This document shows, piece by piece, positions 1-42,553 of a DNA stretch of 42,553 nt. The DNA is taken from contig JAFZCU010000200.1 of NCBI GenBank assembly GCA_017556145.1, positions 1 through 42,553 on the forward strand, written 5' to 3'. Position numbers and translations under genes: made by a program. Positions within the stretch are counted from its first letter, which is position 1; every line of letters begins with the position of its first letter. The notes beneath the pieces are model-generated. The model searched no databases. It worked only from the letters and a program-made list of their open reading frames with translations, and had not been told where the DNA came from. The stretch is from Prevotella sp. (GTDB taxonomy: Bacteria > Bacteroidota > Bacteroidia > Bacteroidales > Bacteroidaceae).

Positions 1-144
1 GCCATCTACTCCATCTGCCACAACGAGTCGCTCTTCCAGTATCTCAAGGATGAGGGCAAGCGTGAGGTGGACCAGATTACCTGGGAGAAGGTGGGCGCCT
101 GGATCCGCACCCTCTATCGCCGTACCCTCGGCTGGGAAGAGTGA
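1..144 (+). CDS. C-terminal end of a glycosyltransferase (partial)
   Basis: The window opens inside a gene; frame 1 is open from base 1 to the TGA at 142-144 and gives 47 residues ending in LYRRTLGWEE. The fragment alone has no catalytic motif. The call rests on context: in Bacteroidales a GT4/GT5-type glycosyltransferase commonly precedes the GH57 gene found next, in a glycogen or alpha-glucan cluster. The spacing to the GH57 start is 50 bp with no visible promoter, so the two are probably co-transcribed. The family assignment is inference; that this is a coding 3' end is well supported. Confidence 0.6.
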   Translation, partial: AIYSICHNESLFQYLKDEGKREVDQITWEKVGAWIRTLYRRTLGWEE

Positions 145-149
145 TTAAA

Positions 150-191
150 GGATAAATGATAAAGAATAAATGATAAAGAATAAATGATAAA
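150..191 (+). repeat. 7-bp-periodic array between glycosyltransferase and GH57 genes
   Basis: Six consecutive 7-mers: ggataaa, tgataaa, gaataaa, tgataaa, gaataaa, tgataaa. It fills nearly the whole 50-bp gap and stops three bases before the GH57 start codon. It makes an A-rich leader, which suits translation initiation in Bacteroidetes, but the strict period suggests slippage or duplication. Similar arrays of other sequence sit at other junctions here. Confidence 0.85.
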
Positions 192-194
192 GAT

Positions 195-1562
195 ATGAAA
201 ACGATTTGTTTATATTTCGAGATACATCAGATTATTCATCTGAAGCGTTACCGTTTCTTCGACATCGGTACCGATCATTATTATTACGATGACTACGAGA
301 ACGAGCGTAGCATCACCGACATCGCTGAGCGTTCGTACATGCCCGCACTCAACACCCTGCTCAATATGATTAATGAGAACGGCAAGTATTTCAAGGTGGC
401 TTTCTCACTGTCGGGCACCGGCATCGAGCAGTTGGAGTATCACGCGCCGCAAGTGATTGAGATGTTGCAGAAGCTGAACGAGACCGGTTGCGTGGAGTTC
501 CTCGCAGAGCCTTACAGCCATGGCCTGTCATCACTGGCTAACGAGGAGACTTTCGCCCTCGACGTGAAGAAACAGGCTGCGAAGATTGAGGAGCTCTTTG
601 GCAAGAAACCCACCGTGGCCCGTAACTCTTCGCTTATCTATAGCGATGACATTGGCGCACAGATTGCCGCCATGGGCTTCAAGGGTATGCTCACCGAGGG
701 TGCCAAGCATGTGCTCGGCTGGAAGTCGCCGCACTATGTCTACAACTGTAATATCGCCCCCAACCTGAAGCTGTTGCTCCGCGATGTCGAACTGTCGGAT
801 GATATCTCTCTGCGCTTCAACAACTCCGAGTGGGACGGCTATCCTCTGTTTGCTGATTCCTATATCGATCGCATTGCCCGTCTGCCGGAAGAGGAGCAGA
901 TCATCAATATCTTCATGGAACTCTCTGCCCTGGGTATCGCCCAGCCGCTGAGTTCGAACATCCTCGACTTCATCCACGCACTGCCCGCCTGTGCCAAGGA
1001 GAAAGGTATCACCTTCTCTACACCGACGGAGATCTGCAAGGCCTGCAAGAGTGTGGGTAACCTCGATGTGCCCGATACTCTCTCTTGGGTCGATGAGGAG
1101 CGCGACGTGAGTTGCTGGTTGGGTAACGCCATGCAGCACGAGGCTTTCAACAAGCTCTACAGCGTGGCCGACCGTCTGCGTATCGCCAATGATCCGCGCA
1201 TCAATCAGGACTGGGACTATCTACAGGCTTCCAACAACTTCCGCTTCATGACCACCAAGCCTTCGAATGTGGGGCTCGACCGAGGCATCTACAGTGGACC
1301 GTTTGATGCGTTTACCAATTATATGAACATCCTTGGTGACTTCATCAACAGGGTGAATGCCCTTTATCCGCTCGATATCGACAACGATGAACTCGAAGGT
1401 CTGCTGACGACCATCAAGAACCAGGGCGACGAAATCGAGATGAAGGATAAGGAGATTACCCGCCTGAAGGCCAAACTCGAGAAGTTAGAGGCTGCTAAAC
1501 CTGCAAAGCCGAAGGCAGAGAAGAAGCCGGCTGCGAAGAAACCCGCTGCCAAGGCTAAATAA
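195..1562 (+). CDS. GH57 family glycoside hydrolase (alpha-amylase-like)
   Basis: A 455-residue cytoplasmic protein with no signal peptide, acting on alpha-glucan (amylase or glucanotransferase class; the exact reaction cannot be read from sequence). GH57 landmarks are visible: an N-terminal HQ at 11-12, the EFLAEPYSHG block near 101-110, the nucleophile block TEGAKHVLG with Glu168, and FNNSEWDG near 210. After the catalytic part comes a predicted coiled coil (about 400-432) and a tail of Lys-Ala-Pro repeats resembling histone H1 tails, which may bind nucleic acid or polyanions or simply be a linker. The ATG at 195 follows the upstream repeat directly. The gene ends at a strong bidirectional terminator. 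Confidence 0.85.
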   Translation: MKTICLYFEIHQIIHLKRYRFFDIGTDHYYYDDYENERSITDIAERSYMPALNTLLNMINENGKYFKVAFSLSGTGIEQLEYHAPQVIEMLQKLNETGCVEFLAEPYSHGLSSLANEETFALDVKKQAAKIEELFGKKPTVARNSSLIYSDDIGAQIAAMGFKGMLTEGAKHVLGWKSPHYVYNCNIAPNLKLLLRDVELSDDISLRFNNSEWDGYPLFADSYIDRIARLPEEEQIINIFMELSALGIAQPLSSNILDFIHALPACAKEKGITFSTPTEICKACKSVGNLDVPDTLSWVDEERDVSCWLGNAMQHEAFNKLYSVADRLRIANDPRINQDWDYLQASNNFRFMTTKPSNVGLDRGIYSGPFDAFTNYMNILGDFINRVNALYPLDIDNDELEGLLTTIKNQGDEIEMKDKEITRLKAKLEKLEAAKPAKPKAEKKPAAKKPAAKAK

Positions 1563-1594
1563 GAATAATCCCCCGCAACCGCGGGGGATTATTC
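1563..1594. terminator. Bidirectional rho-independent terminator
   Basis: A perfect 14-bp stem (1563-1576 with 1581-1594) around the loop AACC, followed by TTTTAT on the + strand. It lies between the convergent GH57 and GH3 genes, one base after one stop codon and three bases after the other. The + side has the better T tract. Confidence 0.92.
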
Positions 1595-1596
1595 TT

Positions 1597-4218
1597 TTAT
1601 TTGATAGTCACAATCTTCTTCTGCAGGTCTTTGTCGGCGCTGGAGGTGCCGACCAGCAGTTCGTATTTGCCGGGGACGACACGCATGGTGTTGGTCTTGG
1701 CATCCCAGCCTTCGAAACGCTCATGGGGTAGGGGGATGCTCAAGGTTTTCACCTCTCCGGGAGCCAGAGAGATCTGACCGTAGGCTTTCAGCGACTTCAG
1801 GGGCCCGTCGGTGTCGGCAATGCGACGGATGTAGACCTGGATGGTTTCAAGGCCTTCACTTGTACCGGTATTCTTCACTTTCACACGGATGCTCTGGTTC
1901 TTGAACTCGGGCTTGCCGATGTCGAAGGTCGTATAGCTCAGACCGTAGCCGAAGGGGAAGAGGGCTTCTCCACGGAAATAGCGGTAGGTGCGGTTCGCCA
2001 TCGAGTAGTCGAGAAAGTCGGGCAGGTCGTCGGCACACTTATAGAAGGTGATGGGCAACTTGCCACTGGGATTATATTGGCCGAAGAGAACCTCTGCCAG
2101 CGCCTGTCCTCCCTGCTCACCACCATACCACCATTGGAGGATGGCATCACACGACTCTGTCTCTGGCACCAGACCCATGGCCGAACCGGAGCAGTTGACG
2201 AAGATAACCTTCTTGCCGGCCTTATGGAGCATGGCGAGGATGTCGCGCTGTGCCTGTGGCAGTTCGATGCTCTCGCGGTCGCCGCCCCGGAAGCCGGGTT
2301 CACTGACGCGCATCTCCTCACCCTCCAGACTGGGTGAGATGCCGCCCACGAAAATGACGGTCTGGGCATCGCCGATCTGTGCCAACAGCTGTTCGGGTGT
2401 AGGATTCACCTTGCTGCGGATGTCGAAGTTGAGGGCCGCGTAGCCTTCTTCCTTCATATAGTCGATCTGGATGCGGTAGTGCTGGCCGGCCTTGACGGCG
2501 AGTTCTTTCTTGCCGCTGTGGATGCGCTGGCGTGCGCTCCAATGGTTGATGACGGTGTCGGCATTGATGAGCAGACGGAACCGGTCATCGCCGCTGACTT
2601 CGAAGCTCAGCGTCTCATCGCGGGTGGGGATGAAGGTGGCATCGTAGCGGGCAGAGAAATGCTCGAGGTTGACACCTGGGGCGAAGACGGTGTTGCCGCC
2701 ATTGCTCAGGCGCACGGGCCCTTCGATGCGGGTTACGGCAGCAGGGGCTCCCTCCATCTTCGTGTTGTTCCAATACGTGGCCTGCAGGCCTTTGTTGCCT
2801 AAGGGATCGCGCAGCTCGGAGAGACGGCTCTCGAAGGCCTCGTTGCGGGTGAGGCCGCAACCTTGGATGTATTTAATGGATACTTTTTGGCGGATGCCTT
2901 CGAGGGCGGTGATGGTGCGGGTGGGAAAGCCGCTGTAGTTGCCCCACATCATGACGGAGTCGGCGGCATTGGGGCCCATGACGACGAGGTCGGACAGTCC
3001 GGAACTCCCGGAAAGCGGCAGGATGCCATTGTTTTTCAGCAGGACAATGCTCTTGCGGGCCATATCGAGGGCGAGCTGTTTATGTTCTTTCGAGGCGATG
3101 ACATTCTCAGGAATCTTGGTCCAGGGGTTCAGGTCATCGGAGTCGAAGTCGCCAAGCTCAAAGCGGGCAATGAGCAGACGGCGGAGCGAGCGGTCGAGGT
3201 CGGCCTCCTTGATGTCGCCACGGCGCACGGCAGCGGGCAGGTTCCGGTATTCGGAGCCGCACTCCACGTCAGTACCCGCGAGGACGGCCTGGGCACTGGC
3301 CTCGGCACCGTCCTTGGCGGTGTTATGCCAGCGGGGCAGGAAGTCGCGGATGGCGCCGCAGTCGCTGGTGATGATGCCATCGAAACCCCATTCGTCGCGC
3401 AGGATCTGCTGCTCGTAGCGGGTCTGACTGCAACAGGGCTGACCGTCGATGCGCTGGTAGGCACACATGATCTCAGCCACCTCTCCCTCCTGAACGAGGG
3501 CTTTGAAAGCGGGGAGGTAGGTCTCCCAAAGGTCGCGCTCGGGGAGGTTCTCTACATTGAAGGTATGGCGGTTCCACTCAGGGCCGCTATGCACGGCAAA
3601 GTGCTTGGCGCAGGCGAGGAGCTTGCGATAGCCATTATTAGCCGTGCTAGTCTGACTAGATAGGCTAGTTGGACTAGAGAGCCGTTTCCCGTCGTAGGTA
3701 TAGCCCTGAAGACCTCTCACCACGGCGAGACCCATCTGTGAGGTCAGGAAGGGGTCTTCGCCATAGGTCTCCTGACCGCGTCCCCAACGGGGGTCGCGGA
3801 AGATATTGATATTCGGTGTCCAGAACGAGAGGCTCTGGTAACGCTTGATATTACCGGAGCGTTTGGCCTGCTGGGCTTTTACACGCGCCTCGTCGCTGAC
3901 GGCTGTAAAGACCTGATGGAGTAGGGCATCGTCCCATGAAGCAGCCATCGCCATCGTGATGGGGAAGACGGTCGCGTAGCTGTTGCGCCCCACACCGTGG
4001 AGGGCTTCGTTCCACCATTGGAACTGCGGAATGCCGAGACGCGGGATGGCGGGTGAGGAATCCATCATCAGCGATACTTTCTCTTCGAGCGTCAGCCGCG
4101 TGAGCAGGTCGTCGGCGCGTTGGGCTGCGGAGAGCTTCGGGTTCTGGTACGGCAGCGTCTGTGCGCTTACAGAATGAGTGCACAAGCAAAGAATCAGAAT
4201 AGATAATACTTTATTCAT
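1597..4218 (-). CDS. Secreted GH3 glycosidase with PA14 insert (beta-xylosidase/beta-glucosidase)
   Basis: An 873-residue exported enzyme removing terminal beta-linked sugars. Order: signal peptide ending SVSA-Q near residue 20; GH3 N-terminal barrel (about 30-350) with the nucleophile Asp286 in TSDCGAI; GH3 C-terminal alpha/beta domain interrupted by a PA14 module (about 475-603, VSGDDRFRLL); then a fibronectin-III-like end (about 785-860). FQWWNEALHG and the KHFAVHSGPEWNR block resemble Prevotella xylosidases, so beta-xylosidase is the first guess; beta-glucosidase or arabinosidase activity is possible. Residues about 180-197 are an unusual Ser/Thr-rich insert encoded by a 9-bp repeat just before the conserved CAKHFAVH block. 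It has its own promoter and lacks the CGTAAACGTT site of the pectin genes. Confidence 0.9.
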   Translation of the reverse strand: MNKVLSILILCLCTHSVSAQTLPYQNPKLSAAQRADDLLTRLTLEEKVSLMMDSSPAIPRLGIPQFQWWNEALHGVGRNSYATVFPITMAMAASWDDALLHQVFTAVSDEARVKAQQAKRSGNIKRYQSLSFWTPNINIFRDPRWGRGQETYGEDPFLTSQMGLAVVRGLQGYTYDGKRLSSPTSLSSQTSTANNGYRKLLACAKHFAVHSGPEWNRHTFNVENLPERDLWETYLPAFKALVQEGEVAEIMCAYQRIDGQPCCSQTRYEQQILRDEWGFDGIITSDCGAIRDFLPRWHNTAKDGAEASAQAVLAGTDVECGSEYRNLPAAVRRGDIKEADLDRSLRRLLIARFELGDFDSDDLNPWTKIPENVIASKEHKQLALDMARKSIVLLKNNGILPLSGSSGLSDLVVMGPNAADSVMMWGNYSGFPTRTITALEGIRQKVSIKYIQGCGLTRNEAFESRLSELRDPLGNKGLQATYWNNTKMEGAPAAVTRIEGPVRLSNGGNTVFAPGVNLEHFSARYDATFIPTRDETLSFEVSGDDRFRLLINADTVINHWSARQRIHSGKKELAVKAGQHYRIQIDYMKEEGYAALNFDIRSKVNPTPEQLLAQIGDAQTVIFVGGISPSLEGEEMRVSEPGFRGGDRESIELPQAQRDILAMLHKAGKKVIFVNCSGSAMGLVPETESCDAILQWWYGGEQGGQALAEVLFGQYNPSGKLPITFYKCADDLPDFLDYSMANRTYRYFRGEALFPFGYGLSYTTFDIGKPEFKNQSIRVKVKNTGTSEGLETIQVYIRRIADTDGPLKSLKAYGQISLAPGEVKTLSIPLPHERFEGWDAKTNTMRVVPGKYELLVGTSSADKDLQKKIVTIK
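3647..3682 (-). repeat. In-frame 9-bp-periodic array inside the GH3 gene
   Basis: Four units with CTAG at exactly 9-bp spacing (3647, 3656, 3665, 3674 on the + strand): ctagtctga, ctagatagg, ctagttgga, ctagagagc. On the coding strand they read as Ser/Thr-rich triplets (SSPTSLSSQTST) in a loop between conserved GH3 blocks. Because the unit is a multiple of three, copy changes would keep the frame. Confidence 0.8.
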
Positions 4219-4244
4219 GTTGTCTAGTAATTATGTTTTCGTTG

Positions 4245-4276
4245 CAAAGGTAATGAAAAAAAATGAGTCTACCAAA
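4245..4276 (-). promoter_or_regulatory. Promoter of the GH3 gene
   Basis: On the minus strand a -7 element TACCTTTG (4245-4252) matches the Bacteroidetes TAnnTTTG, with a -33 TTTG at 4273-4276 after a 20-bp spacer. It lies just downstream of the preceding gene's terminator, so GH3 is its own unit. Confidence 0.7.
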
Positions 4277-4286
4277 TTGTAGCGTA

Positions 4287-4322
4287 TAAAAATGGGCAGA
4301 TTGCCGCAAAGCAGTCCGCCCA
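4287..4322 (-). terminator. Terminator of the X25-type secreted protein gene
   Basis: On the minus strand a GC-rich hairpin (4293-4322, outer arms TGGGC/GCCCA, one mismatch and a GU pair inside) is followed by TTTTTA. It sits 25 bp after the stop of the 4347-5816 gene. Confidence 0.8.
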
Positions 4323-4346
4323 TATGGGTTGTAGAAATGGAAGTGA

Positions 4347-5816
4347 TTACTTCTGGATATTCTTCTGGCCGTTCACAACCACAACACCCTTGTAGTTAGC
4401 ATCGACGCGCTGACCTGCGAGGTTATAGATAACGGCAACATTGGTGAGAGCCTTCAGAATCTGAATGCCATCAGCTGAAGAAACAGTGGCTTTGACTTCC
4501 TTGGTGGCTTCATTGAAGGTAATAGTAACGGTAGCCCCGTCATTCTCAACCTTCAGGGCATAGTCGCTGCCGGGGAATGAAACCGACCAGTCGTGATCGA
4601 CACGTACCTTGAACTTGTAATCGCCAGCCTTCACACCCTGGAAGACTGCTGAATAGAGGCCGTCGGCACCCTTAGTCATATCAGTATCGACATCCCAGTT
4701 GCCATTAATGGTTCCAATAACACTGTAAATGTGCTCAGCAGCCTCGGCATCACCGGTCTTGACGACATCAATGTCAATATCCTTTGTTTCAGAGTTGAAG
4801 GTGATCGTTACCTTGTACTTCGCGGTCTCTTCGACGTCGAAGCTAAAGTTCTGTCCAGGATATTCCTCACCCCAAGCATGGCCCTTGACAACCTTGAACT
4901 CGTAGCTTGTGCCCTTCTCCAGCACGATGTCTGACTTCGTATAGGTGTAGATCACACCATCACTGGTCTGCATCTCTGCCTTCACGTCAGCGGGATCCCA
5001 GCTGTTGTCACACAGAGGCTTCACACCAGCGACAGTCCATGTGTCACCTGAATTGATGAGTGTTCTGGCGACGCCTTCGCCCTCGACAGATACATGCTTT
5101 GCTTCAGTCTCTGAGAAATAAACACCGCACCATGTAATCTTTGAACCGGTAGCGTGTGCGAGGTACTTACAGTCCTTAGCAACGGGGAAGTAGAATACAC
5201 CCAGGCCATTGCCGGCAGTAGCAGCCTCTGCATCACCAAGGAATTCGCGGAGAACCCACATCAGACCATTGGGATATTGGTCAAGGGTAAGGTTGTTGAA
5301 TTCGCCTGAGCCCTTGATTTCGAGATTGAGGACACCGTCCGGAATGCGCTCGTCATTATTCTCCATAGCAATCTTATAGCCAATGGGAAGACCTTCCTCA
5401 AAGACCATATACTGCTTGTTGGTAGAAAGCTTTGCTACGATGTAAATCCAACCGTCCTTCTTGACATCAAGTTGGATAACAGCACCACTAACTGCCTCTT
5501 TAAATGTTGCAGCAGAGTTACCGCCATCAGCGTCCTTGGGGTTGTCGTTACCCTGAACACCGCCTTTGGTAATAATCTCATTACCATCGATGACCACCTT
5601 TGTAAAATCATCGATCTTGTTGTCTACAAGCTTGTGCTGTGTTTCGAAGGCATTGGAGATGTCAACGGCACCTTCGATTGAGCCCCAAGCGTGACCTGCC
5701 TCTACATTTGACAGGTCGCTGGTCAGACCATGAGCCTCACCATCCATTTGGAATACCTGAGCATTTACGCTCATTGCGGCTAACAGAGCCGCTGCGCTAA
5801 GTAAAAGTTTTCTCAT
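4347..5816 (-). CDS. Secreted protein: repeat-family N-domain plus two X25-like modules
   Basis: A 489-residue exported protein with no catalytic family that I recognise. Signal peptide cleaved near NAQ (residues 18-20). Residues about 20-255 are one copy of a domain that occurs twice in the neighbouring 5993-7594 gene (shared blocks QGNDNPKD, STNKQYMVFEEGLPIGYK, AATAGNGLGVFYFPVAKDC, LAHATGSKI). Residues about 260-450 hold two beta-sandwich modules with YEFKV...WGEEYPG and YKFKVRVDHDWSVSFPG, resembling X25/SusE-type starch-binding modules. The end (YNLAGQRV...KGVVVVNGQK) resembles a Prevotella C-terminal sorting or anchoring motif. Role: probably glycan binding at the cell surface (inference). 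It has its own promoter and terminator. Confidence 0.8.
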   Translation of the reverse strand: MRKLLLSAAALLAAMSVNAQVFQMDGEAHGLTSDLSNVEAGHAWGSIEGAVDISNAFETQHKLVDNKIDDFTKVVIDGNEIITKGGVQGNDNPKDADGGNSAATFKEAVSGAVIQLDVKKDGWIYIVAKLSTNKQYMVFEEGLPIGYKIAMENNDERIPDGVLNLEIKGSGEFNNLTLDQYPNGLMWVLREFLGDAEAATAGNGLGVFYFPVAKDCKYLAHATGSKITWCGVYFSETEAKHVSVEGEGVARTLINSGDTWTVAGVKPLCDNSWDPADVKAEMQTSDGVIYTYTKSDIVLEKGTSYEFKVVKGHAWGEEYPGQNFSFDVEETAKYKVTITFNSETKDIDIDVVKTGDAEAAEHIYSVIGTINGNWDVDTDMTKGADGLYSAVFQGVKAGDYKFKVRVDHDWSVSFPGSDYALKVENDGATVTITFNEATKEVKATVSSADGIQILKALTNVAVIYNLAGQRVDANYKGVVVVNGQKNIQK

Positions 5817-5872
5817 AATTGTTTTGTTGTTGAGTAAATAATAAATGTTACGTTATGTGGTCTAAACTGCTG

Positions 5873-5903
5873 CAAAGATATAATAATCTTTTTAAACTAC
5901 AAA
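5873..5903 (-). promoter_or_regulatory. Promoter of the X25-type secreted protein gene
   Basis: Minus-strand -7 TATCTTTG (5873-5880) and -33 TTTG (5900-5903) with a 19-bp spacer. No CGTAAACGTT site occurs at the upstream position used by the pectin genes. Confidence 0.75.
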
Positions 5904-5933
5904 ATGTTTTTCATTATTTTGCAGATTTTAAAG

Positions 5934-5965
5934 AAGGGATGCACTGCTTATGCGGTGCATCCCTT
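5934..5965 (-). terminator. Terminator of the tandem-domain protein gene
   Basis: Perfect 11-bp arms (5934-5944 and 5955-5965, aagggatgcac and its complement), extended by a few inner pairs, 28 bp after the stop codon. The minus-strand tail is only moderately T-rich (CTTTAAAA). Confidence 0.75.
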
Positions 5966-5992
5966 TAAAATGTAATAGAAGTAGATTTAGAA

Positions 5993-7594
5993 TTACTTCT
6001 GAATCATCTTCTTACCGTTCATAATGACAACGCCCTTATAAGAAGCGTTCACCTTCTGGCCAGCGAGGTTGTAGATAGCATCGTCAACCTTTTTCAGGCT
6101 CACAGGGTTAATGCCAGTGGTGGCACCGACAATAGTCTTAGAAATGCCGTCACCTTCAACCTTGACAGTCTTAGCCTCTTTCTCACTGAAGTAGATACCG
6201 TTCCACATAATCTTTGAACCGGTAGCATGTGCCAGATACCTGCAATCCTTAGCTACGGGGAAGTAGAACACGCCCAGTCCGTTGCCGGCTGTTGCTGCCT
6301 CTACATCGTTGAGATACTCGCGGATAACCCACTGGATCTGACGGCCTTCGGGGATGTTGTTGTACTCACCCTCACCCTTGATTTCCAGGTTGAGTACACC
6401 ACCAGGAATGCGCTCGTCGGTATTCTCCATGGCAATCTTATAACCGATAGGAAGACCCTCCTCGAATACCATGTATTGCTTGTTGGTAGACAGCTTGGCT
6501 ACGACATATACCCAACCGTCCTTCTGAGCATCAATCTGAAGAACAGCACCGCTGACAGCAGGCTTCAGTGTCAGAGCAGGGTTACCACCGTCTTCATCCT
6601 TGGGGTTGTCATTTCCCTGAACGCCATCGCTGGTAGCAAATTCGGTACCATCGATCACAACCTTGGTGAAGTCGTTATTCGCGTTGTCGACAGCCTTGTG
6701 GTTCGTCTCAAAAGCATTAGTGATAGTCAAAGCATCATCAATCTTGCCCCACTCATATCCAGCAGCGATAAGTGTTCCCTCGGTAATACCGTTGGCCTCG
6801 GCACTTACCTGGAATGAACCAGCGGCAGCACCGCCACCTTCACCAATAAGCGTCTTAGAGATGCCATCACCCTCGACAATGACAGACTGTGCCTCGTTCT
6901 CAGAGAAGTAAATACCTGACCACATAATCTTTGAACCGGTAGCGTGTGCCAGATACTTGCAATCCTTAGCCACGGGGAAGTAGAACACGCCCAGTCCGTT
7001 GCCGGCTGTTGCAGCCTCTACATCATTGAGATACTCGCGGATGACCCACTGAACCTGACGGCCTTCGGGGATGTTGTTGTACTCACCCTCACCCTTGATT
7101 TCCAGGTTGAGGACACCGCCTTGAATGCGTTCGTCGGTATTCTCCATGGCAATCTTATAACCGATAGGAAGCCCCTCCTCGAACACCATGTACTGCTTGT
7201 TGGTTGACAGCTTGGCTACGATATATACCCAACCGTCTTTCTGAGCATCAATCTGAATAACAGCACCGCTGACAGCAGGCTTCAGTGTCAGAGCGGGGTT
7301 GCCACCGTCTTCATCCTTGGGGTTGTCATTTCCCTGAACGCCATCGCTGGTAGCAAATTCGTTACCATCGATAATCACTTTAGTGAAGTCGTTGTTTTTG
7401 TTGTCGAGAGCCTTGTGCTGCGTCTCATAGGCATTAGTGATGGTGGCTGCACCTTCAATCTTGCCCCATTCATAACCGGCAGCGATAAGCGTACCCTCGG
7501 TAATTCCGTGGGCCTCGGCGCTGACTTTGAAAACCTGAGCATTTGCGCTCATTGCTGCTACCAGAGCAGCTGCACTAAGTAAAAATTTCTTCAT
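5993..7594 (-). CDS. Secreted protein with two near-identical ~239-residue domains
   Basis: A 533-residue exported protein. After a signal peptide (AMSANA-Q) come two copies of one domain (about 20-258 and 263-498), joined by a GEGGGAAAG linker. The repeat offset in DNA is 717 bp (239 codons), and long blocks are nearly identical, so the duplication is recent or kept alike by gene conversion. A third, more diverged copy is the N-domain of the 4347-5816 gene. No enzyme motif is seen. The C-terminus (IYNLAGQKV...KGVVIMNGKK) has the short Prevotella-type sorting motif. Its promoter carries the CGTAAACGTT site shared with SusC, pectate lyase and GH28, which points to a surface pectin-binding or pectin-related role (inference). 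Confidence 0.8.
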   Translation of the reverse strand: MKKFLLSAAALVAAMSANAQVFKVSAEAHGITEGTLIAAGYEWGKIEGAATITNAYETQHKALDNKNNDFTKVIIDGNEFATSDGVQGNDNPKDEDGGNPALTLKPAVSGAVIQIDAQKDGWVYIVAKLSTNKQYMVFEEGLPIGYKIAMENTDERIQGGVLNLEIKGEGEYNNIPEGRQVQWVIREYLNDVEAATAGNGLGVFYFPVAKDCKYLAHATGSKIMWSGIYFSENEAQSVIVEGDGISKTLIGEGGGAAAGSFQVSAEANGITEGTLIAAGYEWGKIDDALTITNAFETNHKAVDNANNDFTKVVIDGTEFATSDGVQGNDNPKDEDGGNPALTLKPAVSGAVLQIDAQKDGWVYVVAKLSTNKQYMVFEEGLPIGYKIAMENTDERIPGGVLNLEIKGEGEYNNIPEGRQIQWVIREYLNDVEAATAGNGLGVFYFPVAKDCRYLAHATGSKIMWNGIYFSEKEAKTVKVEGDGISKTIVGATTGINPVSLKKVDDAIYNLAGQKVNASYKGVVIMNGKKMIQK

Positions 7595-7643
7595 TTCGAT
7601 AAGTTTGAGTTAATACTATAATAATTACTTTATTATCTGCCTG

Positions 7644-7709
7644 CAAAGTTAGTCAATTTAAGTTGAATATATATATTATCCATTGAAAAAAACAACGTAA
7701 ACGTTTTCA
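7644..7709 (-). promoter_or_regulatory. Promoter plus CGTAAACGTT operator of the tandem-domain gene
   Basis: Minus-strand -7 TAACTTTG at 7644-7651; no clear -33 element. The site acgtaaacgttttca lies at 7695-7709 (+ strand), its CG centre 51.5 bp above the -7 box. A wider dyad, cattgaaaa (7681-7689) and ttttcaatg (7704-7712), overlaps it. A weak -33 with an upstream palindrome at fixed distance fits activation rather than repression. Confidence 0.7.
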
Positions 7710-7740
7710 ATGGGTATAGCTGTTTCTAATCCATTACTAA

Positions 7741-7774
7741 CTAAAAAGAAAAAGAGGGGATTCGTCCCCTCTTT
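7741..7774 (-). terminator. Terminator of the susCD operon
   Basis: Perfect 10-bp stem aaagagggga (7751-7760) / tcccctcttt (7765-7774) around a four-base loop, followed on the minus strand by TTCTTTTTAG. It lies 24 bp after the lipoprotein stop. Confidence 0.92.
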
Positions 7775-7798
7775 AAAAGTGTTTGTATGTATGAATAT

Positions 7799-8254
7799 TT
7801 ATTTTTTGCCTCTGAACTCGTATTTAAATTCATAGTTCTTACGACCTACGCGCTGTGAGAGCGTGAACGAGGCATCCAGATTACCCGCTTCGTCGATTCT
7901 TCCTGAGAAGGCAACACCCAGTTTGTTGGCATCACCAGTCGTCTGGTTGAAGAACTGATAGCCATAGTTGGCATGCCAAACATTCGCGATGGATGAAGCG
8001 TTGATCGATGCATCCGGGCAAGAGAACGTGACATTGGTGGCGTTTGTGCCGGCAGCAGTCAGTGTGATGGTACCGCTATAGACATCTGTGCCTTCACTGC
8101 TGATTCGTGTCCACTCTCCAGTATAGGTTCCTGCAGATCCCTCCTCTGCCGATGAGGTGAAGTCGATGCTGGGATCGTCGTTGTCATCGCCGCAGGCTAC
8201 GAAAGTGCAACCTAAAGCGAGCATTGCAATGACTGAATATATAAATCTTTTCAT
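7799..8254 (-). CDS. SusD-linked surface lipoprotein
   Basis: A 151-residue lipoprotein with the lipobox FVACGDD (Cys near residue 21). The remainder (about 125 residues) looks like a small beta-barrel or sandwich of polar strands (YTGEW, YSGTITLT, FSGRIDEAGNL, FKYEFRGKK); I do not recognise the family. It is the third gene of the SusC-SusD operon, so by position it is a likely accessory glycan-binding lipoprotein. The ATG at 8254 is preferred to an upstream in-frame start because it begins a normal signal peptide (MKRFIYSVIAML) directly after the intergenic repeat. Confidence 0.8.
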   Translation of the reverse strand: MKRFIYSVIAMLALGCTFVACGDDNDDPSIDFTSSAEEGSAGTYTGEWTRISSEGTDVYSGTITLTAAGTNATNVTFSCPDASINASSIANVWHANYGYQFFNQTTGDANKLGVAFSGRIDEAGNLDASFTLSQRVGRKNYEFKYEFRGKK

Positions 8255-8255
8255 A

Positions 8256-8290
8256 TCAATTATCAATTATCAATTTTCAATTATCCATTA
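8256..8290 (-). repeat. 7-bp-periodic array between SusD and the lipoprotein
   Basis: Five consecutive 7-mers on the + strand: tcaatta, tcaatta, tcaattt, tcaatta, tccatta. It ends exactly at the SusD stop codon (8291) and reaches to within one base of the next ATG. Confidence 0.85.
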
Positions 8291-10129
8291 TTAGTATCCG
8301 GGATTCTGGTCTTCCTGAGAGATGCCGGTGTTGGCACTGATCTCATTGGCGGGAATCGGACGATACCACTTGATCTCACCCTTGTTGTTGGCCATGGCGG
8401 CAGCGTCGGAAACATACTCGCTGAACTGCACATTATAGCGAACCAACTGCTTGGTGCGGCGGAGGTCCATCCAGCGGTGTCCCTCGGCATAGAGCTCACG
8501 GGCACGCTCATCGAGGACAAGGTCGATGTCCTTGATGGTGAAGTTGCCTGTGGTGGCATATTCAGGCTGATAGGCACTGAAGGAACTGAGGGCAGCCAGA
8601 CCGGCACGACCGCGAACGGCATTGATCTTCTCCAGGGCCTGGGCGCTTTGGCCTGCCATCAGATAGGCCTCGGCTGCAATCAGGTACATGTCGCTGACGT
8701 GGAACACCACGATGTCGCGATAGTCATTGGCCTGGTTGGTAAAGTCGGCATTAGCGTCATCGAACTTCTTCACGCAGGCACCATTACTGGTCTGTACGTT
8801 GTAGTCGGCGATGCTCACCTTGCTCTTCGTCCATTTTGCCACACCCTTATTATCCTGAACGTAGACCCAAAGTGTCACCTGTGGCAATGTCAGCAGTGAG
8901 ATACGGACATCCGAATTGCAGTACTTATCCTTATCTGCAATCAGTTGGTTCTGATGTGCGTCAATCCAGGCTTGAACTTCAGCTTCTGTGTAGTAGTAGG
9001 GGAAGTAAACCTTACAGATGGGCATGGTATTCAGCTTTTCCTTTGCATTATAGTAGGCGTAGTAGCCTTCTGTGCCCCAAGTGGGTTTGCCACTGGCATC
9101 AAATGAGGAGTTGTACATCACCATCATATAGGTAGCCGCATAGCGGTTGTCACCCTTCTCGAAGAGGTACATGCTCTTCTGCGACTGGCAGTCCTCAGAG
9201 CTGGCTCCCTTGATACCGCTGGCGTCGTAAGCACCGTAGTAGCCGCCGAAAGCACCATGCATGCTGTGTCCGCCACTGATGATGTCACCACCGTAGCCGT
9301 TGCGCTCATACTGGATGGAGAAGATCTCCTCGGCATTCCCCTCGTTGAACGGTGACCATTTGTCTTCGAACGACATGGTCAGGCCGATGCCATTGATGGC
9401 CTTCTCTGCCCAGACTGCTGCCTGCGAGAAATTGCTGGTGCCGTTGACGTTATAAGTGCCCTGTGCGGCATCACCCAGCGAGGTGTCAAGATCCCATCCT
9501 GCTGCCAGGTAGACCTTGGCGAGGAGGGCAGCTACAGCCTGTTTGCTGGCCTTGCCGATATGGCTCTGGGCTTCCAGCGAAGAGCTGTTGTAGAGGCTGG
9601 TCAGATCCTCGATCATTGCGCTGTAGATCTCGTTCAGCGGTGTGCGGGGATAGCTTCTCTCTGCACTGTTGATGTATTCTGTGATATAGGGCACGCTGCC
9701 GAACTGCTGCGTCAGCAGGTAATAGCCGTAGTTGCGGAGGAAACGGGCCTCCTGGCCTAACTGAGAGTCGGCGCCTGCGTAGTAAATCACACCATTCGAC
9801 AGGTTGATGGTCCTATAGACATTCGAGTAGAAATTGGTGACCGTCGTATTCTCCGTGTTGAAGGTGTAGGTGTCGAAGTCTGACACGCTCTTACCACGGG
9901 TGTGGATATAGAGGTCGGTACCTCTGGAGAACAGGTCCAGGTTGAACCCGTAGTTCTTCAGGCTGCTGTAGGCAGCTGTCAGAAGCGACGAGGCATCCTT
10001 GTTGAAATATTGTTCTGCCGTCTGTCCGCCTGCCGACTTGTTCTCAGCTTCCATGAAATCGCTGCAAGCCGTCAAGGTGAAACCTGCAAAGAGGGCGGCA
10101 ATCACTGATAAATATATGTTCCTTTTCAT
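8291..10129 (-). CDS. SusD/RagB family glycan-binding lipoprotein
   Basis: A 612-residue outer-membrane lipoprotein forming the lid of the SusC transporter. Lipobox LTACSDF near residues 20-22; TPR-rich N-terminal half and the family signature region YLIAAEAYLMAGQ...LEKINAVRGRAG, followed by DERARELYAEGHRWMDLRRT near the C-terminus, all typical of RagB/SusD. Length is normal. It lies after SusC with only the heptamer array between. The ATG at 10129 (MKRNIYLSV) begins the signal peptide; an earlier TTG codon is less likely. The substrate is inferred to be a pectin fragment because SusC carries the shared operator. Confidence 0.93.
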   Translation of the reverse strand: MKRNIYLSVIAALFAGFTLTACSDFMEAENKSAGGQTAEQYFNKDASSLLTAAYSSLKNYGFNLDLFSRGTDLYIHTRGKSVSDFDTYTFNTENTTVTNFYSNVYRTINLSNGVIYYAGADSQLGQEARFLRNYGYYLLTQQFGSVPYITEYINSAERSYPRTPLNEIYSAMIEDLTSLYNSSSLEAQSHIGKASKQAVAALLAKVYLAAGWDLDTSLGDAAQGTYNVNGTSNFSQAAVWAEKAINGIGLTMSFEDKWSPFNEGNAEEIFSIQYERNGYGGDIISGGHSMHGAFGGYYGAYDASGIKGASSEDCQSQKSMYLFEKGDNRYAATYMMVMYNSSFDASGKPTWGTEGYYAYYNAKEKLNTMPICKVYFPYYYTEAEVQAWIDAHQNQLIADKDKYCNSDVRISLLTLPQVTLWVYVQDNKGVAKWTKSKVSIADYNVQTSNGACVKKFDDANADFTNQANDYRDIVVFHVSDMYLIAAEAYLMAGQSAQALEKINAVRGRAGLAALSSFSAYQPEYATTGNFTIKDIDLVLDERARELYAEGHRWMDLRRTKQLVRYNVQFSEYVSDAAAMANNKGEIKWYRPIPANEISANTGISQEDQNPGY

Positions 10130-10134
10130 AATTG

Positions 10135-10162
10135 TCAATTATCAATTATCAATTTTCAATTA
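10135..10162 (-). repeat. 7-bp-periodic array between SusC and SusD
   Basis: Four 7-mers on the + strand: tcaatta, tcaatta, tcaattt, tcaatta. The last unit contains the SusC stop codon (10160-10162). The sequence is almost the same as the array after SusD. Confidence 0.85.
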
Positions 10163-13100
10163 AAACTTAATGCTTGCGCCAATCTGGTAGTTGATGGTGC
10201 TTGGACCATCCTGCTTGACACCGGCACTGGCCCACTCAGGATCGAAGCCCTTGAAGCTGGTGAAGACAAACGGGTTGGTAACCGTTGCGTAGAGACGGAG
10301 GTGCTTGCAACCGAACTTGTTGAGGAAGTTCTTGTCGAAGGTGTAGCCTAAGGTGATGTTCTTCACCTTTAGGAACGAAGCATCCTGAACACCCTTAGCC
10401 TGATTCCACTCGCCTGACTGACGGCCTACACCGCCGCTGCTACCACCGTTGTTCGGGAAGGGATACTCACCGTAGTGGGTGGTCTCCTGATACTTCGGAT
10501 TGATATAGGTACCGTCCTCATTCACACCGTCGCAGTCGAGCAGCGTGCCGGCGGGGATATACCAGTCCATGTTCAGCTTCTGACGACCACGGTCGTTCAA
10601 GTCGAGGATGTTACTGGTCAGGAAGCTTGAATAGACTTTATAACCTACTTTAGCATAGAGTGAGAACGAGAAGTCCCAGTTCTTCCAGCTGAGGTTTGAG
10701 GTGAAGCTGCCGGTCCATTTCGGATCCATGCTCTGGATAGCGCGGTCATCAGGATTGATGGTGCCGTCACCGTTCTGGTCGACAATCCAGGGCTGACCTT
10801 CTGTCAGACCGTATACCTTATAATAATAGTCGTATTCCTTCATGGTGGAACCCGGTGTCAGACCGGCAATCTTGGCTGCTTCGTTATCGGGTACTGTCAT
10901 GTCGCGGTCAGAAACGATGCCGCCCCACTCGTAGGCATAGACGTTATTGGCTGAGTAACCCACGAAGAGGTTATCCATAGTGCCCTCACCGAGCACACGG
11001 TCGCCAGTGCCGTTGATCTCGCGAACCTTGTTCTTGTTGGCTGCGAAGGTGAAGGTGGTCTCCCAGCGCCAGTCTTTCTTGTCAATGTTAACCGTAGTCA
11101 GTGCCACTTCAATACCTGTATTGCGGACAGAACCGATGTTGGTTACCATCTTGCCACCGCCGGAAACGAGTGGCAACTGTACTTCGAAGAGCAGGTCCTT
11201 AGAGGTCTTCTGGTAGACATCGACGCTACCGTTGATACGGCCGCCGAAGAAACCGAAATCAATACCGGCGTTATATTCTGTAGAGGTCTCCCACTTCAGG
11301 TCTTTGTTCACGATACTGGAAGCTGAATAACCAGTGTTGTACTTCGCACCGAACGGATAGCTGATCGGATCGGAGAGCGTCTGCTGGGTATCATAATCAT
11401 GAATACCCGTATTGTTACCAGTCACACCATAAGCGAGACGGAGCTTCAAGTTGCTCAGCCACTCGTACTTCTGCATGAACGGCTCCTCAGAGATGCGCCA
11501 GGCGGCAGCAGCAGAGGGGAAGGTACCCCAACGGTTATCCTTGGTGAACTTCGAACTGCCATCACGACGGATGGTAGCGGTCAACAGGTAACGTCCCTTA
11601 TAACCGTAGTTCAGACGGGCGGCGTAGGAGGTCATGCTCGACTCGGTGTAGCCTGTCTTTGAAGCATCCGAAAGTCCGGTTGTGCCGTCAGAACGCTGGG
11701 CGGTGCCCATATTCCACCAATCGGTGAGATCCATCACTTCATTACCTTCAATATAGGTGTTTTCGGTGTTGCTTGCCTCTTGTGAGAAGAGCAGCATGAC
11801 GCCGAGATTGTGATCTTCGGCAATAGTCGTGTTGTAATTGATAATGTTATCCCATGTCCAGGAGAAACCGCGTTGATTGGTCATGTTCGCAGAGTTCTGC
11901 TCCAGACTGGAATCATAGAAGTTGCCGTTCTCGTCCCTATAACCCTCAAAGTAGCCCTGACGGTAGTAGTTGTAGTTGGGCGAGAAGGTGGTCTTGAAGT
12001 CCAGGCCCTTGATGATGTCGAACTTCAGGTAGACGTTACCCAGCAGGCGCCAGGTTTCACGCTCCTTGCTGGTACTCATCATCTTGAGCAGCGGGTTGGG
12101 CTCATCAGAGAACTGATAAGAGGCCGTTCCCAATGACTGGTAGTTACCTGGCTTTGCATTCAAGTTGCCGTCTGCATCGTAGGGAATCATATATGGATTC
12201 ATGCGGAAGGCACTTTGGATGGCGTAATCGTTGGCATATTCATTCTGAATTCTGGCAGCGTTGAAGCTGAAGCCGGCAGTGATCACCTTGTTGATCTTGG
12301 CATCTACACTACCCTTGAAGTTGATGCGGTTCGACTTATCGCCTTTGTAGATACCTTCCTGACCATTGTAACCCACGCCGAAGTGGTAATTGATGGCTTC
12401 GCTACCACCACTCACAGCTAAGAAATGGTTCTGCTGGCTACCGTCTTGAGTCACCATGTCGGGCCAGTCGTAGGTATTGCCGCTGGCCAGCATTTCCTTC
12501 ATACGGTAGGAACCTGAACCTGTACTCTCGCGCAAGAGACACTGTTCCAGAATGGCACCGCCGATCTGATAGACGGGATGCGAGGAATTGTCTGTCGTTG
12601 TTGTCGAACCATTACCGGCGTATGTCAGGAACTTCAGGAAACGGAAGTCGTAGAACTGCTGTCCGTCCATGAACTCCGGCATGCGGGCGGTCTTCGACCA
12701 GCCGTAGTATCCGTCATAGCTGATAGTGGGCTTCGATACCTTATTGCTGACGGTGGTACCGCTCTTGGTGGTCACCATCACGACACCGGCCGTGGCACGG
12801 CTACCGTAGATAGCGGTCGAAGAGGCATCCTTCAGAATATCGATACGCTCAATGTCCTGTGGGTTCAGCCAGTCGATATCACTACACATCACACCGTCGA
12901 CCACGTAGAGTGGGGTGGTTTTCGAGTTGATAGACGACTTACCGCGGATTTCGATGTTGTAGTCACCGCCACGACCAGAGGTCTGGGTGATGTTCACACC
13001 AGGGTTGCTACCCTGCAGGTTGGCCAGCACGGTGGGTGCACCCTTGGCGTTCAACTGCTCGGTATTCACGGATGATACAGAACCGGTGAGGTCTGTCTTC

Positions 13101-13444
13101 TTCATCGTACCGTAACCAACGACCACCACATCCTGCAGGGTGTTGGCATCTTCTTTCAGAATCACATTGACGCTGGTCTTACCGGCCACGTTGACATCTT
13201 GTGGCTGCATTCCAATGTAGGAGATGGTAAGCACCTTACCACCCTGCATTTTGATAGAGAAGTTTCCGTCGAAGTCCGTGATAACGGCATTCTTGGTGCC
13301 TTTCTCCAATACCGTTGCGCCGATGACCGGCTCACCCGTTTCATCGACTACATTTCCATTGACAGTCTGAGCTGAAATGGTGCCTACGATGAGACTCAAA
13401 ATCAACGTCAGCGCCATGCGGAACGTTTTTAATTTACTTTGCAT
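10160..13444 (-). CDS. SusC/RagA family TonB-dependent outer-membrane transporter
   Basis: A 1094-residue TonB-linked receptor importing oligosaccharides across the outer membrane. Order: signal peptide (about 1-25); carboxypeptidase-regulatory-like beta domain (27-105, VNGNVVDETGEPVIGATV); plug domain starting at VVVGYGTMKKTDLTGSVSSV and containing YVVDG and DASSTAIYGSRATAGVV; then the beta-barrel, ending in a Phe as expected for barrel insertion. Full length and intact. First gene of a three-gene operon with SusD and a lipoprotein, with its own promoter and the CGTAAACGTT operator. No anti-sigma or ECF sigma partner is present. Confidence 0.95.
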   Translation of the reverse strand: MQSKLKTFRMALTLILSLIVGTISAQTVNGNVVDETGEPVIGATVLEKGTKNAVITDFDGNFSIKMQGGKVLTISYIGMQPQDVNVAGKTSVNVILKEDANTLQDVVVVGYGTMKKTDLTGSVSSVNTEQLNAKGAPTVLANLQGSNPGVNITQTSGRGGDYNIEIRGKSSINSKTTPLYVVDGVMCSDIDWLNPQDIERIDILKDASSTAIYGSRATAGVVMVTTKSGTTVSNKVSKPTISYDGYYGWSKTARMPEFMDGQQFYDFRFLKFLTYAGNGSTTTTDNSSHPVYQIGGAILEQCLLRESTGSGSYRMKEMLASGNTYDWPDMVTQDGSQQNHFLAVSGGSEAINYHFGVGYNGQEGIYKGDKSNRINFKGSVDAKINKVITAGFSFNAARIQNEYANDYAIQSAFRMNPYMIPYDADGNLNAKPGNYQSLGTASYQFSDEPNPLLKMMSTSKERETWRLLGNVYLKFDIIKGLDFKTTFSPNYNYYRQGYFEGYRDENGNFYDSSLEQNSANMTNQRGFSWTWDNIINYNTTIAEDHNLGVMLLFSQEASNTENTYIEGNEVMDLTDWWNMGTAQRSDGTTGLSDASKTGYTESSMTSYAARLNYGYKGRYLLTATIRRDGSSKFTKDNRWGTFPSAAAAWRISEEPFMQKYEWLSNLKLRLAYGVTGNNTGIHDYDTQQTLSDPISYPFGAKYNTGYSASSIVNKDLKWETSTEYNAGIDFGFFGGRINGSVDVYQKTSKDLLFEVQLPLVSGGGKMVTNIGSVRNTGIEVALTTVNIDKKDWRWETTFTFAANKNKVREINGTGDRVLGEGTMDNLFVGYSANNVYAYEWGGIVSDRDMTVPDNEAAKIAGLTPGSTMKEYDYYYKVYGLTEGQPWIVDQNGDGTINPDDRAIQSMDPKWTGSFTSNLSWKNWDFSFSLYAKVGYKVYSSFLTSNILDLNDRGRQKLNMDWYIPAGTLLDCDGVNEDGTYINPKYQETTHYGEYPFPNNGGSSGGVGRQSGEWNQAKGVQDASFLKVKNITLGYTFDKNFLNKFGCKHLRLYATVTNPFVFTSFKGFDPEWASAGVKQDGPSTINYQIGASIKF

Positions 13445-13480
13445 ACGTTAGTTTTTATTAGTTATAAATTGAATATGTTG

Positions 13481-13547
13481 CAAAATTAGTGTTTTTTTTG
13501 TAAACAACGATAAATAATGATAAAAAAACTACACGTAAACGTTTTCA
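13481..13547 (-). promoter_or_regulatory. Promoter plus CGTAAACGTT operator of the susC operon
   Basis: Minus-strand -7 TAATTTTG at 13481-13488; only a partial -33 (TTG at 13505-13507, spacing 16). The site acgtaaacgttttca is at 13533-13547 (+ strand), its CG centre 52.5 bp above the -7 box. It is identical over 15 bp to the site upstream of the tandem-domain gene. Confidence 0.75.
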
Positions 13548-13572
13548 TTAGTGTTTTTTATACAAATAAAAA

Positions 13573-13607
13573 ATAAGGTGCATCTCACGCAGGGAGATAC
13601 ACCTTAT
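13573..13607 (-). terminator. Terminator of the pectate lyase-pectinesterase operon
   Basis: A 14-bp stem (13573-13586 with 13594-13607, one mismatch) with a 7-base loop; the minus strand continues TTTTTTATTT. It lies after the 47-residue lipoprotein gene and before the susC promoter. Confidence 0.9.
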
Positions 13608-13647
13608 CTGTCATAGCATCTTCAGATGATGATCCTTATTGTGTCCT

Positions 13648-13791
13648 TTAATTGGCGGGCTGATCCGTCACTTGCTCCTGAGGATTGTTGGTGTCGTCAA
13701 TACCGCCGTAAATGGGATTGTCTTCCTTGGTGCATGAGGTCATTACCACTGAGGCAACGGCGATGCACAGCAATAAAAGTATCTTCTTCAT
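13648..13791 (-). CDS. 47-residue lipoprotein downstream of pectinesterase
   Basis: A short ORF, ATG at 13791 and TAA at 13648-13650. The product begins MKKILLLLCIAVASVVMTSC, a standard lipoprotein signal with Cys20, leaving a mature peptide of only 28 residues (TKEDNPIYGG...VTDQPAN) that is acidic and Asn/Asp/Gln-rich. It starts 9 bp after the pectinesterase stop and is followed by the operon terminator, so it is almost certainly co-transcribed. It is unlikely to have a catalytic fold; it could be a small surface or assembly partner, or the remnant of a longer lipoprotein. Function unknown. Confidence 0.7.
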   Translation of the reverse strand: MKKILLLLCIAVASVVMTSCTKEDNPIYGGIDDTNNPQEQVTDQPAN

Positions 13792-13800
13792 ATCGTTATG

Positions 13801-16800
13801 TTATTTAATCACGACTTTTTTGTTATTGCGGATGTACAGACCCTTTTGGGGAGCGGTCACGCGCTGTCCGTTCAGGTTGTAGATCTCGTCCGTTTCATTG
13901 GCATTGGCCGTCGGCTGTTCGATACCGGTGGCTTCCTCAAATACCAGCGGATAGCTGCGGGCACCAGCTATATCCTGTGGGATGAGCAGCCAGGCCTTAT
14001 GTCCCTCGATAGCAAAGGCAGCACCGTCATTGGCACCCCAGTACCAGCCGAATATGTTGGCGTTCGGGGAGTTGGATGCGCCGTATGCAAGTTTATAGAA
14101 CAGACATGGTGTCCTGATGTCGGAGAAGGTCGTGGTAGCCTCGTCGCTGCCTCTCAGCAGGTTCTCACCATCGATGCTGGCCTCGGCCTTGGTGGGTGTC
14201 AGGTCATAAGTACCCTCCATCTTCTTGTCTGCCTTCAGCATCACAGCCGTACCAGCGGGGATGATGCCTTCCAGTTCGGTATAGGTCAGCTTGTCGCAGG
14301 TTGCCTGGGTCACGATGTAGGCCTTCAGACCACTCGGCAGGGCATAGCTCTTCTCAGAATCGTAGAAGGTGGCGTAACCGGTCTTGGCCACTTTGACGGT
14401 GGTCGGTGTCGAGGTTGCCTCACTCAATCCGCCCATCTGGTTAGTTGCGCAAACGGTATAGGCGGCATCGGTGTCATCAATGGTGTAAGCCGGTGTGGTG
14501 GTGATGGCAATGAGCGCTCCGTTCTTCATCACGGCCCAGTACTCCACATCCTTGTTGTTATCCCAAGTCAGCTTCTTACCGTTGAGTTTCACATTGGTGG
14601 GAGCCATGGCCTGGACAACCAGAGCGGCGGGATCCCATGGCTTCTCGATGTTGTTCTTGAACATCATGTCGTAGCTGTAGTTTGCAGCCTGGTCAGCCGT
14701 CAGGATGGTCTCGAAGGTACCGCCAAACGAGTTGATCTTGTTGCTCTGCGGCGTGATGTCGGTACCGTTGATGTCCATCGTGCCGTACTCACCGAACACC
14801 TTCGGGTCTTTGTTGTTCATACCCTTCTCAATCCAGCGCGAGGCGATGAGTGTCTTCTGGGCATTCTCGTCGAGCGTGGTGTTCAGGTAGACGGTGATAG
14901 GATCATTGTTCCAGGTACGACCGAAGTTCCAGTTGCCCTTGCCCTCTGCGAGGTCGACCACCGTACAGCCGTCGAAGACATAGCCGAACTTCACGGTGCC
15001 ACGCGGTGCTACGACGGTACGGCTGCCTGAGCCGTTGGTAGCACGAGGCTCCAACGAGAGCTGTGTATTCACGAAGCGCACGTCACCACCACCGCAAATG
15101 AAGTCGACGGTACCGTGGATGTCGCAATCCTCATAATACGACTGCATATTGTCGTTCGAGCTGTAGTAGGTGTCCTGACAAGAGAGCATGCGCACGCGTT
15201 TACCGATGGTGCGGTTACCGCTGTCCTGCATCACGGCTGCACGGCCGGCAGAACCGGCATTGTAGTAGTCGAGTGCATTCCAGAGGGTCAGGTCTTGCAG
15301 ATAGATGTTGGTACCGCTCACGCTGAACATGTCGGCGCTGCCCAGACCCTCGATGCTCTTGTCGGGAGCCGTCTTGATGATGGTCTTGTCCATCGACTGT
15401 CCGATGATTGAGATATTGTGTCCGCTGATGGCGGTCTTCACCGTCTCGTTCAGGTCATAAGTGCCGTTGGGCAGGTAGATGAAGGAGCGTTCTGCATCCT
15501 TGGCAGCGTTCGTACCGTTGACAATCTCCAGCACGTCGAGCAGGCTCTCTGCGCTGCCGGCCTTCACGAAGTACCAGCGGCCCTGGCTCTCGTAGTTGGT
15601 CTCGGCGGTGTTCACAATCTTTACACCGTGCAGGTACATCTCACCGGTGGTATTCAGTTTCAGGGTGAGGATGCCGCCTTCGCCCTCGTAGTTGAAGGCC
15701 ACGATCTCACCGTCCACGTTTTCACTGTTCATACCAGGCAGGGTGCCGAGTTTCTTACCCTTAGCGTCGAAGATCTCGATGTCGCCGGCACTGCCATAGC
15801 GGCAGAGGGTCAGCGATACGATGGCCTTCGGACCAACGAGCAGGTCAATCTTGTTGTTCTCGTCGGCCTTGAATGCCCAGCCGTGCTGAGCGTCGTGCCA
15901 GTAGTAGCTGCCCGAGGGGTTGAAGGCCTCGTGGTCGGCAGCATCGAAGAGCTTGTCGGTCAGGTTGAAGACATACTTCTTATGGGTGCTGGCGGTCTCA
16001 ATCTCGGTAGCTACGGCATAGAGGTTGATATTGCCGGTCACTACGGTCTCTGCGTTGTATTTCTCACCGCCGGCGGTCTTGATAAACCAGCCGCGTACCT
16101 TCATACCTTCCTCAGCGGTGGCGGTAGCGAAGTCGAGGTCGAACTGGCCGATGGTCTCGTCCTTCTCGCGCTTGAACTCGCCGAGCACGGTCTTCTTGTC
16201 GGTATCAACATAGGTCAGTGTGAAGTCGGGCTTCTGTACCAGCGTCAGCACATAGTCGATGGTGGTCTCTCCCTGTGTCATCGGGATGGTCACCACGCAC
16301 TTCGTATTGTCGCCTACATAGCCGATGACGCCAATCTCACCCTTGGCAGCAGTGGCCTGTACGGGATTGGTTTCGCTGATCATCGGTACCTTCTTTGAAA
16401 GTTCCATCTCTGCCTCATAGGCATCATCGAAGATCTTGGCAGCTGTGTACTCCTTACCGTTGATGGTCAGGGTAGCCAGCACGGGCACTTCCTTCTCAGT
16501 ACCGTTCAACGTACCTTCAATGACAATGTCGCCGAAGCCGATCTGCTTGGCACCCTGCAGATGATAGAGGTTGATGAGCAGACCACAAGTGCCCTCGGCA
16601 GGTGTGGCGCCGGTAATGTCGTATGATACCTCCGTGTAATTGGGGTTGCCGTTGTTACGGTTAGGCTTCACGCCGACGGCCAGCGATACGGTGCTCTTGT
16701 CAGGATTCTCCCAAGAGAAGTCGAGCAGACCGTTGTCCGTACCGAAGCGGGTGGTCTTCAGCGATACTTTCTTCGGGGTGAAGGTCAGTCCGAAGTTGGG

Positions 16801-18609
16801 CTGGATGAGGAAGCGGATGGCGTTCGACTCGTCGGCAGCCGTGCCGCTTTCGCCCTCGTTCTGTTGTGTCAGGGGCTCGAAGCGCGTCTGGTTCATGTTG
16901 GCATCCTTGATAAAGAGGTTGCTGCCATAGGTCACCTTGCTGGTGATGAAGTACTGGGCAGCATCACCGAACTCGGCCTGCTGTCCGTCAGTACCGGCAC
17001 CGAAGGCAAAGACGGCTGTCACAGGCTCATTGTCGAGGGTGGCCAGCTGCTGCGGTGCTTTCTGCACGACGCTGATGGAGTAGAGGTAGAAATGGGTTGT
17101 TGCCTCCACCTCCACATAGCCGTTGGCGGCATCAGAGGCATTGGCCTTATACTCAGTCGACTCGGTGGTGTAGATGTTACCGCCGATCTTGATTTCCGTG
17201 AAGTTATAGGGGTGAGCCACCACGGTCACCACGTCGTTCGAAGAGATGACGGGCACGCGGATGATGGTTCCCTGATTGAACTGCACATTGTCGCCGTTGC
17301 TCTTCAGCTTACCCTTGGTAGCATCCACGAAGAGTTCAATGCCGTCGACATCAGAGGCCACCGTGCCGGTGGAACCTTCCACATGTACGTTGGCGATCGA
17401 GGCAGGGATACCTTCCTTCCAGCTCCAGGTTGCAGTTACGTCTGCCACCTCGGCCTTGCCGTGGTTGACGATGGCGACACTGTGGATATAGTCGCGGCCG
17501 CCGAAGGTCAGCGTCAGCTTGGTGGCAGGTCCTTCATACTCGAAGGTGTTCTGACCGCCATCGGAGTCGTTCTTGCCGCTCACGGTGCCAACGGTCTTAC
17601 CCTCGGCATCGGTGATAGTGATGGGCTCACCGCTCGAGTAGGCACAGCCGCCGATGGTAATCGTGGCATCGCCGCCCACCAGGAGCTTGATGGTCTGGCC
17701 GGGGCCGAAGGTCCAGCCGTGGGTGTTATAATAATAGCCGCCGTCGGCAATCTCGATGCACTCATGGTCAGCGGGATCAAAAGCATCGGTGGTCAGGTCA
17801 TAGGCGTAGGCCGTCCCTGCGATGGCAATCTCCATGGGGGTGACAACGGCATAGAGCGACATGTCGCCCTCCACCTTGTCGGTCACCTTCACCTTCTTGC
17901 CGCCCTTGGGGGCATTGAACCAGCCACGGAACACAACGCCGAGGAGCGGAGTGATATCTGCCTGTCCAAAGGCAAATTCGCCGATGGCTGTCTGACCCTT
18001 CACTTTCTGAATGCCGATCGAAGTTGTGCCGTCGACGTCGAAATAGGTCAGCGTAAACTCGGTGTTTAGCTGGGCAATCTCGTCTTCGGTCATGGCGCTC
18101 ACGGCCACGTAGGGACAATAGTCCATGCCGGTGATGGTGAGGGTGGTTGCCTCGCCGGTGTAGTAGAGCACGTCGACATTGCCACGGTCGTTCTTCCAGC
18201 AGCTGGGCGACGATGGGGTCTTGGTGGCCACTTCTTCGCCAGCGGCATTGGTCACTTTAATGGTCTTGGCGCTGTAGGTACACTGTCCCACAGTGATTTT
18301 CACGTTGGTGGCGTTCGGCACTACCACTTTCAGGGCTGTACAGCCATGTTCGCTGTGATACTTGCCACTCACGGTAGCCACGGCACTGGCATCGTCGGCA
18401 GCCACGCGGCTCACTGTTCCGTCGGCAGCCACTGCCACACCGAAGTTCACGGCTGTGCCTTGGCTCTGCTCATCGGCGGTCAGCAGCGTACCGTCCTGGT
18501 TGTTGACGATCACGCTGAAGTCCTTGAAGTCGGCAGCCGCAGCATTTTGTGCCATTCCCAGCATTGCCAGGAACACCACGAGCATTTGCTTCATCTGTTT
18601 TGTTAGCAT
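13801..18609 (-). CDS. Multi-modular CE8 pectin methylesterase
   Basis: A 1602-residue exported protein that removes methyl esters from homogalacturonan. The CE8 catalytic domain lies at about 1010-1330: GQSMDKTII, QDSGNR, the catalytic Asp1146 (CQDTYY) and Asp1169 (GTVDFICGG), and Arg1231 (FGRTW, usually GRPW). The ~1000 residues before it hold accessory modules: an N-terminal beta module (27-172), an InlB-like repeat (185-258), a module with DPADHE...HGWTF (264-383), further beta modules (387-700), then a second InlB-like repeat (795-870) and a second ADHE...HGWAF module (875-1001). The pair InlB-like plus ADHE module is thus duplicated. The C-terminus (IYNLNGQRV...KGLYIRNNKKVVIK) has the short sorting motif. 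It follows pectate lyase by 55 bp and is probably in its operon. Confidence 0.9.
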   Translation of the reverse strand: MLTKQMKQMLVVFLAMLGMAQNAAAADFKDFSVIVNNQDGTLLTADEQSQGTAVNFGVAVAADGTVSRVAADDASAVATVSGKYHSEHGCTALKVVVPNATNVKITVGQCTYSAKTIKVTNAAGEEVATKTPSSPSCWKNDRGNVDVLYYTGEATTLTITGMDYCPYVAVSAMTEDEIAQLNTEFTLTYFDVDGTTSIGIQKVKGQTAIGEFAFGQADITPLLGVVFRGWFNAPKGGKKVKVTDKVEGDMSLYAVVTPMEIAIAGTAYAYDLTTDAFDPADHECIEIADGGYYYNTHGWTFGPGQTIKLLVGGDATITIGGCAYSSGEPITITDAEGKTVGTVSGKNDSDGGQNTFEYEGPATKLTLTFGGRDYIHSVAIVNHGKAEVADVTATWSWKEGIPASIANVHVEGSTGTVASDVDGIELFVDATKGKLKSNGDNVQFNQGTIIRVPVISSNDVVTVVAHPYNFTEIKIGGNIYTTESTEYKANASDAANGYVEVEATTHFYLYSISVVQKAPQQLATLDNEPVTAVFAFGAGTDGQQAEFGDAAQYFITSKVTYGSNLFIKDANMNQTRFEPLTQQNEGESGTAADESNAIRFLIQPNFGLTFTPKKVSLKTTRFGTDNGLLDFSWENPDKSTVSLAVGVKPNRNNGNPNYTEVSYDITGATPAEGTCGLLINLYHLQGAKQIGFGDIVIEGTLNGTEKEVPVLATLTINGKEYTAAKIFDDAYEAEMELSKKVPMISETNPVQATAAKGEIGVIGYVGDNTKCVVTIPMTQGETTIDYVLTLVQKPDFTLTYVDTDKKTVLGEFKREKDETIGQFDLDFATATAEEGMKVRGWFIKTAGGEKYNAETVVTGNINLYAVATEIETASTHKKYVFNLTDKLFDAADHEAFNPSGSYYWHDAQHGWAFKADENNKIDLLVGPKAIVSLTLCRYGSAGDIEIFDAKGKKLGTLPGMNSENVDGEIVAFNYEGEGGILTLKLNTTGEMYLHGVKIVNTAETNYESQGRWYFVKAGSAESLLDVLEIVNGTNAAKDAERSFIYLPNGTYDLNETVKTAISGHNISIIGQSMDKTIIKTAPDKSIEGLGSADMFSVSGTNIYLQDLTLWNALDYYNAGSAGRAAVMQDSGNRTIGKRVRMLSCQDTYYSSNDNMQSYYEDCDIHGTVDFICGGGDVRFVNTQLSLEPRATNGSGSRTVVAPRGTVKFGYVFDGCTVVDLAEGKGNWNFGRTWNNDPITVYLNTTLDENAQKTLIASRWIEKGMNNKDPKVFGEYGTMDINGTDITPQSNKINSFGGTFETILTADQAANYSYDMMFKNNIEKPWDPAALVVQAMAPTNVKLNGKKLTWDNNKDVEYWAVMKNGALIAITTTPAYTIDDTDAAYTVCATNQMGGLSEATSTPTTVKVAKTGYATFYDSEKSYALPSGLKAYIVTQATCDKLTYTELEGIIPAGTAVMLKADKKMEGTYDLTPTKAEASIDGENLLRGSDEATTTFSDIRTPCLFYKLAYGASNSPNANIFGWYWGANDGAAFAIEGHKAWLLIPQDIAGARSYPLVFEEATGIEQPTANANETDEIYNLNGQRVTAPQKGLYIRNNKKVVIK

Positions 18610-18664
18610 AATTGAATGTTGATTAGAGTTACTATATGATTTTGTTCGTTTCGCTTGTTGTTGA

Positions 18665-20419
18665 TTATCTGATGACCTTCGAGGAAACTATCTGTCCATT
18701 GGCCATACGCTCCACACGAATGCTGATGCCACGTTGTGGCTCTGTCAGTCTGTGCCCGTTGAGGTTATAGTACTCTGTGGCGTTGATGGCAGAGGTGCGG
18801 ACATCATGGATGCCGCTGGCTTGCTGAAAGGGAGGGTAATACTCGTCTATTGTCGACTCGGCATCGGCATTGCCTGCCTTCATGATGTCTTCCACGAGGG
18901 AGTTGAGATAGACCTCCAGATTGGTGTACCATTTCTTCTCGGCATCGATTGTATAGGCATTCGGATCCAGGTCACCACCATTGGCCTGCTCCCAGACATC
19001 GGCCATGCCGTCGTTGTCGGCGTCGAAATCAGCGGAGCGCTGACCAGTCGGGAAGTTCTCCTCCGTATAGCCGTTGACGTTGGACACGAGGTCAATCTGG
19101 CCGGCCTTTTTGGTCACAGAACCCGTGTAAGTGGCTGTGCCGTTTTGGGCCTCTTCCATGTAGCGGGCGTCCACTTCGTCGCGATAGAGTGAAGCACCGG
19201 CATTCTCAAGCACCTTATTGAATGCATTGTCTGCACTGTGAGTGGTTACTTCACCGGTTTCGGTAGGTGTATCCAACTTAATCTTTACATAGTCAGTACC
19301 GTCGAAGTCGACGTATTCCACCTTGTCGCCATAATAATGTTTGGGGTCTTTGGTATAACGGTCGTTGTCCTTAATTCTGGTACCCGCATCGTAGTCAACA
19401 CCAGTCCAGTTGTTGTTGGTGACGCTTTGTTTGGCGGTCATCACGTTTCCATTAATATAGTATCGACTAGTCATGCCGACGAGATCTCCTGATGTTGAAT
19501 TGCCTGATGAACCTACCGAGATTGTCGTGATACGGTTTGTATTCGCACCAGGTCCTTGCTTGTAATAGTTATTGACAATGTTAACGTAACCGCCACCAGG
19601 ACCGCCGTAACAGCCATTGCCACAATTGTAAATCACGCTATTGCGGAAATCCACAATCTCCGACTGTACACAGTTTTCCCACTGATATTGGTCGTAAAGC
19701 AGGTTGCTTTTGTACTCATTCCTCATATAGCGGGCACCGTTGAAGCGCGGTGAGCGGTTTACCACATGGGCAATCATATTATGGTGGAAAGATGCCAGTT
19801 TACCACCCCAGATGCCGCCGTAGCCATGAGCGCCCTTACTATGTCCTGGATTGACCAGACTCTCAGCTATTGTACACCACTGCATGGTGAAGTTGTTGTT
19901 GTCGTAGAACGAGGCTACCTCGTCGATACTCCATGAGAAGGAACAGTGGTCGAGGATAATCCCTGTCTTATAACGTTCCCAGATGGCATCTGCGCCATCG
20001 TTCACATCTTTTTCCTGTCCACGACGCGAACGGATGTAGCGGATAATCACATTATTGCCGATACCGTGAATGGTATAATAACGTAGGGTGATGCCAGGGT
20101 AGGGGGCCGTCTGTCCGGCAATCGTCGTGTTGGCAGGAATGCTCAGGTCGGCCACCAAGGGAATGACACCGCCGACATCGAACACAATCGTGCGCGGACC
20201 GCTTTGTTTTAAGGCCCATCTCAGCGAACCTGCTGTTGATCCGTTTCTGTCGTCAAGTAAGTTTGTGACGTGGTAAACCTTTGTCGTGCCATCGCTGCCA
20301 CGTCCGCCGGTGACATAGCGTCCGTGTCCCTCGGCGCCGGGGAAGGCAGGAACTTGTGTCTGTGCTGTCGTCGTCAAACAGATAACAGCCAATGCTAATG
20401 CTGATAAAATTCGGTTCAT
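18665..20419 (-). CDS. PL1 family pectate lyase
   Basis: A 584-residue exported lyase cleaving de-esterified polygalacturonate by beta-elimination. Signal peptide ending TTTAQ (about 20); parallel beta-helix starting FPGAEGHGRYVTGGRGG-like, with the family blocks GSLRWAL, RTIVFDVGG, ILDHCSFSWSIDE, WGGKLASFHHN and NRSPRFNG (catalytic Arg region). Around 455-500 is an Asp-rich segment DFDADNDGMADVWEQ resembling a thrombospondin-3/EF-hand-type calcium site, common in Bacteroidetes lyases. The C-terminus (YYNLNGHRLTEPQRG) again has the short sorting motif. First gene of the operon with pectinesterase and the 47-residue lipoprotein; carries the shared operator. Confidence 0.92.
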   Translation of the reverse strand: MNRILSALALAVICLTTTAQTQVPAFPGAEGHGRYVTGGRGSDGTTKVYHVTNLLDDRNGSTAGSLRWALKQSGPRTIVFDVGGVIPLVADLSIPANTTIAGQTAPYPGITLRYYTIHGIGNNVIIRYIRSRRGQEKDVNDGADAIWERYKTGIILDHCSFSWSIDEVASFYDNNNFTMQWCTIAESLVNPGHSKGAHGYGGIWGGKLASFHHNMIAHVVNRSPRFNGARYMRNEYKSNLLYDQYQWENCVQSEIVDFRNSVIYNCGNGCYGGPGGGYVNIVNNYYKQGPGANTNRITTISVGSSGNSTSGDLVGMTSRYYINGNVMTAKQSVTNNNWTGVDYDAGTRIKDNDRYTKDPKHYYGDKVEYVDFDGTDYVKIKLDTPTETGEVTTHSADNAFNKVLENAGASLYRDEVDARYMEEAQNGTATYTGSVTKKAGQIDLVSNVNGYTEENFPTGQRSADFDADNDGMADVWEQANGGDLDPNAYTIDAEKKWYTNLEVYLNSLVEDIMKAGNADAESTIDEYYPPFQQASGIHDVRTSAINATEYYNLNGHRLTEPQRGISIRVERMANGQIVSSKVIR

Positions 20420-20447
20420 ATATAAATAGGTAGTTTGTATTCCGCTG

Positions 20448-20512
20448 CAAATTTAGGCATTTTATTTCTATTATGAATACTTTCTGCCGGAAAAGTTACT
20501 AAAACGTTTACG
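20448..20512 (-). promoter_or_regulatory. Promoter plus CGTAAACGTT operator of the pectate lyase operon
   Basis: Minus-strand -7 TAAATTTG at 20448-20455, no recognisable -33. The operator is in the opposite orientation to the other three (aaaacgtttacg on the + strand, 20501-20512), yet its CG centre is 50.5 bp above the -7 box. Orientation independence at fixed distance fits a symmetric DNA-binding dimer. Confidence 0.7.
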
Positions 20513-20533
20513 GAGCAAAGGGGGTAAATTCAA

Positions 20534-20571
20534 TCATCCCTGCCTGCTTAATATGAAGCGGGCAGGGATGA
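20534..20571. other. Long stable hairpin upstream of pectate lyase
   Basis: 16-bp arms (20534-20549 and 20556-20571, one mismatch) around a 6-base loop. It is distal to the lipoprotein gene at 20957-21508 and could end its transcript, but neither strand has a good T tract, so terminator function is uncertain. Confidence 0.6.
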
Positions 20572-20610
20572 CGGCTGTTATTTCGGCTTTGGGGTCAACT
20601 ACGGGTCATT

Positions 20611-20743
20611 CAGATAGTCTCTTCGTGCTATCCGGATAGTCTCTATGACGTGTTCAGATAATCCCTATAGGGGTGTTCAAATAATCTGAATGAGTCGTCC
20701 GAGATATCTGAACGAGGCATAGATGCCATCTCTTCGGTTCGTC
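20611..20743. repeat. Degenerate 22-bp tandem array, six units
   Basis: Units begin at 20611, 20633, 20655, 20678, 20700 and 20722 (spacing 22, 22, 23, 22, 22). Each starts with a core like cagatagtct, cggatagtct, cagataatcc, caaataatct, cgagatatct, gatgccatct, followed by a 12-bp half often ending in gtgtt or cgtc. Non-coding; the copies are diverged, with no spacers. Confidence 0.8.
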
Positions 20744-20956
20744 TTGCTTACCATGTACAAGTGAAGTGCAAGGCGAACGCAGAGCCGAGCCCGCTTGAGC
20801 TATGCTGAGCCGCAGCCTTCACTCGCCTGGAACCTAACAGCGGAACTCGGCTGTTGAAGTTCAGTTCACACTCACAAGTGTCTGAACTATGTAATCTCAT
20901 TTCTGATCACGGTCGTCTATACCTGTGACGAATTTCTTGATGGGAACTACATCGGA
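20744..20956. other. Gene-free stretch with palindromes, possibly a dispersed repeat
   Basis: Together with the array and hairpin before it, this completes the ~500-bp gap between the lipoprotein stop and the pectate lyase promoter. It holds a GC-richer block (about 20765-20830) whose ends are ggcga and tcgcc, a small stem aacagc/gctgtt at 20836-20855, and a stem agttcag (20859-20865) / ctgaact (20882-20888). No ORF with signal-peptide or codon character is seen. It resembles intergenic elements repeated in Prevotella genomes, from memory only. Confidence 0.4.
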
Positions 20957-21508
20957 CTATTCCGGGAAATCGAGTTGGGGGCATTTTCCGTCCTTGTCAA
21001 AATCGTATGTGTGAGAAGCATTCATACGCCCCGACGTTATGACAGAGTTGATTGTGCTGCCTTTCAAACCGTTTGGTTGGCCCATACTGCCGGCGGTGCC
21101 GGATTTTATCCCCTTGCCCTTGGCGTTCAATACTGCGTATTCGACAAAATGGGTATTGATGTAAGAATAAGTTTGGTCATCATTTAATGTGACACCTTCC
21201 TTCAAGGTAACCTTGCGCTCAAACTTGAACGAGACAGGCAAGGCTGCCTTAACGGTTTTTACCCAATTCGCGGTGGTGACGGTTTCGGTTTTATCGCCGG
21301 TTCCGTCGTTGTAGGTCACCTTCATATCGGCAATATCCAACATGTCCTGTGTTCCCCAGAAAGTAAAGGTCATTTCGACATAAGCTGGGGTGTCGCCAGA
21401 CTGCTCTTCCGGAGTGCTGGAATCATCGTCACTTCCACAAGCGGTAAATACTGTGGTTGTCATTGCGCAGCAAAGGACAGCTGCGAGCATCATCATAATC
21501 TTTTTCAT
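20957..21508 (-). CDS. Putative lipoprotein of unknown function
   Basis: A 183-residue lipoprotein: signal peptide MKKIMMMLAAVLCCAMTTTV, lipobox FTACGSD (Cys24), then an acidic Ser/Glu linker and a domain of about 145 residues with alternating strands (YVEMTFTFWGTQDML, MKVTYNDGTGDKTE, SFKFERKVTLKEGV). I do not recognise the family. Its leader is strikingly like that of the M13 peptidase gene upstream (LAAVLCCAMT in both). It is third after M13 and S8 with a 62-bp gap, so it may be co-transcribed with them. Confidence 0.7.
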   Translation of the reverse strand: MKKIMMMLAAVLCCAMTTTVFTACGSDDDSSTPEEQSGDTPAYVEMTFTFWGTQDMLDIADMKVTYNDGTGDKTETVTTANWVKTVKAALPVSFKFERKVTLKEGVTLNDDQTYSYINTHFVEYAVLNAKGKGIKSGTAGSMGQPNGLKGSTINSVITSGRMNASHTYDFDKDGKCPQLDFPE

Positions 21509-21552
21509 TGTCGTAATGTGAATAATTAAAAAATGTTGTAAAAAGAACTTCT

Positions 21553-21574
21553 TAACTACTGACTACTTGACTAC
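21553..21574 (-). repeat. Short 7/8-bp-periodic array at the S8 protease stop
   Basis: Units taactac, tgactac, ttgactac (21553-21574, + strand); the last overlaps the stop codon of the protease gene (21571-21573). Same style and placement as the other junction arrays, but shorter and less regular. Confidence 0.5.
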
Positions 21575-23877
21575 TCAGAAAGTCTAATGAGCGTTGAGCC
21601 GCGGCGGCTGACCTGTACGGCATAGACACCTGCGGGGAGCGCAGGCAGGGGGAGGATACCATCGGAGGATGTTTCTGTGCGGAGCACGGGACGCCCGCTG
21701 AGATCGAAAACGGTGACGGTTTCGGAGCTATCGATGCCATCGATATGCAGCGTATGCCCTTCGAGACGGAACTTCAGTCCGACGGGCTGGTGCTTGGATA
21801 TCTCCTTGATGCCCGTCAGTCCAAGAATGTCGAGCAATCCGGCGTAGGCATCAATTTCTCCCCAGCCGTAGTAGACATTCTTGTCGGTGCCAGAGAATTC
21901 AGGTTCTGGCTGAATGCTGGTGCGCTGGATGACGCCCTTGATATCCTCGGGCGTAAGATTCGGATTGGCCTGGAGCCACAGGGCGATGACACCGGCGGTG
22001 ATGGGTGAAGCCATCGACGTGCCGCTCATGGTCCAGATGGCATACTCCTTGCCGAAGGCCTCGCTCTTATAGGCAATCTTCTTCTCGATACTATCCAAAT
22101 CTGCTGACACGAAGAATGAGTTATACACCGAGAGGATGTTATGTCCGGGCGCCACCACGTCGGGCTTCACAAGTCCCGAAACAGTCGGACCGCAAGAGCT
22201 GAAACTGGCCAGATGGCCATCCTCACTGCCAAACTCCCTATAGGTGGCTTCCTCACCACAGATATTGATAAACGACGTACATTGATGCATGGCGCCAACG
22301 GTGATGATACGCTCCACAGAGCCTGGATGAGTGATTGTACGCTGATGGCATCCACGAGAATTCATTGGATTGTCTTCACTGAAATACACATTGTTAAACT
22401 TGCCTGGATATTCTTCTATTTCTAATTCAACAGGCGTGTCGATGAGTATCTTTCCTTTTATTTTATACGAATTGGGATAGGCATCGGATGGTGCGAGGCG
22501 CACACGGTAACCAGCATAGCCGTCAGTAAAAGCCATCGTATTGACAAAAGCCGTGAAGGGGTGGTCTTCAGGATCGTAATCATCCAAAATAAACGGATCC
22601 CAGTCCTCAGGTTCAGGTACACCGCAGCAAAACGCCATGTATTCCTTGCCAAAGGCCGTCACGGCAATGACGTCGCGCGTGTCGATACGGATGGTGTCGG
22701 CCACGCCATCAAAGGTCATCGCCATCTTGAAGAAAGGATTGTCAATCTTAATCCGGATATCAAACATACAACCGTCACCCCCCTGGTAATAGACATCCTG
22801 TTCCAGTGGCTTGTCGGCCTCCTTCTTAACGTAGACAAGTTTGCCACCATCATTGCCTGCCGAAGCCACCACGATCCGCCCAGGACCCAACATCGTGTTG
22901 AGCACAGATTCGAACAACTTGTGGTCTGATTCGAAATAGTCTGGCTCGCCGAAACTCCAGTTCACGACACATGGCTTGCCAAGTTCGTCAGCTTTCTTGA
23001 ATATCTGATAGAGCATGACGATGTCAAACACATCGCTGATTTCTACCGTGAGCAGTTTATCCGTCAGATTCATCTCCCTTATGTGGGAAGCCAAGTATTT
23101 GCTAAGACGGACCATGAAATCGTCACTCACATTCCCCAACGGCATATGACCCCCTATCAGGTCGGCCTCAGGAGCCATTCCCACGAAGCGGCCGTCAAGT
23201 CCGCGGCCTGCCATAGAGCCCCAGACATGGGAACCATGATTGTCGTCTGTCTCACCGGTCGAGTGCTCGGCAGCCAGCACCTCCTCGGGGCTAGTATAAG
23301 TCCTGCCCAGTTCGTCAGGATTGTCGTTTTCTGCCTGTGGTTCCCAGAACCACACGATGCGCGACGTTCCGTCATCATGACGGAAGGCGGGATGCGTGAA
23401 GTCAAAACCGACATCCATCACGCCAGCCAGCACACCCTCGCCCCTGAAAGCCTGAGGCAGTTCCTCACCGCCTGCCCGTGCCTTGTCGACACCGAGTATC
23501 TTGCTCGTGTTGTCGTTATGTGGACGGTTTGGCTCGTTAGCCTCGATCCTCAGGATGGCGTCACAACGGTCTAGCACCCCGAGGCTGTCCATTGGCAGGA
23601 AGGCTGCAAAGATGCCGCCGCCGAAATCCTGAAACACCACACCGCCTTTCTGTTTGATGGAGGAATCACTATCGGTGCTCTCCACCAGAGCCAGGATATA
23701 TCTCACCACAGGGCGACCCTGCGCTCGCAAGGGTATGCCGTTATTTCTCACGGCTGTCTGTTGCTGTTCGAATTTGTTAAGGAGCCACGGTGACATTTTG
23801 GTTTCGGTATTCCACACCTGAGCTGTCATGCTCAGTGTGAAAAGCACCACAAGGACTGTTGATAATTGTCTTTTCAT
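21571..23877 (-). CDS. Secreted S8 (subtilisin-like) serine protease with C-terminal sorting domain
   Basis: A 768-residue exported protease, counted from the ATG at 23877, chosen because it starts a clean signal peptide (MKRQLSTVLVVLFTLSMTAQ); an ORF start 36 bp upstream has none. The catalytic triad is intact: Asp155 (GVMDVGFDF), His214 (DNHGSHVWG) and the Ser of SGTSMASP. An ~200-residue insert between His and Ser blocks matches Bacteroidales S8 proteins. The last ~75 residues (VFDLSGRPVL...LPALPAGVYAVQV) look like a type IX secretion sorting domain, so surface or secreted location is likely. It starts 38 bp after the M13 peptidase stop and probably shares its transcript. Confidence 0.9.
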   Translation of the reverse strand: MKRQLSTVLVVLFTLSMTAQVWNTETKMSPWLLNKFEQQQTAVRNNGIPLRAQGRPVVRYILALVESTDSDSSIKQKGGVVFQDFGGGIFAAFLPMDSLGVLDRCDAILRIEANEPNRPHNDNTSKILGVDKARAGGEELPQAFRGEGVLAGVMDVGFDFTHPAFRHDDGTSRIVWFWEPQAENDNPDELGRTYTSPEEVLAAEHSTGETDDNHGSHVWGSMAGRGLDGRFVGMAPEADLIGGHMPLGNVSDDFMVRLSKYLASHIREMNLTDKLLTVEISDVFDIVMLYQIFKKADELGKPCVVNWSFGEPDYFESDHKLFESVLNTMLGPGRIVVASAGNDGGKLVYVKKEADKPLEQDVYYQGGDGCMFDIRIKIDNPFFKMAMTFDGVADTIRIDTRDVIAVTAFGKEYMAFCCGVPEPEDWDPFILDDYDPEDHPFTAFVNTMAFTDGYAGYRVRLAPSDAYPNSYKIKGKILIDTPVELEIEEYPGKFNNVYFSEDNPMNSRGCHQRTITHPGSVERIITVGAMHQCTSFINICGEEATYREFGSEDGHLASFSSCGPTVSGLVKPDVVAPGHNILSVYNSFFVSADLDSIEKKIAYKSEAFGKEYAIWTMSGTSMASPITAGVIALWLQANPNLTPEDIKGVIQRTSIQPEPEFSGTDKNVYYGWGEIDAYAGLLDILGLTGIKEISKHQPVGLKFRLEGHTLHIDGIDSSETVTVFDLSGRPVLRTETSSDGILPLPALPAGVYAVQVSRRGSTLIRLSE

Positions 23878-23914
23878 TTTGTCTGATATTGTTGTCGTGT
23901 GCATATAAAACAAA

Positions 23915-25918
23915 TTACCAGATTTTTACGCGGTTTTTCGGATCAACGTAGAGCTTATTCGATGGTTTGACATCGTAGAGGCGATACCAGTCGTCCTGTA
24001 GGCGCATCATGCCATTCACGCGGTTGTGAGGGACTGAATGGGTATCAGTTTCATAAACCTTTAGACCTTCCACTGACAGTTCTTGTTCCTGTTTCCATAT
24101 TTGAGCATACGACAGGAAGAACTTCTTTATTTGCTCGTCGAACTGAATACCACTGAAGCCCTGCTCGGTTAGTCGCTGCTTATAGCACGCCAAAGCAAGT
24201 TCAATACCGCCATAGTCGGCCATATCCTCCTGTAATGTCTTCTCGCCGTCTGACATCTTTCCTGGATAGTCCTCCAACTGGTTGTAAAGTTGAATCAAGG
24301 CTTGTTGTTTTGTTTGGAAGGCGAGTTTGTCATCCGGTTGCCACCAGTCACAGCTTTTGCCGTCGGCATCATAAGCCGAGCCTCCCGAATCAAAACCGTG
24401 GCAGAACTCATGGCCGAAAGTGGTGGCAGTGGCATAGAGGGTGGCTTCGCTCAATTCTTCGTTAAAGCGGGGCCGTGTAATCCATGAAGGTAGAATGGTC
24501 AGTGCATTGGCAGATGACAGGTGGAAAGCATTGTCAGTGGTAAATGCTGAGTAGATGGCCCAGAAATCCCAGCCGATGTCATCGAGATGCTTACCTATCA
24601 TTTTCTTGTTCGATTCCACCGAGTGCTGACGCAGTTGGGTAGCAGTGGCCAGCAGACAGTCGCCACTGACCTGAGGTGTCATGGCATCGTTCCACTTATC
24701 AGGATAGCCAATATAAAACGTCATGGCTGCAGCCTTTTTGATAGCCTCGGCCTTTGTGGCAGCCCCCATCCAGTCGAGTTTTTCGACACGCTGTATGAAT
24801 ACCTGACGCATACGTTCCAAAATATCTTGGCATTGCTGCTTATAGATATTGTCATAGCCATAGTTTTCCACCAAAATGCGGTATTTATAGTATCTGTTGT
24901 AATGAAGCAGATTATTCAGTATGTCAAAGCGGTCGGTCATTCCGGTTTGTTTGGGAACGCAATATGCATCTTGGGAAATCACATTATAAATCATGTAGTC
25001 GCGGAAGACCGAAATCAAATCTTGCTGCTGGCTGGCCTTAGCTAATTGAACCATCAACTGAGTAATTCCTACACCCAGAAGCAAAAGCCTGTTACTTTCG
25101 AGTTTGCTCTTTTCCAAGCCCATCATCTCTACGACAGACCCTATTGCCTTGTCCATATCCTCATCGCCAGTAATAGCACGAGTCAGCGGCAAAGGATGGC
25201 GCAACATCTCAAAGTTGATGAGGAAATCGTTCATCAGTATCTGTTCCAGACTCGTGGCATGCTCACTGATTTTGGCAATACGCTCATCAGAATAGCCTAA
25301 AAACCTCAGTCTCTGACAGTAGGATGTCACTCTCTCAACCATATCTTTTGAGTCCTTTCTGGCCATCACAGTATCCATTTCCACAGTCTTACCGCCTGTG
25401 ATGATGAGGTTTATCACTTCCCTTCCTTCAACTATGAATGGTACCACACGGAACAGCGGACTGTAGCCCAATTGATGCAGGGTGGTAAAGGCGACATGGA
25501 GCTGGTCGGCCGTTTCTATCTGCTCCAACATTTGCAAACGTTCCCTTAGCAGAGCCACGCTACGGCTGTCATTGCTCATTGCTTCGTCGACCTGACCACG
25601 TAATAGTACTAATAATGGATCGGCGCTGGTGGCCAGTGTCTTTTTAAGCACCGCCTTTTGTTCCTCATTAATCTGCTTGAAGATTGATGGTGAGCGGTTG
25701 TCATCGTTGAGCCATTGTCCGAGAGCGTACTTGTAGAAGTCATCACCTGGGCGTACACTATTGTCAATCTCTCTGTCGTAGGTAAACGGTTTGCTGTCCG
25801 TCACCTCAACAGGGATATCAGAATTATTGGTACACGAAGTCAGAGACACCATCATTGTCATTGCGCAGCAAAGAACAGCTGCAAGCATTGTCAACCTTCT
25901 TTTGTCATTTTTTTTCAT
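23915..25918 (-). CDS. M13 family zinc metallopeptidase lipoprotein (PepO/neprilysin-like)
   Basis: A 667-residue lipoprotein endopeptidase. Lipobox SLTSC with Cys29. Family features: the N-terminal PGDDFYKYALGQWL block (57-70), NAFHLSSANALTILPS (463-478; substrate-binding NAxY-type block), zinc site HEFCH at 503-507 followed by GFDSGG, the third zinc ligand region EDMADYGG (Glu564, Asp568), and NRVNGMMRLQDDW near the end. All catalytic residues are present, so it should be active, likely cutting short peptides in the periplasm or at the outer membrane. HEFCH replaces the usual HEISH/HELTH but keeps both histidines and the glutamate. It has its own promoter and leads the M13-S8-lipoprotein group. 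Confidence 0.92.
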   Translation of the reverse strand: MKKNDKRRLTMLAAVLCCAMTMMVSLTSCTNNSDIPVEVTDSKPFTYDREIDNSVRPGDDFYKYALGQWLNDDNRSPSIFKQINEEQKAVLKKTLATSADPLLVLLRGQVDEAMSNDSRSVALLRERLQMLEQIETADQLHVAFTTLHQLGYSPLFRVVPFIVEGREVINLIITGGKTVEMDTVMARKDSKDMVERVTSYCQRLRFLGYSDERIAKISEHATSLEQILMNDFLINFEMLRHPLPLTRAITGDEDMDKAIGSVVEMMGLEKSKLESNRLLLLGVGITQLMVQLAKASQQQDLISVFRDYMIYNVISQDAYCVPKQTGMTDRFDILNNLLHYNRYYKYRILVENYGYDNIYKQQCQDILERMRQVFIQRVEKLDWMGAATKAEAIKKAAAMTFYIGYPDKWNDAMTPQVSGDCLLATATQLRQHSVESNKKMIGKHLDDIGWDFWAIYSAFTTDNAFHLSSANALTILPSWITRPRFNEELSEATLYATATTFGHEFCHGFDSGGSAYDADGKSCDWWQPDDKLAFQTKQQALIQLYNQLEDYPGKMSDGEKTLQEDMADYGGIELALACYKQRLTEQGFSGIQFDEQIKKFFLSYAQIWKQEQELSVEGLKVYETDTHSVPHNRVNGMMRLQDDWYRLYDVKPSNKLYVDPKNRVKIW

Positions 25919-25948
25919 ACATTCTACAGAGTTTTAGGATTTCTATTG

Positions 25949-25975
25949 CAAAATTACGGATATTCAAGAAAACAA
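25949..25975 (-). promoter_or_regulatory. Probable promoter of the M13 peptidase gene
   Basis: Minus-strand -7 TAATTTTG (25949-25956) with a weak -33 TTG at 25973-25975 (16-bp spacer), about 31 bp above the start codon. No other control site is evident. Confidence 0.55.
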
Positions 25976-26070
25976 CAGTCTCATGGTAGGAAAATATGGT
26001 TTCATATCGGGAAAAAAGCCCGACATGAGACAGCCAAGCTTAACAATGTCGAAGATATTGAGGGAATCCG

Positions 26071-26502
26071 TTATTTACCTGTAACACGGCGGTATTCTGT
26101 CGGCGACATTCCGTAGGCTTCACTGAAGAAGCGGAAGAAAGAACTGCGAGCGAAACCAGAAAGTTCGGCAATAAGTGCAACTGAGTCATGGGTGGTGGCC
26201 AACAGGTGGGTGGCATATCGAAGGCGATATTCATTGAGGAAACTATTTACGCTCTTGCCATTGGTACAGGCACTGATGGCATCGGTAATATAATGCTCGT
26301 TGGTGCCAAGTAATTGTGCCAGGTGGTAACGGTTCAAGTCCATTTCTGTATATATATGGTCTGGCGACTCCATAAGCTGGCAAATACGGCGGAAGAGTTG
26401 CTGTTCGGCGGTGAGAGTTGCTTCCGGCTCTGCCTTCAACTGCTCAATATCCTGCAGTTCCTCCCGTTCACGCTGTTCTATCTCGGCCACTAATGTATCC
26501 AT
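26071..26502 (-). CDS. Stand-alone AraC-type DNA-binding protein
   Basis: A 143-residue cytoplasmic protein. Residues about 1-25 are a charged helix (IEQREREELQDIEQ); the rest is an AraC-type double helix-turn-helix: DLNRYHLAQLLGTNEHYITDAI, then SVALIAELSGFARSSFFRFFSEAYGMSPTEYRR at the C-terminus. It has no sensor or ligand domain; the upstream frame has a stop close to the start, so this is not the tail of a longer ORF in the same frame. Proteins of this kind in Bacteroidetes often resemble the output ends of membrane or hybrid sensors. Targets could be the adjacent M13-S8 genes; there is no evidence that it controls the pectin genes. Confidence 0.8.
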   Translation of the reverse strand: MDTLVAEIEQREREELQDIEQLKAEPEATLTAEQQLFRRICQLMESPDHIYTEMDLNRYHLAQLLGTNEHYITDAISACTNGKSVNSFLNEYRLRYATHLLATTHDSVALIAELSGFARSSFFRFFSEAYGMSPTEYRRVTGK

Positions 26503-26525
26503 ATTTGTTGCATGTTAGATAGGAT

Positions 26526-26612
26526 TTAAATAATTCCTGCTCGCTTCATCTTTTTGCGTTGCTCCTCGTTCTGACGCATAAAACGGTCGATAAAGACGTT
26601 TTGGTCACTCAA
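26526..26612 (-). CDS. Possible small ORF between patatin and AraC genes
   Basis: Immediately after the patatin stop the same frame stays open for 29 codons to TAA at 26526-26528, giving a strongly charged peptide (DQNVFIDRFMRQNEEQRKKM, then KRAGII). Only a TTG (26610-26612) or internal ATGs (26577-26579, 26547-26549) could start it. The composition looks like real amphipathic coding sequence rather than random DNA. It may be a tiny protein or the eroded end of a longer one. Low certainty. Confidence 0.3.
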   Translation of the reverse strand: MSDQNVFIDRFMRQNEEQRKKMKRAGII

Positions 26613-26615
26613 TGA

Positions 26616-28904
26616 TTAGAATACATATCCGAGGTTCAGGAAGAAGTACGGCTTCTTGGTTCGGTTGCTGTAGCCGATAGCGGCACCGACGGGACCGACG
26701 ATCGTGTTATAGTAGTAGGCAATCTGTCCGCCAAGCAATGTGCGGTAGTCCAAGAGTTTTTTCAGACGGTCAGACTGCTGGGCACCAGCCACGCGAAGCA
26801 ACACATAGCTGTTGCTGCCGATACGGTGTTGGGCCTGCAATTGAGCCGCCACAAACTGATGGTTGACATACTCCATGTTTCCGATACCGGCAAAGGGCAT
26901 CTGCTGTTCTACGTAGTGGCCGAGCCAGTCGCCGCCGATGGTGTTTCCGAAAACTGGCGGTATCGTTGAGCCGAATAGCAGACGACCATAGAACATGGGT
27001 TGCAAGGCGAAACGCTCACCGATGGGGAACGACTTGCGCCAGTTGGCACTGACCTCGCTCATGCCGGGCTTGTCGTCGAGCTGGGCGAAGTTGTCGGTGA
27101 GATAGGCATACTCGGCCTTGAGACGAGCGCCACGAGAAGGGAAGTACCAGTCGTTCTCGCTGTTGTAGTTCAGACGGGCTCGGTAGCTGTAGAAATGTTC
27201 GTTTTCAAGCGTCACCTGCATGGCTGTTTCCGAGCCGAGCTTGTTGCGATAGTGCATATAGTCCCAGCGCAGTCCCATCTGCAGGTTGAAGTGGCGAAGA
27301 TCGAAGTTGATAGGCAGGAACTCAGCCTGGAACTGGTTGTAGCGGATGTTGTAGCCGAGGTCGCCGTCCATATAAACGTCCACGTCGTTGCGCCGGAATG
27401 TATAACTGAGCGTGGGGCGGGTAAAATTACGGGGATGGACGGTGATCTCACCGCATGCCATCATGCGCTTGCCCAGTCGCAGTGTAATGTCGGTATTGAT
27501 GGGGATAGCTGTCTTCAGCGGGATATCAATACCCAGTTGCACGGCGGCATATTCCTCAGTGTCGAAGCGTACACCAGCACGCAGCTGCACCGACTTCCGG
27601 TCGCCGGCCGAGAGGACCACACGTACACCGTCGGCCTTTTTCCACAAGGAATCAACCTGGGGGAAGATGCCGTTGATCCTTGTGACAGGTTTCGGCAGAT
27701 TGATGGGCACCAAATGGCATTCAGCCGTCTGGTAGAACAAATCCACACGCATCGAGGTGGTGAGCTGCTGCTCGAGTTTGGCATCGATTTTTTCGATGCG
27801 GTCCAGGTGGAACTTCTGTTTCAGGAACCGCTCGTCCTGCGGCGTCATGTTCTCATACTTCTTTTCAAGGATGCGGTATTTCTCTGTCATGAAATTCGGA
27901 CGCAGCGGATGCAGGATCTCAGGACGGAAATCCTCGTCGATGCCGATAAGCTTCTTCAGGGCGATGATATCGTCCCAATGGCGCATGGCCTCCTCCTCAC
28001 CGCGACGGATGAGGGTGTCGATGGCGGCCTGTGAGAAACTGGCCGAGCCGTAGCCCTTCGTGTCTACCTGCATGTGCAGGTCGGTGATGTCGAGGTTCTC
28101 GTCGAGCTTGTTCTTACAGTTCACGTCGATGATCTGGCTTAGGATACTCATCGTACCTCCTATCTCTTCGGCACTTTTAGGAGCACCCTGCACAGTGACG
28201 CCGATAATAACCTCTGCACCCATCTCACGGGCAATGTCGGCCGGATAATTGTTCTTCAAGCCACCATCCACCAGCACCTTGTCGCCGATTCTGACGGGTG
28301 AGAAAGCGGCAGGGATAGCCATCGAGGCACGCATGGCCTGCGGTAGCTTTCCGCTATGGAAATCGACTTCAGTGTTTCCGATGATATCCGTCGCCACACA
28401 GGCAAAGGGAATAGGCAGGTCGCGGGTGAAGTCGAGCGAGTCGGTAAAACCTACGCAGAGCTGGCCGAACAGTTCTGCCAGATTCTTGCCCTTGATGATA
28501 CCACCGGCATTCAGGTCGTGCTTGCCGAAGGTCAGGCCTGTCGAAAACAAATAGGTGTTCTGCTTATTGCGGTCGCTAAGACTCTGACGGCTCAGGTCCT
28601 CCTTGTCGGTGATGACGTAACTCCAGTCCTGCACCCTCACCATCGAGTCGAGCGCATTGGCGTTGTAGCCGATGGCATAGAGACCGCCGATGATGCTGCC
28701 CATCGACGTACCGGTGACGATATCGACAGGGATATGCGCCTTCTCCAACACTTTCAGCACACCGATGTGCGCCATACCTTTCGCACCGCCGCCGCTTAGC
28801 ACAACAGCCACCCGTTTCCTATTGACAGACGTGCTGTCTGTCTTTGCGCTTACTGTACCGCATGTCAGTATTGCGGCTATAATTAATAATCGTATCTTTT
28901 TCAT
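26616..28904 (-). CDS. Patatin-like phospholipase with Omp85-type barrel
   Basis: A 762-residue outer-membrane protein, counted from the ATG at 28904, which begins a signal peptide (MKKIRLLIIAAILTCGTVSA). The patatin domain (about 31-300) has the oxyanion loop GGGAKG (38-43), nucleophile Ser67 in GTSMGS and catalytic Asp213 in VDGGLKNNYP, so it should be an active lipid acyl hydrolase. A POTRA-like linker region (about 370-450) and a C-terminal beta-barrel of the Omp85/surface-antigen type (GGDWLGHYVEQQMPF, ending in FLNLGYVF) follow. This resembles the type Vd autotransporters PlpD/FplA; the passenger may stay attached or be released. Own promoter at 28916-28946. Confidence 0.9.
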   Translation of the reverse strand: MKKIRLLIIAAILTCGTVSAKTDSTSVNRKRVAVVLSGGGAKGMAHIGVLKVLEKAHIPVDIVTGTSMGSIIGGLYAIGYNANALDSMVRVQDWSYVITDKEDLSRQSLSDRNKQNTYLFSTGLTFGKHDLNAGGIIKGKNLAELFGQLCVGFTDSLDFTRDLPIPFACVATDIIGNTEVDFHSGKLPQAMRASMAIPAAFSPVRIGDKVLVDGGLKNNYPADIAREMGAEVIIGVTVQGAPKSAEEIGGTMSILSQIIDVNCKNKLDENLDITDLHMQVDTKGYGSASFSQAAIDTLIRRGEEEAMRHWDDIIALKKLIGIDEDFRPEILHPLRPNFMTEKYRILEKKYENMTPQDERFLKQKFHLDRIEKIDAKLEQQLTTSMRVDLFYQTAECHLVPINLPKPVTRINGIFPQVDSLWKKADGVRVVLSAGDRKSVQLRAGVRFDTEEYAAVQLGIDIPLKTAIPINTDITLRLGKRMMACGEITVHPRNFTRPTLSYTFRRNDVDVYMDGDLGYNIRYNQFQAEFLPINFDLRHFNLQMGLRWDYMHYRNKLGSETAMQVTLENEHFYSYRARLNYNSENDWYFPSRGARLKAEYAYLTDNFAQLDDKPGMSEVSANWRKSFPIGERFALQPMFYGRLLFGSTIPPVFGNTIGGDWLGHYVEQQMPFAGIGNMEYVNHQFVAAQLQAQHRIGSNSYVLLRVAGAQQSDRLKKLLDYRTLLGGQIAYYYNTIVGPVGAAIGYSNRTKKPYFFLNLGYVF

Positions 28905-28915
28905 TATTTCGGATG

Positions 28916-28946
28916 CAAAGATAATGCTTTTTCCTGTTTTCTCAAA
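28916..28946 (-). promoter_or_regulatory. Promoter of the patatin gene
   Basis: Minus-strand -7 TATCTTTG (28916-28923) and -33 TTTG (28943-28946), 19-bp spacer. The -7 lies only 12 bp above the ATG at 28904, which supports that start and implies a very short leader. Confidence 0.75.
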
Positions 28947-29108
28947 ATTAATTTGATTGTTTTTCCCGAAATTCTCAGAATTCAGGGCTTTGCCTCCGTC
29001 ATGGGGCAATTGTCAACTTGACTTGGCAAAACCTGCATGGAAGTGTGAAAGAAGCTAAAACACGACAAAAACATGCATCGGGATTGCGGATTCAAGCAGT
29101 TTTTTAAG

Positions 29109-29116
29109 TAACTTTG
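29109..29116 (+). promoter_or_regulatory. Promoter -7 element of the AspT-family transporter gene
   Basis: TAACTTTG fits TAnnTTTG, with a possible -33 TTG at 29084-29086 (22-bp spacer). It overlaps the TTG codon at 29114, so that codon cannot be in the transcript; this fixes the ATG at 29141 as the start. Confidence 0.65.
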
Positions 29117-29140
29117 CATCCAAAATCTGAAAAGGGTGTT

Positions 29141-30832
29141 ATGGAATCATTTCAATGGCTTAAAGATTTATTTACGACGACGGATTCAGTGGCCCATATT
29201 GCCTTGCTCTATGCCGTTGTCATTGCCATAGGTGTCTATCTGGGTAAAATCAAGGTGTTTGGCATCTCACTGGGTGTTACATTCGTATTGTTTGCAGGTA
29301 TTGTGGCCGGACATATCGGTTTCACTGCTCCTATTCCTATTCTTAACTTCGTACAGGATTTCGGACTCATTCTATTCGTCTTTATGATCGGTTTGCAAGT
29401 TGGTCCCGGCTTCTTTGAGAACTTCGGCACACAAGGCGTGAAACTCAACGCGTTGTCGGCATCGGCCATCCTGCTGAACATCCTTGTCATGTTTGCCTGT
29501 TACTATATCTTCTTCGACACCAGCAACCCGATAAGCCTTCCCATGATGGTGGGTACGCTCTATGGTGCTGTAACCAACACGCCGGGTCTGGGTGCCGCCA
29601 ATGAGGCCTTGCAGAGCATCTTCCCCGACGGTGCCCCGCAGATAGCCTCGGCCTATGCCTGTGCCTATCCGCTGGGTGTGCTGGGTATTATCGGGGCTAC
29701 CATCATCGTAAGGTATCTGTGCAAGGTGAGGCTGGAAAAGGAGGAGGAACGCCTCAAGGCAATGGAGGAGACCAGCGTTGACAAGAAACCCTACAAGATG
29801 CACGTGGAAGTAACGAACCAATATCTGGAAGGTAAGACTTTGCTGCAGGTACATGATTTCCTGAACCGTGACTTCGTCGTTTCACGTATTGTCCATGATG
29901 GCGAGGTGTCGATACCCAACCGGAATACCGTCTTCCATCTGGGCGATCAGATGCTTATTGTATGTGCAGAGGCCGACCATGAGGCCATTGTGGCCTTTAT
30001 CGGTCCAATGATTGACATTGACTTTGAGCAACAGGACCAGCCATTGGTCTCGAAACGTATCCTTGTTACAAACCCCAGCATGAACGGCAAGTCGCTGGCC
30101 TCGCTGCACTTCTCCAGCGTTCACGGTGTTAACGTGACCCGCGTGACCCGTCATGGCATCGACCTCTTCGCCTCGGCAGGTTTGCCTTTACAGGTGGGTG
30201 ACAAGATAATGGTGGTGGGTCCGGAGGATGCCGTTGACCGTGTAGCCAATAAAATGGGCAACAGTATACGTCGTCTGAATGCTCCGAATATTGCCACAAT
30301 CTTCGTTGGGATATTCCTTGGACTGATATTCGGCTCATTGCCCATTGCCATCCCTGGCATGCCCGTTCCCGTGAAACTTGGTCTTGCAGGCGGACCGCTC
30401 ATCGTTGCCATCCTTATCGGAAGATACGGCTATAAGATACACCTCGTGACCTATACCACCACTTCGGCCAACATGATGCTACGCGAGATCGGACTCGTGC
30501 TGTTCCTGGCCTCGGTGGGTATCAAGGCGGGAGCCAACTTCTTTGAGACGGTGATACAAGGGGAAGGACTGCTTTTTGTGTTGACGGGATTCCTGATCAC
30601 CATCATCCCCATTCTTATTATCGGTCCCATAGCCCGCATCCGCTACAAGTTCAATTACTTCACCATAGCCGGTATGATAGCAGGAACTTACACTGACCCG
30701 CCCGCATTGGCCTATGCTAACAGCATCTGCTCAAAAGAGGCTCCGGCATTGGGCTACTCAACGGTCTATCCACTATCGATGTTCCTGCGTATCTTTACGG
30801 CACAGATCGTGGTGCTGTTCTTCTGCGGATAG
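29141..30832 (+). CDS. AspT/YidE-family membrane transporter with two RCK_C domains
   Basis: A 563-residue inner-membrane protein of the aspartate:alanine exchanger family. Two homologous membrane halves (about 20-190 and 390-560) each carry a family signature: [16 protein letters not shown] in the first, [15 protein letters not shown] in the second. Between them lie two TrkA-C (RCK_C) domains (about 215-290 and 300-375), probably regulatory ligand-binding modules. The substrate is unknown; members exchange small anions such as aspartate/alanine or succinate. Single-gene unit, divergent from patatin and convergent with the GH28 fusion, with only 13 bp to the latter's stop. Confidence 0.9.
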
Positions 30833-30845
30833 ATCTGTTATGAAG

Positions 30846-33800
30846 TTATTGCATGCGTTGGAGGCCCTCCCAGCGCACATTCCAGGTGCCATCCTTCGGG
30901 AAACCAGGGTTGAGAGGTTCCTCGTAACCATCCCAGCCGGCGCACATCATGGCGACAGCCGTTAACAGGGCACCATTGCCGGGCAGGTAGATACGCAGAC
31001 GATCAGCGGTCTGGAAGTTATGGCCATTTTTTAGATAGGTGTTCTTCTGGGTGTCGATCAGCAGGGCCTTCAGGGCTGTTTCCGGGTCTCCCAAACGAGC
31101 CGCACACATGGCGATCATACCATAGTCCCAACCCCAGGTGGTCTGCCAGTTCCAGTGCTTCATCACCCAGTCGAGGGTCTGCTTCATCTTCTCCTTGTTA
31201 TATAATAAGGTATAGGGCGTGTGTGCGCTGGGCAGCATGCCACAGGCGCCAAGCACGGCCGGATGGTCGTTGCGGATTTTGTCGGCAAAGGTCTCTGATT
31301 TCCGAATCAAGGGGACAGGTCCATGATCGCTCGCATCGAGCTTATCAAGCGACCTATCCCCTTGATTCAGGTCGACCGTGTCGAAAGGGTCGAAACTTTC
31401 CATGTTGTCGGTCTTTCCCAGAGGCAGTCCGGCAGTGTAGATGCCCTGCACCTCAGGCATGGAGGCGAGCCGGGCGATGATCTCATCCCACTGGGCGTGA
31501 CGGGGTTTCCCCTGACGCTCACGCCATTGGTTGGCGACAGAGAGTCCATACTGCCAGTAGGCGAGTTCGAAGGGCTGGTTGAAGGAGATATCCTTGGTCA
31601 TGCACTCCTGCATGGCGGTGGCACCTTGGAGAATATAATGATTTCCGGGATGTCCAGAAAGTCCGGGAGCTCTGCTGACGAAGTCGGCCATGAACTCAGC
31701 GGTGGCCTCAACCTGTTCACCATAGGTCATGAGGGTTTCCTCCGAGGGGGTTGCACGATACATCTCTTCGGCGAGATAGATATAATGGGGCTGTTGCCAG
31801 ATGAGGAAGGAACCGGTATTACTTGGGGCTTCGCCAGCCCAGGGATCGGTCATCTTCATCCAACGCACGCCTTTGAAGCCCTGGCGCTCCGCAATCTTTC
31901 TGGCCACGGGGTAGGCTGTGCTGTTATACCATTCAAGCATCTGGCGGATGTTCCCGGGATGGTTCCAGAGGGCGAAATCAACCGCATGCCACCAGGTCAT
32001 CTCCAGATGCGGACGACCGAACCAGGAATTATAGGTGAGACCTGTCTCCTGTGGGGGCATGTTATTGGCACAGTTGATCTGGGTGAGATACTGTGACAGC
32101 ACGACACGGCGCTCTAATTCCGGGGCTCTCGGGTCGGTACATTGCGAGAAATCGATGATGGCCCCCGACTGCCAGTAGTCATGCCAGTAGCGCTGGGCTG
32201 CCTTGTGATAACTGGAATAGTCGAAGGGGGATTTGTTCGGAGTGCTCGGAGTATTCGGAGTAATCGGATTACTCTGAGAATACTCAGCCGAGAAGGTGAG
32301 CACATCGTCGGTGGTGGAGAGCTCGAAATGATGGCGGTCACATTCCTGAAGCGTGGCAGTGCCTGACCATGTCAGGATAACATAATACTTGGTTGCATCG
32401 AGGGTGCGCTCAATGATGGCCGAGTGATCATCTTGGGCGATGACAGCCGACCGGTGACGTTCGGGCTTGTTCCAGTCATTGGCATCATCGGCATGATTGC
32501 CAGTGGGGTAGGAGAAACGCAGGGAGATGGCAGCGCGCTGGTCCTTCAGCAGATTGCTCTTGACACGGGCAAACAGGGCATCCTTTTGAGGATGGACACC
32601 AGTAGACACTTCCACGGTCTCGCCGTCAGCCCTGAACGATGATTCTATCTCACCATCCCAGAGCAGGAGCGACTGCTGAGACTGTTTTAATGCGGTCAGG
32701 GGAATCGGCTCACCTTTGGCATCCTTGAGGCTGAGGCCGATGGTGCCGAGGTTCAGACGGTGGGGATTGGCACGGAAATACGCTGTGGCCTGTTTGTGAC
32801 GACCGTCCGTGTCTTTTTTGAATTCTACAGCATACACTTCGGGATGCCCATGGCCGAAATCAAAGGACTTCTCCGACTCAGAAGGCTGCAGATGGTTGGT
32901 GTTTTCGAATTGGTGCCAGCCCCAGTCGGACATGGCGTTCAGGGGCACACCTGCCCCATATTCAAAAGGGTAGCTCTGCAGACCGGTGATATCAACGGTG
33001 GTAGCAAAGTGACCATTCCCCACGCTGAGTGAAGCCAGAGGGTCGGCCTCGGTAATCAGGGGGTTATGACGCGACACGACGGCTTGCCTGTCGATGGCAG
33101 CCGTCGTGTTTTCGGTGTTATAGCCTAATTTCTCCATCTCAAGCGAGGCCCATATAAACGGCCCCACGCCTTTGGCATCATTGTCGCGGATGGGTTCCGA
33201 GAGGTAATATTGGTAGCCTCCGTCACGCCGTTTGTTCTCCTTCACGCTGCCTTTGGGGTTTATTTTCTTCATGGCAGCCTCTACCTCAGGGGTGGCGGCA
33301 GGACCAAGGCCGGCTACAGAACAACAATTGGTGAGTGAGATGGTCTTGTCTTCATTCACACGGATCATGTTGTTGATAATGCCTTTATAGGCCTTGATGC
33401 CAGCATCGCGGTATTTGGTGCCGAGATAGCCTTTGTTATAGGCTTTCAACAGCACATAGGCAAACATCGATGTCGCTGTTGACTCCAGATAATTGCCCTC
33501 ACGTCCGGGAGCATCCATCACCTGATACCAGGTGCCTGTCTTCTTGTCCTGCCACTTGATGATGGCATCGAGGTCCTTCTGTAGCAGGTCGATGACCTCC
33601 TGACGACGCGCGTAGTCCTCCGGTAAGGCATCGAGCACTTCGATCAGGGCCATCGAATACCAGCCTTGGGCACGGGCCCAGCAGTGCTGCGACTGACCGG
33701 TCTCCTTATCGGCCCAGAAGGTGTTGCGCGTCTCGTCGTAGGCGTGGCGGTTCAGACCGGTCTTGGGATCGAGGGTTCGCTCGTAGGTGATCTTCAGTTG

Positions 33801-35777
33801 GTTGACGGCATCGTCGTAGATGCTCTGAATACTCTGATTATTCCGATTACTCCGAGTATTCCGAGATTTCTGAGTACTCTGAGAATTCACAATCGGGGCG
33901 GTCAGGCAACGAAAGGGTAAGCCCATGAAAATACCGTCAAGCCATACCTGATAGGCATAGATAGCCTTGTGCCAGAATACCTTGTCGACCTTGGTGCGCG
34001 GCTGGTCATTCAACTGCTTCATCATGGTCTGCATGGCCATGAGGTTCTTCTTCTCGGGATAAAGATTGTACATACGGGTTACAAAATGACCGGTACGGAT
34101 GTTGTCGAGATTGTAGTCGAGGATATCGTAGCCCCGGATTTCGCCCTTTGCATTGATCATGGTATCGGTATATTCCTGACAGTACTGGCGGATGGCCTCA
34201 CCACCATAGGTCAGGTAGGTGTCCAACATACCCTCGAGCTCGATCCCCATCACATAGCTCCATTTGGGCTGTGTGGAGAAGTCGAGCAGGTAGCTCTTCG
34301 GCACACGCTTCATCTCACTATACGTGAGCCACTCGCTGTAGTGCTTATAGGGCATTTCTGTCAGAGCCAGGGAACCATTGACATAAAGATTCTCGAACTT
34401 CACGTTGCGCGTCTTGCCAGAAGAGAAGTTGCCTGCTTCAACCCCGTTGAACTTACAGTTCTTGACAAAGATGTCGTACACGTAAGTATCTTCCTCAAGA
34501 CCGATGATCTGTACACCGTATTTCGATTTCTCGCTGGTGACATTCTCCATGTAGACATTGCGCACCGTGGGATAGTTGCCACGACAGCAGATCTCATTAT
34601 GCTCGTAGTCGAGGTTGATCTTCAGTACCGATTCCTTGCAGACGCCTACCTTCACATCCTTCATGTTGATGTTCTCGATGATACCACCTCGGCAGGAATT
34701 GGTCTTGATGCGCAATACACGCTCCAACTCCGGAGAGTCCATCACGCAGTCGTGGGCATAGACGTTCTTACAGCCACCACTGATCTCACTGCCAATCACC
34801 ACACCACCATGGCCATTCTTCATCTCACAGTTGCGGATGATGATGTTCTGCGAGGGCATGTTACGCTCACGGCCATCGCGGTTACGGCCGCTCTTGATGG
34901 CGATGCAGTCGTCGCCGGTATTGAAGAAACAGTCCTCAATCAGCACACGGTTGCAGCACTCGGGGTCGCAGCCGTCACCGTTCGGACCATCGTTGATCAT
35001 CTTCACCCTCCGGACGGTGATATCGGTGGAGTGCAGGGGATGGATCACCCAGAAGGGCGAACGCAACAGAGTGATATCCTCCAGCAGGATGCCCTCACAC
35101 TTGTTGAAGTTGACGAGCTGTGGACGCAAGCCGTCCTGAGGTCCGAAGACGCGCTCAGGCGTGCGCTCACCTTTCTCATTATACATGGGAATGCCGTCCT
35201 CACCATTCTTCAGGAGTCTTGCACGGGCCCCCTTGTTCTGGGCGATACCACCTTCCTTGGCTCCAAAACGGGCATTGCCACACCAGGGCCACCAGGTTTC
35301 TTTGGAGCCGCCTCCGTCGATGGTGCCCTTGCCGGTGATGGCGATGTCCTTGGCCTTGAAGGCATAGACACAGGGTGAGAGATTGAAACACTCCAGTCCT
35401 TCCCAGGAGGTCTCCACGATGGGATAGAGCTCGGGCTCGAAGGCAAACTCCAACACGGCACCTTCCTGTACTTCGAGGTTCACGCCACTCTTCAACTGGA
35501 TGGCGGCGGTCAGGAATTTGCTGCCAGCTGGCACCACCACCTTTCCGCCACCTTTCTTCGAACATTGGTCGATGGCTTTCTGGATGGCCTTCTGGTTCTG
35601 GGCGGCGGTGGCATCGGTCTTCGCGCCATACTTAGTGATCAGATACGCCTTGTCGGCAAACTGAGGCACACGGATACTCTGTTCAATCTGCTTGTACTGG
35701 GTCTCATTCCATTGGGCATGAGCCGCTGCCGGTATCAGCAGGCAGAGCATCAACACTTGAAATAGTCTTTTCTTCAT
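30846..35777 (-). CDS. GH28-GH105-(alpha/alpha)6 three-domain pectin-degrading fusion
   Basis: A 1643-residue exported enzyme. Signal peptide to about residue 21. Domain 1 (about 40-480) is GH28 polygalacturonase: Asp268 (NGDGCD), Asp289-Asp290 (GDDC), His323 (GHGG) and Arg356-Lys358 (RIK) all present. Domain 2 (about 500-890) is GH105 unsaturated galacturonyl/rhamnogalacturonyl hydrolase: the WLDGIFM Asp and HCWARAQGW His blocks are present. Domain 3 (about 905-1643) looks like an (alpha/alpha)6 glycosidase (WGRPHLEMTWWH-type block, TDPWAGEAP, WGWDYGMIA); I cannot name its family, though clan-L or GH154-like enzymes are candidates. Low-complexity inserts sit at about 631-652, 1166-1181 and 1470-1491. 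The logic is exo-cleavage of polygalacturonate followed by removal of unsaturated uronic acid. Own promoter with shared operator. Confidence 0.88.
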   Translation of the reverse strand: MKKRLFQVLMLCLLIPAAAHAQWNETQYKQIEQSIRVPQFADKAYLITKYGAKTDATAAQNQKAIQKAIDQCSKKGGGKVVVPAGSKFLTAAIQLKSGVNLEVQEGAVLEFAFEPELYPIVETSWEGLECFNLSPCVYAFKAKDIAITGKGTIDGGGSKETWWPWCGNARFGAKEGGIAQNKGARARLLKNGEDGIPMYNEKGERTPERVFGPQDGLRPQLVNFNKCEGILLEDITLLRSPFWVIHPLHSTDITVRRVKMINDGPNGDGCDPECCNRVLIEDCFFNTGDDCIAIKSGRNRDGRERNMPSQNIIIRNCEMKNGHGGVVIGSEISGGCKNVYAHDCVMDSPELERVLRIKTNSCRGGIIENINMKDVKVGVCKESVLKINLDYEHNEICCRGNYPTVRNVYMENVTSEKSKYGVQIIGLEEDTYVYDIFVKNCKFNGVEAGNFSSGKTRNVKFENLYVNGSLALTEMPYKHYSEWLTYSEMKRVPKSYLLDFSTQPKWSYVMGIELEGMLDTYLTYGGEAIRQYCQEYTDTMINAKGEIRGYDILDYNLDNIRTGHFVTRMYNLYPEKKNLMAMQTMMKQLNDQPRTKVDKVFWHKAIYAYQVWLDGIFMGLPFRCLTAPIVNSQSTQKSRNTRSNRNNQSIQSIYDDAVNQLKITYERTLDPKTGLNRHAYDETRNTFWADKETGQSQHCWARAQGWYSMALIEVLDALPEDYARRQEVIDLLQKDLDAIIKWQDKKTGTWYQVMDAPGREGNYLESTATSMFAYVLLKAYNKGYLGTKYRDAGIKAYKGIINNMIRVNEDKTISLTNCCSVAGLGPAATPEVEAAMKKINPKGSVKENKRRDGGYQYYLSEPIRDNDAKGVGPFIWASLEMEKLGYNTENTTAAIDRQAVVSRHNPLITEADPLASLSVGNGHFATTVDITGLQSYPFEYGAGVPLNAMSDWGWHQFENTNHLQPSESEKSFDFGHGHPEVYAVEFKKDTDGRHKQATAYFRANPHRLNLGTIGLSLKDAKGEPIPLTALKQSQQSLLLWDGEIESSFRADGETVEVSTGVHPQKDALFARVKSNLLKDQRAAISLRFSYPTGNHADDANDWNKPERHRSAVIAQDDHSAIIERTLDATKYYVILTWSGTATLQECDRHHFELSTTDDVLTFSAEYSQSNPITPNTPSTPNKSPFDYSSYHKAAQRYWHDYWQSGAIIDFSQCTDPRAPELERRVVLSQYLTQINCANNMPPQETGLTYNSWFGRPHLEMTWWHAVDFALWNHPGNIRQMLEWYNSTAYPVARKIAERQGFKGVRWMKMTDPWAGEAPSNTGSFLIWQQPHYIYLAEEMYRATPSEETLMTYGEQVEATAEFMADFVSRAPGLSGHPGNHYILQGATAMQECMTKDISFNQPFELAYWQYGLSVANQWRERQGKPRHAQWDEIIARLASMPEVQGIYTAGLPLGKTDNMESFDPFDTVDLNQGDRSLDKLDASDHGPVPLIRKSETFADKIRNDHPAVLGACGMLPSAHTPYTLLYNKEKMKQTLDWVMKHWNWQTTWGWDYGMIAMCAARLGDPETALKALLIDTQKNTYLKNGHNFQTADRLRIYLPGNGALLTAVAMMCAGWDGYEEPLNPGFPKDGTWNVRWEGLQRMQ
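31304..31368 (-). repeat. In-frame REP-like palindrome inside the fusion gene
   Basis: 18-bp arms, gaatcaaggggacaggtc (31304-31321) and gacctatccccttgattc (31351-31368), with one mismatch. The 29-bp centre has a further small stem gctcg/cgagc. The whole 65-bp cruciform is translated in frame (VDLNQGDRSLDKLDAS, then DHGPVPLI) in domain 3. The GGGGACAGGTC motif recalls REP palindromes linked to RAYT transposases (from memory). Confidence 0.8.
32237..32281 (-). repeat. In-frame 9-bp-periodic array, copy 2 in fusion gene
   Basis: TCGGAG-type cores at exactly 9-bp steps (32237, 32246, 32255, 32264, 32273, + strand). The coding strand reads SNPITPNTPSTPNKS. Its coding-strand sequence matches the non-coding strand of the array at 33823-33885, so the two are in opposite orientation. 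Confidence 0.8.
33823..33885 (-). repeat. In-frame 9-bp-periodic array, copy 1 in fusion gene
   Basis: Seven 9-mers on the + strand: ctctgaata, ctctgatta, ttccgatta, ctccgagta, ttccgagat, ttctgagta, ctctgagaa. Translated as an Asn/Ser/Gln/Arg-rich loop (SQSTQKSRNTRSNRNNQS) within the GH105 domain where homologues have a short loop. Confidence 0.85.
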
Positions 35778-35794
35778 TTGTATTTAGTAAATTA

Positions 35795-35856
35795 TTAGCT
35801 TGTAGTCTCACGTTTCGTGTGCAAAGATACGAAAAATACGTGAGACTACAAACTAA
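35795..35856 (-). other. 19-bp inverted repeat enclosing the fusion-gene promoter
   Basis: Arms 35795-35813 and 35838-35856 match at 18 of 19 positions (the exception is a G-U pair in RNA); the 24-base loop contains the -7 box. Read through from trpA, the RNA would form a long stem followed by UAAUAAUUU, a plausible terminator. RNA starting at the internal promoter carries only the 3' arm and cannot form it. Confidence 0.75.
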
Positions 35857-35884
35857 ATACCGGAAATAATAACGTAAACGTTAT
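35822..35884 (-). promoter_or_regulatory. Promoter plus CGTAAACGTT operator of the fusion gene
   Basis: Minus-strand -7 TATCTTTG (35822-35829) and -33 TTTG (35849-35852), 19-bp spacer. The operator acgtaaacgttatc begins at 35872; its CG centre is 50.5 bp above the -7 box. It is a perfect 16-bp dyad here (35869-35884, ataacgt-aa-acgttat) and overlaps the trpA stop codon (35881-35883). Confidence 0.75.
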
Positions 35885-36660
35885 CTTTTCAGTGCTTCGA
35901 GCAGTTCGTCGAGGGCTTTTTCCGCGTTGCCATCTGATTCGCTCAGAAGACTGACGAACTTAGAACCGATAATGGCACCTGCTGCATTGTCCTGAGCCGC
36001 TTTCAAGGTCTGGGCATTCGAGATGCCAAAGCCGATCATACGGGGATTGCGCAGGTTCATGGCGTTGATACGACGGAAATAGGCCTGCTTCTGGTCGTCG
36101 AAGCTCTTCTGCGTGCCGGTGATCGAGGCCGATGAGACCATATAGATAAAACCATCGGTATGGTCGTCGATGAAACGGATACGTTCCTCGCTGGTCTCCG
36201 GTGTGATGAGCATGATGATACGCAGGTCATATTGGTCGGCAATGGGCTTGACGAGGTTCAGATAATCGTCGAAGGGCAGGTCGGGGATGATGGCACCACT
36301 GACACCGGCGGCCACACAACTCTTACAAAATGCCTCAATGCCATAGTGCAGGATGGGGTTCAGATAACCCATCAGCACCAAGGGAATCTCCACCTGGTCC
36401 TTGATGGCCTCCAACTGCGCGAAAAGCTTGCTGAGGGTCATCCCGTTCTTCAGGGCCTGGGTGGCAGCACTCTGGATGACAGGGCCGTCGGCCAGTGGGT
36501 CGCTGAAGGGAATACCTACTTCCACCATGGCGATACCTTTGCGCTGCATGGCTAGAATCACATCGGCAGTGCCCTCCAATGTGGGACAACCTGCACAGAA
36601 ATAGAGCGAAAGGAGCTTTTTGTCCTTACTATTGTCGAAAAGCTGATTGATCTTGTTCAT
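35881..36660 (-). CDS. trpA: Tryptophan synthase alpha chain
   Basis: A 259-residue cytoplasmic enzyme cleaving indole-3-glycerol phosphate to indole, which passes to TrpB. The catalytic Glu block [16 protein letters not shown] and the phosphate-binding region GFGISNAQ near the C-terminus are present; the length is normal. Last gene of the trp operon; its ATG overlaps the trpF stop by ATGA, which suggests translational coupling. Its stop codon lies inside the operator of the next gene. Confidence 0.96.
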
Positions 36661-37301
36661 AACGATTGAATGAATGTTTTGAGTTTTTGGATATCCTTGA
36701 GCCCGGGTGATTGTTCAAATCGGGAGTTCAGGTCGATGCCGATACATTGTGGATGATGGAAGGTCCGGATACGCTCAGCATCCTCGGGACCGATGCCGCC
36801 GCTCAGCAGGAAGGGCGTCTGTCCGTGATAGTTTTCTAACACTTGCCAGTCGAACTGGATACCATTACCGCCCACAGAAGGACCTTTCGTGTCGAAGAGG
36901 AAATAGTCTGCCAGACCTTCATAAGCCTTGGTCTGCTCCAGATCCTCGCAGGTGGCGATGCTGAAAGCCTTGATCAGCTGCGGGGGAATGGTGGCTGAAC
37001 CGTGTTCGGCGATGGCCTGACGCAATCGGTTGATGTCTGTCGTTGTTTCGTGGCCATGCAACTGGATGTAGTCGAGCCTGTATAGTCGGCTGATGCTGAC
37101 GATCTTTTCTGGTTCCTCGTCGACAAAGACACCCACCCGCTTAACATCCTTCGGCAGATAATCGGGCCGTTTGCTGACATAGCGGCTTGATTTGGGCCAG
37201 AAAATAAAACCCATCCAGTCGATAGCCAGGGTGGATACCTCCTGGATATTCGCAGCCTCACGCATGCCACATACCTTGATGATGAGTTCCGTACGTTTCA
37301 T
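36657..37301 (-). CDS. trpF: Phosphoribosylanthranilate isomerase
   Basis: A 214-residue (beta/alpha)8 enzyme converting phosphoribosylanthranilate to CdRP. The N-terminal [11 protein letters not shown] has the catalytic Cys, and [11 protein letters not shown] and [13 protein letters not shown]-type phosphate loops are present near the C-terminus. The ATG at 37301 is preferred over a TTG two codons earlier. Sits 6 bp after trpC and overlaps trpA by 4 bp. Confidence 0.94.
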
Positions 37302-37307
37302 CCGCAA

Positions 37308-38102
37308 TCAGAGTTTTTGGATAAAGGCCTCTAAAGCCAATCCGGGATCGGCATGCTTCATGAAATGCTCTCCCATCAGGAAACCACGGAAACCTGCAGC
37401 GCGGAGCGCCTTGACGGTGAGAGGGTCGGAAAGACCACTCTCGCTCACTTTCACAGCCTCCTTAGGCAGATACTCTGCCAGACGGAACGATGTTTCCACA
37501 TCGGTCACGAACGATCCTAAATGACGGTTGTTGATGCCACAGAGGTCGGGCATCTGCTCGGCATATTCGAGTTCTTCCTGGGCATGCATCTCCAACAGCA
37601 CTTCCATACCCAACTCATGGGCTGTCTGTTGCAGCGACCGGCAAGTCTCTTTCGTCAGACAGGCGGCAATCAACAGCACGGCAGAGGCCCCACAGAGACG
37701 GGCCTGGAACAACTGATACTCGTCGATGACGAAGTTCTTGTAGAGGATGGGAATCCTCACGCCCTGATGACGGGCGATGCGGATAAACTCATCACATCCC
37801 CCGAAGAAACGCCCATCGGTCAGAATGGAGAGGGCGGCAGCGCCATGTTGCTGATAACTCAGTGGAATCTCCTCGGCCTTGCCTTCCTCCTTGATCCAAC
37901 CTTTCGAGGGCGACTTGCGCTTGAACTCGGCGATGATGCCACTGTCGGACTCGCAGAGGGCTTTCGACATGGAGGGCGCGCTGAAGTCGATGATGGCCTC
38001 CACCTGACGGTACAGCTGTGTGGGGGGGACAACCTGTTTGAACTGTTCCACCTCCACACGCTTATGCGCCACGATCTCCTGTAATATGTCCTGCATGGCC
38101 AT
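37308..38102 (-). CDS. trpC: Indole-3-glycerol phosphate synthase
   Basis: A 264-residue enzyme closing the indole ring. IIAEFKRKSPSKGWI has the catalytic Lys of the family; ILYKNFVIDEYQ, LEMHAQEELEYA, GINNRHLGSF and VSESGLSDP follow in the normal order. Its ATG overlaps the trpD stop by one base (TAATG). A second ATG two codons downstream is possible. Separate from TrpF, as usual in Bacteroidetes. Confidence 0.95.
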   Translation of the reverse strand: MAMQDILQEIVAHKRVEVEQFKQVVPPTQLYRQVEAIIDFSAPSMSKALCESDSGIIAEFKRKSPSKGWIKEEGKAEEIPLSYQQHGAAALSILTDGRFFGGCDEFIRIARHQGVRIPILYKNFVIDEYQLFQARLCGASAVLLIAACLTKETCRSLQQTAHELGMEVLLEMHAQEELEYAEQMPDLCGINNRHLGSFVTDVETSFRLAEYLPKEAVKVSESGLSDPLTVKALRAAGFRGFLMGEHFMKHADPGLALEAFIQKL

Positions 38103-39112
38103 TAACTATTCAGTTCCACGAATTTCTTGAAAGTCTTCAGTGCCGCACCGCTGTCGATGCTCTCACGGGCAATCCCGATGCATTCCTCAATACTCTTCTT
38201 TCCTTTCTCCAACACTTGAATGCCAAAGCCTGCATTGGCCAGTACGATGTTCTTCTGGGCAGGCAGGGCACGGTTCTCCAAGACGGAGTCGAAGATGGCA
38301 GCGGCCTCTTCCTCTGTAGCTCCTCCCACCAGTTCTTCCGGCTTGGCAATGGCAAAACCAAGGTCCTGAGGCTTGAAGATACGCTCGTAGTCTTTGGTGG
38401 TGACCTTGAAATCACCCGTCAGCGAGATCTCGTCATAGCCGTCGATGGAATTCACGATACCATAGTCGATGCCCAACTTCTGATACACACTGTTGTAGAG
38501 ACGCATCTGGTCGAGATTTGCCACACCCAGCAACTGGCACTTAGGCTGCGAGGGATTGACGATAGGACCTAAGAGGTTGAAGATGGTGGGGAACTGCAGG
38601 GCTTTCCGGATCGGCCCCACAAACTTCATGGCCTTGGCAAACAACTGGGCATGCAGATACACGATGCCTGCCTCATCCAACGAACGGTTCAGTTTGTCGA
38701 TGTCGTCGGTAAACTTGATGCCATGGTGCTGAATGACGTTCGAGGCACCGCTGACAGAGGTGGCGGCATAGTTGCCGTGCTTGGCCACCTTATAGCCGGC
38801 GCCTGCAATCACAAAACAAGCGGTGGTCGAGATGTTGAAGGTGTTCTTACGGTCTCCGCCGGTCCCCACCACGTCGATATAGCGGTCTGCCTTCAGAATG
38901 GCCGGCACACCGGTCTCAAGGATACCGTCGCGGAAGCCCAAGAGTTCATCGACGGTCACGCCTCTCATCTGCAGACAGGTGAGCAGAGCGGTAATCTGTT
39001 CATTGGGATACTCACTGTGCGTGATACCAATCAAAATCGTTTTCATCTCTTCACGAGTCAGTTCCTCGTGGTTCAGCAACCTGAAGAGGTAGCTTTTCAT
39101 TGTCTGTTCCAT
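38102..39112 (-). CDS. trpD: Anthranilate phosphoribosyltransferase
   Basis: A 336-residue enzyme joining anthranilate to PRPP. The PRPP-binding VGTGGDRKNTFNIST and the KHGNYAATSVSGASN block (anthranilate and metal binding) are intact, with RPRA-type region GPIRKALQFPTIFNLLGPI following. Not fused to trpG. Separated from trpG by a heptamer array of about 30 bp. Confidence 0.96.
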   Translation of the reverse strand: MEQTMKSYLFRLLNHEELTREEMKTILIGITHSEYPNEQITALLTCLQMRGVTVDELLGFRDGILETGVPAILKADRYIDVVGTGGDRKNTFNISTTACFVIAGAGYKVAKHGNYAATSVSGASNVIQHHGIKFTDDIDKLNRSLDEAGIVYLHAQLFAKAMKFVGPIRKALQFPTIFNLLGPIVNPSQPKCQLLGVANLDQMRLYNSVYQKLGIDYGIVNSIDGYDEISLTGDFKVTTKDYERIFKPQDLGFAIAKPEELVGGATEEEAAAIFDSVLENRALPAQKNIVLANAGFGIQVLEKGKKSIEECIGIARESIDSGAALKTFKKFVELNS

Positions 39113-39118
39113 ATTCTA

Positions 39119-39146
39119 TTAATTATTAATTATCCATTATTCATTA
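39119..39146 (-). repeat. 7-bp-periodic array between trpG and trpD
   Basis: Four 7-mers on the + strand: ttaatta, ttaatta, tccatta, ttcatta. The last unit contains the trpG stop codon (39144-39146). The sequence differs from the tcaatta arrays but the period and placement are the same. Confidence 0.8.
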
Positions 39147-39704
39147 CAAAAACAGCCAGTTTTGTATCATCTTCTTGCCATCAGGGGTGAGTACACTCTC
39201 CGGATGGAACTGGATGCCCCTCACATTCAGTGTCTTGTGACGAAGGGCCATGATCTGACCATCAATCTCTGCGGTAATCTCCAGGCAGTCAGGGAACGCT
39301 TCTTCCGACACCACCCATGAATGGTATCGGCCGATGGTGATGGTACGTTCCATACCGCTGAAAATGGGATCGTCGACCACGATATGACAGGGGGTGGCCA
39401 CCCCATGGAATACCTCCGAGAGATTCACCAGCTTTGCGCCAAACACTTCACCAATGGCCTGGTGACCCAGACAGACGCCCAGGATAGGTTTCTTGCCGGC
39501 ATAGGTCCGGATGACATCCAACAGCAGTCCTGCCTCAGAGGGAATGCCAGGACCCGGCGAGAGCACGATCTTATTGTATGGCTCCAGCTCTTCCAACTTA
39601 AACTGGTCGTTACGCAGGACGGTCACTTCTGCGCCCAGTTCCTTGATCAGATGACTCAGGTTATAGGTAAACGAGTCATAATTGTCTATAATCACTACTT
39701 TCAT
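39144..39704 (-). CDS. trpG: Anthranilate synthase glutamine amidotransferase subunit
   Basis: A 186-residue class I glutaminase supplying ammonia to TrpE. VIIDNYDSFTYNL at the N-terminus, LSPGPGIPSEAG oxyanion region, nucleophile Cys in GVCLGHQAIGE, and the His-Glu pair in FHPESVLTPDG. Starts 4 bp after the trpE stop. It could also serve folate synthesis (PabA role), a known dual use, but the operon position indicates Trp. Confidence 0.95.
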   Translation of the reverse strand: MKVVIIDNYDSFTYNLSHLIKELGAEVTVLRNDQFKLEELEPYNKIVLSPGPGIPSEAGLLLDVIRTYAGKKPILGVCLGHQAIGEVFGAKLVNLSEVFHGVATPCHIVVDDPIFSGMERTITIGRYHSWVVSEEAFPDCLEITAEIDGQIMALRHKTLNVRGIQFHPESVLTPDGKKMIQNWLFL

Positions 39705-39708
39705 ATCC

Positions 39709-41163
39709 TTACATTTTTTCAGCCATCAATATCGCACGGCGCAGGGCGCCAAGCTTGTTGTTCACTTCCTGCAGCTCGTATTCCACATCACTCTTTGCAA
39801 CTATACCGCCCCCGGCCTGGAACCACAATTCACCATTTCTCGAAACAAAGGTACGAATGGTGATGGCCTGGTTCAGGGATCCGTCGAGGCCGATCATACC
39901 GATACATCCACCATAGGCACCACGGTTGTGGGGCTCGTATTCAGAGATCAACTGCATGGCCCTTACCTTGGGCGCACCACTCAGGGTACCGGCCGGGAAC
40001 GTGTCGATAAAGGCCTTGATAGGATCTGCACCCTCGTCCAGCTCGCCACTGACACGGGATACCAGGTGAATCACATGACTATAGTATTGCAGATCCTTGT
40101 AGAAGTCTACCTTCACATGATGACAGTTCCGGCTCAGGTCATTACGGGCCAGGTCTACCAACATCACATGCTCGGCATTCTCCTTGGGATCATTGCGCAG
40201 ATATTCCGCCCCTTGGCGGTCAGCCTCTGCATCTCCCGTGCGCTTCGTCGTACCAGCAATCGGATCAATATAAGCTACATATTTCTCCTGACTCCTGACT
40301 CCTGTCTCCTGACTCCTGTCTCCTGACTCCTGTCTCCTGACAACACGACAATGGGTTTCAGGCGATGAACCAAAAATGCGGAAACCTCCGAAGTCGAAGT
40401 AGAAGAGGTAAGGTGAGGGGTTGATGCTCCTCAGGGCACGGTAGAGCTTGAAATCATCGCCTTCATACTTCTGGATAAACCGTCGGCTGAGCACAATCTG
40501 GAACACGTCACCACGCAGACAATGTTGGATTCCTTTACGGATATTCTCCTTGTGCTCTTCATCGGTCAGTGTACTGGATACCTCGCCTACGGGGTGGAAG
40601 TCATAGGCCTTCACGTTGGCTTTGTTCATGGCCTTCATCATCTCCGGGATTTCTGAGTTTTCTGAAGACTCCGAGAGACTCACCACTTTCAGGGTGTTGT
40701 TGTGGTGATCGAAAACGATGACGGTCTTATAGAGGATGTACAATAAGTCGGGGGCGTCGTTCTTGGCCTGGGTCTCATCCTTCACGGGGATGTTCTCAAA
40801 GTATCTGACGGCATTGAAAGAGGTATAACCAAACAGTCCGCAAAACTCTGATTCCGAGCCTTTTACTTTAATACATTTGAGCAGTGCATTAATGGCTGTG
40901 TCGGTTTTGAAATCAGAACATATTTCCTGCTCCATGACGCTTCCGTCAGGATAGCTGACCGTAGCTTTCCCATGACCGACGGCCACGCTGGCGATGGGTT
41001 GGATGCCGATGAACGACCTTGCATTGCTCTTGTCATGATAGTCGGAGCTCTCCATCAGCGCACTCTGCGGATAGAGGTCTCTCAGTCGCATATAAACCCC
41101 TACTGGTGTGTACAGGTCTGCCAGGATGGTTTGACTCTTTGTGATATATTCAAATGTCTTCAT
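39709..41163 (-). CDS. trpE: Anthranilate synthase component I, with heptad-repeat insert
   Basis: A 484-residue enzyme making anthranilate from chorismate. The catalytic domain is intact: NPSPYLFYFDFGG, GSSPETHCRV, DPIAGTTKRTG, LVDLARNDLSR, LSGAPKVRAM and IGLDGSLNQAITIRTFV. Between GSSPETHCRVV and DPIAGT lies an unusual insert (residues about 276-294, RQESGDRSQETGVRSQEK) encoded by eight 7-bp repeats; homologues have only a short loop here. A second Ser/Glu-rich stretch (SESSENSEIPE, 164-174) carries three 9-bp units. The ATG at 41163 is used; an upstream TTG lies in the junction repeat. A one-unit change of the 7-bp repeat would shift the frame. Confidence 0.94.
   Translation of the reverse strand: MKTFEYITKSQTILADLYTPVGVYMRLRDLYPQSALMESSDYHDKSNARSFIGIQPIASVAVGHGKATVSYPDGSVMEQEICSDFKTDTAINALLKCIKVKGSESEFCGLFGYTSFNAVRYFENIPVKDETQAKNDAPDLLYILYKTVIVFDHHNNTLKVVSLSESSENSEIPEMMKAMNKANVKAYDFHPVGEVSSTLTDEEHKENIRKGIQHCLRGDVFQIVLSRRFIQKYEGDDFKLYRALRSINPSPYLFYFDFGGFRIFGSSPETHCRVVRRQESGDRSQETGVRSQEKYVAYIDPIAGTTKRTGDAEADRQGAEYLRNDPKENAEHVMLVDLARNDLSRNCHHVKVDFYKDLQYYSHVIHLVSRVSGELDEGADPIKAFIDTFPAGTLSGAPKVRAMQLISEYEPHNRGAYGGCIGMIGLDGSLNQAITIRTFVSRNGELWFQAGGGIVAKSDVEYELQEVNNKLGALRRAILMAEKM
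40285..40340 (-). repeat. Eight-unit 7-bp tandem repeat inside trpE
   Basis: Units on the + strand: ctcctga, ctcctga, ctcctgt, ctcctga, ctcctgt, ctcctga, ctcctgt, ctcctga (56 bp, no gap); the last six form three 14-bp pairs. The coding strand repeats AGGAG. Since 7 is not a multiple of 3, unit gain or loss would frameshift trpE. Confidence 0.93.
40651..40677 (-). repeat. Short 9-bp-periodic stretch in trpE
   Basis: Three units, ttctgagtt, ttctgaaga, ctccgagag, close to the units in the fusion gene (ttctgagta, ctccgagta). Codes for Ser/Glu-rich residues. Only three copies, so relatedness is tentative. Confidence 0.45.
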
Positions 41164-41168
41164 AATTA

Positions 41169-41196
41169 TCAATTATCAATCGTCAATTATCAATTA
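41169..41196 (-). repeat. 7-bp-periodic array between trpB and trpE
   Basis: Units tcaatta, tcaatcg, tcaatta, tcaatta (+ strand). The last contains the trpB stop codon (41194-41196). Same family as the SusC-SusD and SusD-lipoprotein arrays although the operons are unrelated. Confidence 0.85.
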
Positions 41197-42399
41197 GAAA
41201 TCTCCATATTCTCCCGCCATGGCCTTGTTTTTCAGATAGGTCTCCACATCTTTGTCGCCTCTGCCACTGATAGTGAGTACCACGACATCGTCCTTCTTAA
41301 AATGGAGTTTCTTCAGGGCGGCAATGGCATGGGCAGACTCAATGGCAGGGATGATGCCTTCCATTCGGGTGAGTTCATAACCGCCATAGATGGCCTCGTC
41401 GTCATTGATGCTCAATACCTGCGTACGACCTTTCTTGGCCATGTTACAGTGCATGGGACCTACGCCGGGATAGTCCAGACCGGCACTGATGGTGAAGGCT
41501 TCCTCAATCTGACCGTCCTCATTCTGCATCACCAGCATCTTGGCACCATGCAGGATGCCGACTGTTCCCTTGTGGATGGTGGCAGCGGTATGATTGGTTT
41601 CCCAACCATGTCCTCCTGCCTCTGCCAGGACAATCTTCACACGCTCATCATCCATATAGTGGTAGATGGTGCCTGCGGCATTCGACCCTCCACCGATACA
41701 GGCGATGAGGTAGTCGGGATAGTCGCGACCTTCTTTCTCAGCCAACTGCCATTTGATCTCCTCGGAGATGACGCTCTGCATTCTGGCCACCAGGTCTGGG
41801 TAGGGGTGAGGTCCCATCGTGGAACCGACGATATAGAAGGTGTCCTGTGGATGACAGCACCAGTCTCTGATGGCCTCGCTGCAGGCATCGCTCAAGGTCA
41901 TGTTGCCGGTCATGACGGGATGTACCTGGGCACCCAACATCTTCATACGTTCTACATTCGTGTGCTGGCGCTCCACATCTGTGGCACCCATAAACACCTC
42001 ACACTTCAGGTTCATCAGCGCACAGACCGTAGCAGTGGCCACCCCATGCTGACCGGCTCCGGTCTCTGCAATGATACGGGTCTTGCCCATCTGCTTGGCC
42101 AACAGAATCTGACCGATGGTGTTGTTGATCTTGTGGGCACCGGTGTGGTTCAGGTCCTCACGCTTCAGATACAATTTACAACCATACTGCTCACTCATCC
42201 GCTGGGCATAATACAGAGGTGAGGGACGGCCCACATAGTCTTTCAGCAGGGCGTGATACTCGCGTTTGAAGGCTTCTGACTCGATGATTGGCAGATAGGC
42301 TTCCTGCAGGTCATGCACGCACTTGTAAAGAATCTCGGGTACATACGCACCGCCGAATTCTCCGTAAAAACCGTTTTCGTCTACTTGATAACTCTTCAT
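41194..42399 (-). CDS. trpB: Tryptophan synthase beta chain
   Basis: A 401-residue PLP enzyme condensing indole with serine. LYLKREDLNHTGAHKINN contains the PLP lysine; GAGQHGVATAT, IACIGGGSNAAG (phosphate-binding Gly loop) and TISGRGDKDVETY are all present. First structural gene of the operon, which is the usual Bacteroidetes order (B-E-G-D-C-F-A), and so first to be affected by the attenuator upstream. Confidence 0.96.
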   Translation of the reverse strand: MKSYQVDENGFYGEFGGAYVPEILYKCVHDLQEAYLPIIESEAFKREYHALLKDYVGRPSPLYYAQRMSEQYGCKLYLKREDLNHTGAHKINNTIGQILLAKQMGKTRIIAETGAGQHGVATATVCALMNLKCEVFMGATDVERQHTNVERMKMLGAQVHPVMTGNMTLSDACSEAIRDWCCHPQDTFYIVGSTMGPHPYPDLVARMQSVISEEIKWQLAEKEGRDYPDYLIACIGGGSNAAGTIYHYMDDERVKIVLAEAGGHGWETNHTAATIHKGTVGILHGAKMLVMQNEDGQIEEAFTISAGLDYPGVGPMHCNMAKKGRTQVLSINDDEAIYGGYELTRMEGIIPAIESAHAIAALKKLHFKKDDVVVLTISGRGDKDVETYLKNKAMAGEYGDF

Positions 42400-42402
42400 T
42401 TT

Positions 42403-42430
42403 TTATTTATTATTTATTCGTTTGTTATTT
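42403..42430 (-). repeat. 7-bp-periodic array between attenuator and trpB
   Basis: Units ttattta, ttattta, ttcgttt, gttattt (+ strand), immediately before the trpB start. More degenerate than the others. Confidence 0.6.
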
Positions 42431-42433
42431 ACT

Positions 42434-42464
42434 AAAAAAAGACTCACCGCTGTCGCGATGAGCC
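42434..42464 (-). terminator. trp operon attenuator
   Basis: On the minus strand a 10-bp stem (42464-42455 with 42450-42441, two GU pairs) with loop GACA, followed by seven T (42440-42434). It lies between the Trp-codon leader and trpB. A competing 7-bp pairing, gtcgcga at 42504-42510 with tcgcgac at 42452-42458, would use the 5' arm and loop of this stem and so act as antiterminator. Confidence 0.9.
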
Positions 42465-42497
42465 TTTTATATCTTCATTGAATAACAGATATGGCGA

Positions 42498-42551
42498 TTA
42501 GTCTCGCGACGTTTTTGATCTCGAGCACTGCCACCACCAAATGTTAAACTG
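42498..42551 (-). CDS. trpL: trp leader peptide (partial, start outside window)
   Basis: On the minus strand a frame runs into the window as QFNIWWWQCSRSKTSRD and ends at TAA (42498-42500). It has three consecutive Trp codons (42531-42539), 33-67 bp upstream of the attenuator. A ribosome stalled there would leave the gtcgcga segment just downstream free to pair with the attenuator arm. The start codon lies beyond base 42553. Assignment rests on the Trp run, its place and the RNA pairing. Confidence 0.85.
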   Translation of the reverse strand, partial: QFNIWWWQCSRSKTSRD

Positions 42552-42553
42552 AC

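Follow-up and report, generated by a model that had tools for sequence, protein, structure and literature searches.

Which protein acts through the short CG-centred motif that recurs in this Prevotella pectin-use locus, and what would it do there? The window, by which we mean the whole 42,553-nucleotide stretch of DNA analysed, contains the exact sequence CGTAAACGTT at four places only, each of them 5' of a pectin-locus gene (Table 1), just as the initial annotation had it. Chance expectation for the exact 10-mer is 0.04 per window and 2.9 per genome, by a first-order Markov model from 180 kb of the same genome. If up to two mismatches are allowed there are 45 matches in the window against 23.7 expected, 35 of them in ORFs and the other 10 at, or no more than 15 bp from, the four sites, so specificity is limited to the exact core. 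The core of operator 4 shares the last 2 nt of the trpA ORF (35881-36660) and touches the trpA stop codon. At the four sites in turn, the CG centre lies 51, 52, 50 and 50 bp from a perfect TAnnTTTG, taken at its upstream edge, and the values 51.5, 52.5, 50.5 and 50.5 given earlier are identical positions under a half-base convention.

Table 1. Operators, -7 boxes and target-locus genes in the window
Feature	Sequence	Position	Exact core, orientation	Strand	Remarks
Operator 1	TGAAAACGTTTACG	7696..7709	7696-7705, +	-	5' of gene 5993-7594; centre 51 bp from -7 box
-7 box of promoter 1	TAACTTTG	7644..7651		-	
Operator 2	TGAAAACGTTTACG	13534..13547	13534-13543, +	-	5' of susC; 52 bp
-7 box of promoter 2	TAATTTTG	13481..13488		-	
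Operator 3	CGTAAACGTTTTAG	20499..20512	20503-20512, -	-	opposite orientation; 5' of pectate lyase; 50 bp
-7 box of promoter 3	TAAATTTG	20448..20455		-	
Operator 4		35873..35886	35873-35882, +	-	5' of GH28/GH105 fusion; 50 bp
-7 box of promoter 4	TATCTTTG	35822..35829		-	
Target protein, 533 aa		5993..7594		-	no Pfam domain over its cut-off
SusD		8291..10129		-	downstream of susC
SusC (TonB-dependent receptor), target		10160..13444		-	
Pectinesterase-domain protein, 1602 aa		13801..18609		-	starts 55 bp after lyase gene
Pectate lyase, 584 aa, target		18665..20419		-	PDB 9buj 'Pectate lyase', E 2.3e-56; Pfam search without match
GH28 plus GH88/105 fusion, 1643 aa, target		30846..35777		-	

Across the whole genome the exact 10-mer matches 13 times, at 12 places spread over 7 contigs, and a reversed control pattern gives 8; the bare 10-mer is thus modestly enriched, and the signal is in its clustering and phasing. 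Outside the window it occurs 5' of uxaC on C135 (which NCBIfam PRK02925 identifies as glucuronate isomerase, at 655 bits with a cut-off of 387), 5' of a 79-aa ORF on C186, beside a LacI gene on C139 (phased to a divergent RNA on one side and 25 bp away on the lacI side), on C144 in the interval that a further LacI gene shares with a divergent susC (61 bp on both sides), at three places on C85, where the pectin locus is present a second time, and inside an ORF on C170, this last probably by chance. A spacing of 50-52 bp is common to the window, C85, C135, C186 and the RNA-facing side of C139, and the C85 orthologue of operator 2 likewise lies at 52 bp. Of the 'four-promoter regulon' originally described, the four promoters stand and the size does not, since uxaC, the divergent RNA, the small ORF, the second pectin locus and the C144 lacI/susC pair have to be added. 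The trp and GH57 genes of C85 are 69-99% identical to those of the window, because of which a paralogous locus is not favoured and a second strain within the MAG (contamination 5.02%) is suggested. Pectin-locus genes with the operator are found in C85, G020, G025 and G031, in all four 5' of a GH28/GH105-related gene, and the site 5' of the related lyase gene is CGCAAACGTTTTAG in C85 and CGTAAACGTTTTAG in G031. The first downstream gene in 80 relatives' loci, as judged from N-termini, is uxaC in 6, kdgK-like in 5 (a name taken from kinase profiles with scores below their cut-offs), GH28/GH105-like in 4 and SusC-like in 8.

The spacing between operator and promoter was examined in 60 genomes of the genus, our own included, with the pattern AACGTTTACG, 32-62 free bases and then TANNTTTG. 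There are 104 matches in 36 of the 60 genomes, with 17 at 50 bp, 34 at 51 bp, 12 at 52 bp, 22 at 60 bp and 9 at 61 bp, and the remaining 10 elsewhere between 39 and 69 bp. These two peaks, which hold 94 of the 104 matches (84 of 94 when our own genome is excluded), are one helical turn apart, and in the control range of 70-100 bp the same 60 genomes yield 7 matches, in that of 8-38 bp they yield 9. With the operator in the opposite orientation there are 52 matches, 34 of them new; 14 of the 32 new ones from other genomes lie at 50-52 bp and 7 at 60-61 bp, and because just 21 of these 32 are phased, the background is higher in this orientation. The claim that phasing is fixed regardless of orientation is upheld by these counts, and a fixed helical phase upstream of the promoter is the arrangement expected of a class I-type activator. 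Beyond the genus, a scan of 148 genomes of the order, one of which is in the same family, gives 13 matches that include a single one at 50 bp and form no peak.

The operator consensus appears to be about CGYAAACGTTTRCG. Since the search pattern prescribed its right half, only the left half is an independent consensus, and there, free in the search, G occupies -6 in 84-86% and A occupies -4 in 83-85%. The motif is a CG-centred palindrome of the AAACGTTT type found in LacI/GalR family operators, its AACGTT core being as in PurR/GalR, and the earlier likening to a LacI-type operator is borne out by this near-palindrome and its conserved left half. In each of the two distance classes (90 promoters together), positions +12 to +15 beyond the operator are 93-100% A/T. 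Weaker phased A/T tracts with a spacing of about 10 bp are also seen in 126 operator-free control promoters, and the tracts are therefore partly a general promoter feature. TTTG at -23 to -25 is present in 6 of 43 promoters of the 50-52 bp class (RNA promoters excluded) compared with 50 of 126 controls (p = 0.002) and in 1 of 75 RNA promoters, whereas the 60-61 bp class has normal -33 boxes (16 of 27). The weak -33 boxes remarked on in the initial annotation are thus a property of the 50-52 bp class and not of the 60-61 bp class.

Three LacI-type genes are present in the genome. The C139 protein (339 aa) has an N-terminal LacI HTH (PF00356, 46.5 bits, cut-off 27), and its residues from about 6 to 337 align to CytR, CcpA and PurR, giving a full-length sugar-binding-type core. 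It scores below the NCBIfam cut-offs of the CcpA, CytR, PurR and Cra equivalogs (173 of 442 bits for CcpA), and the PDB chains closest to it by sequence are CcpA. Eighteen aligned proteins of this type are 70-93% identical to our copy. A C139-type gene was scored as present at 64% identity or more over a 90-residue N-terminal query, the best of the other genomes reaching at most 49%, and 21 of the 36 genomes common to the lacI search and the phasing scan have one. Phased sites occur in 20 of these 21 and in 1 of the 15 without it (Fisher 5.7e-8, uncorrected for relatedness). This co-occurrence agrees with the suggestion that the regulator is encoded outside the window, and the regulator of the window sites is most likely the 339-aa C139 LacI protein, as judged from such sequence comparisons. 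Departures from the pattern are G018, which has 4 phased sites and no C139-type lacI found, and G028, which has the gene and sites at 49 and 57 bp; the nearest relative outside the genus (G054, 64% over the query) has neither the RNA core nor the exact operator beside its gene.

Scanning named genomes gave 444 lacI relatives, and the best 80 of these were analysed. These best 80 of 444 loci are titled Prevotella, Prevotellaceae or Xylanibacter, except for one uncultured bacterium; 74 have the exact operator phased to the RNA promoter, five carry, at 51 or 61 bp, an operator that differs by 1 nt, and the last is at a contig end. In all 74 exact-operator loci among them the lacI-side -7 box lies 24-25 bp from the operator.

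One operator lies between the C139 lacI gene and a conserved RNA, about 90-100 nt long, that is divergent from it. The phased promoter here points away from lacI, towards DNA in which no conserved ORF is evident and where the core GTAATGAATAGTTGATAATA, followed by a hairpin and U-run, is common to 19 loci (18 relatives and our own). The terminator hairpin covaries, with 11 of 13 pairs changed on both sides, and the share of its cells that pair is 95.9%, compared with 77.0% for shuffles and no more than 48.1% for slid versions. Five loci (L019, L097, L109, L131 and L139) gave no Rfam 15 match at E up to 1. By a strict pattern the core is present in 78 of the best 80 of 444 lacI loci; of the other two, one shows it with a 1-nt change and one is on a contig that stops short of it. 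In the 60 genus genomes a covariance model yields 30 strong copies (at least 66 bits) and 10 weak ones (37-43 bits), and within the shared 36 a strong copy is present in 15 of 21 lacI-positive genomes, the model finding none in the other 6, compared with 1 of 15 lacI-negative genomes. The core is absent from the 330 nt read beside more distant lacI genes (G009, G011, G014 and G016). As 4 of the 10 weak matches share a GAATAGTTGATA-type core and some lie at ORF 3' ends, the core may be a wider module.

In a search of 450 gene starts for targets of this RNA the core pairs no better than its shuffles (mean -9.58 vs -9.82 kcal/mol for 12 shuffles), and the three best pairings are with relatives' lacI leaders. 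Across 75 lacI leaders the mean is -9.49 kcal/mol for the core vs -7.46 for 40 shuffles, and in 14 of the 75 it outpairs all 40 shuffled cores; the lacI leader of our own genome shows no pairing with it (-3.9). Antisense matches of the RNA in our own genome were set aside as targets, being mostly A/T-rich repeats, with one at a start codon (L274).

We also note that a second RNA lies downstream of 60-bp-class operators in ten relatives' loci, across from a gene that in 8 of the 10 resembles what we take, from its sequence, to be hflX. A model of this RNA has matches in 17 of 60 genus genomes and none in our own MAG. An Rfam search with five of its loci (L086, L093, L118, L147 and L159) gave a match in L147 alone, one far below threshold, on this RNA and its strand, to the Bacteroides sRNA BTnc231 (27.3 bits, gathering 80.4, E 0.12).

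Our preferred reading, to which we assign a probability of about 0.75, is that the motif is the operator of the C139 LacI protein, which would activate the pectin locus, hexuronate genes and the RNA and restrain its own gene. A CcpA/GalR-like dimer would bind near -62 or -72 and contact RNA polymerase, probably the alpha C-terminal domain on the A/T tract beside the operator, and to judge by the geometry this contact would probably activate the pectin locus, uxaC, other hexuronate genes and the RNA, which in turn would relay the signal post-transcriptionally. Relative to lacI itself the operator is centred at about -36, at a distance of 24-25 bp from the -7 box, and covers the -33 region, so autorepression is the most likely outcome there. 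A class-I-like activator fits because of the two helically equivalent distances, the A/T tract and the weak -33 boxes of the 50-52 bp class; the weaker A/T pattern of the controls and the normal -33 boxes of the 60-61 bp class count against it. The sign of regulation, the effector and the RNA targets are what we infer from the DNA.

The same regulator and operator could instead act by contact repression, in which a dimer at about -62 blocks polymerase until an effector releases it, much as GalR, bound at -60.5, represses the gal promoter. LacI-family proteins are mostly repressors, and a face-specific repressing contact needs helical phasing equally; but the -33 boxes of the 50-52 bp class are weaker than those of controls, as activator dependence predicts, and few operators lie near the core promoter (the 9 at 8-38 bp, from a scan of one orientation, to which lacI-side operators read oppositely), and we regard repression as unlikely. 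More doubtful is that another LacI paralogue, of the C144 or C178 type, binds the window sites. The C144 gene, which lies beside susC and a 4-alpha-glucanotransferase-like gene, has a product with an N-terminal domain similar to that of C139, and with the exact motif it shares with its divergent susC at 61 bp on both sides this makes cross-binding possible; the C178 gene lies beside a kdgK-like gene, and in L129, L136 and L140 a C178-like lacI is divergent from a kdgK-like gene with a 60-61 bp site. Against this, 12 of the 15 C139-negative genomes carry different LacI-type genes (unsorted as to type, with 26-49% identity over the query), yet 14 of the 15 are without a phased site, and the C178 contig of our MAG is without the exact motif. 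That the motif is simply part of a general A/T-phased upstream element, as the spacing of about 10 bp in control promoters might suggest, seems very improbable for a CG-centred near-palindrome that is restricted to the genus and co-occurs with one gene.

Building on activation by the C139 protein, we offer tentatively, as a possibility short of an expectation, that Prevotella-type bacteria use a LacI activator as a hub of carbon control rather than hybrid two-component systems alone, with two class-I-like positions and an operator-coupled RNA that signals to mRNAs, including that of lacI in some lineages.

Comparison with known systems is informative here. The C139 protein has, like CcpA, CytR, PurR and Cra, a LacI HTH, with full-length similarity to CytR, RbsR and CcpA profiles; it differs in its sub-equivalog scores, its two fixed upstream distances and the pairing of its gene with a divergent RNA. 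CRP activates class I promoters from -61.5 and -71.5, likewise two distances one helical turn apart and with an A/T tract between operator and promoter, whereas here the protein is LacI-type, the promoter is the Bacteroidota -7/-33 type and the polymerase contact is proposed. In enterobacteria a sugar-type regulator gene, sgrR, is divergent from the small RNA SgrS, as the C139 lacI is from an RNA whose promoter it appears to control; SgrR is to our knowledge not a LacI protein, and the likeness is one of arrangement. In Bacteroides thetaiotaomicron, KdgR BT0487, UxaR BT0824 and others are predicted LacI uronate regulators, and control of rhamnogalacturonan/pectin loci is attributed to hybrid two-component systems, in the portion of that study used here (PMC3878776); going by its descriptions, the LacI family and galacturonate/glucuronate genes are in common with our case. 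The DonS-type RNAs of Bacteroides, described in the corresponding portion of PMC7366714 as antisense to susC homologues, are similarly short RNAs in a glycan-use context, while the C139 RNA is instead divergent from a regulator gene. Among the open-licence papers that literature searches brought up, no title or abstract opening describes such a regulator or RNA, and one may still be published.

The link between regulator and RNA is the more unusual part of this regulon. Pectin and hexuronate use by Prevotella-type bacteria is relevant to the rumen and gut, and an operator, a likely protein, a promoter geometry and a conserved RNA can now be named and tested in cultured relatives such as Xylanibacter ruminicola, which has this lacI and RNA at loci L198, L201 and L205. 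If our reading is true, an activator of the LacI type, its architecture exactly specified, would be added to what is known of the unusual Bacteroidota promoter.

The conserved RNA that lies divergent from the gene for the LacI-family protein has a terminator that shows covariation, and a search of Rfam gave no match for this RNA. Its core, of the GAATAGTTGATA type, is found again elsewhere ahead of terminators (loci L277, L278, L284 and L286), in some cases at the 3′ ends of ORFs, and an A/T-rich stretch between trp genes of the window (39127-39146) is similar to the antisense of this core.

The second RNA family is divergent from a gene that looks hflX-like in eight of its ten loci; a TTGATTTATATCAA-like box frequently precedes the -7 box, and the Bacteroides sRNA BTnc231 gave one sub-threshold match on this RNA, at locus L147. 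Phased operators also occur at a small ORF in four genomes, and the preceding gene in the Prevotella sp. MAG may be pgk.

Features associated with the lacI gene or the operators
Feature	Position	Strand	Context
Conserved RNA, ~90-100 nt	L019 1347-1440, contig C139	+	divergent from lacI gene
Second RNA family	L086 1272-1385; nine other loci		after 60-bp-class operators
Uncharacterised ORF, 79-84 aa	L023 12037-12276; also L130, L143, L150		phased operator

The whole locus, including the trp and GH57 genes, is present as a second copy on contig C85 (L017-L018), which probably derives from a second strain within the MAG.
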